Source of the DNA: Sergeia podlipaevii
Lineage: Eukaryota > Euglenozoa > Kinetoplastea > Trypanosomatida > Trypanosomatidae
Direction: 5' to 3'
DNA length: 64,000 nt
Assembly: GCA_030849805.1 (NCBI GenBank)
Contig: JASANZ010002242.1
Location: 34,239-98,238 of the forward strand
Shown: positions 1-64,000 of the stretch, piece by piece
Position numbering within the stretch: position 1 is the first letter of the stretch
Layout: every line of letters starts with the position of its first letter
The notes under the pieces: generated by a model
The model's database searches: none
The model's input: only the letters and a program-made list of their open reading frames with translations
Told to the model about the DNA's origin: nothing
Position numbers and translations under genes: made by a program

Positions 1-1173
1 GACAAGGGACTAGGGTGGTTCCAGAGCATACACTCTCTCAGCCCCCCAGTCGTGCCTGAGAACCCAGACGTGGCACAGTGGTACGTGACACCTGTGGTGG
101 AGCAGCTTCGCGCGGTGGCGGCCCGCAAGCCACATCCTCCTCTCATTTACGTTCTCACAGGGCGAGATCAGAAGTATCGCCAGCGGATAGTGCACCTGCT
201 CGACCACGCCGGGCTGCTTCAGCACATCACCGAGGTGTTTCTCAAGCCACACGAGGTGTTTGGCACCATCAAGTTTAAGATGAACAAGTTTTTTACGCTT
301 CTCATGAAGCACAATCCTGCTCAACTCTACTACTACGAAGACAATCTAGAGATGGGAGGAAGGCTGGTCGAGTCATTTCGCTATTTGCAGACGACACTGT
401 ATGGCAAGGCTGATTTCCGCGTCCTACCTCTCCCCGAGATCTCTAGCGGTGACCAGGAGACGGCAGGGGCGGAAGGGGCCGAGATTACCGTGGAGGACCT
501 TTTTAAGCATGGTAGACGTCATCGCTGCGCCACCACTGTATCTGCAGAGGACGGTCTTACGCAGCAGGAGGGCGAAATGGTAGAAGAGGCAACATCAGCT
601 GCTGCTGCTACTCCTTCGCCTTCTCCGGCTCAAGAGCGTGCTGTTCGCCAAGCGAAGCGCTGGATGGAGGGCACCATCCAGTTCTACAATCGTCACGATT
701 GCCATCCTCAATCAGGAGCCCCGGAAAAGGTCTCCTTTCGTATTCCACCACCCTTTCGATTTACCCTGTTTATTGTCCCGCGCGAGCACGCAGGCCGCGC
801 AGACTCGATGCTGTCAACGGCGCAGACGCAGGCGCTGGTGGATAGGCTCATCAATGATCGCAAAGAGTACGATGGGAACGGGGGTGCCACCGCGTCGGAA
901 GCAGTTGGGAGAGGGCAGCGCGACCGTGGTCGTGGTGGCCGTGGAGACAGTCATGGTCGTGGTGGCCGTGGAGACAGTGATGGTCGTGGTGGCCGCGGAG
1001 ACAGTCATGGTCGTGGTGGCCGTGGAGACAGTGATGGTCGTGGTGGCCGTGGAGACATTCATGGTCGTGGTGGCCGTGGAGACAGTGATGGTCGTGGTGG
1101 CCGTGGAGACAGTGATGGTCGTGGTAGCGACCGTGGTCGCGGCGGACCTTATGGAGCTCCTCATCGGCAATAG
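1..1173 (+). CDS. Swiss-Army-Knife RNA-repair-like HAD protein with RGG tail (5' partial)
   Basis: The reading frame is open to the first base of the window, so the start codon and N-terminus lie upstream. The visible N-terminal ~150 residues match the C-terminal half of the HAD_SAK_1 family (HAD fold, Swiss Army Knife RNA repair-like). The landmarks are an LTGR motif, a following helix ending in HAGLL, then FLKPHEVFGT, an IKFKMNKF segment and an acidic YYYEDN motif. The HAD nucleophile motif would be upstream and cannot be judged. The middle is low-complexity. The last ~85 residues are an RGG/RGD-type repeat, typical of RNA-binding proteins. Family knowledge points to phosphatase or kinase chemistry in RNA repair; the substrate here is unknown. 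Family assignment is fairly confident, precise function is not. Confidence 0.75.
   Translation, partial: DKGLGWFQSIHSLSPPVVPENPDVAQWYVTPVVEQLRAVAARKPHPPLIYVLTGRDQKYRQRIVHLLDHAGLLQHITEVFLKPHEVFGTIKFKMNKFFTLLMKHNPAQLYYYEDNLEMGGRLVESFRYLQTTLYGKADFRVLPLPEISSGDQETAGAEGAEITVEDLFKHGRRHRCATTVSAEDGLTQQEGEMVEEATSAAAATPSPSPAQERAVRQAKRWMEGTIQFYNRHDCHPQSGAPEKVSFRIPPPFRFTLFIVPREHAGRADSMLSTAQTQALVDRLINDRKEYDGNGGATASEAVGRGQRDRGRGGRGDSHGRGGRGDSDGRGGRGDSHGRGGRGDSDGRGGRGDIHGRGGRGDSDGRGGRGDSDGRGSDRGRGGPYGAPHRQ
928..1116 (+). repeat. 27-bp tandem repeat encoding an RGG box
   Basis: Seven contiguous in-frame copies of a 27-base unit encode GRGGRGDS followed by H or D (one copy has I-H in place of S-H/D). The unit is nearly identical at the DNA level, which suggests recent expansion or homogenisation. 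It forms an Arg-Gly-rich tail, a common RNA-binding and arginine-methylation substrate. Confidence 0.95.
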
Positions 1174-1638
1174 CACTTTTGTTTCTGAAGTCAGCGAGAT
1201 GGCTACTGGTCAAATTGACGTGGCTTTCAGAGACTTTGTTCTTAACTTTTTTTTCTTTGTTCTTCACTGCTGCCGTTTAGCAGGTTATGCAGCCAAACAA
1301 TAGCATCTTTTTTTTTCTTGCTTGTGGACGGATGCGAGGTCAGCGCCAGCAAACTGAGAGGAGCTACACGTTTTATTTCTTCACAGCTAGTCACAATTTT
1401 TTTTAATTTTTTTTTAAAACATACCTTTTTTTATTTGATTTTACTTTCTTCTATCTATTCATTTTTCAGCGCTATCCAACTGCAGTAGCTATATATTTGC
1501 ATCTAGTTTTTTATTTCTTGAATTGCATACACACATACACACATATATATTTGCGTATTACAAACTCACGCCTTCTTTCTTCATTTTCTTTTATATAGCA
1601 TCCTTTCTCTCTTTCTTCTCTCGGATTTTATCTTGCCC
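1174..1638 (+). other. Intergenic region with candidate trans-splice acceptor
   Basis: No gene is seen. T-rich tracts occupy 1240-1440. The best splice acceptor for the next gene is the pyrimidine tract at about 1571-1592 followed by AG at 1597-1598, giving a leader of about 40 nt. Confidence 0.6.
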
Positions 1639-2751
1639 ATGCGTGCGGTACGCCTACCCTCTAATCTCGCAGTCGGCTCGCAGGCTCACAGCATCGTGGC
1701 GACGGTGGAGGGCAGTGACAGCTACCAGCGCTTTAGCACGGAGCTCCAGCTCGCGCGTTCTACAGGCTCAAAGACGAGCAACCGGTTTCGTATTGATAAT
1801 CTGACCGCCATCGATCTCTCTCAACTCATGCGTATGAGCCGCATGGTTTCACATCCTGAAGGCTCATTTAACTTCTCATCACCAGGCGATATGGGTGGAA
1901 GTGGGAAGAACTCAGCCGTGCTCTCCACGACACCAGATAATAATGCTTTTATGCACGTTGTGGGGCGCACCGCGGGCGATTACGAGCCCAATAACATGAT
2001 TTATCATCTCCTGCAGCGATATCAATCGGGTAGCGATGAGCACGCAGGCTTTGACGCCTTTCTCAAGAGCGTACAGAAACAACCTCCTCAGTCTCTGGAG
2101 GAACTTATTAAAGCCACTGCAGCACAGAAAAACCTCACCTGCTGCACTGTCGCGGAGAAGCAGAAACTGGATCCGCTTTTTAACGTCCCTGACGCTTACA
2201 CCAAGAGCATGGAGAACCAGAAGGTGTGCATGTCTGTGTCGGCTTCTTCGAAGACAAGCGGCATTTTCTATTTTTACCCCTACCCATGCCAGGTCGCCGT
2301 GTCCATCCCTTATTGCTCTCACCATTTTTGTGTAATGGTGAACTTGAAACCGATTGTGCCTGGCCATCTTATGGTCATTCCAGTGCGTTGTGTCGGTACC
2401 ATTCACGGTCTTACAGAAGAGGAGGTGAATGAATGGGGGGAGACGGTGGCCCTGACAATACGCGTGCTGAATGCTCTTAAAGCTGCCAAGACCCCCGAGC
2501 TTGCGCACACGACAAGCTACAGTGTCTCGATCCAGCAAGGTGAGGCAGCAGGGCAGACCGTGCCCCATCTCCATACTCACATTATCCCTTTTGACCCAAG
2601 TGGGCTTCTTGCGGGAGAGCCGGAGAGTGGGGCTGAGGAGCAGATGCGGAGGGCACCCCGCACGCCGGAGATGATGCAGGAGGAGACGGAGGAGCTGAGA
2701 GGTCTGTTTGACTCACTTGCGAACAGCGCTCACAAGGACGCAAATTTGTAA
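1639..2751 (+). CDS. HIT-family nucleotide hydrolase, FHIT-like
   Basis: The protein has 370 residues from the first ATG after the predicted splice site. The C-terminal half is a histidine-triad domain: a strand NLKPIVPGHLMVIPVR, helices, then QTVPHLHTHIIPF, which places the triad at His310, His312 and His314. The QTV preceding the triad is the FHIT-branch form. That branch cleaves diadenosine polyphosphates or related nucleotidyl conjugates through the middle His (here His312). FHIT itself is about 150 residues; this protein has an N-terminal extension of about 200 residues with no domain I recognise. No signal peptide or membrane segment is seen. Branch assignment within HIT is likely but not certain. 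Confidence 0.85.
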   Translation: MRAVRLPSNLAVGSQAHSIVATVEGSDSYQRFSTELQLARSTGSKTSNRFRIDNLTAIDLSQLMRMSRMVSHPEGSFNFSSPGDMGGSGKNSAVLSTTPDNNAFMHVVGRTAGDYEPNNMIYHLLQRYQSGSDEHAGFDAFLKSVQKQPPQSLEELIKATAAQKNLTCCTVAEKQKLDPLFNVPDAYTKSMENQKVCMSVSASSKTSGIFYFYPYPCQVAVSIPYCSHHFCVMVNLKPIVPGHLMVIPVRCVGTIHGLTEEEVNEWGETVALTIRVLNALKAAKTPELAHTTSYSVSIQQGEAAGQTVPHLHTHIIPFDPSGLLAGEPESGAEEQMRRAPRTPEMMQEETEELRGLFDSLANSAHKDANL

Positions 2752-3297
2752 AGTGCATTTTGCTTGTGTTTGTTGCATCTTTATCCTCATCTATATATCT
2801 AAGTATTTCTTCGTTGTACTTGTGCCTTGTAGAAGACTGGGGCTGGTGGAAAAGAAAAAGAAGAAAGCATCCGATAGCGCTTTTGTGCATTGCTCCCCCT
2901 TCCCCTCTTAGCATTATATACGTTGGACCCAAATAGTCACGATATCGCAAGGAAAAAAAAAGGAAAAAAATACCAACATCGTTGCCAATATATAAAAAAA
3001 AAACCACAATGACACGCACGTCTTGAGAGAGTGAGCGCTACACGCTGCTATTGTCTTTTTCAACGATGAAGCTACTTTGCTCTTGGGGTAACAAACAAGA
3101 AAATTTCTCGCCATTTCTTCCCTCCCTTCTTCTGTATTTTCCGGTTTACTACTATATATATGTGTCTGTGTGTGTGTGTGTGCGTGTACTTTTTGTAGTG
3201 CCGAACAAGTACACTTTTTTTTTTTCTCACGTTTGTCTCTCTCCCTATATATTGGTTGTAGTGGGTGTGGGTGAGCAAAGTGAGAAAGAGATTTGCG
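2752..3297 (+). other. Intergenic region with candidate trans-splice acceptor
   Basis: No gene is seen. A short (GT)n run lies at about 3165-3185. A pyrimidine-rich stretch at about 3212-3246 is followed by AG at 3260-3261, 37 nt before the next ATG. Confidence 0.6.
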
Positions 3298-4416
3298 ATG
3301 CAGACATGTGCGGGAACGGTATCTGTCTCCACCGCTAAGAGAGCAATGCGTGCTAGATATCTGAAAGCGCTACGGACATGGGCGAAGGCGTGCCCAGAAG
3401 AGCTGAACACAGCTTCGGTTTCTCTCTGCGACAAACTGTGTTCATATACGCAACAGACATTTTGGTCGCGCGACACTATGACCGACGACACCATGCGAGG
3501 CCCTTCGCCACTTTACGTGTGCGCGTATCTGCCCCTTTACTTTGAAGTGGATCTTCTTCCATACATACACTCTCTATGGGCGAGTCGAGGGTCATCATCC
3601 TCTAGTGCGCCTTCCTCCAACATTTTAAAAACTGAAGACGTGAGGAATGCCAGCAATGTAGGCGCCCAGGATATTTGTATCATGGTTCCAGTGGTACTTG
3701 CGCCTCCACCTTGCAAGGGCAATGCTCAACAGCCTTGCTACCCACCGCGGCGGCCATGGTATGAACCCTGTGAAGACATGAGTGAAAGACTTCGCAGTGC
3801 GATGATGTTTGTGGAGGTACTGAGCGCTGAAGATCTTGACATGTCCTTTGAGATGCAGCTGCCATACAATATCGTGGAGCCGAAGGAGCATGTGTTGTCG
3901 TCATTCTTTATCCTCCATAGGGAGAGCAACACCAGTGATGGTGATAGTGTTGGTGATGGTGTGCTGGGGTCCCACAGCGGAGCCAAGGGCTTACTAGAGG
4001 AGGATACACAAGTGCTGCCGCAGTGTCAGAGACGGCTTATTGTTTGCGATGAATGGGAGTCCTTGTTTCCTCTACACAAGAAGCCTGCAGGGCTTGTAGA
4101 TATCCGCGCTGAACTGGCTCACACAGCGAAGTTGCTAGTGTTAGCGCCTGGAGTGGCCTTCAGCACATCGAACGGCGCTAGGCTTGGAAAGGGTGGTGGT
4201 TTCTATGACCGCTTCCTCAAGTATGTTCACACTATTCGTGACTTTTCTATCGAGGAACGCCGTGGGAGCGATGACGCTGTGACTGTGGTTGGGGTGGGTT
4301 TTGATAATCAGATTGTTGGCCCAGATGCGGAGGAACCCATTCATATGGAGTCCTGTGATGGGGCGGTAGAGGCGGTGGCTACACCCTCTGCGGGTGTTGT
4401 ACGAGTAATGTGCTGA
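3298..4416 (+). CDS. 5-formyltetrahydrofolate cyclo-ligase (MTHFS family)
   Basis: The protein has 372 residues. It should convert 5-formyl-THF to 5,10-methenyl-THF using ATP (one-carbon metabolism). The diagnostic C-terminal signature is clear: LVLAPGVAF at about residues 280-287, then GARLGKGGGFYDRF at about 293-306, the phosphate-binding and substrate loop of the family. A basic N-terminal helix (KRAMRARYLKALR) matches the family start. Typical members are about 190-200 residues; the extra length comes from low-complexity insertions between the core strands (around residues 100-125 and 210-245). The ATG at 3298 is the first after the predicted splice acceptor. No targeting peptide is evident. 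Confidence 0.88.
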   Translation: MQTCAGTVSVSTAKRAMRARYLKALRTWAKACPEELNTASVSLCDKLCSYTQQTFWSRDTMTDDTMRGPSPLYVCAYLPLYFEVDLLPYIHSLWASRGSSSSSAPSSNILKTEDVRNASNVGAQDICIMVPVVLAPPPCKGNAQQPCYPPRRPWYEPCEDMSERLRSAMMFVEVLSAEDLDMSFEMQLPYNIVEPKEHVLSSFFILHRESNTSDGDSVGDGVLGSHSGAKGLLEEDTQVLPQCQRRLIVCDEWESLFPLHKKPAGLVDIRAELAHTAKLLVLAPGVAFSTSNGARLGKGGGFYDRFLKYVHTIRDFSIEERRGSDDAVTVVGVGFDNQIVGPDAEEPIHMESCDGAVEAVATPSAGVVRVMC

Positions 4417-5048
4417 AGACATTTATGTCGCGATTCGCTTGTAACTTCCTCTCTGGAGGGTGGCTGACAGGCATACTCTTCAGCTATTTCTCTTTTTCCA
4501 TGTTGTTGTTGCTGTGTGCGTGTGTATTTTCTGCTCAAAGTTGAACATATTGTATTGTATTTCAATGTATAGGACACGGGACAATACACAATCGTCTCGA
4601 TCTTTGCTTGCATTGTGCATTAAAACACAAGTATTTTTGTTCCTCTACAATCCCTTTTTATTATTATTTTTATTTCCAAGAAACTAGGTTACGAGGTTTC
4701 TGGAAGGTGCACCACAGCTTTCATTGTCACTGTAGAAACTTTTGAAAGGATACGAGCAACGAAGAGACTGCATAGCCTTCGTTTTTTTCTTTTTAACTTC
4801 TCTTCTTAGATTATACTGATATATATATATATATATATATATTCATTGAAATTGTGTTACTACAACTTTTAATAGCGGTTCGGAGCACCTTTTTGTTTCG
4901 TTTTTGTTTTGGCAACAGTTTGCCCTTTTTTTTTTTGAAAATTTCTATTATGCACTTTCTTTTCTCTTGAGAACACAAAAGCATATATTCTGTCTATATA
5001 CATAGATAGCAAATTGATTAGGTATTCTATATACATACATTGCCATAT
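4417..5048 (+). other. Intergenic region with (AT)n run and candidate splice acceptor
   Basis: No gene is seen. A (TA)n microsatellite lies at about 4820-4842. A pyrimidine tract at about 4954-4968 followed by AG at 4970-4971 is the likely acceptor for the next gene. Confidence 0.55.
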
Positions 5049-7589
5049 ATGTGGCGCAGTACCACCCACAGTCGTACCAGTACCAGTGTGGAGCAAAGCC
5101 AAGTGCCTCTGCTAGCACGATTAATTATCTTAGAATCTTTGCGCTCGTCGGCAGCAGCAGCAGAGGTATCAGCCGCTCAAGCAGCAACCATACATTCACA
5201 TTCATATACGGCTGCTGCCCATGCAGCTTCTGCCAGTGGTGGTACTCGTGCTCACTTTCATGCAACTTCTCCTGCCACATTACAAGTAACGTCTATTGGT
5301 CTCAGCAGGGCTCCGCTTGCAGCAGCAGCAGCAGCAATTCCAACCACATCACTAGTACAAAGACACGTCAATGAGGCTGATGTTTTGTGCTGGCGTGCTG
5401 GCGTGCTGCAGCAGCTACGCGATGTATTCATACAGCTAAACGTGGACTTACATTGCAAGCTGTTGCGGTCACCACCATCGCCATCACCACCGCCAGCGTC
5501 ACCGGATGCAGAGCAGAGCACCGACTTTGAGAATAGTAACAGGGACGCTACGGCGCGAGTGAACAGCATCTGGCTGGAAGGGAACTTAGAACGTGGTACA
5601 TCTACAGCTTTCATGGATGCCCCCACCTCTTATGCAAAGGTGGAGGCTGTTACGTGTGTTCTTATGTTCACTATGCAGGCATCTCCGCATGGCACACTTC
5701 ACTGTAAAAGCGGCGCTTCGTTGCCATCGCCAAGCGCTGCAGCAGGCAGCTCTACAAGGGCACCAGTAAACAAGAGGAACGGGATGGAGGCTGTCACCAG
5801 AGCAGACATTCCGTTTGTGCCGCTTGGCCCACCACCACCTATTATAGGTCCCCGCGTACTCGCTCCTCTTTCTTTAGACAAGCCAAACTTGATTTACACC
5901 AACACTACTGCAGCAGCGGGTACAGGCAGGCCGGCTGCACTGTATGCCTTTGAGACCGTGCACGCGAAGGTCACGTCAGGTTCTGGCGTACGGTCACTTA
6001 GTGCAGTGGATTGTGTACAAGCGGTGTCTCGTACAGACATGATTGGCAGTACCGCTGTACAACAGCAGCCGCGCGGTAGGCGAGAAAGCAATGCGACCTC
6101 CTGGGCGTGTGTCAACGACGAGCTCTCGCTTGAGACGGCAGACAAGACTGCAGGCGCTCCCATTACTCTCCCGATGCTGCTGCCGGAGCTCATGACCAGC
6201 GCAACTCCTCACAAACGTCATTCTTCTTCTCTTCAGTCGCCAACTGCTGCTATTGCGCTTGGCAGTCATAGTGGTCAACGGGACGATGCGAGACACTCCA
6301 TGACGACAGTGGGGGCAGCGGCTTTGCACGAGGCATGTTTGTGCGTAGAGCGCTGCCAGACGAAAGGGGCGTGCAAGTCTAAAGGTTACTTCTTCTTTTC
6401 TACAGAAACTGGCAAGCCATCGCTCTCAGTACCATCTAGTTTCACTCCGCCCTCGCCACCTCTGCGACCTTCAGCACGGCAGAGTGCGTCCTCATCGTCC
6501 GCTTCCCCAGGGAAAAAGCAGCAGCAGCAGCATGGGCGGGAGGGGGAGAGGCACTCTTTTTTTGTTTCCGAGACCTACGCACGCGTGGTGGCGGACCACC
6601 ACCCCATGTTACGGGCCCACGAGGAAGTAGAGGAAGTGACGAAGAAGGTTGAAAGGGCCCTAAACGGAGCCTCACTACGGCGCAACAGCCTCAATGCCAC
6701 CACAATCACCTCTGCTCTGCCACATTCAAATAGTTACCACACGATGAGCAGGCCTGCCACACCCTTTGCAACACGTGGTACCTACCCAGGGGATGACGAC
6801 GATGTGAGGGGAGGGGGCAGTAACAGCAGTAACATTCAGCAGCTTATCCATGGGATAGCGTCAACTGCGACCACGTCTGCGCAGGGTGGTGGTGGCGGCT
6901 GCAGTACCACGACCACGGCGACTACGATGATGGCGCAGAGTGGTCACTGTAACCGACAGCGACGCAGCCACGCCACTCTTTTTGCGGCGACTCCGTGGCT
7001 TTCGAGAAGTGATGGAGAGTGGCGAGCGCTGTGGGAGCTTGCTGAGCTTGCAGGTGAGCAGCTTGCCGGAGACAACGGTGATGACGGACAGAAGCAGCGC
7101 CGCAGCAGCGGAATAGACTCAGTGAACCCACGGGACATGCCAGGGGAGAAAGGAAGGAAAGTTGGCTATGTAGCAACGAGGTGGTGTAGGGACCCCAGTG
7201 CTGACCCCTTCTCTGGACCAAGAGCCTCGCGTGTGTTCATTTTTCAGGAGGAGGGCCGCACACTGGACGATGATGAGCAAGAGGCGAGCATTTTTGTCTC
7301 ACATCTCACGTCGCAGTCGTTGCCAACGTCAGCGTTGATGATGGCTTCTCCAGCGCGCTACTACTCATGTTTGTACTACTTTGATGAAGAGCCAACTGCT
7401 CCTCTTGACTGGTCTCCCACTTCTACCGCATTGCTTTCCTCCACTACTGGCTTTTCAAATTTTCATCCAACCATCACTCAAGGGTTGTGTTTAACGGTGC
7501 GCGTGACGGGCAGCTCGGACAAGGACAACGAGGTCCTTGCTCAACTGCTGAAGGCGGAGCGTGTTCAGCCGATATCACTTTCCATGTAG
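5049..7589 (+). CDS. Hypothetical Ser/Ala/Thr-rich protein
   Basis: The protein has 846 residues from the first ATG (MWRSTTHSR). I do not recognise its family. Two parts look folded. One is an N-terminal region with an IILESLRS segment and, at about residues 111-142, DVLCWRAGVLQQLRDVF followed by a short hydrophobic helix. The other is a C-terminal region from about residue 650, containing WRALWELAELAGEQL and, near 728, SRVFIFQEEG with an acidic patch. Between them lie long serine, alanine, threonine, glycine and glutamine runs that look disordered. No membrane segment or signal peptide is seen. Coding status rests on the 2.5-kb open frame, the GC contrast with its flanks and the upstream splice signal. 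Confidence 0.85.
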   Translation: MWRSTTHSRTSTSVEQSQVPLLARLIILESLRSSAAAAEVSAAQAATIHSHSYTAAAHAASASGGTRAHFHATSPATLQVTSIGLSRAPLAAAAAAIPTTSLVQRHVNEADVLCWRAGVLQQLRDVFIQLNVDLHCKLLRSPPSPSPPPASPDAEQSTDFENSNRDATARVNSIWLEGNLERGTSTAFMDAPTSYAKVEAVTCVLMFTMQASPHGTLHCKSGASLPSPSAAAGSSTRAPVNKRNGMEAVTRADIPFVPLGPPPPIIGPRVLAPLSLDKPNLIYTNTTAAAGTGRPAALYAFETVHAKVTSGSGVRSLSAVDCVQAVSRTDMIGSTAVQQQPRGRRESNATSWACVNDELSLETADKTAGAPITLPMLLPELMTSATPHKRHSSSLQSPTAAIALGSHSGQRDDARHSMTTVGAAALHEACLCVERCQTKGACKSKGYFFFSTETGKPSLSVPSSFTPPSPPLRPSARQSASSSSASPGKKQQQQHGREGERHSFFVSETYARVVADHHPMLRAHEEVEEVTKKVERALNGASLRRNSLNATTITSALPHSNSYHTMSRPATPFATRGTYPGDDDDVRGGGSNSSNIQQLIHGIASTATTSAQGGGGGCSTTTTATTMMAQSGHCNRQRRSHATLFAATPWLSRSDGEWRALWELAELAGEQLAGDNGDDGQKQRRSSGIDSVNPRDMPGEKGRKVGYVATRWCRDPSADPFSGPRASRVFIFQEEGRTLDDDEQEASIFVSHLTSQSLPTSALMMASPARYYSCLYYFDEEPTAPLDWSPTSTALLSSTTGFSNFHPTITQGLCLTVRVTGSSDKDNEVLAQLLKAERVQPISLSM

Positions 7590-8141
7590 CACCGCTGTCA
7601 TGGAGGAGGGAAGCGAGAGAAAGGAAGAAAGAGAGGTAAATACATACATATATATAGGGAAGAGTAGGAAGTGTATATATTTTTGTGCTTCATTATGTGG
7701 GAGGCAGAATGGACTGACTTCCTTCTGCATTTTTTTCTCTCTTTTTTAATTTTCTTCTCTGTTTAACAAGTTGCCACCAGCGACAAATACGTGCAGTTAT
7801 GCTTTTTTTTTTCTGTTTTGCGGTTTTTACACACACTCAATCAATTTACTTTTTTCTTTCTTTCTTTCGTATTATATATATTTGCTTTAAAACTTGCTGT
7901 ACGTTCACGATGGCAGACTCGTGCCTTTGCATTGACACTGCTCTACTCACCTTTCCATTTTGCTTTGTACATTCTTGTAATGCTCTTTCCCCTTTTTCTT
8001 TCATTTAACTTAATATACTTATCTACGCGCAGGTAGCTACGTTGTCTACAGTTTTTTTTTTCTCTTCTTTTAAGCGCAGCGCACCATTAACCTTTAGAGC
8101 GTTCTTGACACCTAGTGGAGGGGAAAAACCAAACACGTACG

Positions 8142-8174
<33 letters not shown>

Positions 8175-8273
8175 CTGTAGGAACTATTCTTTCTCTTATA
8201 TATTAGAAAGAGAAAGATATACATATATATACGTACATACGAATATCAACACATATTATTGTTATTAGTTGTC
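7590..8273 (+). other. Intergenic region with (AC)n run and candidate splice acceptor
   Basis: No gene is seen. An (AC)n microsatellite lies at about 8141-8173. A short pyrimidine tract at about 8184-8198 is followed by AG at 8205-8206, 67 nt before the next ATG; an alternative AG is at 8073-8074. Confidence 0.55.
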
Positions 8274-9983
8274 ATGCCGGCGACGTCGCCGGAGTACCGC
8301 CAGCTCACGCGGCAGAACTACATCGCGTCAACGCGTCGTGACGGCGGCTTTCATCATTTGTGGCACATCAGCCGCATCGCGCACATTCGCTTTAGCCCTT
8401 CCAAGGGCATTCAAGACGCTCCCGAGGTGGACTTTCGGAACCCAGAAAGCAACGATGACATGCGGTATAGTACACTCGTGGACCGCTATGAGCGAGATGT
8501 ACGCGTTGCGGAGAAGGCCATACGTGCAGGGAATCGAACCTTGCTGCGCCATCTACTCGAGGCCAACGATTCTCGAAAGCGTGAGCAGCGACATTTGAAT
8601 CAGTTTCCTACCCCGCAGGAGGTCGCACAGTTTGATGTTGCTCACGACCACGTTCGCGCGAGGGACCGCGCGCGCCAGACCAAGTTCAAAGCCATGAGCA
8701 AGGGCAATGCATTACTGCTACGACACCTCATCGAGACGAAACCAGGGACTCGCACCGCCAAGTCACTTGACACGTGGTATCACACCGTACACAAGAAACG
8801 TCTCAAGCAGCTAAGCCGCTTCCGCCCCGATGAGCCCTTCGTTGGCGCCGATGTGCTCGTGAAGGAATGCAAGGTGCACCCTCTGATCGGCAGCGGACGA
8901 AATTGCGGGGCGGCGGCGAGGTCGGCGCTGGATGATCCTGTTATGGCAGTTCAATATCCCCTCATAGAGGGCCATCCTCACCCTCCACCACCGATTGGCG
9001 ACGTCATCAGCACCGCCCCGCGAATGTTACTACCAGCGCTTACCGCCACGACCTATGGCCAGCCAGGACTGACCATGTCAAACAGTGGCATTCGCGAGCA
9101 CAAGGTGGTGGCTAAGCCAGAGTGGCAGTCTATCGCCGCCACCGACGTGCCCCTCATGCACTACGCTAGTGATCGGGCCCTCACGGATGCCTCCCGCATT
9201 GTGTGTGCTGAGGAGGAAGGCGGGTGCACGCGCCTATGGAGGCACTCAGTGCGGGCTCAGCGACTTCGCTATGAGGTGCAGAAGGCAGCCGAGGAAAGAT
9301 CTGTCAGCACAATGAAAGCCACAGATGAGGCACGGCACGGGTCTATGTCGGAGCAACAGTTGCTTCAGGCGGAGCGGCGGCGATCTAGATGGTCTTCAGC
9401 CGGTGCGAGGAGCCGATCACTATCGCCGAAGGCTTCCTTTAAGTGGCGGCAGACGTGGGCAGCAGGGGCAGCACCGACATTGGGCAGCATGAACAACGTA
9501 AGCGGTTTTGCCGGTAATGCCGCTAGTAACGATGATGACGGTGCGAGTGGTCACCGCGGCGTCGATGATGGCGCAAACTACCGTAGCGGAAGTGATGCTC
9601 CCTTCCTTGCCACTACCACCACCGGGGTCACTGGAGGTGCCTCCTCACTTAGTACGACTGCCATTCCGCTTGCTCCTCATTCCCCTCCTCCTACTTCCAG
9701 TAATACTTCCACGCAGCTATCCGGGGCGCCTTTTGAAACTACAATGAATGACCACACCACCACCTCCACGGTGCCTCGCCACCACCACTACGATGACAAG
9801 GGGCAGCCATTTACATGTGAAGAGGAAGAAGAGGGCTGTGCCGCTCGCACCGTCAAGATCCCAACACCTCCACAGAGGCAGCAGCAGCAGCAGCAGCCGG
9901 ACGAGACGGCGTATGACGCCATGATGAAGGAGTGGACAAGGGCCTCTAAGGCTAGTCGCACTCGGTGCTACATTGCATTATAA
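8274..9983 (+). CDS. CFAP97/Hemingway-like protein, probable flagellar role
   Basis: The protein has 569 residues. Its N-terminal ~185 residues resemble the CFAP97 (Hemingway) domain of ciliary proteins. Two helical units each carry a basic segment, an N residue and a leucine helix. Unit 1, at about 68-102, contains AGNRTLLRHLLEAN; unit 2, at about 131-183, contains KGNALLLRHLIETKP followed by an aromatic-basic helix (DTWYHTVHKKRLKQLSRF). From memory, CFAP97D1 has the same order: an EN-type helix, then a second ENxxILxRLxxxKP helix. Family members occur in motile cilia and sperm flagella, so an axonemal role is a reasonable inference. The remaining ~380 residues are low-complexity, ending with a poly-Gln run (about 9879-9896). 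Another family cannot be excluded. Confidence 0.6.
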   Translation: MPATSPEYRQLTRQNYIASTRRDGGFHHLWHISRIAHIRFSPSKGIQDAPEVDFRNPESNDDMRYSTLVDRYERDVRVAEKAIRAGNRTLLRHLLEANDSRKREQRHLNQFPTPQEVAQFDVAHDHVRARDRARQTKFKAMSKGNALLLRHLIETKPGTRTAKSLDTWYHTVHKKRLKQLSRFRPDEPFVGADVLVKECKVHPLIGSGRNCGAAARSALDDPVMAVQYPLIEGHPHPPPPIGDVISTAPRMLLPALTATTYGQPGLTMSNSGIREHKVVAKPEWQSIAATDVPLMHYASDRALTDASRIVCAEEEGGCTRLWRHSVRAQRLRYEVQKAAEERSVSTMKATDEARHGSMSEQQLLQAERRRSRWSSAGARSRSLSPKASFKWRQTWAAGAAPTLGSMNNVSGFAGNAASNDDDGASGHRGVDDGANYRSGSDAPFLATTTTGVTGGASSLSTTAIPLAPHSPPPTSSNTSTQLSGAPFETTMNDHTTTSTVPRHHHYDDKGQPFTCEEEEEGCAARTVKIPTPPQRQQQQQQPDETAYDAMMKEWTRASKASRTRCYIAL

Positions 9984-11155
9984 AGGGAGAGAGCTAGACG
10001 GGATGTGCAGGGGGGGGGGAGAGAAATAGCAAATGCACGTATGTATATATATAGAGAGAGAGAGGAAAAAAAAAAGCAGTTTATGTAGTAGATCTTCAAC
10101 CCCCTCCCTTTTTTTTTTTGAGGTAGCTGGAATTGTAATGTACATCAACAGCAGCAGCAACTAGAATGCAATGACACACCCCGTGAAAAGTGAAAGGTGA
10201 GCGTACACCTCTCTTTTTTTCTTAAAAAAAAAAAGAATATATTATTTATTATAATTTTGTTTTTATTACTTACTATTTTTTGTAGAACAATGTGATTTTT
10301 GCATTTTGTTCACCAACTGCATGGCACGGCGCAGGAGAAAGGGAAGAGGAGAGAGAGAGAGAGAGAAATCCCTTCAAAAGGAGGACCAAGAAAGAAGCAG
10401 GAAGCCGAAAAAAAGAAAAAAAAAGAAGACAACAGTATCCGCCACACAGGAGGTGTGCTCTTCGCTATACTTTTTACACTTATGAGGGACACAGCGGATA
10501 GTGTACTACTACTGCGTAGTGCTTTTTTTTTTCCTTGTTTCTTTCTTTCACTTCGCACGCTATAGCACTGAAGGATGCATATGCGTGCAAAGAGAGAAAT
10601 ATGAGGGGAAAAGGAAAGATAACTCGGCACAAACGTACACATATATATGTCTTCTTTTAGCAAAAAAAAAACTATTTGCTTGTATCTTCTATATTTTTCT
10701 TATTTGGAACACGCAGTTTTATTTTACTCACTAATTGTATTCATATACATTTCTTTACCAGCTGCTTTGTTACAAGCTCACGATGTTACACAACCTCTGT
10801 CTTGACTGGAGGGACAATATATATACATATGTACATATGTATGTGTTATCGAGCACTTAGATCTTCACCTTGTATATGGAAACCACATTTAAACAAAACA
10901 AGCATGCTATGACCATCAACATCAGAACTACTATTCATTCAACTAAGAAAACTTGGAGGAAAAATGAAAGCAAGCACGCACCCCAATTCCCTAAGCATTT
11001 GCTGCCCTATTATATACTCTTCCACTTTTCTTATCCCCTTCCGTTTTTTTCTTTTCCTATTATTTTGGCGCCTTGGTTCTTGTGGAAGCAAAGATACGCT
11101 TAGTTGCTACTGCCACCACTAGTGCCATTCAATCTAAATACCCCCAACTACCACC
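9984..11155 (+). other. Intergenic region, no gene seen
   Basis: About 1.2 kb of AT-rich sequence with GA-rich and T-rich tracts. Short open frames here have simple-sequence translations and are not credible. A long pyrimidine region at about 11024-11063 followed by AG near 11087 is the candidate acceptor for the next gene. Confidence 0.55.
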
Positions 11156-11497
11156 ATGGGTAACCTCTGCTCGAAGCCTGACCCCGAGAAGATGGCCAAG
11201 GACAAGGCGAGCCAGGAGAAGCGCAGTGCAGAGCGCCAGGCCAAGACTGACACGAACAAGGAGATTGACAAGACTGCCGTGGGCGACGCGAGGCGCGATG
11301 CCCGGAAGCTGGACAACGACGTGAAGAAGGCTGAGTGCGAAGTGAAGAACGCGGAGCGCGTTGTCAACGACCCCGGGAAGGCTGCTGAGGACGAGACGAA
11401 GCGGATGGAGCGGCAGGCTGAGCGCAACGCGGAGAACAAGATCAACGCGAAAGAGAACACGGCGAAGCGTGACATGCGTAAGAGCATGGGGCTGTAG
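11156..11497 (+). CDS. Small acylated hydrophilic protein 1 (MGNLCSK)
   Basis: The protein has 113 residues and starts M-G-N-L-C-S-K. Gly2 is a predicted N-myristoylation site and Cys5 a predicted palmitoylation site. The rest is almost entirely Lys, Arg, Glu, Asp, Ala and Asn. From about residue 44 it can be cut into 11-residue units (beginning DARRDARKLDN, DVKKAECEVKN, AERVVNDPGKA), which predicts a long amphipathic or coiled-coil helix. There is no signal peptide or membrane span, so attachment would be by lipid, at the inner face of the plasma or flagellar membrane or through an unconventional route as for Leishmania HASPs. It is the first of three similar neighbours. HASP relationship is inferred from N-terminus and composition only. 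Confidence 0.85.
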   Translation: MGNLCSKPDPEKMAKDKASQEKRSAERQAKTDTNKEIDKTAVGDARRDARKLDNDVKKAECEVKNAERVVNDPGKAAEDETKRMERQAERNAENKINAKENTAKRDMRKSMGL

Positions 11498-12749
11498 AGA
11501 TGACGCTTGTCTTGGTGCCTGTGTGCACCTAACAAGGCCGAGGATGCGGTCTGTGTTGTACCCACCCCTGTTATCATTTTTTTTTTTTTTTGCTTACTGT
11601 GTGTTCATTTCTTCTTTTCACCGTGCGCGCATATTTTAAATTTTTATTTCAACCGGCTTACTGGTTACTATTTGTCTATATATTTGTGTGTGCACGTATT
11701 TTGATTCGTTGCTAAGATGTACAACCGAGTGGCGGCTCAAGTCCCGCGTTGGTGCCACATGACATTGTTTCTGTGTGCACGTGCGTGCGCGGTGCTTGCC
11801 ACAACTTGGCCGTACTTTTTGAGTGGGAGCCTATAGCTTCGGTAGCCTGGCTCTCTTGCTTACTTAGCTTCGTTACTGTGTGCATGTGTGTCCATCCTTC
11901 ATACATCCTTTATTATCATGATGGTTGTCAGCATTAGTACTATTGCTAAAATTGTGCTGTGTGCATGACAGACCGAGCAGTTTCACTCAGCACATTGTGG
12001 CACATGGTTGCGTGTGCACCATGAGCCGAATATATATTTGTTACTATATATATTTATGTGTATGCATATGTTTTATGTGTTTTGTGGTCTTTGCATTCTT
12101 ACTGACCACATTCACTATTTATTTTTTATCATTTTGTTTCTCAATTTTCACTGTAACGCATTTTTGCTGTTGTGCAACATACACTTTTGTTTCCCTCACC
12201 GTCCGCGCGCGACTGTGCGCACATGTGTGCATGCGAGTTTGCTGGGAACGATGTGCGCTATGTTACGTAGAGGGGACAGTAGTGATTGTAGGGAGAAAGT
12301 GTGTTTTATCATTTTTGAAGCAAATATGCGATTATTAGAATATATATGCTAGAGGTTCAGGTGATTCCTAAAGACTTTTTGAATTGTGTTTCATAGCGGT
12401 TACCATTCTCAGTATTATTGGTTGTTGTGATGACATTGCTGTTTTTATTTATTTATTTGTTGCTGCTCATGCCTGGTTCATTTTAGCTCTCATTTGCTAA
12501 AAACCTTTACTATCTTTTTTTTTTTGTCTTTAAAGGAATACATTTTCATTGTTTATCTACACCTGTATAGAGGTTTACTATTATCTTATATATATATATA
12601 TAGGTTTTGAGGCTGTTCCGCAAAAAGAAAGAAAAGGGTCCATCTCTACGGCATTTATATTTTTATAAAAGAAAAAAACGCTACACGTTTTATTAGTGTC
12701 TCTACTTCTTTTTTTTCTCAAAAAAAAAAAATAAGTAACTTTTGCAAAC
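11498..12749 (+). other. Intergenic region, no gene seen
   Basis: About 1.25 kb of AT-rich sequence with TG-rich stretches. The pyrimidine tract at about 12700-12719 is followed by an A-run and AG at 12734-12735, only 15 nt before the next ATG, so the predicted leader is very short. Confidence 0.5.
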
Positions 12750-13247
12750 ATGGGCAGCGGCTGCATTAAGGAAGGAGGCCAGAACGTAGAGGACGAGTTC
12801 AACAAGCAGAAGGACGCTGCCACGGAAAACTTTAACCAGCAGAAGGAAGAATTGGAGAAGAACGCCGATGCGAAGCAGCAGGAGATAGAGAAGGAGGCCA
12901 AGGATAAGCGAGCTCAGATGAACGAGGATAGCGAGCAGCGGAAGAAGGACGCCCAGAAGAAATTTGACGACATGAATGAAGAGAACAAGAAGAAGGTGGA
13001 GGAGTGGAAAAATGAAGGGGAAGAGAAGGCAGAGAACTGGAGGAAGGAGCAGGAGGCGAAGATGGACGACATGAAGGAGGACGCCGAGGCCAAGGTTGAG
13101 TCGTGGAAGAAGGATAACCAGCAGAAGCTGGATGATGTCAAGGACAAGGTGGAGGCTAAGACGGACGAATTGCAGAATTCTGCTGATGCCCGCCGTGCGG
13201 AGTTGGAGAACAATGCCCAGGACTTCGTTCAGGGAGATAGCAACTGA
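12750..13247 (+). CDS. Small acylated hendecad-repeat protein 2 (MGSGCIK)
   Basis: The protein has 165 residues and starts M-G-S-G-C-I-K, again with Gly2 and Cys5 as predicted myristoyl and palmitoyl sites. Nearly all the rest falls into 11-residue units. Consecutive examples are KFDDMNEENKK, KVEEWKNEGEE, KAENWRKEQEA, KMDDMKEDAEA, KVESWKKDNQQ and KLDDVKDKVEA, with a hydrophobic residue (V/A/M/L) at position 2 and W/M/V at position 5. One seven-residue unit interrupts the series upstream. Such hendecads form a right-handed coil or a membrane-surface helix, as in LEA proteins, apolipoproteins and synucleins. There is no sequence suggesting enzymatic function. The protein is likely membrane-tethered by lipid; partner and location are unknown. 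Confidence 0.87.
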   Translation: MGSGCIKEGGQNVEDEFNKQKDAATENFNQQKEELEKNADAKQQEIEKEAKDKRAQMNEDSEQRKKDAQKKFDDMNEENKKKVEEWKNEGEEKAENWRKEQEAKMDDMKEDAEAKVESWKKDNQQKLDDVKDKVEAKTDELQNSADARRAELENNAQDFVQGDSN

Positions 13248-15381
13248 TGAGGAAGACATTTTTTTTTTTTCATGCGCCTTTCCTAGTTGGTGTCTTTTTT
13301 TTTCTTGCCTTTTACGTTCCTGGTTTGCCTCTGCGATGATTGGACGGCGTGTAGTTGTCCCATGAGGTGGAATGTGGTTTGTTACGTACATTATGTCGTG
13401 TGTGTGTGTGTGTGCATGGTAAGATGTATGTGTCACAACTACCAGGTGTGGATATTTTTTCGTTATACATTTATGTACTACATCTGTGCTTTTGCATTCG
13501 TCAACTGTATTTTTGTCTTTCTTCTTCTTTCGATTTTTTTTTTTTCTTGTTATACTCCACTGTTGTGATGTTGGGTTGATTCACCCTTCATTGAAGAGTG
13601 AGTATGCTTTGCCTTGATGATGACGATAATGCTGAGGCAGGGACCACAGAGGTATAAGTTAGGAGCAACCTCGTCTTTCTTTTTGGCGTCCTTTTGCCCT
13701 TTCCTTTTCTCTTTCATCTTTACTGGCATGCGCATAAAACAAGTTTGATGGATGACGAAGTGGCAGGACTGCATGCATATAGCATAGTAGCCTTATGCTA
13801 GCATGCGTGAAATGGGGTTGTGACTGAGTGCTTTTTTTTTATTGTAATGTACTTTTTGTTTATATATGTATGTATCTTGTATGTTGCTGTTTTATATGCA
13901 TATGTTTTTATACACACATGCCATTCAATATCTTATGAACATATATATTTACCGCTTCCAAAAAATGCGAAGGAATGGGAAAAAGGAGGGGAATATTGTT
14001 TGCGTTCTTCTTCTCTTTTTTTTTTTGGTAGGGACTTTCCTTTTATTTACTACTATTGTTTTTGTATATACCTCGCAATTAGTTTGGAAGTGCCACTTTT
14101 TCTTTTTTATAGTGAAGCTACAACTTTTGTTGTAGTATTGCTTTCTTAAAAAAAAATTATTTTTTTTGTAATAATGCGTGGTACTTTATTCTGACTACTT
14201 GCGTGCGTCATCATCTCTGCTCGAAGAGTTTGCTCTCAGTAAGACAAGTTGCAGAGGTAGTGTGGTGCGCACATGTATCTTTTTTTCTTCTTTTTGTATT
14301 TTCTTTTTTCTTTTTGTTTTTTACGTCCGGCAAAAAATAGTGGAATGCGTTCGTGAAGATTGGGGAAGGGGAAAACAAAGAAAGAAGAAAAATAATAATA
14401 ATAAAAAAGATGAGAGACGCGTGGATAGATCGAATGAAAAATAATAATAGAAAATGATGCAACTATATACCGGAGATTGAAAGATAAATGTGGGAATGAG
14501 AGACAGAGACAGAGAAAGGTATTCCTGACGTTGTAAAAAGGACGACATTGTCAGCTCAATACAAAAATGATATGACGGTGTGTCTATATATATATATATA
14601 TATTACTGGCTGCTCGTGCACTCAGTTTGTGATGACACATTTCTTTTTTTTTTTTGTTTGTTTGTTTGGTTATTATTGTATCTTGTTGTTGTTTTTTTTA
14701 CCTTTTTTTTTGCAGCTCTCTAGTAGATTCGCAGCTTTTTTTTTTTTTGTTGTTGTTGTGATGTTTTTGCGGGTACGCTTAAAAAAAGGAAAATTATATG
14801 GCGGGAAATAGCAATATATATATCAAATAAAGTACTGAAAAAAAAAAGAAAAGGCATCTGAATACTTTTTTGTTTTCCTATATAGATATATGTATCTTTT
14901 TTTTTTTTTAAACACCCCTTTAAATGAATTATCAACTAATATGCCAGTTGGTAGGAAGTGAGCATCTTTTTTTTTTTTTGTCATGCTCAACGAAGCCAGT
15001 TGGCCATGCCTTTTTTTCTTCTTCCCAATTTATCAACTTTGGAATGAAGAAAAGAGACCTTACAAATTTAATGCTCCTTTTCTTAAACTTCTTTCTCTTT
15101 ATATTTCAATACTATCTTCTGTCTTCATATATATATATTGTATGACAGAATAAGATCTATTGCGTTTTCTGCATTCAAAGATTCCTATCTATTTTAAAAA
15201 GAAAGGAAAAAGTTCTTTTTAAAAGCAATCGAGTTCAATCAACCCACAGACAGATAGAAAGGACCCCCTTCCCTCTATCAATACACCTACACTCAAGCCC
15301 ACTCACTTTTTACCGTTTTCTTTTAAAAATAAATAAGTTATCACACCGCTTTCAACCTTTCTCTCTCTCTCTCTCGCAATC
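13248..15381 (+). other. 2.1-kb intergenic region, no gene seen
   Basis: AT-rich sequence with many T-runs and short TA microsatellites (for example about 14586-14603). I see no credible coding frame or structured RNA. A pyrimidine tract at about 15305-15324 followed by AG at 15336-15337 is the candidate acceptor, 45 nt before the next ATG; a (CT)n run at about 15358-15375 lies inside the predicted leader. Confidence 0.5.
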
Positions 15382-15720
15382 ATGGGCGGCGACTGTTCCA
15401 AGGAAGAAAATCAAACCCGCAACGACAAGACCAAGAAGGACATCAAGAACGCGGAGGATGACCTACGGAAAAAAGAACAGAACGCCGAGAAGAAGATGAA
15501 CGCCAAGAAGGACGAGATCAAGAAGGACATAAACGAAAAGAAGGACGAGATCAAGAAGGACATAAACGAAAAGAAGGATGAGATGAAGAAGGACATGGGC
15601 GCCAAGAAGGATGAGATGAAGAAGGACATGGACGCCAAGAAGGACGAGATGAAGAAGGACATCGACGCCAAGAAGGACGAGATGAAGGAAGACATCGACG
15701 CCAAGAAGGACCACGAGTAG
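15382..15720 (+). CDS. Small acylated hendecad-repeat protein 3 (MGGDCSK)
   Basis: The protein has 112 residues and starts M-G-G-D-C-S-K, with predicted Gly2 myristoylation and Cys5 palmitoylation. Residues 42-107 are six nearly perfect 11-residue repeats of the form KKDEMKKDMDA (early copies KKDEIKKDINE), and a seventh, truncated copy ends the protein. The repeat puts I/M at positions 5 and 9 on a background of Lys and Asp/Glu, giving a narrow hydrophobic stripe on a strongly charged helix. It is the most repetitive and probably the youngest member of the three-gene cluster. Function is unknown; a lipid-anchored surface helix or spacer is inferred. Confidence 0.85.
   Translation: MGGDCSKEENQTRNDKTKKDIKNAEDDLRKKEQNAEKKMNAKKDEIKKDINEKKDEIKKDINEKKDEMKKDMGAKKDEMKKDMDAKKDEMKKDIDAKKDEMKEDIDAKKDHE
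15505..15702 (+). repeat. 33-bp tandem repeat, six copies
   Basis: Six contiguous in-frame 33-base units encode the KKDE(I/M)KKD hendecads. Adjacent copies differ by only a few bases, so copy number may vary between strains. Confidence 0.93.
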
Positions 15721-18700
15721 TGGATTATTCCAGGTCAAAGTGAAATGATGATTGTTAAAAAAAAAACCTAATAAAACGCAAATGTTTGAAGGAGTAACGA
15801 GAGGGAGCGGGACAGTGAGCGCTCTTTTAGGATAGGGGATAGAAAGGCACACACACACACACGCACACGCACGTGGAGCAAGATTTTTTTCTTAAAATAG
15901 GAAGGGTTGATATAGCGCGGTAATTTTTGAATTGAAGCAAATAATAATCATCAGCTATCTTCTCTTTTTTTTTTTTTTACACAACAGTAACAACTGTTCT
16001 TCTATCCTCTATCCCTAGTCAATTTTTTATTGACATTTTTTTCTCTTGCTTCTTTAGTCACAAACACATTCAGGAAAAAAAATGCAAAAACGGTATTCCT
16101 ATTATGTTTTTTTTTTTTTTACATCTCATTTTACTTTCTCCTCCTCCCCTCATTTTTTTTTTTTGTTGGCTTTGATGACACCATTTTTTTTTCTTTTTTA
16201 CTGGTATCGACATCTTCAAAGCGAACTGCGACACAGTATCGTACTGATCCAGTACATGAAAGTGTTGCCGTCAACAGGAAGGCTTCGCCAACTTTTTTTT
16301 TCACGTTGATGTGACGTTTGTACGTGTGTTTGAATTAAAATGATTCTCTCCTCTATTTTTTTTTTTTTTTTTACAAAAGAAAGTTATTATCGCAAACCTG
16401 TGTTGTGCTCTCTCTCCTTCTACTCTTCACTGATTAAAGCTACACATATAAAATGCCGTTCTTTGCTGTGAGGAGGGAGTCGCTTCCCTCAAAAAAGAAA
16501 AAAAAACGATGCAGAGGGAAGCAAGCGGGAGCGGACGAAAGAAGGAGGGGGAGAAAACATCTCACCACATCCTCACTCACTGTTTCTATTTCTTTTTTTT
16601 TTCTTCTTTTTTTTTTGCCCTTTGTGAGGAGCTCTACGTATATGAGCAGGTGGTTAAGAATAGAACGTTTGAAGGATAGGATGGCGGTGGGATAGGGTGG
16701 AGGACTTGTGGGAGATAGTGGATATATATACACAGCATAATAGCCATACAGATACGTACGCGATGTCGTGGTGAGTGAGTTTTTTTTTCTTTTCGTTTCT
16801 ACAGAAATTGTCATTATATATACATGCCTTTTCTAAAATTTGTTTCATATGCGCATTTGAATACTTGATTTACCCAAAGGGTTGAAAAGAAAAACAACAG
16901 AGAAAAAAAGCACAATTTTATTTTCTATTACACCCCGTTTTTTTTTGTTGTTGCTTTGTTGTTTAGTTGGAAATGACTGTCTTTTTTTTCATTTGTTTAT
17001 CAAGAAAGGACTGAAAGCATTTCTATAAATATGTTTTCTTGATACTGTTTGTCTTCAACTAGTCATCAATTTTTTTTTTCTTTTTGTTAGAGTAGCTTTT
17101 GGCTAAGAATGGCAGATCGTGTGCGTCTTTGTCATCCTAGCATTACTCCCTCCCTCCATTTAAAAAGAAAATATACGCTTAGCAAATTTAGAATTTTTTA
17201 AAGTAAATATGATGACCAGTATATATTTCTCTCTCTTTTTTTTTTTTTTTTAAGCCAATAAGCGGCATACAGCTATGGCAAAGATCTATGATGTGTCTGG
17301 AAAGAAGGAAAGAAAGAAAACAAATCAATAACGAGGTAGGGAGGAGGGGGAGAAAAAAAAGGGGAAAGAGTGCTAGCAAGCGATGTGAAATGGAGCTCAC
17401 AGAGGCCATAGCACAGGTGATTTCTGTCATCTGTGTTGGTGATTGCAATGAGTGTCATTTATATACGCAAATACACATTCGTTGTCGCTTTACCCTTTGG
17501 AATTGAAAACTCAAGGACCCATTTCTCTCTCTCTCTCTCTTTAAAAAAAAATTTCTTTTGCAATGAGGATGCCTCTGCTACTGGCCCTCTTTTCGTTTTT
17601 TTTTCCTGTACTTGCGTCTACAGTTAGCTAGTTCGCAAATTTTTTTTTGTGATTCTACGTACGTTTTTTTTATACATATTATTTCTATTTAAATGAGAAA
17701 AAAGCCAAAACAAAGGCATCTACAGCATTTGTTGAGAGGTAAATAATGCAGTAGTGCTGATTTTAAACATACGTTATGACATGGCTTACCACTATTGGGT
17801 TACAAACATATATATATTCGTATTTTATATAAGGATAGTGCGTATACAAATCGTATTGTGTGAGCTTCTTCTTTATATATCTATGTTCTTTTTTTTTTTA
17901 TGGGGATATAAAAGTAAATAAATATGCACACATATTTTTGCTTTTTTGCAGCTGACTTTGTCTTTTCTGACTTAGGACTGTATTTCTGTTTGTGCTTCAG
18001 AGCTCTTGATTTTCACCGCTGAGCATCTGCATACATTTAAGTCCTCATTATCTTTTTGCTTCTACTTTAGAATCTGTGTTTTTCTCTTTTTTCTAAACCC
18101 CTTTTGCCAGTCTGCTTTTATTTTGTCTCTTTTTTTAGTTCTTAGCAGTTAAGGAGAGCTACTCTCTCTTTCTCTCCAACCTTTTTTTTTTTCTTATTCC
18201 TTGCCTCTTTTTTGTTGTCCCACTTTCTTCCTTTGCCTTACCACGACGAAAGAGACGGTACGTATTGGAAGCACAGAAGTAAAATAGAGATAGAGAAGGG
18301 GAGAGAGAGAGAATAAAAAGGAGGGAACTATATTAGGTCGAGGTGTATAAACTGGCGGCTTCACTTACGTTTGAAGCACTGCTTTTTTTTTTCTGCCCCT
18401 CCCTTTTTTTTTTTTGGCAAGCAGAAATACTGAAGGGCATTAAGTGTCTCTTCGTCCTTTTTCTTTTCTAAATATACATTTTTTTTACCCCTTAGAAAAA
18501 AAAAAAGAAACCTCTTCGACGGCAAGGGCTGACGAATTGTGAAAAGAAAGCAAATTTTAAAGGTTGAACTTAGGAGAAGGAGCAAGAAGAAAGAGAACAC
18601 ACATTATTTTTCTCTCTCTCTCCCCCCTTTCTTTTCCACAGTTCTTTCTATATATAGATATAGATATATATAGATATATATATTTCTTTCTTTTGAATAG

Positions 18701-18931
18701 TAAGTTATTATCGGATATATTCTGGGTTCTCTACCACTCCCAAAACCCAGCACCTACACAAATTATCAAAGCGACGTGCCGTCTTTGTTTAAGGAGAGTA
18801 GCATTGGTGGACTTTCTGCTCTTCTCTAATTTATCATCTTTTTTTTTTTTTTTTCTACAGAGAGGTGATATATCGAAGGATCAGCAACAAAATACACGCA
18901 CACACACACACACACACACAAGCAAGGGAAG
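15721..18931 (+). other. 3.2-kb gene-free gap with strong splice acceptor at its end
   Basis: The longest gap in the window. It is AT-rich with many poly-T runs, a few GA-rich stretches and TA repeats. Short open frames translate to simple sequence. No tRNA, rRNA or convincing snoRNA signature was seen. Just before the next gene, a long T tract (about 18837-18856) ends in ctacag with AG at 18859-18860, the clearest trans-splice acceptor in the window. An (AC)n run at about 18897-18921 lies in the predicted 72-nt leader. Confidence 0.6.
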
Positions 18932-21900
18932 ATGAGCACCAATCAGGGAAGTGCGAATGCCTCCACAAGTGCTAGTGAAAAGGCCTGGCGTGCACTTTCA
19001 CTGCATTCTACATTGGCTACCACACTGGACGCCACCGCCGTGCGCCAGCCCCCCACGGCACTCCTGACCCGCGTGCTAACACGAACGTGCATGGACTATG
19101 CGGATGTGCTGGTAGACGCTCGGTGCGCCACAGGAAGTGAGACTCAAGGTACCGCAGCTGCTATCTGGCTCCACAGCAATGCATCCATGAGCAATCATCA
19201 CACCAGCGGCGGCGGTGCAGGGGATGCTGGTACTCAGACAGCAGCAAGTACTGCTGGCACTTCTGCCTCTACCATTGGAGCGGCAGTCATTTCCGCTGCT
19301 GACGAGCCTCCGCCGTTGTACATGACCCCTGCAGCTCGACAAGAAAGACGTGCCTTGATGGCTCTATACGCGGTACAGTGTCTTCTTGTGGCGGGCGATA
19401 CAATCCCTGCGCTGCAGCGGTCCCATGAGGTGGCGCTTGCGATTGCGAGCGAAGAGCCCGGAGCGTGTGAGGAGCTTGAGGCGGCATTCAAGCTCATTGC
19501 GGGGTTGTGCGGCGTGGATGTCATTGTAGTTTCAGTCGGTATGCAGCCAGGGGCTGCAGTGACCAAGCGGTACGCGGAGCAGCAGCTCAGCGCCACCAAT
19601 GCTGTGGATGATCTAGATGGAAAAGGAAAGAAGCCCTCTAGCACTAATACCACTGCTACCGCTGCTGCTGCTGCTGCTGCTACAGGGTGGGGTGCCCTCA
19701 AGCGCAAGACTGTGTTCATCACCACTTACCAAGGATTACGCAGTTGGGATCGAAGACTGTTTCTTACCTCCCCACTTTCTGCTTCCTCTTCTTCTGTTGC
19801 CGCTGCTACTAGCGGGACGGACAACAACAACAACAAAAGCGAGACCAAGTCGCCTCCCACACTGCGGAATGCAACCATCGAAGGGTCTGCTTCAGAGGAC
19901 GCATCTTCCACCCCGACGGCCACTGCGAGCGCGACGACGAGTGCTGCTCCGTCCACTGAAGCCGCCGCCGCCAAAACTGGGGTTATCCCTCACGTCGCTG
20001 TAGTGGTAGCAGAGGACGTGGGCGAGGTGAAGCCATCCGATGAACAGGAGTGGGATAGCATTATTGCCGATGTGCTCTTCACTGTGGAGCGGGTGCACAG
20101 TTCATACCCCTCTGCCATGCATCGCACCCCGCACCTGATGTGGCTCTGCCTCGGGCCTCTCGCGGCCTTATCACCTCGTATTCGCACTCGCTTGGACCGA
20201 CGCTCACGCCGCTTTTACCCACTTCTGCCGAGTAACTACCTTCCCGCCGCGACTGCTTCTCTGGCGCGCACCGGGCCCGGCACATCTGCTCCACTGGACA
20301 GCACCCGCATGGTATACCTACTCTATCGGGACGAGAAGGACAAGGAGGAGCAGCTGCGGGCGGTGCTAAGCACCACGCAGGCCTTTGAACGTGTGCTTGT
20401 CATGACGCACAGTAAAGACATTCGCCACGTGTATGCGGTGATACAGGGCTGGGGGATATACAACAGCAAAGAAAACATGTTTTTTTCACAGCGGTCGGAC
20501 TCCGCGGAAAAGCAGACCTCGCTCATCTACAACAGCTGCTCTAAGAAGCCATTGTCGCAACCGCCGCAGCAGCAGGGCCGGAAGGGAGACAGCAGCAGCA
20601 GCGAGGGCAGTGGTAACGAAAGCAACGAGCGCCGCCAAGTACTGGTGGTTGGTTGGGATGCTTTCACTGCGATGGATGTGATGGACGTTGACCTCATTGT
20701 TCAGTACCACCCCCCGCAGAAGTCCCTGACGGAGCGCGAGTGGAGTGACTTCATTCAAGTGCTCCACACTACCGCAGACGCGGAAGTGGAGATAGAGGCT
20801 TCTCTCCGAGGCAATCCCAACAACACGACAAACAACATTAACTTGAAGCTTAGCCAACTGCGTCGTGGCTTGAGCATTGCTGGGCGTCGCTACGTGGCCA
20901 ACGGTGGAGGCCATCACAGCGGCACTGGCGCGCTTCGACGTCCGACAGTGATCACTATGATGGGCGCTCTTGACTACGCACTCACCGCGTACTTCATGCA
21001 GCAGTATCTGTACAGCGGCTCTACAGGCTCGCCTTCCCGACTTGCACTGACGGCCTCGCTCGCCGCCGTCACGCAGGCCACCTCGTCCAACGCAGATATG
21101 CCTGTTGTGCCCTCTAGCAACCCTTCTATGGCTCCCATTCTGGACATTGCCGCCTCACACCCGTTGTTTGATGTACTCGTCACGGGCTCAGAGGAGCCTC
21201 TTGCGCTACCCCTCGCCACCTCTCCCACGTCATTCTTGAAGGCTGGCGCTGTCTCATCGACGGCGAAGCCAGACGCTACGACAAAGGACCCCGCCATCGT
21301 TGCGGTCGTGGCAGACCGGCACGTGCCATCGACGGCCCTGTGTGGACTCTCTCACCCAATTAGCATTAAGGAAGTACTCAAGGCGAAGCTGCGCAAGGAG
21401 CAGCGTGCGCAGCTGCAGAGCGGCTTTGGCAGCGGGAACAAATCTAATGCGCTCGGCTCGCAAGGCTTTTTGATTTCGTGCGTAGCAGGCAGTAAGCACT
21501 TGTCGGGTGGCAACACGAGCGGAGAGAAGGGGAGCTCGTCAGCATCCGCGGGGGTCAACGCACGCACATCAATGAGCGCGCCACCGGCCTCGAGCACGAC
21601 ATCCACTGCAGGGAATAGAATAAGCAGCAATAACAATAGCAGTGCCAATACTAGAGGTGGTGGCAGTGGTGGTAGCGGTGGTGGTAGCGGTGGTGGTAGC
21701 GGTGGTGGTAGCGGTGGTGGTAGCGGTGGCGGACAAGCCAGCAAGAATGCTGGGGGCAAGAAGAACTCTGGTGGCAATCACGGCGGCGGCAGCAGCGTCA
21801 ACAACAACAACAACAGCTCGAATGCCAAGGGAGGAGTCGGTTGTGGCAGCGGTAACGCACCGAGCTCCTCGCCCGCGCCGAGCAGCGGGTCCGGCAACAA

Positions 21901-22147
21901 CGCTCGTAGTAGCCCATCCTCTCAGCAACATAGTAGCAAGCAGGGTGGTAATGCGACAAGTTTGGGCGATGCGGGTGGCGGCTCTGGGAAGCATCAAGGC
22001 GGTGGCAAGCAGCGCCATCGTGGTGGCAATAGTGGCAATAATAACAACAATAGTAGTAGTAGCGGAGGCGGTGGCAGGAAAGGAGGAGGCAGTGGGGGTG
22101 GAAATGCAAGTGGCGGGGGCACTGTAAAGGGCCAAGCGTCGAAGTAG
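18932..22147 (+). CDS. Degenerate DEAD-box helicase-like protein with Gly/Ser-rich tail
   Basis: The protein has 1071 residues. Residues ~30-700 follow the DEAD-box layout, but each catalytic motif is altered. The Q-motif position reads PPTALL (about 40-45). The P-loop region reads CATGSETQGT (65-74) instead of A-x-T-G-S-G-K-T, so the ATP-binding lysine is missing. Motif II reads VVVAEDV (A360-V363) in place of DEAD. Motif III is LCLGPL in place of SAT. The second RecA-like domain is recognisable by RVLVMTHSKD and by GWDAFTAMDVMDVDLIVQYHPP (GWDAFTAMD at 574-582), but motif V and the HRxGR of motif VI are lost. The last ~300 residues are Gly/Ser/Asn-rich. It probably binds RNA or a partner without ATPase activity. 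Confidence 0.72.
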   Translation: MSTNQGSANASTSASEKAWRALSLHSTLATTLDATAVRQPPTALLTRVLTRTCMDYADVLVDARCATGSETQGTAAAIWLHSNASMSNHHTSGGGAGDAGTQTAASTAGTSASTIGAAVISAADEPPPLYMTPAARQERRALMALYAVQCLLVAGDTIPALQRSHEVALAIASEEPGACEELEAAFKLIAGLCGVDVIVVSVGMQPGAAVTKRYAEQQLSATNAVDDLDGKGKKPSSTNTTATAAAAAAATGWGALKRKTVFITTYQGLRSWDRRLFLTSPLSASSSSVAAATSGTDNNNNKSETKSPPTLRNATIEGSASEDASSTPTATASATTSAAPSTEAAAAKTGVIPHVAVVVAEDVGEVKPSDEQEWDSIIADVLFTVERVHSSYPSAMHRTPHLMWLCLGPLAALSPRIRTRLDRRSRRFYPLLPSNYLPAATASLARTGPGTSAPLDSTRMVYLLYRDEKDKEEQLRAVLSTTQAFERVLVMTHSKDIRHVYAVIQGWGIYNSKENMFFSQRSDSAEKQTSLIYNSCSKKPLSQPPQQQGRKGDSSSSEGSGNESNERRQVLVVGWDAFTAMDVMDVDLIVQYHPPQKSLTEREWSDFIQVLHTTADAEVEIEASLRGNPNNTTNNINLKLSQLRRGLSIAGRRYVANGGGHHSGTGALRRPTVITMMGALDYALTAYFMQQYLYSGSTGSPSRLALTASLAAVTQATSSNADMPVVPSSNPSMAPILDIAASHPLFDVLVTGSEEPLALPLATSPTSFLKAGAVSSTAKPDATTKDPAIVAVVADRHVPSTALCGLSHPISIKEVLKAKLRKEQRAQLQSGFGSGNKSNALGSQGFLISCVAGSKHLSGGNTSGEKGSSSASAGVNARTSMSAPPASSTTSTAGNRISSNNNSSANTRGGGSGGSGGGSGGGSGGGSGGGSGGGQASKNAGGKKNSGGNHGGGSSVNNNNNSSNAKGGVGCGSGNAPSSSPAPSSGSGNNARSSPSSQQHSSKQGGNATSLGDAGGGSGKHQGGGKQRHRGGNSGNNNNNSSSSGGGGRKGGGSGGGNASGGGTVKGQASK
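21656..21733 (+). repeat. GGT/AGC repeat encoding (GGGS)n
   Basis: An in-frame run encodes GGGSGGS followed by repeated GGGS units, forming a flexible linker within the Gly/Ser-rich tail. The near-identical 12-base units suggest slippage expansion. Confidence 0.9.
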
Positions 22148-23199
22148 ACGCAAGTTGTGATGAAATGGAGAACAACAGCAACAACAACAAAGAAAAAGAA
22201 AACAGTGGTGATCAANAAGAAAAAAAAAGCAACCACAGTTGATAGGACCCAAGCAGAAAGGAGGAAAAGTGAGAATAAAAGGTAAAGCAAAAGAAGTGGA
22301 AATGGTGATGAGTTTAGGAAGAAAGACCGTTATAACTATTCTTTCATTAAATTTGTATATATTTTTTTTTTTAGAAGAGGATATCTATGTGTATATGTGA
22401 GACAGCAATATATATATATACAGGAAGAGTGCTGGCTACTATTTTTTTTCTCCTCTTCGAGAATTGTATTTATATATTTTGAAGCAGGGAAGATCACAGA
22501 GATATACTTGTTAGAAAGCGAAATAGCGGGAACGGTGTGAATTTTTGTTTTTTTTTTGAGTTCATTTGAATACATATATATCTCAAAAAGCAGCAAAAAA
22601 ATATTTTCTTCGAACTCTTGAGGCATTTTGATACGTAAAAAGAAAGGATACATATATATTCAATATGTATGCTGAGAACTACTAACGTGGATTATGTTTA
22701 TCCTCACAGTCTTCAGCTATTAGTTGCCCTCTCTTTTTTTTCTCTTAGCACCACTTTTTCTGTCTATTCAATACATATATACATCTACATATACATACAC
22801 ACATTTTTTTTTATCTGTCATATAAATACCATTAATCATCGGCGTTTGATATGCATACATCTCTTTTTCTCTCTCTCCCAAACCATTTTTTATTTTGGTA
22901 AGCTTGCCTTTTTCGCTTTCTACAGACTTTATCGACTACTACCCCTACGATACGCGCGAACATAATTATATTTATTTGTATTATTATTGTTCAAACATAT
23001 TTTGTCATATATATATACGTATATATACATACCTTAGGAAGGGGGAATATACATATATAATATTCGCAGTTAGCGTGAGTGAAAAGGAGAGAGCACAACA
23101 GCGACAAATACAGTCCTTTTCTTTTTTTGCATCTTCTTCTCTTGTTAAAAAAAAAAGGGGAATACCTCTATCTTACTCCCCCCTCAAAAACACATTGCA
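22148..23199 (+). other. Intergenic region with one ambiguous base
   Basis: No gene is seen. Base 22216 is reported as n next to an A-run, a sequencing uncertainty outside any coding frame. A pyrimidine tract at about 23114-23145 followed by an A-run and AG at 23156-23157 is the candidate acceptor, 43 nt before the next ATG. Confidence 0.6.
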
Positions 23200-23904
23200 A
23201 TGACTTCAAGCACTGCGCGTGCCGCTGACAATCACGGCACTCTTGTCGTTAAGATCAAGCGTGCGCTGGATACATATGAATCCGCAAGCAAGAAGTACCT
23301 CTCCGCGGTCAAGGACCTGGAAACCTCCATGGAGGGTATCGCCATTGCCTTCAGGGAGCTAGCTCAGGGCGAGCGCACAGACGTCGCTCGACAGCTCTCC
23401 GATCGCTTCTGCACTGCTCTTGACACGCACAAGAATGCCAAAGGGAATGAGAAGAGCCAGTCTAATCCTTCGTCCTCGTCCGTCGTACCACCTGAGCAGT
23501 ATTACTTCTCTACGTACATGAGCGAGTTGTCGTCGCAGATGACGGCGGCAATGGCGGAGCTGAAGGCGGATTTAAAGAAAACGGACAGCAGTCGTGAGAA
23601 ACGCGACAAGTCCATCAAGAGTTATCAGAAGTACCACAAGAAGGTAGATGAGAAGGAGTCCAAACTTGCCAAGAAGAACCGTGGCGTTGCTGAAGATCCG
23701 TCTTATGCCAAGCTGATCAAGGAGCGAGACGTGAAGAAGGCGGAGTCAGAGGCGGATGAGAAGGCGTTTGAAGATGCATATGAGAAGTTGCTACAGAAGC
23801 GAACGGCGACGCTCATCAAGGTGTTGAACGCGCTGGGCTCCTCTTCCTCTAAGTATTACACGGGGATTGCATCTATTATGTACCAGGGTGTTCCAACTAA
23901 ATAG
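23200..23904 (+). CDS. BAR-domain-like helical protein 1
   Basis: The protein has 234 residues, the size of a single BAR domain, and is predicted almost all alpha-helical. The order of elements fits a BAR fold. A first helix contains YLSAVKDLETSMEGIAIAF. A linker is rich in N and S. A second long helix contains YMSELSSQMTAAMAELKADL and the charged SYQKYHKKVDEKESKLAKK. A short break at EDPSYAKL is followed by a third helix containing AFEDAYEKLLQKRTATLIKVL and a YY-containing end. BAR domains dimerise and bind or bend membranes. The break motif (D-P-x-Y) and the FxxAYE segment also occur in the protein at 30083. There is no N-terminal acylation signal. The assignment is from helix pattern, not an alignment search. 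Confidence 0.68.
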   Translation: MTSSTARAADNHGTLVVKIKRALDTYESASKKYLSAVKDLETSMEGIAIAFRELAQGERTDVARQLSDRFCTALDTHKNAKGNEKSQSNPSSSSVVPPEQYYFSTYMSELSSQMTAAMAELKADLKKTDSSREKRDKSIKSYQKYHKKVDEKESKLAKKNRGVAEDPSYAKLIKERDVKKAESEADEKAFEDAYEKLLQKRTATLIKVLNALGSSSSKYYTGIASIMYQGVPTK

Positions 23905-25871
23905 TTAACGTACTCATTTCTTTTTATTATTATTCTTGTGTACGCATTAGGGTAAAACAGTGTATATGCTTGTGTGAGATGAGAGTTGACAAAAGGAAAG
24001 ATGGAGAAAAAAATATGCGAGAGGGAGAGAGAAGTGAGTTATTGGGCATTTTTTTTTTTTTTTTGTAGAGATACGTTACGTACGCAGGCGCAGAGGGAAG
24101 AAGCAGAGGGGGGTTATAGAGAGGAAGACAGGGCAGGAAGGAAAGGAAGGACGAGGAAGGGAACAGTTTGCTTTTCTATTTTTTTTTTAATTTTTTTTTT
24201 TTACATTGGTTTTTGGTGCGCTCTGAGCGTGCGTGTGCTGCTTACTGGCATGATTTAGGTAGTAAACTCTCTATTTCTTTCTCTCTCTCCACCCCTTTTT
24301 TCTTCACTACACACGCAAACATATACATATATATGTATATATGCTGCTTTTCTATCATTTCAATGATCGTGCAGAAACTGCCAGCTCATGTTGTTTTATT
24401 ATTATTATTATTATTATTTATATTTGTATTGACTTTGTTCATTTTTTTCTATCTATTTTTTATAAAGAGTGCGAGTGCACAAAGGAACATTTTGAACAAC
24501 ACAAAAAAAAGCAAAGACAACAGTAGGGACTGATGCTCACTTGATATATATTTTGATAAGCACACTAGCGATTTTCATATATATGTCGAGAGTGGAAGTC
24601 AAGCAGCTGCACCGGTAAAGAAAAAAACATACATACGTCAAATGCAAAACAGTCACGGATGTGCGCATGGAAAAGGACGAAAATAAAGATCAAAAACTCG
24701 GCAGCTTTTCCCCTCCTTCTTTCTCTTTTCCTTTATTACTTGTGGACAGATGGGTCCCTGTTATTGATTATGATACTTTTTTTTGTTTTCTTGTATTGAT
24801 GTTATTCCTGATGGTTTATCACTCGTTTTTCCTTTTATCATTTCTTTATTTTTTATTCTTTGGATGGTTTATCATGAGAACAAACTGTGCTTTTTTTTGT
24901 TTTGTCTTTCCTCCTGCTTTTTTTTCTGCGTGCACGTACGTGCTTGGGCGTATTGATACGAAACAAACTGTATTCTCTGTTGTGTTTGAGTATGACTGAA
25001 AGAGTTTAGAAATTGCATTCCCTATTTCTGTAAGAAGCACCACCTTTAAACCAACAAAAAATAACTATAGGAGGCTCATACACACACATATATATATGTA
25101 TATTTATTTTCAAGAACATAGGTAGTTCCTACTATCTGCGCATTCCAGGCAAACTTTGTGTTAATCAACTGTGCTTCTCATCGTCAAGAGATGAGTTGTG
25201 CGTTGTACACAGTTGACTGAACTTTGTGACTTTAACCCCCCCTTTTTTTTTCTTTCTTTTCTTTCTCATCTCTTTTAGTCATTGTACTTTAAGACGATCC
25301 GGCTTTAGATTCTCAGTATTATTATTATTATTATTGTTATTACTATTTCAAATTTTTTTTTGTTTTTTTGCGAGCAATCATAGCAGATCGATTACACATA
25401 ATCAACGTTAGCACATCTATTTAGCTTTTTTGAAAGCTTATTTTTTATTTTTTTTTATTGTACTTTGATTGCAAATCAAAAGAATTATCTTTGCAATTTA
25501 CTTTTTGTTTTTTTTTTCTTTCTAGTAATTGCCTCCCTTTTATTATTAATATTTTTATAGTATTATTACTTTACGAGAGAGAGAGAGAGAGAGAGAGAGA
25601 AAAGCAGAAAAGTCACGTTGCAGCACTGTTGCAGCTGACTAGATATATAAGCACCCACCTACGGACAGTCGGTTCTTTTTTTTTTCTTCCGTTCTTTAAT
25701 TACTTTTTTTTTTTCCCTTTGCGGACTTGAGATTGCTTTATTATTATTATTATTATTGTACTGTATTGAAATAGATTTTATCTATTGTACTTCCAGCTTA
25801 TTGTACTCGCAGTCATTACGACTTGCAAAGCATACAAACACACAAAAAATCAAACTAACGAAAAGGAAACA
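23905..25871 (+). other. 2-kb intergenic region with ATT repeats
   Basis: No gene is seen. (TTA)n runs lie at about 24397-24419, 25316-25333 and 25738-25757, and a (GA)n run at about 25575-25601. A T-rich tract at about 25703-25717 and AG at 25795-25796 are the candidate acceptor for the next gene. Upstream in-frame codons before the ATG at 25872 lie at or before this acceptor, so they are treated as non-coding. Confidence 0.55.
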
Positions 25872-28652
25872 ATGCTGAGTGGTGATCGTAGCCCTTCACC
25901 ATGTAGCAGCAACTATGACTTTACACTCCGTCATGAGCGTGTGAAGCTCTTCACACAAGTGCTTAAGAAGTTTGATACTCACATCTCGCGCACCTCTCAA
26001 GCAGTGCGAGAGCTCATCACTTGCTTTGCACTCGTGGGACAGAGTTATCATGAGGTGTCACTATGTGTTAACAACACGAATCCAAACAGCACGGTGAACA
26101 GGAGTTATAACATCAGCTATAACAACCGACTCGTGGAGAACTATGGCGCGGACTTGCAGTACGCAGCAAAGATGTTCTCCAACGAGCTCACTAAGGTGCG
26201 TGATGGCCAGGCGTACACGGACTACAACACCAGCGTACACAAGAACATTTTTTCTCGTCTGCACAGCGTGATGGAGCAGTCGAAGAAGGTCTGCAGTGCT
26301 GGTGATGCTGTCGCGCACGCCCTCAAGAAGCACACACACGCGCGCACTTTGGCAGAGAAGAAGGAGGCCAAGTATGAGCGTCTTGAGCGGCCGCTTACAG
26401 AGAGCAAGCGCTACCCCAAGCAGTCCGCGGAGCGTGATGCCACGGAGAAGGTGTACTTGGCGAAGCTAACCTTCTTTAACCAAGAGTACGAGACACTCAT
26501 GCAGCGCCACCTCTATGTCACCGGGCACACAGTGGACGACTTCCTCGACCTCAACTTCTCCTACATGACACAGCTGATGCAGGTACTTGGCTGCCTCGCT
26601 CCACACGGCGCGGACACGATGGAGGCGATGATTGTGCACGGTAACGATCTTGGCAAGAAGATGGGACTCTCCTCTGACGCACTTCTCGGTAGTAAGGTGC
26701 GCAGGATGCCGGTGTGCGCCAGTGGAGGTTGTGAAAAGGGCGATGCAGCGCCTGACGATCACTCCTCCCGCATCCTCCGCTCTGCACACAACTTCACGAA
26801 TTACTACGGCAATCGTACGGATGATGATGGCGTCGAGGATGGCCCACGCACTGCACGTGATTGCCGTGCCGTGTCCGGCGCCCCCATCTCTGCTGCTGGC
26901 TCCCTGCCCATGGCGGACTCTGAGGAGCCACAGCCAGTGCCCCCGGTGCCGTCGCTTCAGCAGGAGGGAGCCACAGCGGCCATTAAGAGCGGTGCTCCAG
27001 CGGCGTGCACGCCGCTTAGTGCTGCTCCTTCCGCTGCTGGTAATCCTCTTGCAGGACTGAAAACAACGCCAGCTAATCCTATGACGCCTTCATCTACGGC
27101 TGCTGTGACTCCAGCAGGCACCGCAGTGCCACCAGAGATGTCTACCCGCATTAAGCAGGTTCCACCCGCAGCATCGGCTGCTGCCCCAGAGCCAGCTAGC
27201 GACAAGGGGAAGAAACCAGTGTTAGATCAGAAGGCGATCACGCCTGCTGCTTATTTTGCTCCAGTGTCTACTGCAGCTGTGGCGACGACCACCGCAGCCC
27301 CTGACTTGGCGAAGCCTTCAACGACGCCGTCAGCAGCTGCAGCAGCGGCACAGAAGCTCAAGTCGGCCACAGCTGGACGCCGCGCCACTACTGATTTGGC
27401 CAAGACCAAGTCGGCAGCGGCGTCCAAGCCATTACAACAGCAGCAGCAGGCGAGCGGGAACGGCAGTGCGGCAGTTGGCACCCCAACTAGCGGCAGGTCT
27501 GCTATACAGCACACGACGGCCACTACCAACGCCAAGCCGTTTGCGCAGGGGCGCCGAACGGCACCTGTCAAATCTCCACGTACAGCGACACAGAAGGTTC
27601 CTGCTGCTGCTGCTGCTCAGGTGGCAGCGGTGGTGCCTCAGACACTGCCGAGGGAGGAGAACAACGCCTCCTTTGGCGCTGGATGCACTCCCGCCTTCGA
27701 TAAGACTCGTCCGTCCTCTACATCGCCCAGCGCCGAGGCTGCCTTCAAGGAGAAGTGCCGTCCCAGTTCAGTAGTAACTGAGAGCTTTGGTGTTGCGAAG
27801 AAGCAACAGCCACACCCACACTCACATCAGCAGCAACAACTGCAGAAGAAACAGCAGCAGCAGTTCAAGAAGAACAACGAGATGGGTGAGCCAAAGCCTA
27901 GCATGGCTGCCGCTCAGCAGCAGGAACAGCAACCATTGCCTAGCTCACAGTACGTCAGGGCAAAGTCGCGTGAGCCGATCGATGACGAGGACGCCGCTAC
28001 TGACTTGGAGATGACAGTGTCCGCCATGACTGCGTCACGCATGACTACAGTTAGTTCTCGCCCCAACCACATCATTGGTAAGGCAGGTGACGCTCGCGCT
28101 CTGCCGCTAAGCCACTTTGTAGATCCCGCCGCTGCTGCAGTCACACCACCTTCGCCTGCCTCCAACGGCTCAGTAGTGTCCGCTAGCAGTATGCCTGGCT
28201 TCCGTGCCATGCCGTCCGCACCTCCTCAGGAAACTGCTAGTGAAATCGATGAATTGAATTCAACAATACCAAGCGGTGACGACGTGAGTGGCGTTCCTAC
28301 TGCCGCCACCTCGATGGCCTTGCAAGATGACCCCTTGAATGGATCGAGCGGCGCGGAGTATCAGCCCAGACTGACGGTGCCTTCTATCCTGCACGCACCA
28401 GGGCAACGTGGCGGTGCTGGCAATGGCCGCAGGAGTGGCGTCAGGCTTTCTGTGAGCTTCGCCAGTATGAGCCATCTGAAGGAAGGACGCAGCAAGCAGG
28501 GAGACGAGGAGGAAGACACGTGCGACGAGGACCACAGCTCCAACGCGATGACGCCAGAGACGAACGGACCCATGGCTTCACCACCCAACGGGGATACATG
28601 CATGAATCCATGGGATAGAGATAATGAGCACGAGTACTCCGTGGAGCGCTAA
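25872..28652 (+). CDS. BAR-like protein 2 with long disordered C-terminal tail
   Basis: The protein has 926 residues. Residues ~20-290 are helical and resemble the neighbouring BAR-like proteins: a first helix with FTQVLKKFDTHISR, then VGQSYHEVSLCVN (55-67), which matches VGKSYTQVTACLN of the protein at 30083, a central helix around MFSNELTKVRDGQAY, and a Lys-rich helix with a FFNQEYETLMQRH segment followed by DDFLDLNFSYMTQL. The remaining ~630 residues are low-complexity (Ala, Pro, Ser, Thr, Gln) and probably disordered, a common place for SH3-type or kinase interactions. Unlike the protein at 30083 it lacks an M-G-x-x-C start. The role is inferred as membrane binding with a scaffolding tail. 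Confidence 0.7.
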   Translation: MLSGDRSPSPCSSNYDFTLRHERVKLFTQVLKKFDTHISRTSQAVRELITCFALVGQSYHEVSLCVNNTNPNSTVNRSYNISYNNRLVENYGADLQYAAKMFSNELTKVRDGQAYTDYNTSVHKNIFSRLHSVMEQSKKVCSAGDAVAHALKKHTHARTLAEKKEAKYERLERPLTESKRYPKQSAERDATEKVYLAKLTFFNQEYETLMQRHLYVTGHTVDDFLDLNFSYMTQLMQVLGCLAPHGADTMEAMIVHGNDLGKKMGLSSDALLGSKVRRMPVCASGGCEKGDAAPDDHSSRILRSAHNFTNYYGNRTDDDGVEDGPRTARDCRAVSGAPISAAGSLPMADSEEPQPVPPVPSLQQEGATAAIKSGAPAACTPLSAAPSAAGNPLAGLKTTPANPMTPSSTAAVTPAGTAVPPEMSTRIKQVPPAASAAAPEPASDKGKKPVLDQKAITPAAYFAPVSTAAVATTTAAPDLAKPSTTPSAAAAAAQKLKSATAGRRATTDLAKTKSAAASKPLQQQQQASGNGSAAVGTPTSGRSAIQHTTATTNAKPFAQGRRTAPVKSPRTATQKVPAAAAAQVAAVVPQTLPREENNASFGAGCTPAFDKTRPSSTSPSAEAAFKEKCRPSSVVTESFGVAKKQQPHPHSHQQQQLQKKQQQQFKKNNEMGEPKPSMAAAQQQEQQPLPSSQYVRAKSREPIDDEDAATDLEMTVSAMTASRMTTVSSRPNHIIGKAGDARALPLSHFVDPAAAAVTPPSPASNGSVVSASSMPGFRAMPSAPPQETASEIDELNSTIPSGDDVSGVPTAATSMALQDDPLNGSSGAEYQPRLTVPSILHAPGQRGGAGNGRRSGVRLSVSFASMSHLKEGRSKQGDEEEDTCDEDHSSNAMTPETNGPMASPPNGDTCMNPWDRDNEHEYSVER

Positions 28653-30082
28653 GAGGAAAAAAAGGAAGAAGGGAAATAGTTACATTTACTTCAACGCTGC
28701 TTTATGCTGCAGCAAGGAAGCATTAGTGTTTTTGATTTTTTTTTGTTTTGAATGCATTTGAGCATGATTGAAGATCACAACGCAGCGTTGTGTTCATTCA
28801 TTACCAGTGTATATTTACCCAGCACAATACTTAATTTATTTATATTAAAATGTATGTATGCATGGCTATGCGCACGCATGTAGACTTTTTTTTTCTCATT
28901 TATATGAGAGAAAAATGCACGCTGAGCCCCACATAGCTTAGCAAGCCTTAGCAAAATGTACTTGTGTTTTAGAGATATGAGTACTAGAAAGGGGAAAAAA
29001 GAATGTTAATATTTTATGCACAGGCAAGCAAACAAACAGCGCGATAACACACACAGATGGGGTTTTCCTTTTTCTTTCTAAACTATTGCGATTTCTACTG
29101 TTAGATTCACATGCACGCACGTTAGGAGTGTATATATATAACTTTGTCCTTCATTTTGGAGAGATAAAAAAAAAAAAAGCAAAATAAAAACAATAACAAA
29201 AAAAAATGAGAAAAAAAAACGGAAGAGCCACTGAAATGAACTACTACAATTTTTTTTTTGATCGTGTTCATGCACGAAAGGTTTTTTTTTTTTTTTTTAG
29301 ACAAGACAACAGCAGCACTTTTTCTCCCTTGTATTTTTCGTTCTTTTTTTTTTTTTTACGTATGTTTGTACCTCAATTTGATCGCTAATTTTCAAAATAT
29401 TTTTTTTTGCGTGGTAATATATAGTTTCCTTTTTTTTTTTGTGGATTCTTAGGTATCGCATACATCAATTAGAAAATGAAGGAGAGAAAAGCGCGCGCGC
29501 GAGCGAGAGAGAGAGAGAGACAGGGAGAAGGTGAGGCGGTAGAGGTCCATGCGTGAATATACATGTGTGTGTATGTACATATTTATACCTAGATTTAAAG
29601 AAATTAACAGAGGGAAAGAGCGCGTGCTAGGTACCTCTTTACTTTATATAAAATTGTATAATATGCACCTGTAAAGTTTTTGCTCCGCGTGATTTACCTA
29701 TATATATATATATATGATGATGATATCTTGTACCTCGCGTGTTAAATTCACAACCAATCAACCCACAACAATTATGTTATAGCAGCATTTGTGCTGAGTC
29801 TTTTTGACCTCCAGAAGCAGGTGGCTACAATATCTTCCTTGGCGGGTCTTGTCGGCATTATAAAAAGGGGGAGGGGGGCTGTCATATCTATATATCTAAG
29901 CAAACCACTATTGTGATAGTATCGCCTTTCTTATCATTATAAGTATCTTCTTGTTTTTCTCTTTTTTCATCCATCTATATTTTTCCTGTTTTGGAAACGC
30001 CTTTTTGATTTTCATTCTAAAAAAAAAGAAGATTTATTCATAAAATAAATACATTCATTGCTTAACTTTTATCGTTGTAAGG
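28653..30082 (+). other. 1.4-kb intergenic region, no gene seen
   Basis: T-rich and A-rich simple sequence with a (TA)n run at about 29699-29715 and a GA-rich stretch near 29505-29520. A pyrimidine-rich region at about 29950-30018 and AG at 30027-30028 form the candidate acceptor, 55 nt before the next ATG. Confidence 0.5.
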
Positions 30083-30925
30083 ATGGGAGCACTTTGCACG
30101 AAGGAGACGGTGAAGAAGGTTAACGAGCAGAACCCCGAGCTTGTGTACAGGGTCATGAATCTTAAGTCTCTGCGCACTAGTCTCACTGCTCTGTACACTA
30201 GTATTGTGGAGGCGGAGCTGGCGATGCAGAGCATGGCAAATAAAATGACAAATGTGGGGAAGTCTTATACACAGGTCACGGCTTGTCTCAATCATGGCGA
30301 CGTAGGCAACCTCAACTTAACTCGAGAGGCGGCTCTGGACAGCGCTACGGCGACATCGAAGGGGGAGCCTGCTAGCTCTCTTATTGGTAGCACGAGGCGC
30401 ACACGCATCAACCGGGAGGAGGCCAAGTCTAACTACGAGTCTGCCCAGTCTTTTACAAACTCAATGAACACGCTCAAGACAGATGAGTACCGCACGTATA
30501 AGGAACGTGTAGACAAGGACGTACAGGAAAAAATTATGGCCGTTATTACAAAGATTGACGTTGCGTTGCCATTGGGCAAAAAGGCCGGTGAAGCTATCGC
30601 GGCCCAGTCCGCGGCGGCGGCCGAGGTGGAGAAGATTGAGAACCGTGCGGCGATCACGGGCAAGGACGTGACGACAGACCCCAAGTACTCGCCAGCATTG
30701 GCGAAGAGAGAAAGGGCCATCAAGGGTGTGGAGACGTCATTGCAGAAGTTTGACTCTGCCTATGAGGAGGTCATGCCAGAGGCGCAGGTGATGGTGCAGG
30801 AGTCGATGGACTTCTTTTTGGATCCCACGGTGGACTTTACCAAGGCGTTGTTAACCTCTATTGATCGCGTTGGACCTATGAGTACGACCAAGCGTAAGGC
30901 ACCTGCAAGCAATGAGAAGGAGTAA
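30083..30925 (+). CDS. Acylated BAR-like protein 3 (MGALCTK)
   Basis: The protein has 280 residues and starts M-G-A-L-C-T-K, giving Gly2 and Cys5 as predicted myristoyl and palmitoyl sites, as in the three small proteins at 11-16 kb. The body is helical and BAR-like. The first helix holds SLRTSLTALYTSIVEAELAM and the VGKSYTQVTACLN segment (58-70). A central helix contains RTYKERVDKDVQEKIMAVI. A break at TTDPKYSPAL is followed by SLQKFDSAYEEVMPEAQ and a terminal helix DFFLDPTVDFTKALL. The short C-terminus is basic (TKRKAPASNEKE). It combines features of both protein groups in the region, so it is the best single candidate for a link between them. Membrane recruitment by lipid plus curvature sensing is inferred. 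Confidence 0.78.
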   Translation: MGALCTKETVKKVNEQNPELVYRVMNLKSLRTSLTALYTSIVEAELAMQSMANKMTNVGKSYTQVTACLNHGDVGNLNLTREAALDSATATSKGEPASSLIGSTRRTRINREEAKSNYESAQSFTNSMNTLKTDEYRTYKERVDKDVQEKIMAVITKIDVALPLGKKAGEAIAAQSAAAAEVEKIENRAAITGKDVTTDPKYSPALAKRERAIKGVETSLQKFDSAYEEVMPEAQVMVQESMDFFLDPTVDFTKALLTSIDRVGPMSTTKRKAPASNEKE

Positions 30926-30929
30926 GAAC

Positions 30930-30963
<34 letters not shown>

Positions 30964-31979
30964 AAGAAAGGGGAGGAGGAGGAGGAGGAGGACGGTGTGT
31001 GAAAATGCGTATGGGTGTGTCATGCGCGGATATTCAATATAATTCATTTATGAGCCTATCGTCATTATTATCATCGTGAACAGCATATAAATATATACAT
31101 ATACATTCATAGATGGATGAGAATACATAGTGCTCTACTTTTTGTGCTTCTGCTTCTTCTCGTTTACTTTTTTCTCTTTCTTCATCTTTTGTACTTTGCT
31201 TATACTTCATATTCATATAAAATAATATGAAAGTTTTTTTTTTTTTTCAATTTTCTCTGTATTTTCTCTGTATTTTCTCTGTATTTTTTCTTCCCTTTTT
31301 CTTTGGGATGGAAGCACAAGTGGAGGTCATATCAGCAGCGTGTGTGGGTGCTTATCATTGCTTTATATCGTTTGTTATTATCGATTATCGTTATTATCAT
31401 TTTTTGTCCCTCTCCCCTCCCTTGCGTACTTGTGCATGCCCCTTTTCCTTCTTGTTAGACATTCATACATATACACAGCACAACTTTTAGCGCAATATTA
31501 TACAAAGGTTACCTTTATGCACGGTTATATTCCTATGAATTTTTGAATTTTTGCCCTCTTTCTTCTTGTTCGTGTGTGAGGTGGTGTAACTCAATCTGTT
31601 TATCACTGCAATAAGCGCATACGCATGCAGCACTAAAAAATGAAAATTGTATCCTTTCCTCTCTCTCTCTCTCTCTCTCTCTCTTCATTTCATTTATTAT
31701 GATGGGCAAGGAGTGCATGTAAGAGGGACAAGCCTATCGAAGGTTCTCTCTTTCTCTCTCATACACCCACATACATACCCCCCCCCCCCCCCCCCACACA
31801 CACACATCTAAAGCTTTGGGAGGGGAAGAACACACGGTACTACCAATATAATCAAGTCTAAATTGCTTGTTTGAAACATTTTTTTTTTTTTTTTTTTTTT
31901 CTTGCATTTTCTCAAGCGGGGAAAAAAAAGAAAATAAATAACGAAGTTAGTAAAAAGCAACAAAAATACCACCAACAAC
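30926..31979 (+). other. Intergenic region with simple repeats
   Basis: No gene is seen. A (GAAA)/(GA) tract follows the stop codon (about 30930-30975). An 11-base unit, ttttctctgta, occurs three times at 31251-31283. A (CT)n run lies at about 31662-31684. Near the next gene, a long T tract at about 31879-31900 and AG at 31915-31916 form a strong acceptor, 64 nt before the ATG. Confidence 0.6.
31778..31795. repeat. 18-base C homopolymer followed by (AC)n
   Basis: Eighteen consecutive C residues, then alternating AC. The only long C-run in the window; length may be unreliable in the assembly. Confidence 0.9.
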
Positions 31980-33395
31980 ATGCTATCGCGTACTCCCAAG
32001 CGATACAGTCGCTACATTCCTGTAGTAGGAAGAGCATTCGTGACTGAGATGCTGTACGGCTCCAAGTACAGCCCTAACATAGGTACTTACAACATGCCAT
32101 ATGCTTACATCAAAACGATGCTAATGTGCATTGCGGGGAGCAGGTTAGGACAGCGACAGCGCGAGTATATATGCGGTATTATAGAGTGCTTGATGCCGGC
32201 AACCGCTAGTGAGGATAACTTAACGAAGCTGGAGCTGCTGCAGTTTGTTGAAGCCATGGTGCCTCAAAGGTCATCTCGCACCTCTTTCTCTAAGAGAGCG
32301 ACTTTGACGACGGCGGCTGGAGCGGGAGCAGGAGGAGCTTCTGATGTAGCCGAACCTGCACTGCCTGTGGCTAGCACCACCTGTGACTCGGTGGCGATGT
32401 CGATGATGATGCAGGACACGTTGCACCGTCACGGCACGAGCGACACCAGTAGTGGCACACTCTTCGGGAGCATACAACATAGCGGCGCAGGTACCAGCCG
32501 CAGCAGCGAGGAGGATGAGCAACAACAACAACAACAACAGCAATGTATGGAGGACGAGGACGATTACTTGGGGCAGGGCGAAAGCTCTGTGTCGCGTAGG
32601 GTTTTCATTGGAGGAGGAGGAGGAGGTGATCTCCCGTCTCTCATATCTACTGCTTCATTCCCTTCTTCGATTGCGCGCATACTCATTTACGATACCGTTA
32701 GTGCCTGTGTAGCGGGTGATGTGTATAGTGCAAAGGAAAAGGCGAGGGTAGCGGCGGTTGCGAGCCAAGTGGGGCTTTCATCCGCGGTGCGGGAGCAAAT
32801 TGAGCGACTTGTGCTGCAGGAGCGCCTCTTGTCAAATCGAAAGCGCAAACTCCTTGGCCTGGCTACGTTTTCTGTGTCTTCTCCTGCGGCAGAGAAGCGC
32901 TTGCTTTCTTCTTCATCACCATCCGGCGCTGCTGCCTCTCTGGTGTCGCCAGCAGATGTTGGGTCGGCGTTCTCATCGGCCTATGGGGCTGCTTCTCGCG
33001 GTGCTGGCGGCTTCATGCAAGGGGCTCTTGGCAAGTCAAGTGGTACTCAGTCACTGACTGAGGCCGCCATCGCCTCTGCGGCGTCTGTACTTGCTTATGT
33101 ATCTGGCACCAGTATTGGTAGCAACGCTACGGGTGGCGGCCCTGTGGGAGCGAAGGGCGACGGACGACACAGCTCGCATGCACGCTACTACACTCCACAG
33201 CAACCGGCATCAAACAAATCTACTAATTTTGCGGGGACTACCATCGAGTCATCATTACAGCGAGAAGAAGCGGAGAAGTTGTCTGCTACTCATCGGCCGC
33301 TCTCAGCTGAAGAGGTCAAGATGGCGGAGATGAAGGCGCGTCTGCGTGCCTTCAGAGCGTCGCCTGCTGTCGCCGCCGCCGCACCACAGGAGTAG
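31980..33395 (+). CDS. Hypothetical protein, possible TerB-like helical domain
   Basis: The protein has 471 residues. The N-terminal ~90 residues look folded: a basic start, then GRAFVTEMLYGSKYSPNIG and helices with RQREYICGIIECLMP and LTKLELLQFVEAM. A middle low-complexity stretch includes a CAA-encoded poly-Gln run near 32520-32541. A second helical segment at about residues 230-285 begins IARILIYDTVSACVAGD and continues with AKEKARVAAVASQVGL. Its pattern (YD-hydrophobic helix, D-x-Y, a lysine/alanine helix, L-G/S-L) recalls TerB-type helical domains, but only weakly. The C-terminal part is Ser/Ala/Gly-rich. No membrane span is predicted. I do not assign a function. Confidence 0.82.
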   Translation: MLSRTPKRYSRYIPVVGRAFVTEMLYGSKYSPNIGTYNMPYAYIKTMLMCIAGSRLGQRQREYICGIIECLMPATASEDNLTKLELLQFVEAMVPQRSSRTSFSKRATLTTAAGAGAGGASDVAEPALPVASTTCDSVAMSMMMQDTLHRHGTSDTSSGTLFGSIQHSGAGTSRSSEEDEQQQQQQQQCMEDEDDYLGQGESSVSRRVFIGGGGGGDLPSLISTASFPSSIARILIYDTVSACVAGDVYSAKEKARVAAVASQVGLSSAVREQIERLVLQERLLSNRKRKLLGLATFSVSSPAAEKRLLSSSSPSGAAASLVSPADVGSAFSSAYGAASRGAGGFMQGALGKSSGTQSLTEAAIASAASVLAYVSGTSIGSNATGGGPVGAKGDGRHSSHARYYTPQQPASNKSTNFAGTTIESSLQREEAEKLSATHRPLSAEEVKMAEMKARLRAFRASPAVAAAAPQE

Positions 33396-34468
33396 TCGTG
33401 GCTACACGACGACTTTTTTTAAAAATTTATTTAAAGAAAGGAATATACATATGAAAATACGAACAACATGAAGGCACTATGGGGCGCGAGGAGTACAGAG
33501 AGTGATTGTATCTGTATGTGTGAATAGTTATTGCACATACACACACACCCAGTACTGTGGACGATTACTATATATACAACCCACCTATGTTTGACCAGGA
33601 AAAGAATATATATATATATATGAGTATTTATAATTCATTTTTAACGTTTTTTTTTCATTTTCCTTTCTTTTTTCTTTTTTTCTTTTGAAAACGAACTGTT
33701 TGCTGTACATTGGGAAGTAAGTTGCAAAAAAAGGAGGGACACATCACAAATTCTCAAAGCAGCACCATCTTGTGCACGGTGCCTGCAGGTGGATATATAT
33801 ATATATATATATATACATACATGCCTGTGCGTGACTTGGCAAGGCTTTTTGTCGCCTCCCCCCTTCTTCCACAATTCATATGCAGATATTTTTTTTTTCC
33901 TTTTGCTTTTTGTTTTCTCATTTTTTTTTTTGTTTTTCTATTTCTTCTTTTTTTTTTTTCGTTGAAGTACAAGGCACCCGGATTCAATCAAGAATAGTGG
34001 GCTTCAAAAAGCAAAAAGGAGCTGAAGATATCACTATAGCTTTTTCTTTCTTTTTCTTTTCTCAGCAAGAGTCTCTTACAAGCAAGCTTTTTTTCTTCCC
34101 TGTTTGTTTACACATTTGCATCTAATCTTGTTTTCTTCTTTATTTGTAAGAAGGAAAGAGAACAAAGAATCTTCTTTTTTTGTGTGTGTTTTTGTAGATA
34201 ATTGCAGCATTTTTGCTTCTATTTTATTTTTAAAATTTTTTTTCATAGCTGCACCACTTACCATAAATAACTTTTTTTCTCTTCATTTGTAACCGCTACT
34301 GTTTTTTTTCTTCCCAGCACAATTACACTAGCGCACGCACAGTGGGTACAGCCGCGGTACATATTTTATAGACTTGTAGCTTGATATTGAGCGAGATAGA
34401 CTTGCACGAAATAGAGGAAAAAAGGCATTCCCCACATACATACATACATACATACATACATACAAAAT
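33396..34468 (+). other. Intergenic region with long predicted leader
   Basis: No gene is seen. TA microsatellites lie at about 33607-33621 and 33793-33814. A T tract ending in cttcccag gives AG at 34316-34317, 152 nt before the next ATG, a longer leader than for most neighbours. Confidence 0.6.
34434..34464 (+). repeat. (ACAT)n microsatellite in the predicted 5' leader
   Basis: Nearly eight copies of a tetranucleotide end four bases before the start codon of the membrane-protein gene, inside its predicted mRNA leader. Confidence 0.9.
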
Positions 34469-36502
34469 ATGGCAGTTGAAAAGAAAGGTATGGTGATCGC
34501 CATATGGACGGTCTGCGGGGTACTCTTTGTCGCAGTTGTCGTTCTTTCTTTTTACCTGTGCTATGCAATTCGACATCGCCGTGCCCGTTCGGCTTACCGT
34601 CAAGAACATAGCTGTACAGACGTCACAGTGATCGAAAAGCGTTTTGATGGCTTCACGCGTCTAGCCGCGAGTAACTTGACGACGAGCCCTGTCGCTGGCA
34701 CATATACGGCTCCCCAGATTGTTCACATTGGTCTTTCCAGTGCATTTCAGCTTACACAAGGCGAAGCGTGTGATATCTTGGTGAATATCATACACGTAGA
34801 CAACAACAGCACCGCAGTAGAAATGGGCGGCAGCGTTTTAAATAATGGATGCGTCTCGGTCCTTGGCCACGATGACTTTTACAGCGGCGCCTTCTTGCTG
34901 TACACTGCGCCACTGCAGTTTGTGATACCAGGGGTGTACGTCATCCGCGCACACACGGTTAGTCCGCAAGAGAAAACCGTTGGTGCGGTGCATCAGTTTG
35001 TTTTTACTATTGTTTCTAGTGCCACCGGCGTGACCACAACGACATCTGGTAATATGTTTGGGCTGACTGTCGCACCACATTCCCAGAACACTACTACTGA
35101 CATTACGTTGAACCGAGCGCTTGAGCTAGCGCAGCAGCCGCAGCAGCTGACAGTAGGGTCTTCTGCCGCTGCCAATACAATGGCCCATCAGCCCCCAGCT
35201 GTATATCGAGACGCCACTGCTGGTACTCTCGTCTTTGCAGCTCCGCCCGCTCCACAGATTTTACCGCACCTTGGAGTTGTGACGACTACAACTCCGATTA
35301 TCATCTCCCCACATGAGTCCAGCACCTCTGCAGATCAGATCCGCTACAGCGTTGACGGGAGCTATCCTAACATCTTGTACACCGGACCCTTCACATTTGC
35401 TTTGCCGCCTGCTCCTGGTGATGCGCACAAGCACGGCGTGGCGGTGAAGATCAGAGCCATTGCGGTCGCTGGAGAGCCCTTCTCTTCTACCACCACGGTT
35501 GCTGCTCGTGCTGCTGCCTACTACCACTCCCCAGCTCCTGGTGAACGCGTAAGCGCAGTGAGCGAAGCGGTGCTGGAAGTGCGTCCCGCTGGATACTCCT
35601 ACTTTGATCCTAGCATCAACGCCCCCTCTGTCAAGCTGAGGGCCAGCGGCGCTATGCTTTACTTTGACGAGAGTCAGAACCCGCGAGGTACCAAGACGTG
35701 CTACCAACTTCTTTCCATATCGGATGCTCGAGCGGCAGGCTGGCGAGGCAAGGCACAGTACAGCCGCAGGCGTGCACTAATTTATGATGGGAATCCCATT
35801 CCTATTAGCGAGGACGTCGCCCTGATACACGCGTGGACCGTAGATGGGGCCTCGTTGATGCGCGCCGGCGGCGGGGCTGCGGATCACAGCGGTCTTGTTA
35901 GGAGTGATGACGACGAAGACGATTGCTATGGTGCGCCGTCGTCGTCTCGGGGGTTCCGTCAACGAAGCGTGGCGACTATTTATGATTGCTCCCGTGCTGC
36001 CACAGAGCACGCCAAGCCCAGTCGCAAGAGGGCAGCTCAGGGAGAGGCACTGCTCCCGCCTCCAGTGGTTTGTGTGTCGTGCAAGGAGACGGATGTCATG
36101 TTCGATACCCCAGCTGCGAACAGCGTCATTGCTTACACACTTAATGATAGAGAACCCGCCCTAGTGGACGTAGATCCGCCAGCGTGTGCAGCATCGGTGG
36201 ATATCGATGATCCGGATGCGTGGCGGCGTCGCCTGCAAAGCAAAGATGGACAGAGTGATAGCTCCTCCTACGCCAGGGGGGACCCCGGAGGCTACGGCAC
36301 GATGTTGTATAAACCTGGTACTACCATTCAGGTAACACGCCTAGAAGCTCAGGAGGCCGTGCTGACGGCACGCGTGTTTATTCCCATTCGTGAGGGACCT
36401 GGAGCTGCAGGCGTTGTCGCTGGTGCTGCATCCGGTGCACTCATAGGCTATCGCTACGGCCCCGTGTTTCGCAGAGCCTTTTACTTTCAAGGTAGTAAAT
36501 AG
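34469..36502 (+). CDS. Single-pass membrane protein with chitobiase-C-terminal-like repeats
   Basis: The protein has 677 residues. A strong hydrophobic helix at residues ~8-33 is followed by a basic cluster (RHRRAR), so it is a signal anchor or single transmembrane span. The following ~600 residues are beta-rich. A stretch near residue 290 with IRYSVDGSYPNILYTGPFTF, then VKIRAIAVAGEPFSSTT, matches the CHB_HEX_C_1 pattern (Y-x-x-D-G-x-x-P ... Y-x-x-P ... A-x-A). Two further segments, around AMLYFDESQNPRGTKTCYQL and SVIAYTLNDREPAL, look like more divergent copies. Near the C-terminus is a Gly/Ala-rich segment (AAGVVAGAASGALIGY). Such beta domains usually accompany carbohydrate-active or surface proteins. 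No catalytic domain is visible, so a structural or ligand-binding surface role is inferred. Confidence 0.75.
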   Translation: MAVEKKGMVIAIWTVCGVLFVAVVVLSFYLCYAIRHRRARSAYRQEHSCTDVTVIEKRFDGFTRLAASNLTTSPVAGTYTAPQIVHIGLSSAFQLTQGEACDILVNIIHVDNNSTAVEMGGSVLNNGCVSVLGHDDFYSGAFLLYTAPLQFVIPGVYVIRAHTVSPQEKTVGAVHQFVFTIVSSATGVTTTTSGNMFGLTVAPHSQNTTTDITLNRALELAQQPQQLTVGSSAAANTMAHQPPAVYRDATAGTLVFAAPPAPQILPHLGVVTTTTPIIISPHESSTSADQIRYSVDGSYPNILYTGPFTFALPPAPGDAHKHGVAVKIRAIAVAGEPFSSTTTVAARAAAYYHSPAPGERVSAVSEAVLEVRPAGYSYFDPSINAPSVKLRASGAMLYFDESQNPRGTKTCYQLLSISDARAAGWRGKAQYSRRRALIYDGNPIPISEDVALIHAWTVDGASLMRAGGGAADHSGLVRSDDDEDDCYGAPSSSRGFRQRSVATIYDCSRAATEHAKPSRKRAAQGEALLPPPVVCVSCKETDVMFDTPAANSVIAYTLNDREPALVDVDPPACAASVDIDDPDAWRRRLQSKDGQSDSSSYARGDPGGYGTMLYKPGTTIQVTRLEAQEAVLTARVFIPIREGPGAAGVVAGAASGALIGYRYGPVFRRAFYFQGSK

Positions 36503-37652
36503 AAAAACAAAGAGTTGATTCTCTTTTTCTTATCCAGAAAGAAAGAGAAAGATAAAGAAAAGTGAGGCTGGGAGAGGGTGTATGTGTGCATAGAGAGAGC
36601 GTGGATATATGTATATATTTAAGATCTGCACAACAACAAGAGGAGGGTAGAACAATGGCATTTCCAAATATTAATTTATATAAATCAAATAGAGAAAGTG
36701 GAAGTGCTCAGGCCCCATGGGATGCATCGTCGTGATGCTAGTGCTATGGGACTGGCAATAGAACGTTTGTTTATAGATGGAGAAAGAAGAAAAGAAAGGG
36801 CATAGATTATGATATATGCGGCACTTTAGACACAGGGCAGTACCCTTTTGTTTTTGATGACTGAGCTTTGCGTGCGCGTATATGTGTGAGTGCGTATGTC
36901 ACCGGCACGATTGCTTTTACCTTCCGTTCACTTCAAAAAATACTTTAACTATTTTTATGACTCTATTTTATTTTTGTTTTTATATAAGCTGCCGTATGGC
37001 GCTCTTGTACATGAATTGCTCCTTTTATCTTTTTTATTACTATTGATTTTCGGGTTTGCTCTTGTGCCGTTACTACTATGCTCACACCTCACGTACACTT
37101 ACCACAGTTGCTGATATCTGTTGTCACTACTAGTTTTTTTTTCCTTTCTTTTGTACTGTTCTTGGGGTTGATCTGGCGGTTCTGCACTGTTGAGCTCTAC
37201 CCTTTTTTTTAAAAATCAACATAATATATAAATCAATTGGCAATCTACATTCTTTTTTTTATACATACATCAAATTGAAGCATTTGTTACTGCGCTGGCA
37301 AGACGTTTGGCTATCACTTCATGGTGGTAGTGTAGACACGTGCTCTAACAGTGAAAAACTTTTTAAAAAAAGCATCGGCAGCTGGATAGTATATTTCATG
37401 CTGCTTTTAATCTCTCCTTTTTTTTAAAACCCTGTTTTAACTCTGTTTTATGTATTTTTGCACGTACACGGTGGGATTTACCACTTTTTTTTTAATTTAC
37501 TTTAGTGTTAGTATATCACTCAGAATATACATACACAGAGACGGTCAAGACACATAGCTCGCTAACTTTTACATTTTGCTTTATTTATATTGAGAGGATA
37601 TTCTACAACAAACCTTATCTTTTTTTTTTTAAAGAAGAAAAAAATCTGAGTT
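36503..37652 (+). other. Intergenic region, no gene seen
   Basis: About 1.15 kb of AT-rich sequence. The T tract at about 37619-37630 is followed by AG at 37633-37634, only 19 nt before the aminopeptidase ATG. Confidence 0.55.
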
Positions 37653-39341
37653 ATGCTTCGCCGCGTACTTTCTCGTGCACCATTGCCCGAGTCTGCTCAT
37701 GTCTATGGCAAGCATAAACTTCCGTTAAAGGTGAAGGACTTAGCCAGGAAGGAGGGCCTTGCGGTCTCCTTCACTACCACGGCGGCGTCTATCAAGGCAT
37801 CCCACCTCCCCATGGGCTTTAAAGGCAAGGTGGGAGAGGTGGAACTCGTGCCGGAAGCGAAGTCACGCCAACTAGTCGCGGGTATGAAGGGGACGGCACC
37901 GCCTGAGACAGCAAAGGTCACTGCTGCGTCTACCACCACCACCACCACTACCGTGTACGACTACCGTAGGGCCGTGAACAGTGCAGTGGCCAAGGCGAAG
38001 AAACTTGGCGCCACTGTGCTCACGGTGAGACCTCCGTGCCTGGGGGAGGTGCTTTCCGTGCCAGATATCTTCCATGACGCTAGGCAGCTCACAGAAGCGG
38101 AGATTGTAGAGAAGACAGCGTGCTTTGCGGTGACAGCGGCGTACGAATACAACAGGCTCAAATCTTCCTCACCTGCTTCTAGGGGCGACGGCAAGCCAAG
38201 GAGCGGCAGGGGCGGTAGAAAGACCGCTGCCGCCGCATCCACCGAGGTGAAGGCACCGATGAAGTTTATCGTGGACTCGAATCTTACCAATGCAGTGGCG
38301 GCTGGCAGTGTTATTGGGAGCTGCGTGAATGACTCGCGCAACCTTGGCAATCTACGCGAGGATGAGGGAACACCGGAGTTTTACGTGGAGTGGGCCAAGA
38401 AGTTTATGCTTCCTCAGGGCATCAAGCTGCGCGCGGTGTTGCGTGGAAAGGAAATTGAGAAGAAGGGCATGAATCTTCTTTATAGCGTGGGGAAGGGCTC
38501 TGTGCATGAGCCATACGTGCTAGTGCTTGAGTACGTTGGCAACCATCGCTCTGCGCATTCCACCGCACTGGTGGGTAAGGGCGTTACTTTTGACTGCGGT
38601 GGGCTCAACATTAAGCCGTATGGGTCCATGGAGACGATGCACACCGACATGATGGGGGCTGCCACTGCACTCTCCACGCTGAAGGCGGTGGCACAGCTGC
38701 AGCTGCCGATCAACGTGGTTGCCGCGGTCGGGTTCGTTGAGAACGCCATTTCCGCTGAAGCGTTCCACCCATCGACCATCCTTACAAGCCTCAAGGGGAC
38801 TACGGTGGAGATTCTTAACACCGATGCAGAGGGCCGGCTTGTGCTTGCGGACCTGCTCACGTACGTGCAGGACTACGCAAAGCTCTCCAAGAAGCCACAC
38901 ACCATCATCGATCTCGCCACCCTCACCGGAGCTATCATTGTTAGTCTGGGAAGCCGCCGCGCTGGCCTCTTCAGCAACAATGGAGATCTGACCAACTCGC
39001 TCATGTTGGCTGGTACCACTGCGGGTGAGGAGCTGTGGCCCATGCCAGTCGCGGAGGAGCACCGTCAGCTACTCAAGGGTGGCATTGCTGACATTATCAA
39101 CTGTGCCCCTGGCCGCCAGGGAGGATCCTGCACGGCAGCCGCCTTCCTTGAACACTTTGTGAGCCCTGGGACAAACTGGGCTCATATGGATATCGCTGGA
39201 ACGTCAGACAATGGTGATAAGCCGAAGGCGGGTGAGCCTGCGGGGGTGTCTGGGTACGGGGTGCAACTGCTAGTTGACTACCTGCGTAGTGCGAAGACCC
39301 AGCCTGGTGCTGCGGCTGCAGCTGCTGGGAAAGCAAGGTAG
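37653..39341 (+). CDS. LAP: M17 cytosolic leucyl aminopeptidase
   Basis: The protein has 562 residues. It should remove N-terminal leucine and other residues from peptides using two metal ions. The catalytic C-terminal domain is complete and its spacing equals that of E. coli PepA. Lys309 and Asp314 lie in GKGVTFDCGG, Lys321 follows, Asp332 is in MHTDMMGAAT, and Asp391 and Glu393 lie in NTDAEGRLVLAD, the M17 signature. Offsets of +5, +12, +23, +82 and +84 from the first Lys match the PepA metal and catalytic residues. The N-terminal ~190 residues form the usual less conserved domain, with a low-complexity insertion near 185-205. The first residues (MLRRVLSRAPLPE) are basic and could be a weak mitochondrial signal, but the family is normally cytosolic. 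Confidence 0.96.
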   Translation: MLRRVLSRAPLPESAHVYGKHKLPLKVKDLARKEGLAVSFTTTAASIKASHLPMGFKGKVGEVELVPEAKSRQLVAGMKGTAPPETAKVTAASTTTTTTTVYDYRRAVNSAVAKAKKLGATVLTVRPPCLGEVLSVPDIFHDARQLTEAEIVEKTACFAVTAAYEYNRLKSSSPASRGDGKPRSGRGGRKTAAAASTEVKAPMKFIVDSNLTNAVAAGSVIGSCVNDSRNLGNLREDEGTPEFYVEWAKKFMLPQGIKLRAVLRGKEIEKKGMNLLYSVGKGSVHEPYVLVLEYVGNHRSAHSTALVGKGVTFDCGGLNIKPYGSMETMHTDMMGAATALSTLKAVAQLQLPINVVAAVGFVENAISAEAFHPSTILTSLKGTTVEILNTDAEGRLVLADLLTYVQDYAKLSKKPHTIIDLATLTGAIIVSLGSRRAGLFSNNGDLTNSLMLAGTTAGEELWPMPVAEEHRQLLKGGIADIINCAPGRQGGSCTAAAFLEHFVSPGTNWAHMDIAGTSDNGDKPKAGEPAGVSGYGVQLLVDYLRSAKTQPGAAAAAAGKAR

Positions 39342-39832
39342 AAAGGAGGTGGCGTGAAGAAGAGGAGTGGAGAAAAGTAAACAGAGGACGCGAGTTTTCT
39401 GGCATATAGCTTTCTTTTTTTTTCTATCAGGGAGCCATATTCCAGAAGCGAATATATATAAATATATATAAATATGATAGTAAAACGCTTGATACCAGCT
39501 TTAGGGAAGGATTAGATTACTAATTTTCAATGGCGCCATTACCTTGTGTGCGCTTTTTTCTCTGTTTTTTTTTTATATATCGTTTGCTTTGCATTTTCTT
39601 TTTTGTTTCTTCTCGTGCATTTTCCTTTTAAATATCTTGTACACCTATGTATGTAGTAGTGCAGACAGCCCGCGCGCCTGTGTACCGGAAAGTGTGTCTG
39701 TGTGCGTGTGTGTGGAAGTTTCTCAGAAAAAAATAGGAACGAGTTTTCTGTTACGGCACTTCTGCTGTTTTTTAATTGGTAGACAGTCCGCAAGCAGCAC
39801 AGGCAATTTATACATATTTAGGCGTATTCAAC
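39342..39832 (+). other. Intergenic region with candidate splice acceptor
   Basis: No gene is seen. Pyrimidine-rich sequence at about 39741-39775 is followed by AG at 39781-39782, 51 nt before the next ATG, which supports starting the next gene at 39833 and not at an upstream non-ATG codon. Confidence 0.6.
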
Positions 39833-40330
39833 ATGCTATCTCTTAGTCGTCTATGTCTGTCATGGATTCCTAAGACCAACTACGAGTCACCGGCGCGGCT
39901 CAAGTGGGCTACGTATACCTTTTGGTATATGCTGGATCCCTTTCTACGGCGCCACTTCTCGTATTACCGCTACAAGGTCCGTCTTGACCGTGCTCTAGAG
40001 AAGAACAACGTTATGGTCAACACTCTCATTGGTCTGATTCTTGGAGCCACCATGTACATCGGCGTAGGTCATGTGGTCCTGCCTCCCGCTATTGGCGCTA
40101 GTGAGCACTCCATGCAGGAGAACGCGAAGGAGGTACTAGAGTTAATGGGGTGCGACACGACCAAGGAGCTCCCCGCCTTTCAGCTCATGAAGGTGAAGCG
40201 TGAGATCATTGGTAAACTGCACACAGTAGCTGATATTGCCGAGGTGCGCAGGCAGAAGGAGGAGGTAGAACGGATGAAGACGCTTCTTGATCAGCTCAAG
40301 AGTAGTGAAGGACATGTTACGACAAAATAA
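39833..40330 (+). CDS. Small single-pass membrane protein, possibly mitochondrial
   Basis: The protein has 165 residues. It starts MLSLSRLCLSWIP, then an aromatic and basic stretch (KWATYTFWYMLDPFLRRHFSYYRYKVR). A hydrophobic span follows at about residues 60-85 (VNTLIGLILGATMYIGVGHVV). The C-terminal part is soluble and helical, with a charged coiled coil (EVRRQKEEVERMKTLLDQL). The basic N-terminus free of acidic residues for ~17 positions, one short span and a coiled-coil tail are common in kinetoplastid mitochondrial inner-membrane subunits, but no family is recognised and localisation is only a suggestion. Confidence 0.83.
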   Translation: MLSLSRLCLSWIPKTNYESPARLKWATYTFWYMLDPFLRRHFSYYRYKVRLDRALEKNNVMVNTLIGLILGATMYIGVGHVVLPPAIGASEHSMQENAKEVLELMGCDTTKELPAFQLMKVKREIIGKLHTVADIAEVRRQKEEVERMKTLLDQLKSSEGHVTTK

Positions 40331-41130
40331 ATGTGGGAATGAAATTTTTTTTTAATTTTTTGCGGTTTTTTTATTTTATTTTAAAAATGAGATGTGTGTA
40401 GGAGATTTCCTTAAAGAGGCAAGAGTGTATGCAGTCTCTTTAAAAAATCGAATGAGGAAAGGAAGGGTGTGTGTGTGGATGTGGGAGAATACGGCCGCGG
40501 CGTATCCTAACATGATATTATTACTAATGCTACTGCCATGCATCACAGACTAACTAGACGAAGGTAAAAGTAATGTTCTTTACTTTTCATTTTTTTTTTT
40601 TACAGTTTTGCTATATCTGGTTGACATCGATTGCAAATGTATGCACCTACGTTTTGTGTGCGTGAGTCTTTATGTGCATTGCACATCACTTTACGTCGTC
40701 CCTTTATTTATTTATTTTGCATCATTTTTTTTTTTTTCCTTTGTCCTTCCCTATATATATTTTGGACAACTTAAAAGTTAGCGGCCACTACAAGGCTGCA
40801 CCATTTCTATTTTTTTTTTTTGTTTTTTTGAGGCTTTTGTGTCACTCACATATATATTCCCACACCACTACTACCGATATAATAAACCCCCCTTAATTAT
40901 ATATATATATTTCTATCTATCAACAGATATTACTAAGTTTAAATAAATAAATAGGCAGTTATATTAATCTTTATTGCGCACAATCTAGGGGTGAGTGTGT
41001 GTGTGAGAGAGAGAGATCGGTTCTGTCCAAAGGTACATCATTACGTTTTCTTTTTTTTTCTGTGAGCAGACGAAACGGTTTGTTTTTTTCTTGTCGTACT
41101 CCTGCATTTGCAAAGAAAAGAAGAAGAAAT
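40331..41130 (+). other. Intergenic region with candidate splice acceptor
   Basis: No gene is seen. Pyrimidine-rich sequence at about 41045-41061 is followed by AG at 41068-41069, 61 nt before the first ATG of the SNF2 gene. Open codons upstream of that ATG (from 40999) include sequence on both sides of the acceptor and are taken as leader. Confidence 0.6.
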
Positions 41131-44100
41131 ATGATAACAAGAAGGCAGGCACGCTTGTTGGGCCTCACAGGCGCCAGCGAGACAGCCGATGGCGTGACTG
41201 GTCCTACTGCTACTTCAAGCAGCACTGGCAGCAGCGGCAGCAGCGGCGTGGCAACTTCTTCTGGAAGCACGGCAGACTCCTTCTCCACTACACGCAGGCA
41301 TCCACCTCCTCTTTCACTGGCCTCTCCCGGTACTCGATGTGCCAGTGGCAGCAGCTACCACAGTGCCAGTGGGCGTAGAAGCGCTAGGTTTGTGATGACG
41401 CCGAAGACGATTGCCGTGATTGCACACTGGACCACGGAGAGTACCACAGTAGGCTCGTTCCGCTATGTATCTTCATCATCACTGTCGTCAGTGCGCGTGT
41501 CTCAACCAGACAGGTCTAGCGCGTCTTCTGGTATCACTGCTTCTTCTCTCATAAAGAGTGAGCACGCAGAAGATAACGACAGTGAAGAGGAGAAGAGAAC
41601 GGAGGGAATGTGGCGTCAGGCCAGGGATACCACCAACAATGAACATTTCGAAAGTGACGAGAGACCAGATATGAAGCCTTTCTTGAAGTTAGGTCCTCGC
41701 CAGGACACTACCATTACGGCTTCCTCCTCCTCTACAGACACGGTTGCCACCACGCGCACTTCACAGCGTGAGCACAAGGGTAACAATAGTAGTACTGCTG
41801 CGAGTGGTATCACCACTACTGCTAGTACCACCTTCATTTCTCTTTCAAGTAGGGCCACAACAACGCAACTAAAGAGTGCCTGGCGCGGCGTTTTACGAGA
41901 TGTCACCACGCTGGATCGTCCAAAGCCAAGCACCAGTGTAGCATCAGCATCAGCAACGGGAGGTCCTTCTACCACTACGCTCCGCCTTCGACTACGACCC
42001 ATCAGCTCAAGTTCTGTGGTGAATGGCAAAGAAAATACCCGTATTCCTGCCAGTGGTGGCAGCGGTATGCCACGGCCGCTGCCGACGGTGCTACGTGACA
42101 TGGTGCAGCGGAGGGAGCACATTCGCTACTTGCAAGCACAGCTACGCGAAGGCATTTATTATGCGAGCTACCGCAAGGCGCACGAGGAGCGCCTCAAGCT
42201 CCTCTTTAATTGCAAGCGAGACAGCTACAGTAGCGGCGATGGGCAGCAGCAGCAGTTTGATGAGTCCGCCTACATGAAGAGCCTTGATCCCTCGCGCTCC
42301 AGCAAGGAGGCTGAGATTCTGGAGGTTCTATCAGCCATTGATACTCAGATGAACATTCAGTTCAAGTCTGTCTATCAGCTTTCCTCTTCAAGTGGCGGCG
42401 CTAGGGCAGCTGCCGAGCAGGCACACGAGGAGGGCAGCAGAAGCAGCAGCGGCAAGGAGGTGAAAGCGGATGCAGCAGGCTCCGCTTCTTCACTCTTGTC
42501 TGCACCGGCCTCGTCTTTAGGGGCTACTGAGCGTCTTGCCGCTGTGGATGCCGCCATCCGTAACGCCACGCGACTCGTACCCGCGTTTGATGACATGTTG
42601 ATGCCCTACCAACAGGAGGGTGTGCGCTGGATATTGCAGCTCAATCTCATTGAGCACATGAATGGCATTCTCGCGGATGACATGGGTCTTGGCAAGACGG
42701 CTCAGACCGTGCTGTATTTATCGTGCTACAAGACACTAGTTGAAAAGGTGATTGAGGAGCCGCTACATGTGTTGCTGCAGTGGCATCGCGTTGCCTTTCA
42801 ACGCAGCGGTACTGCTGCTGCTGCTGCTGCTGCTAGCAGCTTGTCATGCTTACCTGCAGCAGCTGGGAAGCTGCCATTGCTTAGGCAGGCCGCGCGGAGG
42901 GTTCTTGATTCTCTACCCTTTCCTCTGGCCTGTATCTCTCGGAGTCGTAGCAGCAATGGAGATAGAGATTTCACTCATAATGGCAGGTGCGGTGGTGATG
43001 GAGGAGCATCGACCTCCTCTCTGCTTCTGCCGCCGCGGTCATCGTCGTCGTCTTCGTCAATTATGATGGTGGTCGATAGAGAAGATGCCTGTGCGGAGGC
43101 GATATGCAGGCTGAAGCAGCTCAAGAAGTGGGTTCTTCAGCTCTCAGAAGAGCGCGCAGTGGAGCTGCTGGCGCAGCAGAGGTCCTTCTTGCCCACTGCC
43201 TCCTCCCGCAGGAAGGCTGGCGTCAAGGATAGTGCCCAGCAACACAATAACTCCACACTGCAGCCCCAGGATGAGAATGAAAATGTTGTTGCTAAGGATC
43301 GTGCCTCGCCGCCGCCGCCGCAACCCATAAAGCGGAAGCGAGGCAGACCCTCACGTGCAGATCAACTCGCCGCTGCTGCTGCTGCTTCTGGCACATCACT
43401 TACTACTGCGTCCTCGTCACCATCATCATCCACATTTACATCGGAGGCACATCCCCAAGCCGGCGCTGGCCTACATCTGCCTCACACAGCCGCCACCACC
43501 GCTCCTTCCACTACGGAGGATGGTGAGGGAGGGCACTACACCGCGTCCATGAATGAGGCTCTAGAGCGACCCATTGCCCTGCGACCTTTGCTTATCATTG
43601 CTCCACTCTCTACGCTACCACATTGGCGGGCTGAGTTTTCTCACTTTGGGGTTTCATCGCTGCTCTTCACTGTTTATCTCATCAACGGACCACGTGCAGA
43701 GCGAGATGACCGAGTGAAGGCGTTCTTGAAGCACGTGGAGAGGCTCGAGAGTGAGGCGGTGAGCGCAGCTGTAGGAATCGGAAGAGCTATTTGGGATAGT
43801 GACGAGGAGGAGATGGACAGTGGTAGTAGTGGCGTGCAGGAAGCGGGCAGTAGGCCGCAAGGGTGGATGTCGAACGGGTCAAGGAAATCACTACGTACTG
43901 AGGGGGCATCACCGGCTACTGCTTCGGCCACAGCCCACAGCAAGCCCGAGAGGACAGGCCTTTTCAGTTCTACACCCGTGCTTGTGATCCCGCATGATCT
44001 GCTCGTACGCCATCTGCTTGGTGTGCAGCGGCACATCCCATCGGTTTCTTGGCATGTGGTCGTCATGGACGAGGCCCAGCGTATCAAAAACGTGCGTGGT

Positions 44101-46092
44101 GGGCTCTTCTCAAAGGTGTGTGCTCTCAAGAGCATTTCTCGACTTGTGCTGACAGGCACACCGCTGCAGAACAACATCACCGAACTCTTTGCTCTTCTCC
44201 AGTTTTTAGCGCCGCTCTCATTTCATACTAAACAGCAAGGTCAGCTTTTGGAGCAGCTGGATGAGGCTCTCAGTGAGGCCAGTCGATCCAACGCGCTAGA
44301 GGACAAGGAGCTGCATATTTTGTTATGCCGTCGCGTCCACAGGCTGCTCGCGCCCTTTATTCTTCGCAGAGATAAATCAGTCGTAAAAGCGATGTTGCCT
44401 GCCAAGAAGGATTTTGCGGTCTTGTGCCCCTTATTGCCTTTCCAGAAAGATCGCATTGATGAGCTGGTAGAAAAGCAGCGTGCGGGGTGTCTAAGTGGCA
44501 ACCTGCACATACAAATACGTAAAGTGTTGCTGCATCCTTACACAATGCTTCCTTACTTTTATATTGACGAGGACGTGGTGCGGACATCGGGCAAGTTACT
44601 GGTGCTTGACTTCATGATGCAGTTCCTGCAGCGCACAGGGCACAAATTTTTAGTGTTTTGCAGCTGGACACTCGTGCTGGATGTTGTTGAGACGCTGTGT
44701 GGGATGCGGGGGATGCCGTACGTGCGACTTGATGGGCGGACCTCTGTGGAACAGCGCGAGGCCAATATTCGGCTCTTCAACCACAGCCATCATCATAGCG
44801 ACAGTGAGCAAGCGAGCGGCTCCAAGTGTGGTGGAGCCAGCACCAGCAGTACCATCATTGGTGGCACTACACAGGGAAGCAATCCGTGCTGCTTTCTTAT
44901 CAGCAAAGCTGCTGGTGGCGTCGGCCTCAACCTTCAGTCTGCTGACACCGTGATCCTACTTGACGTCGACTACAACCCGCAGAGGGACAACCAGGCCCTC
45001 TCCCGTGTCTACCGAGTCGGCCAGAAGCGCGAGGTACGCGTGCTGCGGCTATTGATCGATCACGAGATTGAGCATAGTGTGCTGGCGATTCATCAAGCAA
45101 AGGAGAATCTTGACCAGGCGGTGGTGCAGGCGGGGAAATACGACCTGCACTCTTCCGCGGGCGAGCGTGAGGCGGAGCTGCACAAGGTGTTTAACCGTGT
45201 TGCTGCGGGAGCCGGCCAAGGCGGCACGTCATCAACTTTTCCAACGAGTGTGTTTCCTGATGGTGATGTCGATAACGCACAACAGGTCGTTGCAGAGCAC
45301 AGCAGAGGCAGCAACGGTGAGGCTGGCGATGACGATGACGATGACGATGACGATGATGCAGGTGAGGATGACGTATGGATGGGGAAGGGAGAGGAGGGTG
45401 GGGACGTATTGGAGACATCACTGCCGTGGTCACCCACAACGCGGCAGCCGCGTGCCAGTGACGCAGCACCTGGCTCTCCCATTTTTCCCTTTGGACCTGG
45501 TGGAGAGGAGGATGAGGAGGAGCAACAACACACAGAGAGCTATGAGATGAACCTGGAAAGACCTACTGAGGGAAGCAAAAAGGAAGACTGGCGGCAGCGC
45601 GCTGATCAAGAGACTTTGACGACTACCACGATCAGCTCCCAATGCAGTAGCGATAGGAGCAGCAACAAGGAGGATGACAGCAGCTCACCGCCTGCTATGC
45701 GAGGAAGTCGCAAGCGAGTTCGTCGTGTTACGTTCGCGCCAGAGGTGCTTGCGCAAGAGCGAGGGAACAACGACAAGAACGTTAAACTGGCAGATCTTTT
45801 TCTTGAGGAGGAGGAAGGTGGAATGGCAAGCGAGGTACGCCAGGGACCGAGCTCTCCAACTTTTCAGTCTATATCATCCTCACTGCGCTCTAGCACCAGG
45901 CGTCGCTTAGAACAGAAGACACCACCGCCACCACCGGCGTCTTATATCTTGGCGATGAAAGAACGCTTGAAGCACGTGCTGCTGCGCGGGAGCGGGGAGG
46001 GGGAGGCCGCGGTGCTAGATGCAATGCTTGCAGAGCAGACGCGGCAGTTGAGAGAGGCGGAATCAGAACTCAATGCCGATAGCGGACCTTGA
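41131..46092 (+). CDS. SNF2-family chromatin-remodelling ATPase with AT-hook
   Basis: The protein has 1653 residues. It is a DNA-translocating ATPase of the SNF2 family, nuclear by inference. Motif I is ADDMGLGKT with Lys522. Motif Ia, IIAPLSTLPHW, is near 820. Motif II is the DEAQ form at 980-983 (VVMDEAQRIKN). Motif III is LTGTPLQNN. Motif V region reads SKAAGGVGLNLQSAD, and motif VI RVYRVGQ is at 1292-1298; all are intact. An insertion of about 300 low-complexity residues separates motifs I and Ia and carries an AT-hook (KRKRGRPS, about 734-741). A smaller Ser/Gly insertion interrupts the second lobe. The first ~490 residues and the last ~300 (with ten consecutive Asp at 45328-45357) look disordered. 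No bromo-, chromo- or SANT domain is seen, so the subfamily is open; the motif forms are closest to ISWI/SNF2-like members. Confidence 0.93.
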   Translation: MITRRQARLLGLTGASETADGVTGPTATSSSTGSSGSSGVATSSGSTADSFSTTRRHPPPLSLASPGTRCASGSSYHSASGRRSARFVMTPKTIAVIAHWTTESTTVGSFRYVSSSSLSSVRVSQPDRSSASSGITASSLIKSEHAEDNDSEEEKRTEGMWRQARDTTNNEHFESDERPDMKPFLKLGPRQDTTITASSSSTDTVATTRTSQREHKGNNSSTAASGITTTASTTFISLSSRATTTQLKSAWRGVLRDVTTLDRPKPSTSVASASATGGPSTTTLRLRLRPISSSSVVNGKENTRIPASGGSGMPRPLPTVLRDMVQRREHIRYLQAQLREGIYYASYRKAHEERLKLLFNCKRDSYSSGDGQQQQFDESAYMKSLDPSRSSKEAEILEVLSAIDTQMNIQFKSVYQLSSSSGGARAAAEQAHEEGSRSSSGKEVKADAAGSASSLLSAPASSLGATERLAAVDAAIRNATRLVPAFDDMLMPYQQEGVRWILQLNLIEHMNGILADDMGLGKTAQTVLYLSCYKTLVEKVIEEPLHVLLQWHRVAFQRSGTAAAAAAASSLSCLPAAAGKLPLLRQAARRVLDSLPFPLACISRSRSSNGDRDFTHNGRCGGDGGASTSSLLLPPRSSSSSSSIMMVVDREDACAEAICRLKQLKKWVLQLSEERAVELLAQQRSFLPTASSRRKAGVKDSAQQHNNSTLQPQDENENVVAKDRASPPPPQPIKRKRGRPSRADQLAAAAAASGTSLTTASSSPSSSTFTSEAHPQAGAGLHLPHTAATTAPSTTEDGEGGHYTASMNEALERPIALRPLLIIAPLSTLPHWRAEFSHFGVSSLLFTVYLINGPRAERDDRVKAFLKHVERLESEAVSAAVGIGRAIWDSDEEEMDSGSSGVQEAGSRPQGWMSNGSRKSLRTEGASPATASATAHSKPERTGLFSSTPVLVIPHDLLVRHLLGVQRHIPSVSWHVVVMDEAQRIKNVRGGLFSKVCALKSISRLVLTGTPLQNNITELFALLQFLAPLSFHTKQQGQLLEQLDEALSEASRSNALEDKELHILLCRRVHRLLAPFILRRDKSVVKAMLPAKKDFAVLCPLLPFQKDRIDELVEKQRAGCLSGNLHIQIRKVLLHPYTMLPYFYIDEDVVRTSGKLLVLDFMMQFLQRTGHKFLVFCSWTLVLDVVETLCGMRGMPYVRLDGRTSVEQREANIRLFNHSHHHSDSEQASGSKCGGASTSSTIIGGTTQGSNPCCFLISKAAGGVGLNLQSADTVILLDVDYNPQRDNQALSRVYRVGQKREVRVLRLLIDHEIEHSVLAIHQAKENLDQAVVQAGKYDLHSSAGEREAELHKVFNRVAAGAGQGGTSSTFPTSVFPDGDVDNAQQVVAEHSRGSNGEAGDDDDDDDDDDAGEDDVWMGKGEEGGDVLETSLPWSPTTRQPRASDAAPGSPIFPFGPGGEEDEEEQQHTESYEMNLERPTEGSKKEDWRQRADQETLTTTTISSQCSSDRSSNKEDDSSSPPAMRGSRKRVRRVTFAPEVLAQERGNNDKNVKLADLFLEEEEGGMASEVRQGPSSPTFQSISSSLRSSTRRRLEQKTPPPPPASYILAMKERLKHVLLRGSGEGEAAVLDAMLAEQTRQLREAESELNADSGP

Positions 46093-46612
46093 AGAAGAAG
46101 AAGAAGAAAAAAGAAGAAAAAAAAATAGAGAAAGAGAGTGGTGCAACGATTATCATCATCTTCTATCCCCATAACGCAGGCATAAATGAAGCCTCTCTGT
46201 CTGTATTGTTGGTTTGGCTTCTCTTGTTCTATTTATTCTTATTCTTTTCTTTTCTCCTTTCAACTTGCGTCTTTCTTTTTTAAAAATTATTTTTATTTTC
46301 ATTAAGCGATAAGGTAGAGTGAGAAACATACACGTGTGCAAACACATAGGTGGATACCACCAAAGCCAAAGCTACTAGGAGCAAAGTAGTGAAGCAGTAG
46401 CAACAAGACCAACAGGAACAAACGCACAAAGCGTACGAAAAATCAAAGACAAAGGGCCATAGAAATCTCCTTTTTTTTCTTTTACGCAACTGCACAGTTG
46501 CTATTTTTTTCTCTTTTTTTTAAAGAAAGTGACTTTGCTTTTATTATTATTGTTATTATTCCATCCATTGTCTCATCTTCTTTTTTTTATTATTGGATTT
46601 AGGAGTTGAATT
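46093..46612 (+). other. Intergenic region with short predicted leader
   Basis: No gene is seen. A GAA-rich stretch follows the stop. T-rich sequence and an ATT run (46541-46560) precede AG at 46601-46602, 11 nt before the next ATG; an alternative AG lies near 46524. Confidence 0.5.
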
Positions 46613-48238
46613 ATGAATAGTGCGCTTCACATCAGTGGAAGTGTCTATGCCTACGTGGATCAACTTGCTATTTCTTTTTCTCACTCGCCTACCCCGTGCG
46701 AGCACCATCATCAGGAGCACTATGCCGATGCGCCATCATTGGATCGATCGTACATTTGTGCCGATGCACATCAACCGTTGAATTCAGGTGGTGTTGGTGT
46801 CTCACTTGGTTATCTTCATCAGATGCAATCGACGACGTGGGCACCTGATCATGAGTTTCTCCACCATGGAGGTGGTAGCGGTACGATTCATAATGATGGT
46901 ATGGATAGTGTGAGGGTTGGCGAAGTAATGTGCTATCCTTCCCAGCGCGGTAATGGAGGCCTTGCGTGTCATGAGGCACGACACAGGCCCACTTCCTCCT
47001 TATCCGTCATTGCAGGATTTTCAGCACTAGCGCCAAGCGTGAGGCTAACGTACAAGGAGATGTCCCTCACCAGTATTGCCACCTCATCCCTACGATCTTC
47101 CACTAATGTACAGGGCCGGAGCAACACACATTCTGGCCTTTCCTCCCATGGGCGTAGTGAATCTCTTTCCTACTTAGACGGGTATAGTAGCGGTGAAGGC
47201 GATACGGAGGATGATCCTCCATTAATGGGGAGTGTCAGCCTTGCAAGTCTTTCTGGCTCCTCCTCGCATGAAGGGGACTCACCCGAAGCCCTTGCCATGA
47301 GCTTTCCCATTGGTCAGTATCTTTCTTTCCACAATGTCTCCATTGCAATTCCACCAGCGCTTGTGTCGGGCGCGATCAACAGTACCGAGCGTGCGCTTCT
47401 GTGTGGGTCTATGGCGGCATGTGAGCAGACACGCCTCCCTCGCCCGGTTTCTAGTACCCACTATTCCAAGTGCAAAAGCAAAAAGGCGCGCAGTAGTTAC
47501 AACAACGGCAGTACTAGCAGGAGCAAAAACTTGAGCAAAAGCGAGAATAACGAGTCCTCTCGTAACTTGCTTTACATCGAGACACACTACGCAGCCTCTC
47601 CGGTGTCTTCTTCTCTCTCACAGCTCCCCCAATCAGCAGCAGCACCTTCGTCTTCAACGTCGTCTAACCTTCGTAGGTTTCTCAACCCATTATACCTCTT
47701 TAAGCGCCTTCGCAACGGCAGGCCAGGAGTGGAGAAGGACAGCAGGCACGGCCACCAGCGGCTTAGCAAAGGCGCAAGGAGCTCTTCTTCTTCTGTTTCT
47801 TCTCCATCACTGACCACGCGAGGAGAGAGTCTGAGCGATGCGGAGTGTGCGTGCATCGATCTGGATGCCGTCTTTGCACCTTTATTGCTAGAGTATTTAG
47901 CGCTCCCGCGTGACTCAGAGCATAGCGCAACACCCAATGCTGCTCGCAGGGACATCACCGCTACCACGTGTGAAGCCCCCGTGCTTGAGTTGATGAGAGA
48001 GCAATATTCATTTCAGAGTGGGGGTATGCTTCGTGGCGTTGGTGATGCTTGTGATGGGACTGGCGGTGCTGGCAGCATGGAGCAGGGTAGTGACTCTACT
48101 GAAGGCAGCAAGCAGCGAGTATTTATGAAACAGCTCATCGTGCCTGTGAGTGGGGAGGATGTTGTGCTGGGTGGAGGTCATGTGACACTACGAATGACGC
48201 TATCCTTTCGTCCTGGTGCAGGGCCGGAACCCTTCTAG
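46613..48238 (+). CDS. Hypothetical Ser-rich protein
   Basis: The protein has 541 residues and no family I recognise. The N-terminus (MNSALHISGSVYAYVDQLAISF) has a beta-like pattern and the C-terminus (FMKQLIVPVSGEDVVLGG, then HVTLRMTLSFRP) another, separated by Ser-, His- and basic-rich sequence. A basic cluster at about residues 355-385 (LRRFLNPLYLFKRLRNGR) could be an amphipathic or nuclear-targeting helix. No membrane span is seen. It sits between the SNF2 and FCP1-like genes, but co-transcription in trypanosomatids does not imply shared function. Confidence 0.82.
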   Translation: MNSALHISGSVYAYVDQLAISFSHSPTPCEHHHQEHYADAPSLDRSYICADAHQPLNSGGVGVSLGYLHQMQSTTWAPDHEFLHHGGGSGTIHNDGMDSVRVGEVMCYPSQRGNGGLACHEARHRPTSSLSVIAGFSALAPSVRLTYKEMSLTSIATSSLRSSTNVQGRSNTHSGLSSHGRSESLSYLDGYSSGEGDTEDDPPLMGSVSLASLSGSSSHEGDSPEALAMSFPIGQYLSFHNVSIAIPPALVSGAINSTERALLCGSMAACEQTRLPRPVSSTHYSKCKSKKARSSYNNGSTSRSKNLSKSENNESSRNLLYIETHYAASPVSSSLSQLPQSAAAPSSSTSSNLRRFLNPLYLFKRLRNGRPGVEKDSRHGHQRLSKGARSSSSSVSSPSLTTRGESLSDAECACIDLDAVFAPLLLEYLALPRDSEHSATPNAARRDITATTCEAPVLELMREQYSFQSGGMLRGVGDACDGTGGAGSMEQGSDSTEGSKQRVFMKQLIVPVSGEDVVLGGGHVTLRMTLSFRPGAGPEPF

Positions 48239-49677
48239 AGTCGTGATTTTTTTTTTTCCTACAAAATGTTTTTTATACATTCTATTGCTTTTTTTTTTTT
48301 TGACGTATTAGATCATGCCTTTGCCATGTAAATATGTTCGAGAACGCTTATATATATTTCACTCAGAGGAGGTTTCAAGAATTATGAGAAAAACAGAATG
48401 ATGAAAGAACGAAGGGTCGATAGCTTTTAGATTCTTTTCTCTGATCTGCTTATTTTTTTCTTTGATGAAATGCGAGAGGGGGGGACAATGGTGATAAGAG
48501 GAACTGGTCACTGCTGAAATGGAGCAAAAATTGTGTGCGAAATGATGTTATTATTATTATTATTATTTGGCAGTTTATTTTTTACATGACATTCTCATTA
48601 TTTCTTAGCAAGCAGAATCTCTTTTTTTTTTTCTTTTGCAAAATGCCTTTATGGACCCCACACAGCCATTGCAGAGAGAAAAGAAATACATGAAAACAAT
48701 CAAGTTTCTTATATTTTCAAGAAAGTAAAGGTGGAAAGGAACCCGTGGGAACTTTTTTGTGAGTGCGAGAGGAATCTATATATTTCTTCTTATTTTTTTT
48801 ATTAAACATGAGCAAACTCTGATTATGCATTTCCAGGGGCAAACATACGCCTTCTTTGTGTTCATGTATGCCCTAATTTTTTTTTAAAAAAATTCTCCTG
48901 ATGTCAAGCAAGGTGGAACGTTGAAACCAAATAAACCCAATGTAGCCACACTCAGGTGTGAAGAAAACGAACAAACACCCTATTTATCTTCTCTTTTAAA
49001 ATCATTATCTTTTTCAAAGTCTTTACTTTTATTATTATTATTATTATTATGAAGCGTCTTCAAAGAAATGCTGCGTAGCGTACGCTTACACATATTTCTC
49101 TTGCCTACATAATCATTCCTTTTTTACTTTTATTTTTTTCCCTCTTCTATATGTATTTGTTTTTTTTGTATTTTAAATACTTTTGCTAAATTTAGCTTGC
49201 CACAGTGTGTGTGCGTGTGTGAGTAAATGATTGGCAGAATTTAACTTGCGTCAGAACTTCTTTTCTTCTTCAAGGCATACTCTTAGCAGTATATACACGC
49301 GTGCATAGACACACACACACACACACAAATACACGCACAACTACACACTTTCGAGGATAGACATCTTTTTATCTTTATTTTTTATTTTTTTTTCTTGTGT
49401 TTTCGTTGCGATATTATTACCACAATTACTTTATTGTCAGAGGAACTAGTCCTAGAGACTGAACGACATCATCTTCTTGCTATATTATTATTATTATTAT
49501 TATTATTATTAGTTTTTTTTCTTTTTTTTTTTTGAATAGAATCTGCTATTCATCTTTCTTTTTTTGCCATTGAGGCCATCATTCTATTAGTTGTTGATCT
49601 CCTAGAGGCTTGGAATACAAGTCAACTGTTGCACACATTATTGTTATTTCTATTACTATTGTCTTTAATATCTGAGG
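48239..49677 (+). other. 1.4-kb intergenic region with several ATT repeats
   Basis: No gene is seen. ATT/TTA runs lie at about 48546-48567, 49029-49050 and 49484-49510, and an (AC)n run at about 49310-49327. A T tract at about 49513-49533 followed by AG at 49538-49539 is the candidate acceptor, 139 nt before the next ATG. Confidence 0.6.
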
Positions 49678-52600
49678 ATGTCCGCAAGGAAGGGGCCACG
49701 AAGAGATGCCACAGCTGCTGCTCCAAGTGACGTGAAAGAAGACCTCAATTCACCTGCGTTGCCTCCCCGCATCACCTCCTCTCTATTCGCCAGCACACAT
49801 GACAATTTGTCTTCTTATATATCACCCCCCTTTCATTTAAAGCGGCCACAGTCACTGTTTCTTCACTCTATTGCTACCGCTGCTCCCGCTAGTGCTCAAT
49901 CTTCTGTTCTTATTAATGAAAACGAGGCTAGCTTGGCTTCCTCTGCACAGGACGCACCACCGCCGCATCACGGTCCAAGTGGGGATCTTCATGATGTGGA
50001 TGGATCTGATGATGGTGAGGACGCGTACTGTGGGCGAGGGGCCGGAAGCTTAGGCGTGAGACCTGACGGTTCCAGCGCTGAAGATCCGCACCAGACGAGC
50101 ACTAGTAGGAACGTTTCTCACGCCCCAAAGGAGAGACCTTCACACGAAATGAAAGATAAGCCTTTTCATAGTTCTAGCGGCACTGGAGGGAGTAGATCTC
50201 TAGCGCTGATGGGGACCCAGACGCAGTGCATGACTGTCTCCACGCGGCGACTTCAGCTTCTCTGCTTTGTGCTAGCAGAGTTGAGCAGTGCTTCAACGCT
50301 ACTGGAGGACTACACGCGCGGCATGCTGAATATTGCTCACAGACTTGTGGCGGCCTGGCAGGCGGCGATGGTGGCAGCGGCGGCGAAGCACAAGTGTGAC
50401 TACTGGCTGAAGGTAGCAGCAGCGGAGAAAGTCCGACGCTTTTTGAAGAGGCAACGGCAGAGACAACCACCACCACCACCACCACAACAGCAGCGCTACA
50501 GGAAAGCGAATGCCGCATCCTCCGCTTCTGCATCAGCGATAAGTAAGAAGTGGAGAACCACCCGGCGTCACGGTACGAATGTCTGCCATTCCTCCCCAAT
50601 GAGCAGCTGCAGGAGTTCCATGAGCTCATTGCCTAATGCTGAAGAAGAAGAAGAGGAAGAAGAAATTGTGGAAGCAGGGGCGAAGAGCAAGATTCATGCC
50701 GTGAATAGCGCACGGGGGACGCAGGAGACCTCCTCGACATCGCCTCATAACATTTCTTTAACTTCCAGTAATCTGCAGCTGGAAAAGGGAAGAAAGAGAA
50801 GACCATTGCCGACACACACGCGGCACTCACGCACACATGGACTCAGCGCAACGACTTCATCGCTACGGCAAGGCAAGTTGCTGCAGCAGCTTCATCAACA
50901 GCATGCCACGTATGACCACTCTCACATTCCACGACGACTGCGTCACGCCTTTTCGCATTGCCGGCACAGGGAGGACGCAGTTGCCACCCACGTTGAGTCT
51001 CTTCGTCGTGTCATTGTGAATGCGCTCTTTCAGCAATTTCTCAACGTGGCGGTGGACGTGAGTATCAACGACTTGGTACTCTATCACTGGCTGCGGCGTG
51101 GTGCGAAGAAGACCGAGATGGCATCGGATCTTTCTGAAATGACAGCAGCCGAGCAACAGGTACTTCAGGAACTACAGCAGCACAGTCAAGAGAGAAGAGA
51201 AGAAGGCAAAAATGGAGAGCGCACGAGAGAACGGAGCACCGGCGCTACTTGTGAGTTCAGTAACATCGTGGGGGATAAGGGCAATAGAGAAACGCAAGAG
51301 GTACAACGCTCTACTCCTCCTCCTTCCATGTCACGAGATAGGTGTAATGAAGCATTTAATGCCAATGTACTATCGTCAACTATAGCCACTGAAGGGAAGG
51401 TAACGAGCAACATTAGCAGCAGCAGCAGCCCCGTACGTCAGCACAGAGGAGAAGAAGAAGAAGAAGAAAAGAAGAGACGTGACCGAGATGCCGGCGGGTC
51501 ATCATGGGTGATGACACCGTGTTGTGACGAAGAAGAAGAGGAAGAGAAACGTGAGAAAGTGAAAAGCGCTACCAACGGAGTTCAGGAGTCCGCTGCTGTT
51601 AAAATTGAGCCTATCGCTTTACTCACCGACGGCGATGAAGCGGAAAGCGGCAACCGGCACGCGTACATTGGCCGAGCCACTCAGCTATGTACACAGATGC
51701 ATGATACGGACACGCTTTTAACTCCCCCTTTTCAATCTTTTTTTGCGTGCCCCACGCCACGGTCACGGATTCAGAAGGGAGCGGGTCTTGCGCGCAGCGG
51801 GAAGGAGAGTGCCTCTACCCCAAGTCCTAATCAGCGCCAGCTCTCACGGTGCGTGGGTGAGGAGGATCCGGGAAGTGTACCGTCGCCGTGTTATGGGGTA
51901 ACAGGATCCTGTACGCACAGCCAAAGCGCTGGACTTTCTGTCTATCCCCGATCTAGCTGTAGCATGCCTGAATCCTTCAGCCACTTGCAACTCTTGCAAC
52001 AACAACACAGCACACTCAGCAGCGGCAGTAAAGGCCCTTCTTCTGGGTTTACACCGGTGCCTATGGGCCATGGCGTGAGACCTGGCACTCACGGAGGTAG
52101 GTACAACCGCAGCAGCAATGTTCGAAGTAGTGATGAGACGACTGTTGCTGACTTGTCTGATGCGATCACAGCAGCACGGCTCCGCTCCTCCGCAAATGCA
52201 TTAAAGCCGTCGCAATTGGCGAGTGATATGGAGCTGCCGCGACATGGTGCCGCTGGGAGTGACTCTTCCTTGACTAGGTCGCTCCAGCAGTCGGTGACAC
52301 TGACTTCATCTCAGGTGCGGCTGCTGCGTGGATTACGACGCGAGATGCAGACGACCGAGGACCGCTTTAGGGATCTTTCCGATATTGACGAGGGTGAGGG
52401 CGTTTGCGATGATGACGAAGGGGATAGTGTTAAGGCTAGCGCAAAGGACAGGGACGCTAGCCTGAATGACACTAGACTGGAGAATGCTGAGGAGGAACAA
52501 AAAACGAGGATATACATTGACACATCTACTGCTGCCACCGCCGCCGCAACGAACTTGCGAGACCAGGACTCCTGCCTGGGCCTCAAGCGTGCTCGAGCAG

Positions 52601-55600
52601 AGGACTCGAGTGCTGTTGGTAGCGCTGAAACTAATGCGTCCTTCAACGAGCACGGAATGTGCACCAATACCGAGGGTACCGCTAGCACCGCTGCTTCGCC
52701 CAGCGTGAGCAATATTTCTAAGAATACGCAAGAGATAGACAAGGCAGCAAGCAGGCAGCGCATGCAACAGCAGCAGCGATCTAGTACTGCTGGAAAAGCA
52801 CGTAATCACACCTCTGAAGACGAAACAGCATCAGCAGCGCCGGCGTCTTCCCCAGAGGATGCCTTTGGTATGGACATCAACGCCCCCGCACCGACTATCC
52901 CGATGAGGTACTTCATGCAAACCGCCTCTACACTTTCACCAACGGTGTGTGCTCTTAGCCTTATGTCACGATGCATCTTGTACGCTCGGCATGTGTGCGA
53001 TCGTGATGACGAAAGTCCCCCTCTGGCGGATAACGACTATCGCGCCTTCTGCGACCGCACATACGGTTCCTTAGAGAACAACGAGGACGTGATGCAGCAG
53101 CGGCGCAACGATGATGCGAACGTCGATGGCACAAAGGTTGGTATGGAGAAGAAGGGAGTGACTCCACAGCTTCAGGAGCAGGAGCACGAGGGGTGGTTTT
53201 ATGTAGTGATTGCCAATAGAGCTGTGGGAGCGTGCGAGCATGCTCAGGTGTGCTTTGGCAATCGAAAGTTTATCTTTGTTGCGTGTCAGGCGGATAGCGC
53301 AGACAGCGGCAGCGGAGGCGAAATTTACGCACCACATTTGAGTCGTACGAGCAGTACCACGGGGGGTGCAAGGAGCAGCCCTACCCGCCAGCGCTCTGCC
53401 TTGCAGTTTCTCTGTGGCCCACAGTACGTTAACGCTCGCACGCGTGATGGCTCACCATTTATGGGCAACTTCAAAAGTCCAACTGTTCTACAAGATTCAT
53501 TTTCCAATGAAGACGACAGGCACAACCCATCATTAGATCCGGTGTGGAGCCTGCATGTTCCCGAGTTCATTGTGATGCACTCTAGCTACTGCACTGCAGA
53601 CCTTCAGGCAGCAGCAAGCCAAGAATTAGGCTCTCCCTTTCTTCCTCCTGGCAGTACGGCAGCCAACACGCAGTATTTGATTGCCAATGACCGCGGCGCC
53701 ATCACAAACACAGCGAGAAGCGACGACAATGACGGCCTTACCCCTGCTGGTCCTCTTCATCCTTTTATGCTCTCTTCTTTTGAGCAGACCATTCTGATGC
53801 CTGTGGATAGTGGCCATGACGTGGACGGCTACCTCACCTCCATGCGAGCTGCTCTGCCTTGCGGGTCGCGCACGGTGACAGCCTTTGCCTCTGCTAGTGC
53901 CGCCTCGGCTATTACATCTGTGAAGAGTGCAGGTGGGAATATCTCAGCTAAGGTCAGCGAGACCGATACTGCGATGGAGCACACAGCCTCAGTCAGGCCT
54001 GCTACTTTAGAGTATAAAGATGTAGAAGGAAATGAAGAGGAGGAAGCACAAGCACGGCAAGAAGCGAGAGGGCCGGGAACAGCTGGAACTTCAGCGGCAA
54101 CGGCAACCGCAGAGACACAGGCGCACTATGATGTGGAGGAAGACACGTCCCCTACTGATGGGGATATGTCCTTCGCGATGGAGCTGTTTGCTCGATTACA
54201 CTTCTGGTGTCTGCGTGGTCAAGTCCGTGATTCCTTTTTGGCAGAGAACTCAGCAGTAGAGGAGGAGGACGACGACGATAAATTTCATGAAGTGAAGACA
54301 GGAGTGACAGTTGATAAGGGCGATGACTTTAGTGCTTCAAGGTTTGCGATGAATGCTACTGCAAGTAAGTCAGAGGAGGTAGTAGAAGAGGAAGGAAGAG
54401 AAGGCAAGACAAGAGAAAGGAGCGAGCTTGAGGATGGCGCAAACGATAATGCAGCAGCGAATATAGATGAAACCGCAGTGCGCATCACTCTCCCACTCAA
54501 GCTTCTCTACGCTGATGTAGGAGAGATCACTTTTGAAGCCCAGGAAGAGGAGGAGTCTCGCGAGGACGGTGGAGGCGGAGCGCGGAAGCCGTCTGCGCCA
54601 TACCCCCCGATCGAGGCCACCGCAAACTTCAGAGGTCAACAGCTTCTCTTTGAGGCACTGCTGGGAAGCACAGAGGTGGTGGTCTGCGCCGCCAGAGAGT
54701 CTCGATCACATAGTGGATGCCATGATCTGCTCCACACCGGCATGCCGCTTGGCCCAGGGGCTATGTACTCGTATCGCTCTACTGCTTCTCCTACGAGGTG
54801 GGGCACGGACGATAGCCGCGCTGATATGGAGGCAATGGGGACTCTCTCAGACGATGAGTCTAACCCCTTTGCGTTTGATCGCTATGAGCACTTGGCAGTG
54901 CAGGGCTCTGTGCGATGGAATCGTGGCGGCACTGCTGAAACAGCAGCAACAAAAGCAAGCCAAGAGCACAAGTCATCGTCGTCGTCACGGCAGTGTACGC
55001 GCGCGACTCCCCACGGTATGAATAAAAACTGTGATAGTTGCAACCGCCATGGGGGAACGAGTACACATGGCATTGATGAGGATGAGGAGGAAGAAGCACG
55101 GAGAGCGGCAACAAGTTGGTACACCTACAAAACTCTCTCCCCATACGAGGAGCGGCTGCGTCGTACAGAGCGGCTAAAGAACGAGTTCCGCCTAGCTCGT
55201 TCTTCTCGCCTGGATGCGCTGCTGGTGGATAGTGTTCAATGCAAACCAATTGCCGCCCTCATCTTCGAGCAGTTTCATATCCCTGCAGTGGGGAGTATTG
55301 ACGCCGCGGGCGTTGGGGGCACGGAGGCGGTGAAGTCCTCACGTTTTATTCTCACCTCCTTTTCTTTTTATATATCACCCCTGTGGAACTATCTGAGGCA
55401 GGGGAAGATGGTACTGGTGGACATGGATCGCACAATTGTGGACAACGCGGTAACCCCACTGCCGGAGGAGCAGATGCGTAGGCAACTGTTTGATATGAAG
55501 CAACAAGCACAGCATCAAGGGGGGAAGCGGCCATCGTCGCGAGCGCGGAGCCTCGGCTCAGAGGACGCAGAGAAGAACAGAGGAGTTACCACTGAGGGAA

Positions 55601-58428
55601 GAGAAACTTCCAAAGCAAGGGAACAACACAGCCGAGGGTGTCACGACGGCAGCAGCTGCCGCTGCGTCGAATCACGCCGCCACCGCCGTGCTAGAGGCGA
55701 GGTGGTGAAATACCACAGTGCGTACCGTGATGTGGTGGCTCTCGTTGAGGATGGCATTGCTGAGCGTGACCCAGCAACAGCAAAGTCAACACAGCAGCAG
55801 CAGCAGCAGGAGCAGGAGCACAAACTGGAGAGCGACAATGAGGCAGCTGATACACAAGGAAAGAAGCAATGCGACATCGACACGTCTATCTCAAGGTTTT
55901 ACTCAGTTCACTATGATGTCAGTTATCCCATTACATACTACGTGGGGAAGGGATCTGCGGGGGCGGTGCCTGACACCACGCAGCCACCCTGTTCAGAGGT
56001 GATCTACGTTCGCCCGGGCATGCGTGAGTTTCTCTATACAGTGTCTATTCAATGGGGTATTCCACTTGTACTCGTGACCAAATCTACGCGGCTGCGTACG
56101 GAAGCTATTCTCTCCCAAGTGCTCGATCCTTATCACATATTGTTTCCTGATTACAAGCAACACGTGGTGGCGGTAGATCAGCTCTCGCGCATGGCACGCA
56201 GCTTTCATGAAGGTGACGATAAGGACAGCGGCAACTGTGACGTCACCAGTGGCTTGCTAGGGCCTCTTAAGGCGGATGGTGGTGGTGGTGGTGGCGAGGA
56301 CACGAGCCATGGTGTATGGGCACAGACGAGGCAGCGGCGGCGCCAACTTATGGAGTCGAAGAAGTCTGCGTGTGATGTCATCCGCCTATATGATGGCTTT
56401 CATACGTTTTGCTCACGTGACGAGATGCGTCGTGCGGTGCTTGCTACTGCGTTGTCCAGAACTGCTAGAGGAATCACCGCTCGCAGTGCTGGTGGTGGTC
56501 TTGACGGTAAAACAACCGACATTCTACGCGTGTTTGCCTTTGGACGCTCTCGATACGCCAAGAGAACCAGTCCTCGGAGTGGTATAGTCCGCAGTGTTGC
56601 GATTATAGACGACGCGCCTCAAGTGTGGATTGAGCAGGACTGGCCTTCCACAGTACCAGTGGCTCCGTACACTTTGTCTCGCGTAGACCCCCGCGCGTAC
56701 CTTGACCCCAATGGCCTTGTTGGCTCTCTGGTGCTGTCGTGTCTGTACGGCGCGCGATGCTTTGTGTGCCCTTCTCTTTTTCTCGAGCCTTCACAGGAGC
56801 AGAAGGGGCAACAGAAGGCTGATGACACTGTCTCCCGTGAGGATGTTACCACACTTCGATGGCCACATTGCGTGTGCTGCTGTCCTCCCTCGCATCGCAT
56901 CCATGCTGTGCCACACTCTCTGACAGCAGGTTCATTCAATCCTGGTATGGTTGGGGCTGCCCTTACAAATGAAAGGGACACTGGCGTCACGCTGAGGGCG
57001 GCTTCACCGCTTGTAGAAGAAGAGGAAGAAGGAGGCGAAGCAGAGGCAACGAGAGACTATGGAGAGATACTGAGAGATCCTTTAAGGGCGGAGAAAAGCT
57101 CCCGCTTGCCACACTTCGTATCAAGAGATATCTCTTTCCCTAACGGCGCTCACCGAAGATTTAAGCTTGGAGATACCATCGTTGAACCTGTGACCACTTC
57201 ATCTTCATCCCCCTTTAGCAGGAGCACAGGCAGCAGGAGCACAAGCAGCAGGAGCACAGGCAGCAGGAGCACAAGCAGCAGGAGCACAAGCTCATTTTCT
57301 ACCTCCACTGCATCTACGGTGGACGGGTATGGAGAGTGGGGAAGCGGTGCTGTTGAGGAGGAGGCGAAGGAGGAGGAGACAGTGGATGCTTCCGATGGCA
57401 TTGCACCCATGAGGCAGCTCGACACATCTACTGCTCATGCTACTTCAGACCACCGTGCTCAAGGAGCACCACGGAGGGACCAGGATCGGGCAGGTCCTCA
57501 GCTCTCCCAACTGCTGGACAGTGATGACGCATATTCGTTTCAAACAAACTCCACACAGGGAGCAAGAGATGGCGATGGCGACTCCGACCGCGTTGCAGTG
57601 GTGGCAGAGTCACAAAATGAGAAATGCAGTGGCGCCGCTTCCTCTCGGTCAAAGCATGTGAGCAGCAATGATAGCCGTGATAGCCTCCTACTTTTGAGAC
57701 AGCACGCGGACCGCCATCACCAGCGCCATCATCGTCATGCCCACCATCACTATTGCCGCGAACAGGAGCCTCCTCACACCCCAAACTCGTTTCTTTTGTC
57801 GAAAATTGGCGAGTCTGCGCTTTTGAACTCTTCCTATGGATGCCAGCATTCTTATCAGTTTCCTTCCCCACATCAGAGCCTTATCACTACTATACCAGTA
57901 GTGGAGGAGACAAATGGGGGGTACGGTAGGGAGGAGGATAGCGAGCAGCAGCAGCAGTTTGCGTATGTACAACCTCACCCCTTTCAGCAAGACGCGGCTG
58001 GGTCCTCACACACCGCAGCTCGGCATCAAGGCAGCAGCGAAGTAGAAGAGGAGGAGGAAGGCGGACGAAAGATAGCGTTGTTGTCTCAGAACCCTGTTGG
58101 TGACGGGGAGGACATGCAGCAGCTCGTCACTGCGATGCGGCCAGTTTCGACGGCGTGGTGGACTGGCGATGTTGAGGATGTGACGCCGGTGATAGTGCCT
58201 TCTACAGGCAGCGATGTGTGCACTACAGACTTGCATGCTGGCAGCTCAGTGACGAAAAGCGATGATGTTACTGCTGCCGTTGCTGATACCTGTAGAACCA
58301 GCGCAGGGAATCACGATCCGTCTGTGCAGTGTTCCAATACGGAGCAGAGTAATGACGATGTCAACCGCACACCACAGCACAAAGGCCAATGGGCGGTGGA
58401 GGACGTTGAAGACGTTGTGCCGCTATAA
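49678..58428 (+). CDS. Giant protein with FCP1-like (DxDxT) phosphatase domain
   Basis: The protein has 2916 residues, mostly low-complexity Ser, Glu, Gln, His and Thr runs. Residues ~1890-2340 hold an FCP1/SCP-type HAD phosphatase domain. Motif 1 is VLVDMDRTIVDN, with the predicted nucleophile Asp1915, general acid Asp1917 and Thr1919. Near 2111 come VRPGMREFLYTVSIQWG and LVLVTKSTRLRTEAI, the motif-2 strand, then LDPYHILFPDY. The acidic motif IIDDAPQVW has Asp2311 and Asp2312, resembling the DDR-DVW of FCP1. About 190 low-complexity residues are inserted after motif 1. No BRCT domain is seen downstream. FCP1 removes phosphate from the RNA polymerase II CTD; the substrate here is uncertain. 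A SRSTG/SRSTS repeat lies in the tail. Confidence 0.85.
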   Translation: MSARKGPRRDATAAAPSDVKEDLNSPALPPRITSSLFASTHDNLSSYISPPFHLKRPQSLFLHSIATAAPASAQSSVLINENEASLASSAQDAPPPHHGPSGDLHDVDGSDDGEDAYCGRGAGSLGVRPDGSSAEDPHQTSTSRNVSHAPKERPSHEMKDKPFHSSSGTGGSRSLALMGTQTQCMTVSTRRLQLLCFVLAELSSASTLLEDYTRGMLNIAHRLVAAWQAAMVAAAAKHKCDYWLKVAAAEKVRRFLKRQRQRQPPPPPPQQQRYRKANAASSASASAISKKWRTTRRHGTNVCHSSPMSSCRSSMSSLPNAEEEEEEEEIVEAGAKSKIHAVNSARGTQETSSTSPHNISLTSSNLQLEKGRKRRPLPTHTRHSRTHGLSATTSSLRQGKLLQQLHQQHATYDHSHIPRRLRHAFSHCRHREDAVATHVESLRRVIVNALFQQFLNVAVDVSINDLVLYHWLRRGAKKTEMASDLSEMTAAEQQVLQELQQHSQERREEGKNGERTRERSTGATCEFSNIVGDKGNRETQEVQRSTPPPSMSRDRCNEAFNANVLSSTIATEGKVTSNISSSSSPVRQHRGEEEEEEKKRRDRDAGGSSWVMTPCCDEEEEEEKREKVKSATNGVQESAAVKIEPIALLTDGDEAESGNRHAYIGRATQLCTQMHDTDTLLTPPFQSFFACPTPRSRIQKGAGLARSGKESASTPSPNQRQLSRCVGEEDPGSVPSPCYGVTGSCTHSQSAGLSVYPRSSCSMPESFSHLQLLQQQHSTLSSGSKGPSSGFTPVPMGHGVRPGTHGGRYNRSSNVRSSDETTVADLSDAITAARLRSSANALKPSQLASDMELPRHGAAGSDSSLTRSLQQSVTLTSSQVRLLRGLRREMQTTEDRFRDLSDIDEGEGVCDDDEGDSVKASAKDRDASLNDTRLENAEEEQKTRIYIDTSTAATAAATNLRDQDSCLGLKRARAEDSSAVGSAETNASFNEHGMCTNTEGTASTAASPSVSNISKNTQEIDKAASRQRMQQQQRSSTAGKARNHTSEDETASAAPASSPEDAFGMDINAPAPTIPMRYFMQTASTLSPTVCALSLMSRCILYARHVCDRDDESPPLADNDYRAFCDRTYGSLENNEDVMQQRRNDDANVDGTKVGMEKKGVTPQLQEQEHEGWFYVVIANRAVGACEHAQVCFGNRKFIFVACQADSADSGSGGEIYAPHLSRTSSTTGGARSSPTRQRSALQFLCGPQYVNARTRDGSPFMGNFKSPTVLQDSFSNEDDRHNPSLDPVWSLHVPEFIVMHSSYCTADLQAAASQELGSPFLPPGSTAANTQYLIANDRGAITNTARSDDNDGLTPAGPLHPFMLSSFEQTILMPVDSGHDVDGYLTSMRAALPCGSRTVTAFASASAASAITSVKSAGGNISAKVSETDTAMEHTASVRPATLEYKDVEGNEEEEAQARQEARGPGTAGTSAATATAETQAHYDVEEDTSPTDGDMSFAMELFARLHFWCLRGQVRDSFLAENSAVEEEDDDDKFHEVKTGVTVDKGDDFSASRFAMNATASKSEEVVEEEGREGKTRERSELEDGANDNAAANIDETAVRITLPLKLLYADVGEITFEAQEEEESREDGGGGARKPSAPYPPIEATANFRGQQLLFEALLGSTEVVVCAARESRSHSGCHDLLHTGMPLGPGAMYSYRSTASPTRWGTDDSRADMEAMGTLSDDESNPFAFDRYEHLAVQGSVRWNRGGTAETAATKASQEHKSSSSSRQCTRATPHGMNKNCDSCNRHGGTSTHGIDEDEEEEARRAATSWYTYKTLSPYEERLRRTERLKNEFRLARSSRLDALLVDSVQCKPIAALIFEQFHIPAVGSIDAAGVGGTEAVKSSRFILTSFSFYISPLWNYLRQGKMVLVDMDRTIVDNAVTPLPEEQMRRQLFDMKQQAQHQGGKRPSSRARSLGSEDAEKNRGVTTEGRETSKAREQHSRGCHDGSSCRCVESRRHRRARGEVVKYHSAYRDVVALVEDGIAERDPATAKSTQQQQQQEQEHKLESDNEAADTQGKKQCDIDTSISRFYSVHYDVSYPITYYVGKGSAGAVPDTTQPPCSEVIYVRPGMREFLYTVSIQWGIPLVLVTKSTRLRTEAILSQVLDPYHILFPDYKQHVVAVDQLSRMARSFHEGDDKDSGNCDVTSGLLGPLKADGGGGGGEDTSHGVWAQTRQRRRQLMESKKSACDVIRLYDGFHTFCSRDEMRRAVLATALSRTARGITARSAGGGLDGKTTDILRVFAFGRSRYAKRTSPRSGIVRSVAIIDDAPQVWIEQDWPSTVPVAPYTLSRVDPRAYLDPNGLVGSLVLSCLYGARCFVCPSLFLEPSQEQKGQQKADDTVSREDVTTLRWPHCVCCCPPSHRIHAVPHSLTAGSFNPGMVGAALTNERDTGVTLRAASPLVEEEEEGGEAEATRDYGEILRDPLRAEKSSRLPHFVSRDISFPNGAHRRFKLGDTIVEPVTTSSSSPFSRSTGSRSTSSRSTGSRSTSSRSTSSFSTSTASTVDGYGEWGSGAVEEEAKEEETVDASDGIAPMRQLDTSTAHATSDHRAQGAPRRDQDRAGPQLSQLLDSDDAYSFQTNSTQGARDGDGDSDRVAVVAESQNEKCSGAASSRSKHVSSNDSRDSLLLLRQHADRHHQRHHRHAHHHYCREQEPPHTPNSFLLSKIGESALLNSSYGCQHSYQFPSPHQSLITTIPVVEETNGGYGREEDSEQQQQFAYVQPHPFQQDAAGSSHTAARHQGSSEVEEEEEGGRKIALLSQNPVGDGEDMQQLVTAMRPVSTAWWTGDVEDVTPVIVPSTGSDVCTTDLHAGSSVTKSDDVTAAVADTCRTSAGNHDPSVQCSNTEQSNDDVNRTPQHKGQWAVEDVEDVVPL
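57217..57291 (+). repeat. 15-bp tandem repeat encoding SRST(G/S)
   Basis: Five in-frame 15-base units encode SRSTG or SRSTS in the C-terminal tail of the FCP1-like protein. Units are nearly identical, indicating recent slippage; the serines and threonines could be phosphorylation sites. Confidence 0.92.
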
Positions 58429-58775
58429 AAGAGAAAAAATATGTTGCAGAAATCAAGCAACGTAGAAGATGAACTTTCAGTGATTGCAGTGTAGAAGACT
58501 GCTGGTGCACACTTCCTTTTTGTGAATTTTGCATTACGAGATACATATATATATATATATTTTTACACACGGGAGCATTTTCAAAAAAAATAATCTCAAA
58601 CCAATCTATTTTTCACTTTTTTTTTCTTTCTTTATTATTATTATTATTACTATTACTATTATATAATGTAATGTTTAGGATTTCTAATCATCTATCTCTC
58701 ATTCACGTTCATACACATACACACACGTCCTTTTTTGTATATATATATATGTGTATATCATAGGTTGCAGCCAAA
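58429..58775 (+). other. Short intergenic region
   Basis: No gene is seen. It contains a (TA)n run near 58547-58560 and an ATT run near 58632-58648. Candidate acceptors are AG at 58762-58763 or 58769-58770, a few bases before the next ATG; the pyrimidine tract is weak. Confidence 0.45.
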
Positions 58776-60179
58776 ATGCGCTCCTTGTCACGAAGAGGTC
58801 TCACACCCTCCTCCTTCTCTTTCTTTTATTCTTTATCTATGCCTTTGGGTCTGTTGCATAGTGGCAATAGCGGCAGAGTGAGCAGTAGTGGAGGTGGAGG
58901 CGGACCTTTCTGTCTCACTCCAGTGCGTTTCGCAACAAACTTACACGCTAGTGAGATGTCCACGCCGGACAGGGCCACGGTCACATCGAAGAACAGAAAG
59001 GAGTTTCAGACGCCGTTGTGCACCGAGCTGATCAACAAGGTGGTTGCACAAGGATACTATCCCATGACGCAGTTTATTAAGGACTGTCTCACCCATCCCC
59101 AGTATGGCTACTATGCTGCAAAGCGAAATGTCATTGGTAGCGATAAGGCTGATTTCATCACTGCTGCGGAGATTGCCTTTTTTGGTGACATTTTTGCAGC
59201 ATGGCTGATGGACACATGGCAGAAGATGGGAACTCCCCGAGTGATCCATCTTGTGGAGCTTGGTCCTGGCAAGGGCACACTCATGAAGACGATGCTGACG
59301 CAGATACGCTACTCGAATCCTCACTTTCTTCACTTCTTGCAGATTCACCTGGTGGAGGTTGGTGCAGCGAGACGTGAGGAGCAGAAGAACGCACTTGCGG
59401 AGTTTCAGACAGCACAGGGGAAGATCAAGTGGTGGATGGATATTGATTCCATACCCTTTTCATTGGAGCCCACTATTTTCATCGCAAACGAGTTTTTTGA
59501 CGCCTTGCCAGTGGCCCAATTTCGGTTCACAGAGCGTGGATGGGTCGAGACGTGTGTGGAGGTGGACGATGACCCCGCCAACGAAGCTCATTTTCGACTT
59601 GTAAGTGCACCTTCTGGGTCCATGTCGGCGTACTTGATTCCAGATGAGATTCGAAAGAATGGAAGGCTGGGCGACTGCATCGAGGTGAACGCAGTGGGCA
59701 TGCAGACGATGGAGACGATAATGCGAAGGATGATTGACTGCCAGAAGGCGGCGTGCCTGATCATTGACTATGGCAAGGATGAGAACATGCAGAGCACTCT
59801 GCGTGGCATTCGTGGACATCGCTTTGTGAATCCTTTGCTCTCCCCTGGTGAGGTTGACTTATCCAGCTGGGTGGCATTTAACCAACTCCGCTGGGCCCTA
59901 GAGCGTCTTGAAATTGCGCGGCGAAACCTCAAATGGTTCCCTGTACTCACTCAACATGATTTTCTGCAGTTGAATGGCATTGATGTGCGACTTGCACACG
60001 TTGTGAAGGACGAGGAGACAAAGAGCGCGATGAAGATACTGCAAAACTACCGACGCTTAATGGATAAAGAAGAGATGGGTGAGAGCTATAAGGTTTTTGC
60101 GGTGCAGACCCGTAACTTCCCAAGTGTAGCGCCGTTCTTTGCTGAGATGCCGCTTCCCCCGCTTCCTGTGCGTGGGTAA
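58776..60179 (+). CDS. NDUFAF7: MidA/NDUFAF7-type mitochondrial methyltransferase
   Basis: The protein has 467 residues. It belongs to the SAM-dependent methyltransferase family DUF185. NDUFAF7 methylates an arginine of the complex I subunit NDUFS2 and is needed for complex I assembly. Family landmarks are clear: YYPMTQFIKDCLTHPQYGYY, then DFITAAEIAFFGDIFAAW, the SAM-binding VELGPGKGTLM at about 160-170, IANEFFDALPVAQF, and CLIIDYGKDE. The ~60-residue N-terminal extension starts MRSLSRRG and lacks acidic residues, a probable mitochondrial presequence. A later in-frame ATG (MSTPDRATV) could be an alternative start without it. The gene is complete with all expected motifs. The target here is inferred from the family. 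Confidence 0.92.
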   Translation: MRSLSRRGLTPSSFSFFYSLSMPLGLLHSGNSGRVSSSGGGGGPFCLTPVRFATNLHASEMSTPDRATVTSKNRKEFQTPLCTELINKVVAQGYYPMTQFIKDCLTHPQYGYYAAKRNVIGSDKADFITAAEIAFFGDIFAAWLMDTWQKMGTPRVIHLVELGPGKGTLMKTMLTQIRYSNPHFLHFLQIHLVEVGAARREEQKNALAEFQTAQGKIKWWMDIDSIPFSLEPTIFIANEFFDALPVAQFRFTERGWVETCVEVDDDPANEAHFRLVSAPSGSMSAYLIPDEIRKNGRLGDCIEVNAVGMQTMETIMRRMIDCQKAACLIIDYGKDENMQSTLRGIRGHRFVNPLLSPGEVDLSSWVAFNQLRWALERLEIARRNLKWFPVLTQHDFLQLNGIDVRLAHVVKDEETKSAMKILQNYRRLMDKEEMGESYKVFAVQTRNFPSVAPFFAEMPLPPLPVRG

Positions 60180-61500
60180 GACCGCACCAAGGATAAAGAT
60201 CTGCACATACGTACACACACACACACGGAGAAACGGCTTTTTGGTGGAGGCGGAGAGGCTTTTTTTTTCTCATGTATGGGATTGCTGTCACTAATTGAGA
60301 GAAGTGAGAAGTTGTGTGGGAAGGAGGGGGGAGAATGAGGGGGGAGGGGAGTGGGGGACGCAAAAAGGTTCCCCTTTTTCTTTATATTATAATTGTTTTT
60401 TTATTGTATTTGTGTTGCATTCATATTCAGTGCTGTATTGCGAGCACACTCAATCACTATCGTTTCCTACCTTTAAGCAGTTGTTTTCATCATACATACA
60501 TATACATTTGAACGTTCCCTGTTACACTCATACACAACAAAACATATTCTATTTGAGGGAAAGTAGACCGAATGTATGTGGAATCTTACATTTATTTCCA
60601 TACAAGTAATTCACTTCGTTCACTACCACAAGCAGAGGAAGGGCACTCGTGATGCTCAAGCGAGCGACCTTTTTTTTGTTATGTTACATTATCTGAGCAA
60701 CGACTACTGCTACTATCATACCTCACTTTTTCTCTTTCATCTTTAATATATCTTGCTATAATAGTAGGTCTAGTTTGCTAACTGTGTTTGCGTTTTTTTT
60801 TTTTTTTGCTGTTGTATTACTTTTACTGAGACATTCATACGTGAGACCAAAGAGAGGTGAGAGAAACTTGCTGTTTTTTTTTGTGTGTGTAGCGATTGAC
60901 GATCATAGTATTGTCATTAATTTGTTATTTTTTTTTCCTTACCTCGTTTTCATAGCGCACTTTTAACTTGTTTAGGTGCAAAGGGGGAGAGAGAGAAAGT
61001 AAGAAAAGAAGGTGGAGGGAGCTTTTACACGTTTGTAGAAAACGCAGACAAGAAGAATTTTTTTTTTTTTTTAAAGTTGAATCTTTGTTATTATTATCAT
61101 TATTTTTGCCTTTTAGCTTTCTCACATCAGTGATTCCTATTAGGAGTCTTGAGTAAGCTATAATTTCTGTTGTGTACAGATATATATATATATATATATA
61201 TATATATTGACGAGATTCTTTGGACACTTGCAGTGGGGCATAGGGATCCCCTTCCCTTTTTTTTTGTTGGCTATCTACACACATATCACAGTCAAGCACA
61301 CTCAAGCTGAACCTTGTGTGTGTATGTATGTGTGTGTATGTGTGTGTGCGCAGAGATAAATAAAAGAGACGACATATCGGCATACAGAAGGAAAGAATAG
61401 GAAGGAAGAGAGAGAGAGGCAGAAGAAGGCCTCTCCCATTTATTTCTGTAATATATAAAGAACACACACACACCACCATAATAGCATTCATCTCGCAATC
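60180..61500 (+). other. 1.3-kb intergenic region, no gene seen
   Basis: AT-rich with poly-T runs, a (TA)n run at about 61179-61207 and a TG-rich stretch at about 61316-61350. A pyrimidine-rich segment at about 61430-61447 followed by AG at 61459-61460 is the candidate acceptor, 41 nt before the next ATG. Confidence 0.55.
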
Positions 61501-63327
61501 ATGACAGACCATTTTTCTGGCCTTCGCTTTATCAGTGGCTTTGCAGGCACGGGAAGTGGTGGCTTCAGTAGCATCGATGAAACTGACGAGCACAACACCG
61601 GCCACACTGTTACCACTGTGCCGGTCTTGTCCTCCTTTGCTCTGAATTCATATCGCGAAGAAGTCCCCACATCCACCTCGGCTGTTCTCACCAGCAATAG
61701 TAGTGTGTTTCACCTGCAAGTTTCGAACAGTGCCAGTGGACTCGTCGGGGGTGATGGCCGTAGCGGCTCCACACTGTTGAACCTCGCCTCTGCCTCGTCT
61801 CTTTCTCTTACTCACGAGGAGCTGGTAGAGGAGGCGAGCATGACGGTGCGCAAAACATTTGATGTAATGGAAAAGGAGTGGTATCCTGCATATCACATGG
61901 CACCCCAAGCAGGCTGGATGAGTGTACCAGGAGGGCTTTGCTTTCACAACAGGCATTACCATGTGTTTTACCAACATCATCCTTATAGTGAGAACTGGGG
62001 TCCCATGCACTGGGGCCACCTCACGAGCGAGGATCTTATCAACTGGACACACCAACCAGTTGCATTGGCACCTGGAGCGGAGGAGTTCGACAGAGACGGA
62101 TGCTTTTCAGGGTCGTGCGTGTCACATGAGGGCAAGTTGTACGCCTTTTACACCGGCCACCGCTGGGAGGACTCGACTCTCGACAACGACGTTGGCATTC
62201 GTCAAGTCCAGTGCCTCGCGGTGAGCACTGACGGTACACATTTTGAGAAGCTTGGTATAATTCTAGAGCCCCCGCCGGGGTTCATTCATTTCCGAGACCC
62301 CAAGGTATGGTTTCAGGAAGGTCGGTGGTGGCTGGTGTGTGGAGCACGCGAGACTGCCAAGGACTTGGGCCAGCTTTTGCTCTTCACCAGCGAAGACCTA
62401 GAGCACTGGGACAGCTCGGACTACATCGTAGCGAGCCGTGCGCGGGACAAGAATGTCTTTATGTGGGAGTGTCCAGACTTGTTCCCAATGGACGGCAAAT
62501 TTGTGCTAATATTCTGCCCGCAAGGCATGAAGGCCGAGGGCCACCGGTATCGCAACCGCTTTCAGAGTGGGTATAGGATTGGGCACTTTAGCGAGAAGGG
62601 ACTGTTTATTTCTGAGAGCAATTTTAAGGAGCTAGATCGGGGCCACGACTTCTACGCACCCCAGACATTTGTTGCACCGGATGGTAGGCGTGTGCTGATT
62701 GGTTGGCTGGATATCTGGGAAAGCCCTATGCCAACGAAGGATCACGGGTGGAGTGGGAGTCTGACCGTGCCGAGAGAGTTGATACTAGACCAAGAACAAG
62801 GGCGGGTGTACATGGTGCCCGTGCGCGAGCTCAAGCAGTTACGTATTGAGGAGACTCACGTGAGTATTGCCGCGCAGGACCTTCCCGAGAACGCAGAGTT
62901 CCCTCTCGTAGAGGACTGTACGTCCCATGAGCTGGAGATCACGTTTCGACTGCATGACAGTGCTGCGGAAAAGTATGGATTGTGGCTAGGCCGAGGACTT
63001 GAGCTCTATGTGGACGCACAGTCCGACCAGATTGTTCTCTACCGTCACTACCCCGACCATGTTATCAGCGGCTATCGCAGTTGCCCTTTACCAGATAGCT
63101 CCACACTCAAGCTACACGTTTTTATTGATCGATCATCGATTGAGGTGTTTGTGAATGACGGCGAGGAAACCTTTTCGTCTCGGATATATCCCACCTACGG
63201 TGATCGCGTGTTACGCGTATTTGCCGTTAACGGCAACGCGCAGGTGTTAGGTGGTGATGTGTGGCAGCTCAAGGAGTCTATCACGCCGATGATGGTCTCT
63301 CCTACAACTCGCAAGGAAAGATGCTGA
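61501..63327 (+). CDS. GH32 (invertase-family) protein lacking the catalytic nucleophile
   Basis: The protein has 608 residues. Both GH32 modules are present: a five-bladed propeller from about residue 125 to 445 and a C-terminal beta-sandwich ending with a typical FIDRSSIEVFVNDG motif. Several active-site motifs are intact: the GCFSGS loop, RDP (Asp266, transition-state stabiliser), WECPDLF (Glu323, acid/base) and FYAPQTF. The first motif, normally W-(M/L)-N-D-P-N-G, reads W139-M-S-V-P-G-G. The nucleophile Asp is replaced by Val142 and both flanking Asn are changed. Ordinary sucrose or fructan hydrolysis is therefore not expected. There is no signal peptide; a ~120-residue Ser/Thr-rich N-terminal extension suggests a cytosolic protein. 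It may be a sugar-binding pseudoenzyme. Confidence 0.93.
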   Translation: MTDHFSGLRFISGFAGTGSGGFSSIDETDEHNTGHTVTTVPVLSSFALNSYREEVPTSTSAVLTSNSSVFHLQVSNSASGLVGGDGRSGSTLLNLASASSLSLTHEELVEEASMTVRKTFDVMEKEWYPAYHMAPQAGWMSVPGGLCFHNRHYHVFYQHHPYSENWGPMHWGHLTSEDLINWTHQPVALAPGAEEFDRDGCFSGSCVSHEGKLYAFYTGHRWEDSTLDNDVGIRQVQCLAVSTDGTHFEKLGIILEPPPGFIHFRDPKVWFQEGRWWLVCGARETAKDLGQLLLFTSEDLEHWDSSDYIVASRARDKNVFMWECPDLFPMDGKFVLIFCPQGMKAEGHRYRNRFQSGYRIGHFSEKGLFISESNFKELDRGHDFYAPQTFVAPDGRRVLIGWLDIWESPMPTKDHGWSGSLTVPRELILDQEQGRVYMVPVRELKQLRIEETHVSIAAQDLPENAEFPLVEDCTSHELEITFRLHDSAAEKYGLWLGRGLELYVDAQSDQIVLYRHYPDHVISGYRSCPLPDSSTLKLHVFIDRSSIEVFVNDGEETFSSRIYPTYGDRVLRVFAVNGNAQVLGGDVWQLKESITPMMVSPTTRKERC

Positions 63328-64000
63328 TAAGGGAGAGAGAAAGAGGGAATTTAGGAGAGGTAGTGCCAAGAAATCAATATATATATATATATACACACAT
63401 GTGAGTAAAACGAAGCGAGAAGGCACATCGATTAGCAGTGGCGTTTGGTTGTGGTGTGAAGATATTGAATACTTTTAGTTCCGAATTTTTTTTTTCTTTT
63501 TTTTTGCATGTATCAACTGAAAAATGAAAGCCCGCGAGTTCGCAAGCAATCAAAGAGATAAATGGTTTACTGGATATGATTGCGTGTGTATGTATGCGTG
63601 GGTGTGTGCAAATAGTGAAGAATACGCAGAGTGATATACATATATATATATAAATATATTTGTAAGTATGATCACCACCGGAGTACGCTGTGGCGGAATA
63701 TCACAAAGAGCGGGAAATATGAAGCCATCTTTGCTGAGAATCTATAGGTTTCTCACTTATGGCCAACACGCTTTTTTTTTTTTGCTTTCCTTGTGACTGA
63801 TACTGTTATCAGTTCAACTTTTTTTTCCGATGTCTTGTTATCGAGCGGCTTGATAAATTTTGTCCTATTTCCTTCTGTAGAAGATATGGCAACAGACAAT
63901 AATTTTTTCTTTTAATCTCTTTTTTTTTTTCTTCTCTCGTTATTACAATTTCTTATCTTCTCCTTTTTGTTTAAATGAATGTATGTGGAACCAACACTAC
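63328..64000 (+). other. 3' flank of the GH32 gene, no gene seen
   Basis: AT-rich sequence with (TA)n runs at about 63378-63392 and 63636-63656, and T-tracts toward the window edge that may belong to the leader of the next gene. No coding frame starts before the window ends. Confidence 0.5.

Follow-up and report, generated by a model that had tools for sequence, protein, structure and literature searches.

The cluster at positions 11156..30925 of the window, by which we mean the whole 64,000-nt stretch of Sergeia podlipaevii contig JASANZ010002242.1 that was analysed and to which all coordinates refer, probably encodes acylated helical rods together with BAR proteins of the flabarin family, both on the inner side of the plasma membrane or of the membrane of the flagellum or its pocket. 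Seven intact open reading frames (ORFs) are present in the cluster, all on the + strand. They are given below together with the repeat inside ac3 and the aminopeptidase gene that served as an anchor in comparisons with other trypanosomatids.

11156..11497, + strand: ac1, 113 aa, starting MGNLCSK; K+R+E+D 47%; weakly amphipathic, 11-mer repeat unclear
12750..13247, + strand: ac2, 165 aa, starting MGSGCIK; degenerate hendecad repeats; sub-threshold Apolipoprotein match
15382..15720, + strand: ac3, 112 aa, starting MGGDCSK; regular hendecad repeats
15500..15711, + strand: 33-bp tandem repeat inside ac3, 6.4 copies with 92% matches, encoding the 11-residue units of ac3
18932..22147, + strand: 1071-aa ORF separating the ac and bar groups, family not recognised; its end is rich in Gly, Ser and Asn and contains a 12-bp tandem repeat
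23200..23904, + strand: bar1, 234 aa, BAR-family, without an MG start
25872..28652, + strand: bar2, 926 aa; N-terminal BAR-family region at about residues 25-265 (from the alignment), followed by a tail of about 650 residues that, judged by eye, is rich in Pro, Ala, Ser, Thr and Gln
30083..30925, + strand: bar3, 280 aa, BAR-family, with the acylation motif MGALCTK
37653..39341, + strand: M17 leucyl aminopeptidase (LAP), the anchor for the comparison with T. brucei and L. major

A coding score based on codon usage, and trained on six other genes of the window, was 0.17 to 0.41 in the own frame of all seven ORFs (ac1 0.39, ac2 0.38 and ac3 0.41) and -0.36 to 0.14 in the other five frames. Between 9991 and 31980, the gaps hold 20 further ORFs of 70 aa or more, none of which showed coding bias (-0.20 to 0.03). 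An antisense ORF of 229 aa over ac2 (12702-13391) was rejected as the complement of the repeat; scores on its strand were at most 0.10, against 0.38 for ac2. Trans-splice signals were checked for eight genes, all of which have a pyrimidine tract (25 to 30 per 30-mer) within 400 nt upstream; for ac3, AG is absent between this tract and the ATG. Among the matches listed in a search of titles and abstract openings of the open-access literature, no published account of the cluster was found. The ORF at 18932-22147 had been described as a degenerate helicase gene, a reading that we do not retain: the whole protein matched no Pfam family at E<=1, and no helicase appeared among the NCBIfam and PDB sequence matches of its first 843 residues.

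One BAR-family protein links the two groups of genes through its start. The preliminary description had reported three small proteins beginning with M-G-x-x-C; all three have this start, and the count was one short, since M-G-x-x-C-x-K opens ac1, ac2, ac3 and also bar3. The pattern occurs at 38 sites in the 23.4-Mb genome, compared with 27 for a reversed-pattern control, and four of these sites lie within about 18.9 kb on one strand, which was matched by none of 20,000 random placements; the pattern, Lys included, was set after the four proteins had been seen. The remaining 34 sites were all translated, and three of them begin an ORF of 100 aa or more. An alternative pattern, MGxxC then TC, gave 66 genome sites versus 37 for its control, with only two in this stretch. 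The small proteins carry a double-acylation signal, and lipidation itself would be expected.

Joint function of the ac and bar proteins is argued from their neighbourhood and a single common motif. In trypanosomatids, genes without relation to each other are strung together in long units, and gene order carries little functional information. The genes may be neighbours by accident, old divergent BAR-family genes next to unrelated acylated repeat proteins, each acting elsewhere in the cell, and to this we give an even chance. It is in line with this that the closest relative of bar2 lies on another contig (C236, E 2.9e-16), that a tree leaves the three window BAR proteins ungrouped (with weak support), and that the BAR profile described below leaves ac1-ac3 unmatched; the rare MGxxCxK start common to bar3 and the three small genes speaks against it. 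An accidental neighbourhood denies joint action only, and can therefore hold alongside the explanation that we prefer. The locus had been read as a membrane-shaping or membrane-coating set: both ingredients, double-acylation signals and the BAR family, hold, and the joint reading is strengthened because bar3 shares the N-terminal motif of the ac proteins, while the single set is still conjectural. A shared role of both groups at a cell membrane is plausible.

Starting from the intact genes, the motif cluster, the repeat of ac2 and ac3 and the BAR-family relationship, which were all computed, we infer the lipidation, the helices and their lengths, the membrane site and any joint action. The small, very hydrophilic proteins ac1-ac3 would carry myristate on Gly2 and palmitate on Cys5. 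These lipids would anchor them, and the charged hendecad helix, acting alone or as a coiled coil, would lie along the membrane or project from it; at 0.15 nm per residue, a straight helix would measure about 16 nm in ac3 and about 24 nm in ac2. The proteins bar1-bar3 would bind and support curved membrane, with bar3 using the same double lipid anchor as ac1-ac3.

An 11-residue amphipathic repeat had been attributed to all three small proteins. The repeat is strong in ac2 and ac3 and weak in ac1: the z-scores of the identity autocorrelation at lag 11 are 12.9 for ac3, 5.2 for ac2 and 0.9 for ac1, and the hendecad hydrophobic moment was reached by none of 20,000 shuffles of ac3 or ac2 and by 89 of those of ac1. 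Proline is absent after residue 7 in ac2 and ac3. No Pfam domain was found over its cut-off in ac1-ac3. The best PDB matches of ac2 (1.8e-4) and ac3 (7e-4) are of the Apolipoprotein A-I/A-IV type, and membership of the Apolipoprotein family (PF01442) was rejected for both, with 33.6 and 24.6 bits, far under the curated cut-off of 90; ac1 did not match PF01442.

When compared directly, ac2 and ac3 align from residue 1 with 33% identity over 115 columns (E 1e-8, for a single comparison). Genome searches with each matched only the query itself (E<=0.001 in one search and E<=0.01 in the other) and their composition is biased, and for these reasons we consider them, on sequence grounds, probably related and go no further. 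In a protein collection that includes Phytomonas, Strigomonas, Angomonas, Novymonas and Trypanosoma proteins, none of the 69 candidates for ac2 reached E<=1e-5; such absence is weak evidence, because the word filter of this search misses distant relatives.

The chances are evenly balanced that ac2 and ac3 are instead single-helix or coiled-coil spacers tying the membrane to another structure, in which the acyl chains alone touch the membrane and the helices are not lipid-binding. Their low mean hydrophobicity (-0.24 for ac2 and -0.37 for ac3), their K/R/E/D shares of 49 and 64%, and the low Apolipoprotein scores all favour such spacers. What argues for lipid-binding helices is a continuous hydrophobic stripe, with a Trp in ac2, that is stronger than in any of the 20,000 shuffles; the same would, however, be seen in a coiled coil.

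We also considered whether the acylated trio might correspond to the HASP/SHERP (LmcDNA16) or oHASP locus of Leishmania, a variable, repeat-bearing and dual-acylated set at one chromosomal site. A link of the cluster to this locus is possible, and we regard an actual counterpart as rather unlikely. The HASP and oHASP loci (LmcDNA16, OHL) also hold several genes per site with hydrophilic tandem repeats. The oHASPs have Gly2 and Cys5, and their 30-nt repeats encode 10-residue hydrophilic units (PMC2946902). Gly2 and Cys5 are likewise present in ac1, ac2 and ac3, and the repeats of ac3 are 33 nt long; a tandem repeat domain of this kind is clear in ac3, degenerate in ac2 and not evident in ac1. 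Compared by description with those of HASP, the ac repeats differ in that their units are 11 residues long, of helix type, and abound in K, E and D.

As to the position of the cluster, the LAP anchor fits this counterpart and coronin does not. The LAP of the window is the basic one of the three in the genome (pI 9.31 versus 5.95 and 6.62), and the basic LAP of L. major is LmjF.23.0950 (pI 9.5). In that numbering, which advances by tens, it stands nine steps away from LmjF.23.1040, the first HASP gene; in the window, LAP and ac3 are separated by six ORFs of 200 aa or more. A sucrase-type GH32 gene on the far side of LAP, at about LmjF.23.0870, is presumably a second anchor. Against these points, the coronin gene of L. 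major is LmjF.23.1165 and that of T. brucei is Tb927.8.3100, and the sole gene found here with DUF1899, which we take to be coronin-type, is on another contig (C239); therefore, the order of the genes is not the same, and the side of LAP that would correspond is putative. In addition, Herpetomonas muscarum has been reported to lack HASP orthologues (PMC6872171).

Counterparts of T. brucei EDEM and LAP are likely to be present on this contig. Judged by numbering alone, Tb927.8.3010 falls between EDEM and LAP in T. brucei, and its product has been described as a component of the hook complex for which three coiled coils are predicted (PMC4695855); we take it as one lead for a flagellar-pocket location. 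It is improbable, but conceivable, that all of these loci go back to an ancient trypanosomatid membrane-coat locus, in which flabarin-type BAR proteins and lipid-anchored rods lined the flagellar-pocket neck or flagellar membrane and from which Leishmania HASP/SHERP and Tb927.8.3010 descend. On this view the HASP locus, whose role in Leishmania is known to be stage-specific, would have originated before parasitism of vertebrates, as a set of genes that shape the flagellar membrane.

The BAR-family assignment comes from a profile of six paralogues on other contigs, which matches bar1-bar3 at 1.8e-19 to 4.7e-24, the next ORF being at 0.026. One member of the profile, L031:4721-5572, passes the Pfam BAR family (PF03114) with 33.1 against a cut-off of 28.5, and it is matched directly by bar1 (4.1e-4) and bar2 (8.0e-4). 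In the training set, L030:7020-7592 (190 aa, with an atypical end) was kept as is and the C236 protein was truncated after residue 300; of the four genes on C385, two had been matched by searches and the other two, their neighbours, were chosen by eye, and C352 (E 0.106) and C499 (E 0.279) were excluded. None of bar1, bar2 and bar3 matches PF03114 directly over the curated cut-off, and members of the family are 13 to 20% identical to bar3. In the protein collection, bar3 had no match at E<=1 among 1965 candidates, with a word filter that misses distant relatives. A PDB profile search with a nine-row BAR alignment gave 40 listed matches, for the most part coiled coils of designed proteins and helices of viral spike or fusion proteins, and no BAR protein among them.

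Modest-confidence models of bar1 and bar3 are elongated three-helix bundles that resemble arfaptin and FAM92A. BAR-type folds make up 45 (bar3) and 46 (bar1) of the 50 Foldseek matches listed for each, none with E <0.001. The BAR-like proteins of the preliminary description are thus borne out by the family profile for all three and, for bar1 and bar3, by models whose folds resemble BAR structures. That bar1-bar3 are merely long helical bundles resembling BAR domains is very unlikely, given the homology of bar1 and bar2 to a protein over the Pfam BAR cut-off, the profile match of all three and the predominance of BAR-type folds. Their sequences support bar1-bar3 as divergent members of the trypanosomatid BAR family, that of flabarin.

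The three additional BAR-family genes, among them bar3 with its double-acylation signal, and the acylated hendecad proteins beside them provide named genes with which to probe the shaping of the flagellar and pocket membrane in trypanosomatids. Should the trio be a HASP/SHERP counterpart, insect-only relatives would make it possible to test where the proteins came from on which Leishmania depends in the sand fly.

Among known systems, the family nearest to the bar proteins by description is that of the flabarins, namely LdFlabarin with its L. major orthologue LmjF.27.1730, TbFlabarin (Tb927.11.2410) and TbFlabarinL (Tb927.11.2400). Like the bar proteins, these are BAR/arfaptin-like helical proteins of trypanosomatids (222-340 aa), and their N-terminal acylation sites have been proposed or shown to be important for flagellar location. 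The flabarin counterpart in this genome is likely to be L031:4721-5572, which starts MACTK, rather than a window gene; bar1-bar3 are its paralogues, with weak tree support. LdFlabarin is without a myristoylation site, whereas bar3 has Gly2, as proposed for TbFlabarinL, and a Cys among its first 10 residues (MGALC). Unlike the flabarins, bar1 and bar2 have no early acylatable Cys (none in the first 10 residues), and bar2 adds its long tail. For ac2 and ac3, the 11-residue amphipathic periodicity is common with Apolipoprotein A-I/A-IV, a resemblance that we read as shared periodicity; the expected acyl anchor and the absence of proline after residue 7 set them apart from apolipoproteins. SMP-1 and the calflagins have domains, whereas ac1-ac3 match no Pfam domain over its cut-off. 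What SMP-1 and the calflagins/FCaBP share with the ac proteins is the N-terminal double-acylation signal, and they are proteins of the flagellar membrane (PMC3785460).

Four genes within 18.9 kb of the window encode proteins that start with MGxxCxK. They lie beside, and include one of, three BAR-like genes:

11156, plus strand: ac1, 113 residues, start MGNLCSK
12750, plus strand: ac2, 165 residues, start MGSGCIK
15382, plus strand: ac3, 112 residues, start MGGDCSK
23200-23904, plus strand: bar1, BAR-like
25872-28652, plus strand: bar2, BAR-like
30083-30925, plus strand: bar3, BAR-like, start MGALCTK

The three small proteins with M-G-x-x-C starts named in the preliminary description were therefore confirmed, and bar3 adds a fourth start of this type. 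The genome comprises 23.4 Mb in 576 contigs, with the window at C543:34239-98238. The MGxxCxK DNA pattern, which was picked once the four proteins had been seen, occurs at 38 genome sites, and its reversed version, the control, at 27. Of the 38 sites, four fall inside these 18.9 kb; when 38 points were scattered at random along the genome's length 20,000 times, four never came that close together. An alternative pattern, MGxxC followed by TC, gave 66 genome sites versus 37 in the control, with only two in this stretch. All 34 remaining MGxxCxK sites were translated, and just three opened an ORF of at least 100 aa, so that four of the seven such ORFs in the genome are in this stretch. The other three are:

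L068: protein of at least 701 aa, running to the end of the stretch read
L069 (contig C379), minus strand: 701 aa, start MGACCGK
L065: 182 aa, judged doubtful

The L069 protein carries motifs that we take to be those of a phosphoinositide phospholipase C; an in-frame ATG is present 61 codons upstream, and a start there would hide the acylation motif. The motif cluster beside three divergent BAR-family genes is genuine and statistically exceptional.

All three small proteins had been described as having 11-residue amphipathic repeats. Identity autocorrelation at a lag of 11 residues upheld this for ac3 (z 12.9) and ac2 (z 5.2), but not for ac1 (z 0.9), and the hydrophobic moment at the hendecad angle was matched by 0, 0 and 89 of 20,000 shuffles, respectively. 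In ac3 the repeat extends to the DNA, as a 33-bp unit (6.4 copies, 92%), and its copy number may therefore still change. In one pairwise comparison the ac2-ac3 alignment begins at residue 1 (33% identity, E 1e-8); a direct comparison of ac1 with ac2 revealed no similarity, and genome searches with each of the three returned the query alone. Apolipoprotein matches were under the Pfam curated cut-off and are read as common periodicity.

With bar1, bar2 and bar3 as queries, searches of the same genome pointed to contigs C236, C385 and C573, and these loci yielded six more family members, including a tandem, two members of which were chosen by eye:

L030 (contig C385) 4068-9028, minus strand: four BAR-family genes, one just 190 aa with an atypical end

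The family thus exceeds what the window shows. The C573 protein (L031:4721-5572, start MACTK) was matched directly by bar1 and bar2, not by bar3, and reaches 33.1 bits with Pfam BAR versus a cut-off of 28.5; none of the other eight of the nine family proteins, bar1 to bar3 included, scores above that cut-off. A profile of the six paralogues, containing no window sequence, was searched against 84 ORFs from the window and 30 kb upstream, and detected bar2 (4.7e-24), bar1 (1e-22) and bar3 (1.8e-19), with the next ORF at 0.026. Because the paralogues were found via the window proteins, this establishes one family, not an independent discovery. Shuffled bar1 to bar3 score at most 7.7 bits versus 62.5 to 81.2 for the real sequences, and ac1 to ac3 all score below zero. 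The family relationship of the three BAR-like helical proteins is thereby borne out; the nine-protein tree is weak and does not group them.

The cluster's genes all lie on the plus strand, with AT-rich gaps between them (GC 0.32 to 0.38). A pyrimidine-rich 30-mer, as expected of trans-spliced genes, is located at most 400 nt 5' of each; that of ac3 has no later AG ahead of the ATG. Elsewhere in the window, 280-1173 encodes a protein with a long terminal run of GRGGRGDS-type repeats, resembling by eye the RGG tails of RNA-binding proteins, for which a Pfam search gave no family at E<=0.01. Between the BAR genes and an M17 leucyl aminopeptidase (LAP) gene (37653..39341, plus strand), 31980-36502 encodes two proteins: one of 471 aa that matched no family, and one of 677 aa whose N-terminus is hydrophobic (Fn3_assoc, 24.5 bits, barely above the cut-off of 23). 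A glycosyl hydrolase family 32 gene of the sucrase/invertase type occupies 61501-63327 (PF00251, E 1.6e-95). A tree built from a single gene, that for the NDUFAF7-type protein at 58776, groups the host with Phytomonas, Strigomonas and Angomonas, separate from Novymonas (94/87, slightly short of the level that the tool stars).

The best reading is that the ac and bar proteins probably associate with the inner leaflet of the flagellar, pocket or cell-surface membrane, our confidence being slightly reduced because the six paralogues were gathered circularly, from window proteins. That the two groups act jointly is a reasonable hypothesis, to which we give an even chance or somewhat less.

By chromosomal position, the ac locus might be the counterpart of the Leishmania chromosome 23 HASP locus. 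Among the three LAPs of this genome, the one in the window is basic (pI 9.31 vs 5.95 and 6.62), just as L. major has an acidic, a neutral and a basic LAP, the last being LmjF.23.0950, orthologue of Tb927.8.3060 (PMC11184559, partial text). The L. major HASP and SHERP genes are LmjF.23.1040 to 1088 (PMC5380837, partial text), and their distance to LAP resembles that of ac3 here. Against this equivalence, coronin is LmjF.23.1165 in L. major and Tb927.8.3100 in T. brucei (PMC7581878, partial text), whereas the only gene found in this genome with DUF1899, a coronin-type domain, is on C239, not C543, so gene order differs somewhere. Near HASP by gene number is LmxM.23.1020, a flagellar membrane protein whose deletion had no clear effect in sand flies (PMC6615630, partial text).

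About 45 kb upstream of LAP, on the same contig, starts a glycosyl hydrolase 47 gene (L033:2534-4477), which we assume to be the counterpart of the T. brucei EDEM genes Tb927.8.2910-2940 (PMC2797082, partial text). The contig upstream of the window (L033, L034, L071) contains this mannosidase and a DUF229 protein, with, by eye, more DUF229 proteins, stealth-like transferases and a papain-type cysteine peptidase as neighbours. Between the EDEM genes and Tb927.8.3060 falls, by gene number, Tb927.8.3010, a hook-complex protein of 82 kDa that has three coiled coils. The available part of PMC4695855 lists it for T. brucei and T. cruzi, not for Leishmania; bar2 has a mass of 98 kDa.

The nearest described trypanosomatid BAR family is flabarin, as portrayed in the available parts of PMC3785460 and PMC5078803. 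LdFlabarin, a BAR protein of the flagellum, has a palmitoylable site and lacks one for myristoylation, and the recombinant protein binds liposomes and forms tubules; TbFlabarin needs two N-terminal cysteines for its flagellar location. A myristoylated Gly and a palmitoylated Cys with lysines have been proposed for TbFlabarinL, and the bar3 start, MGALCTK, fits that N-terminus.
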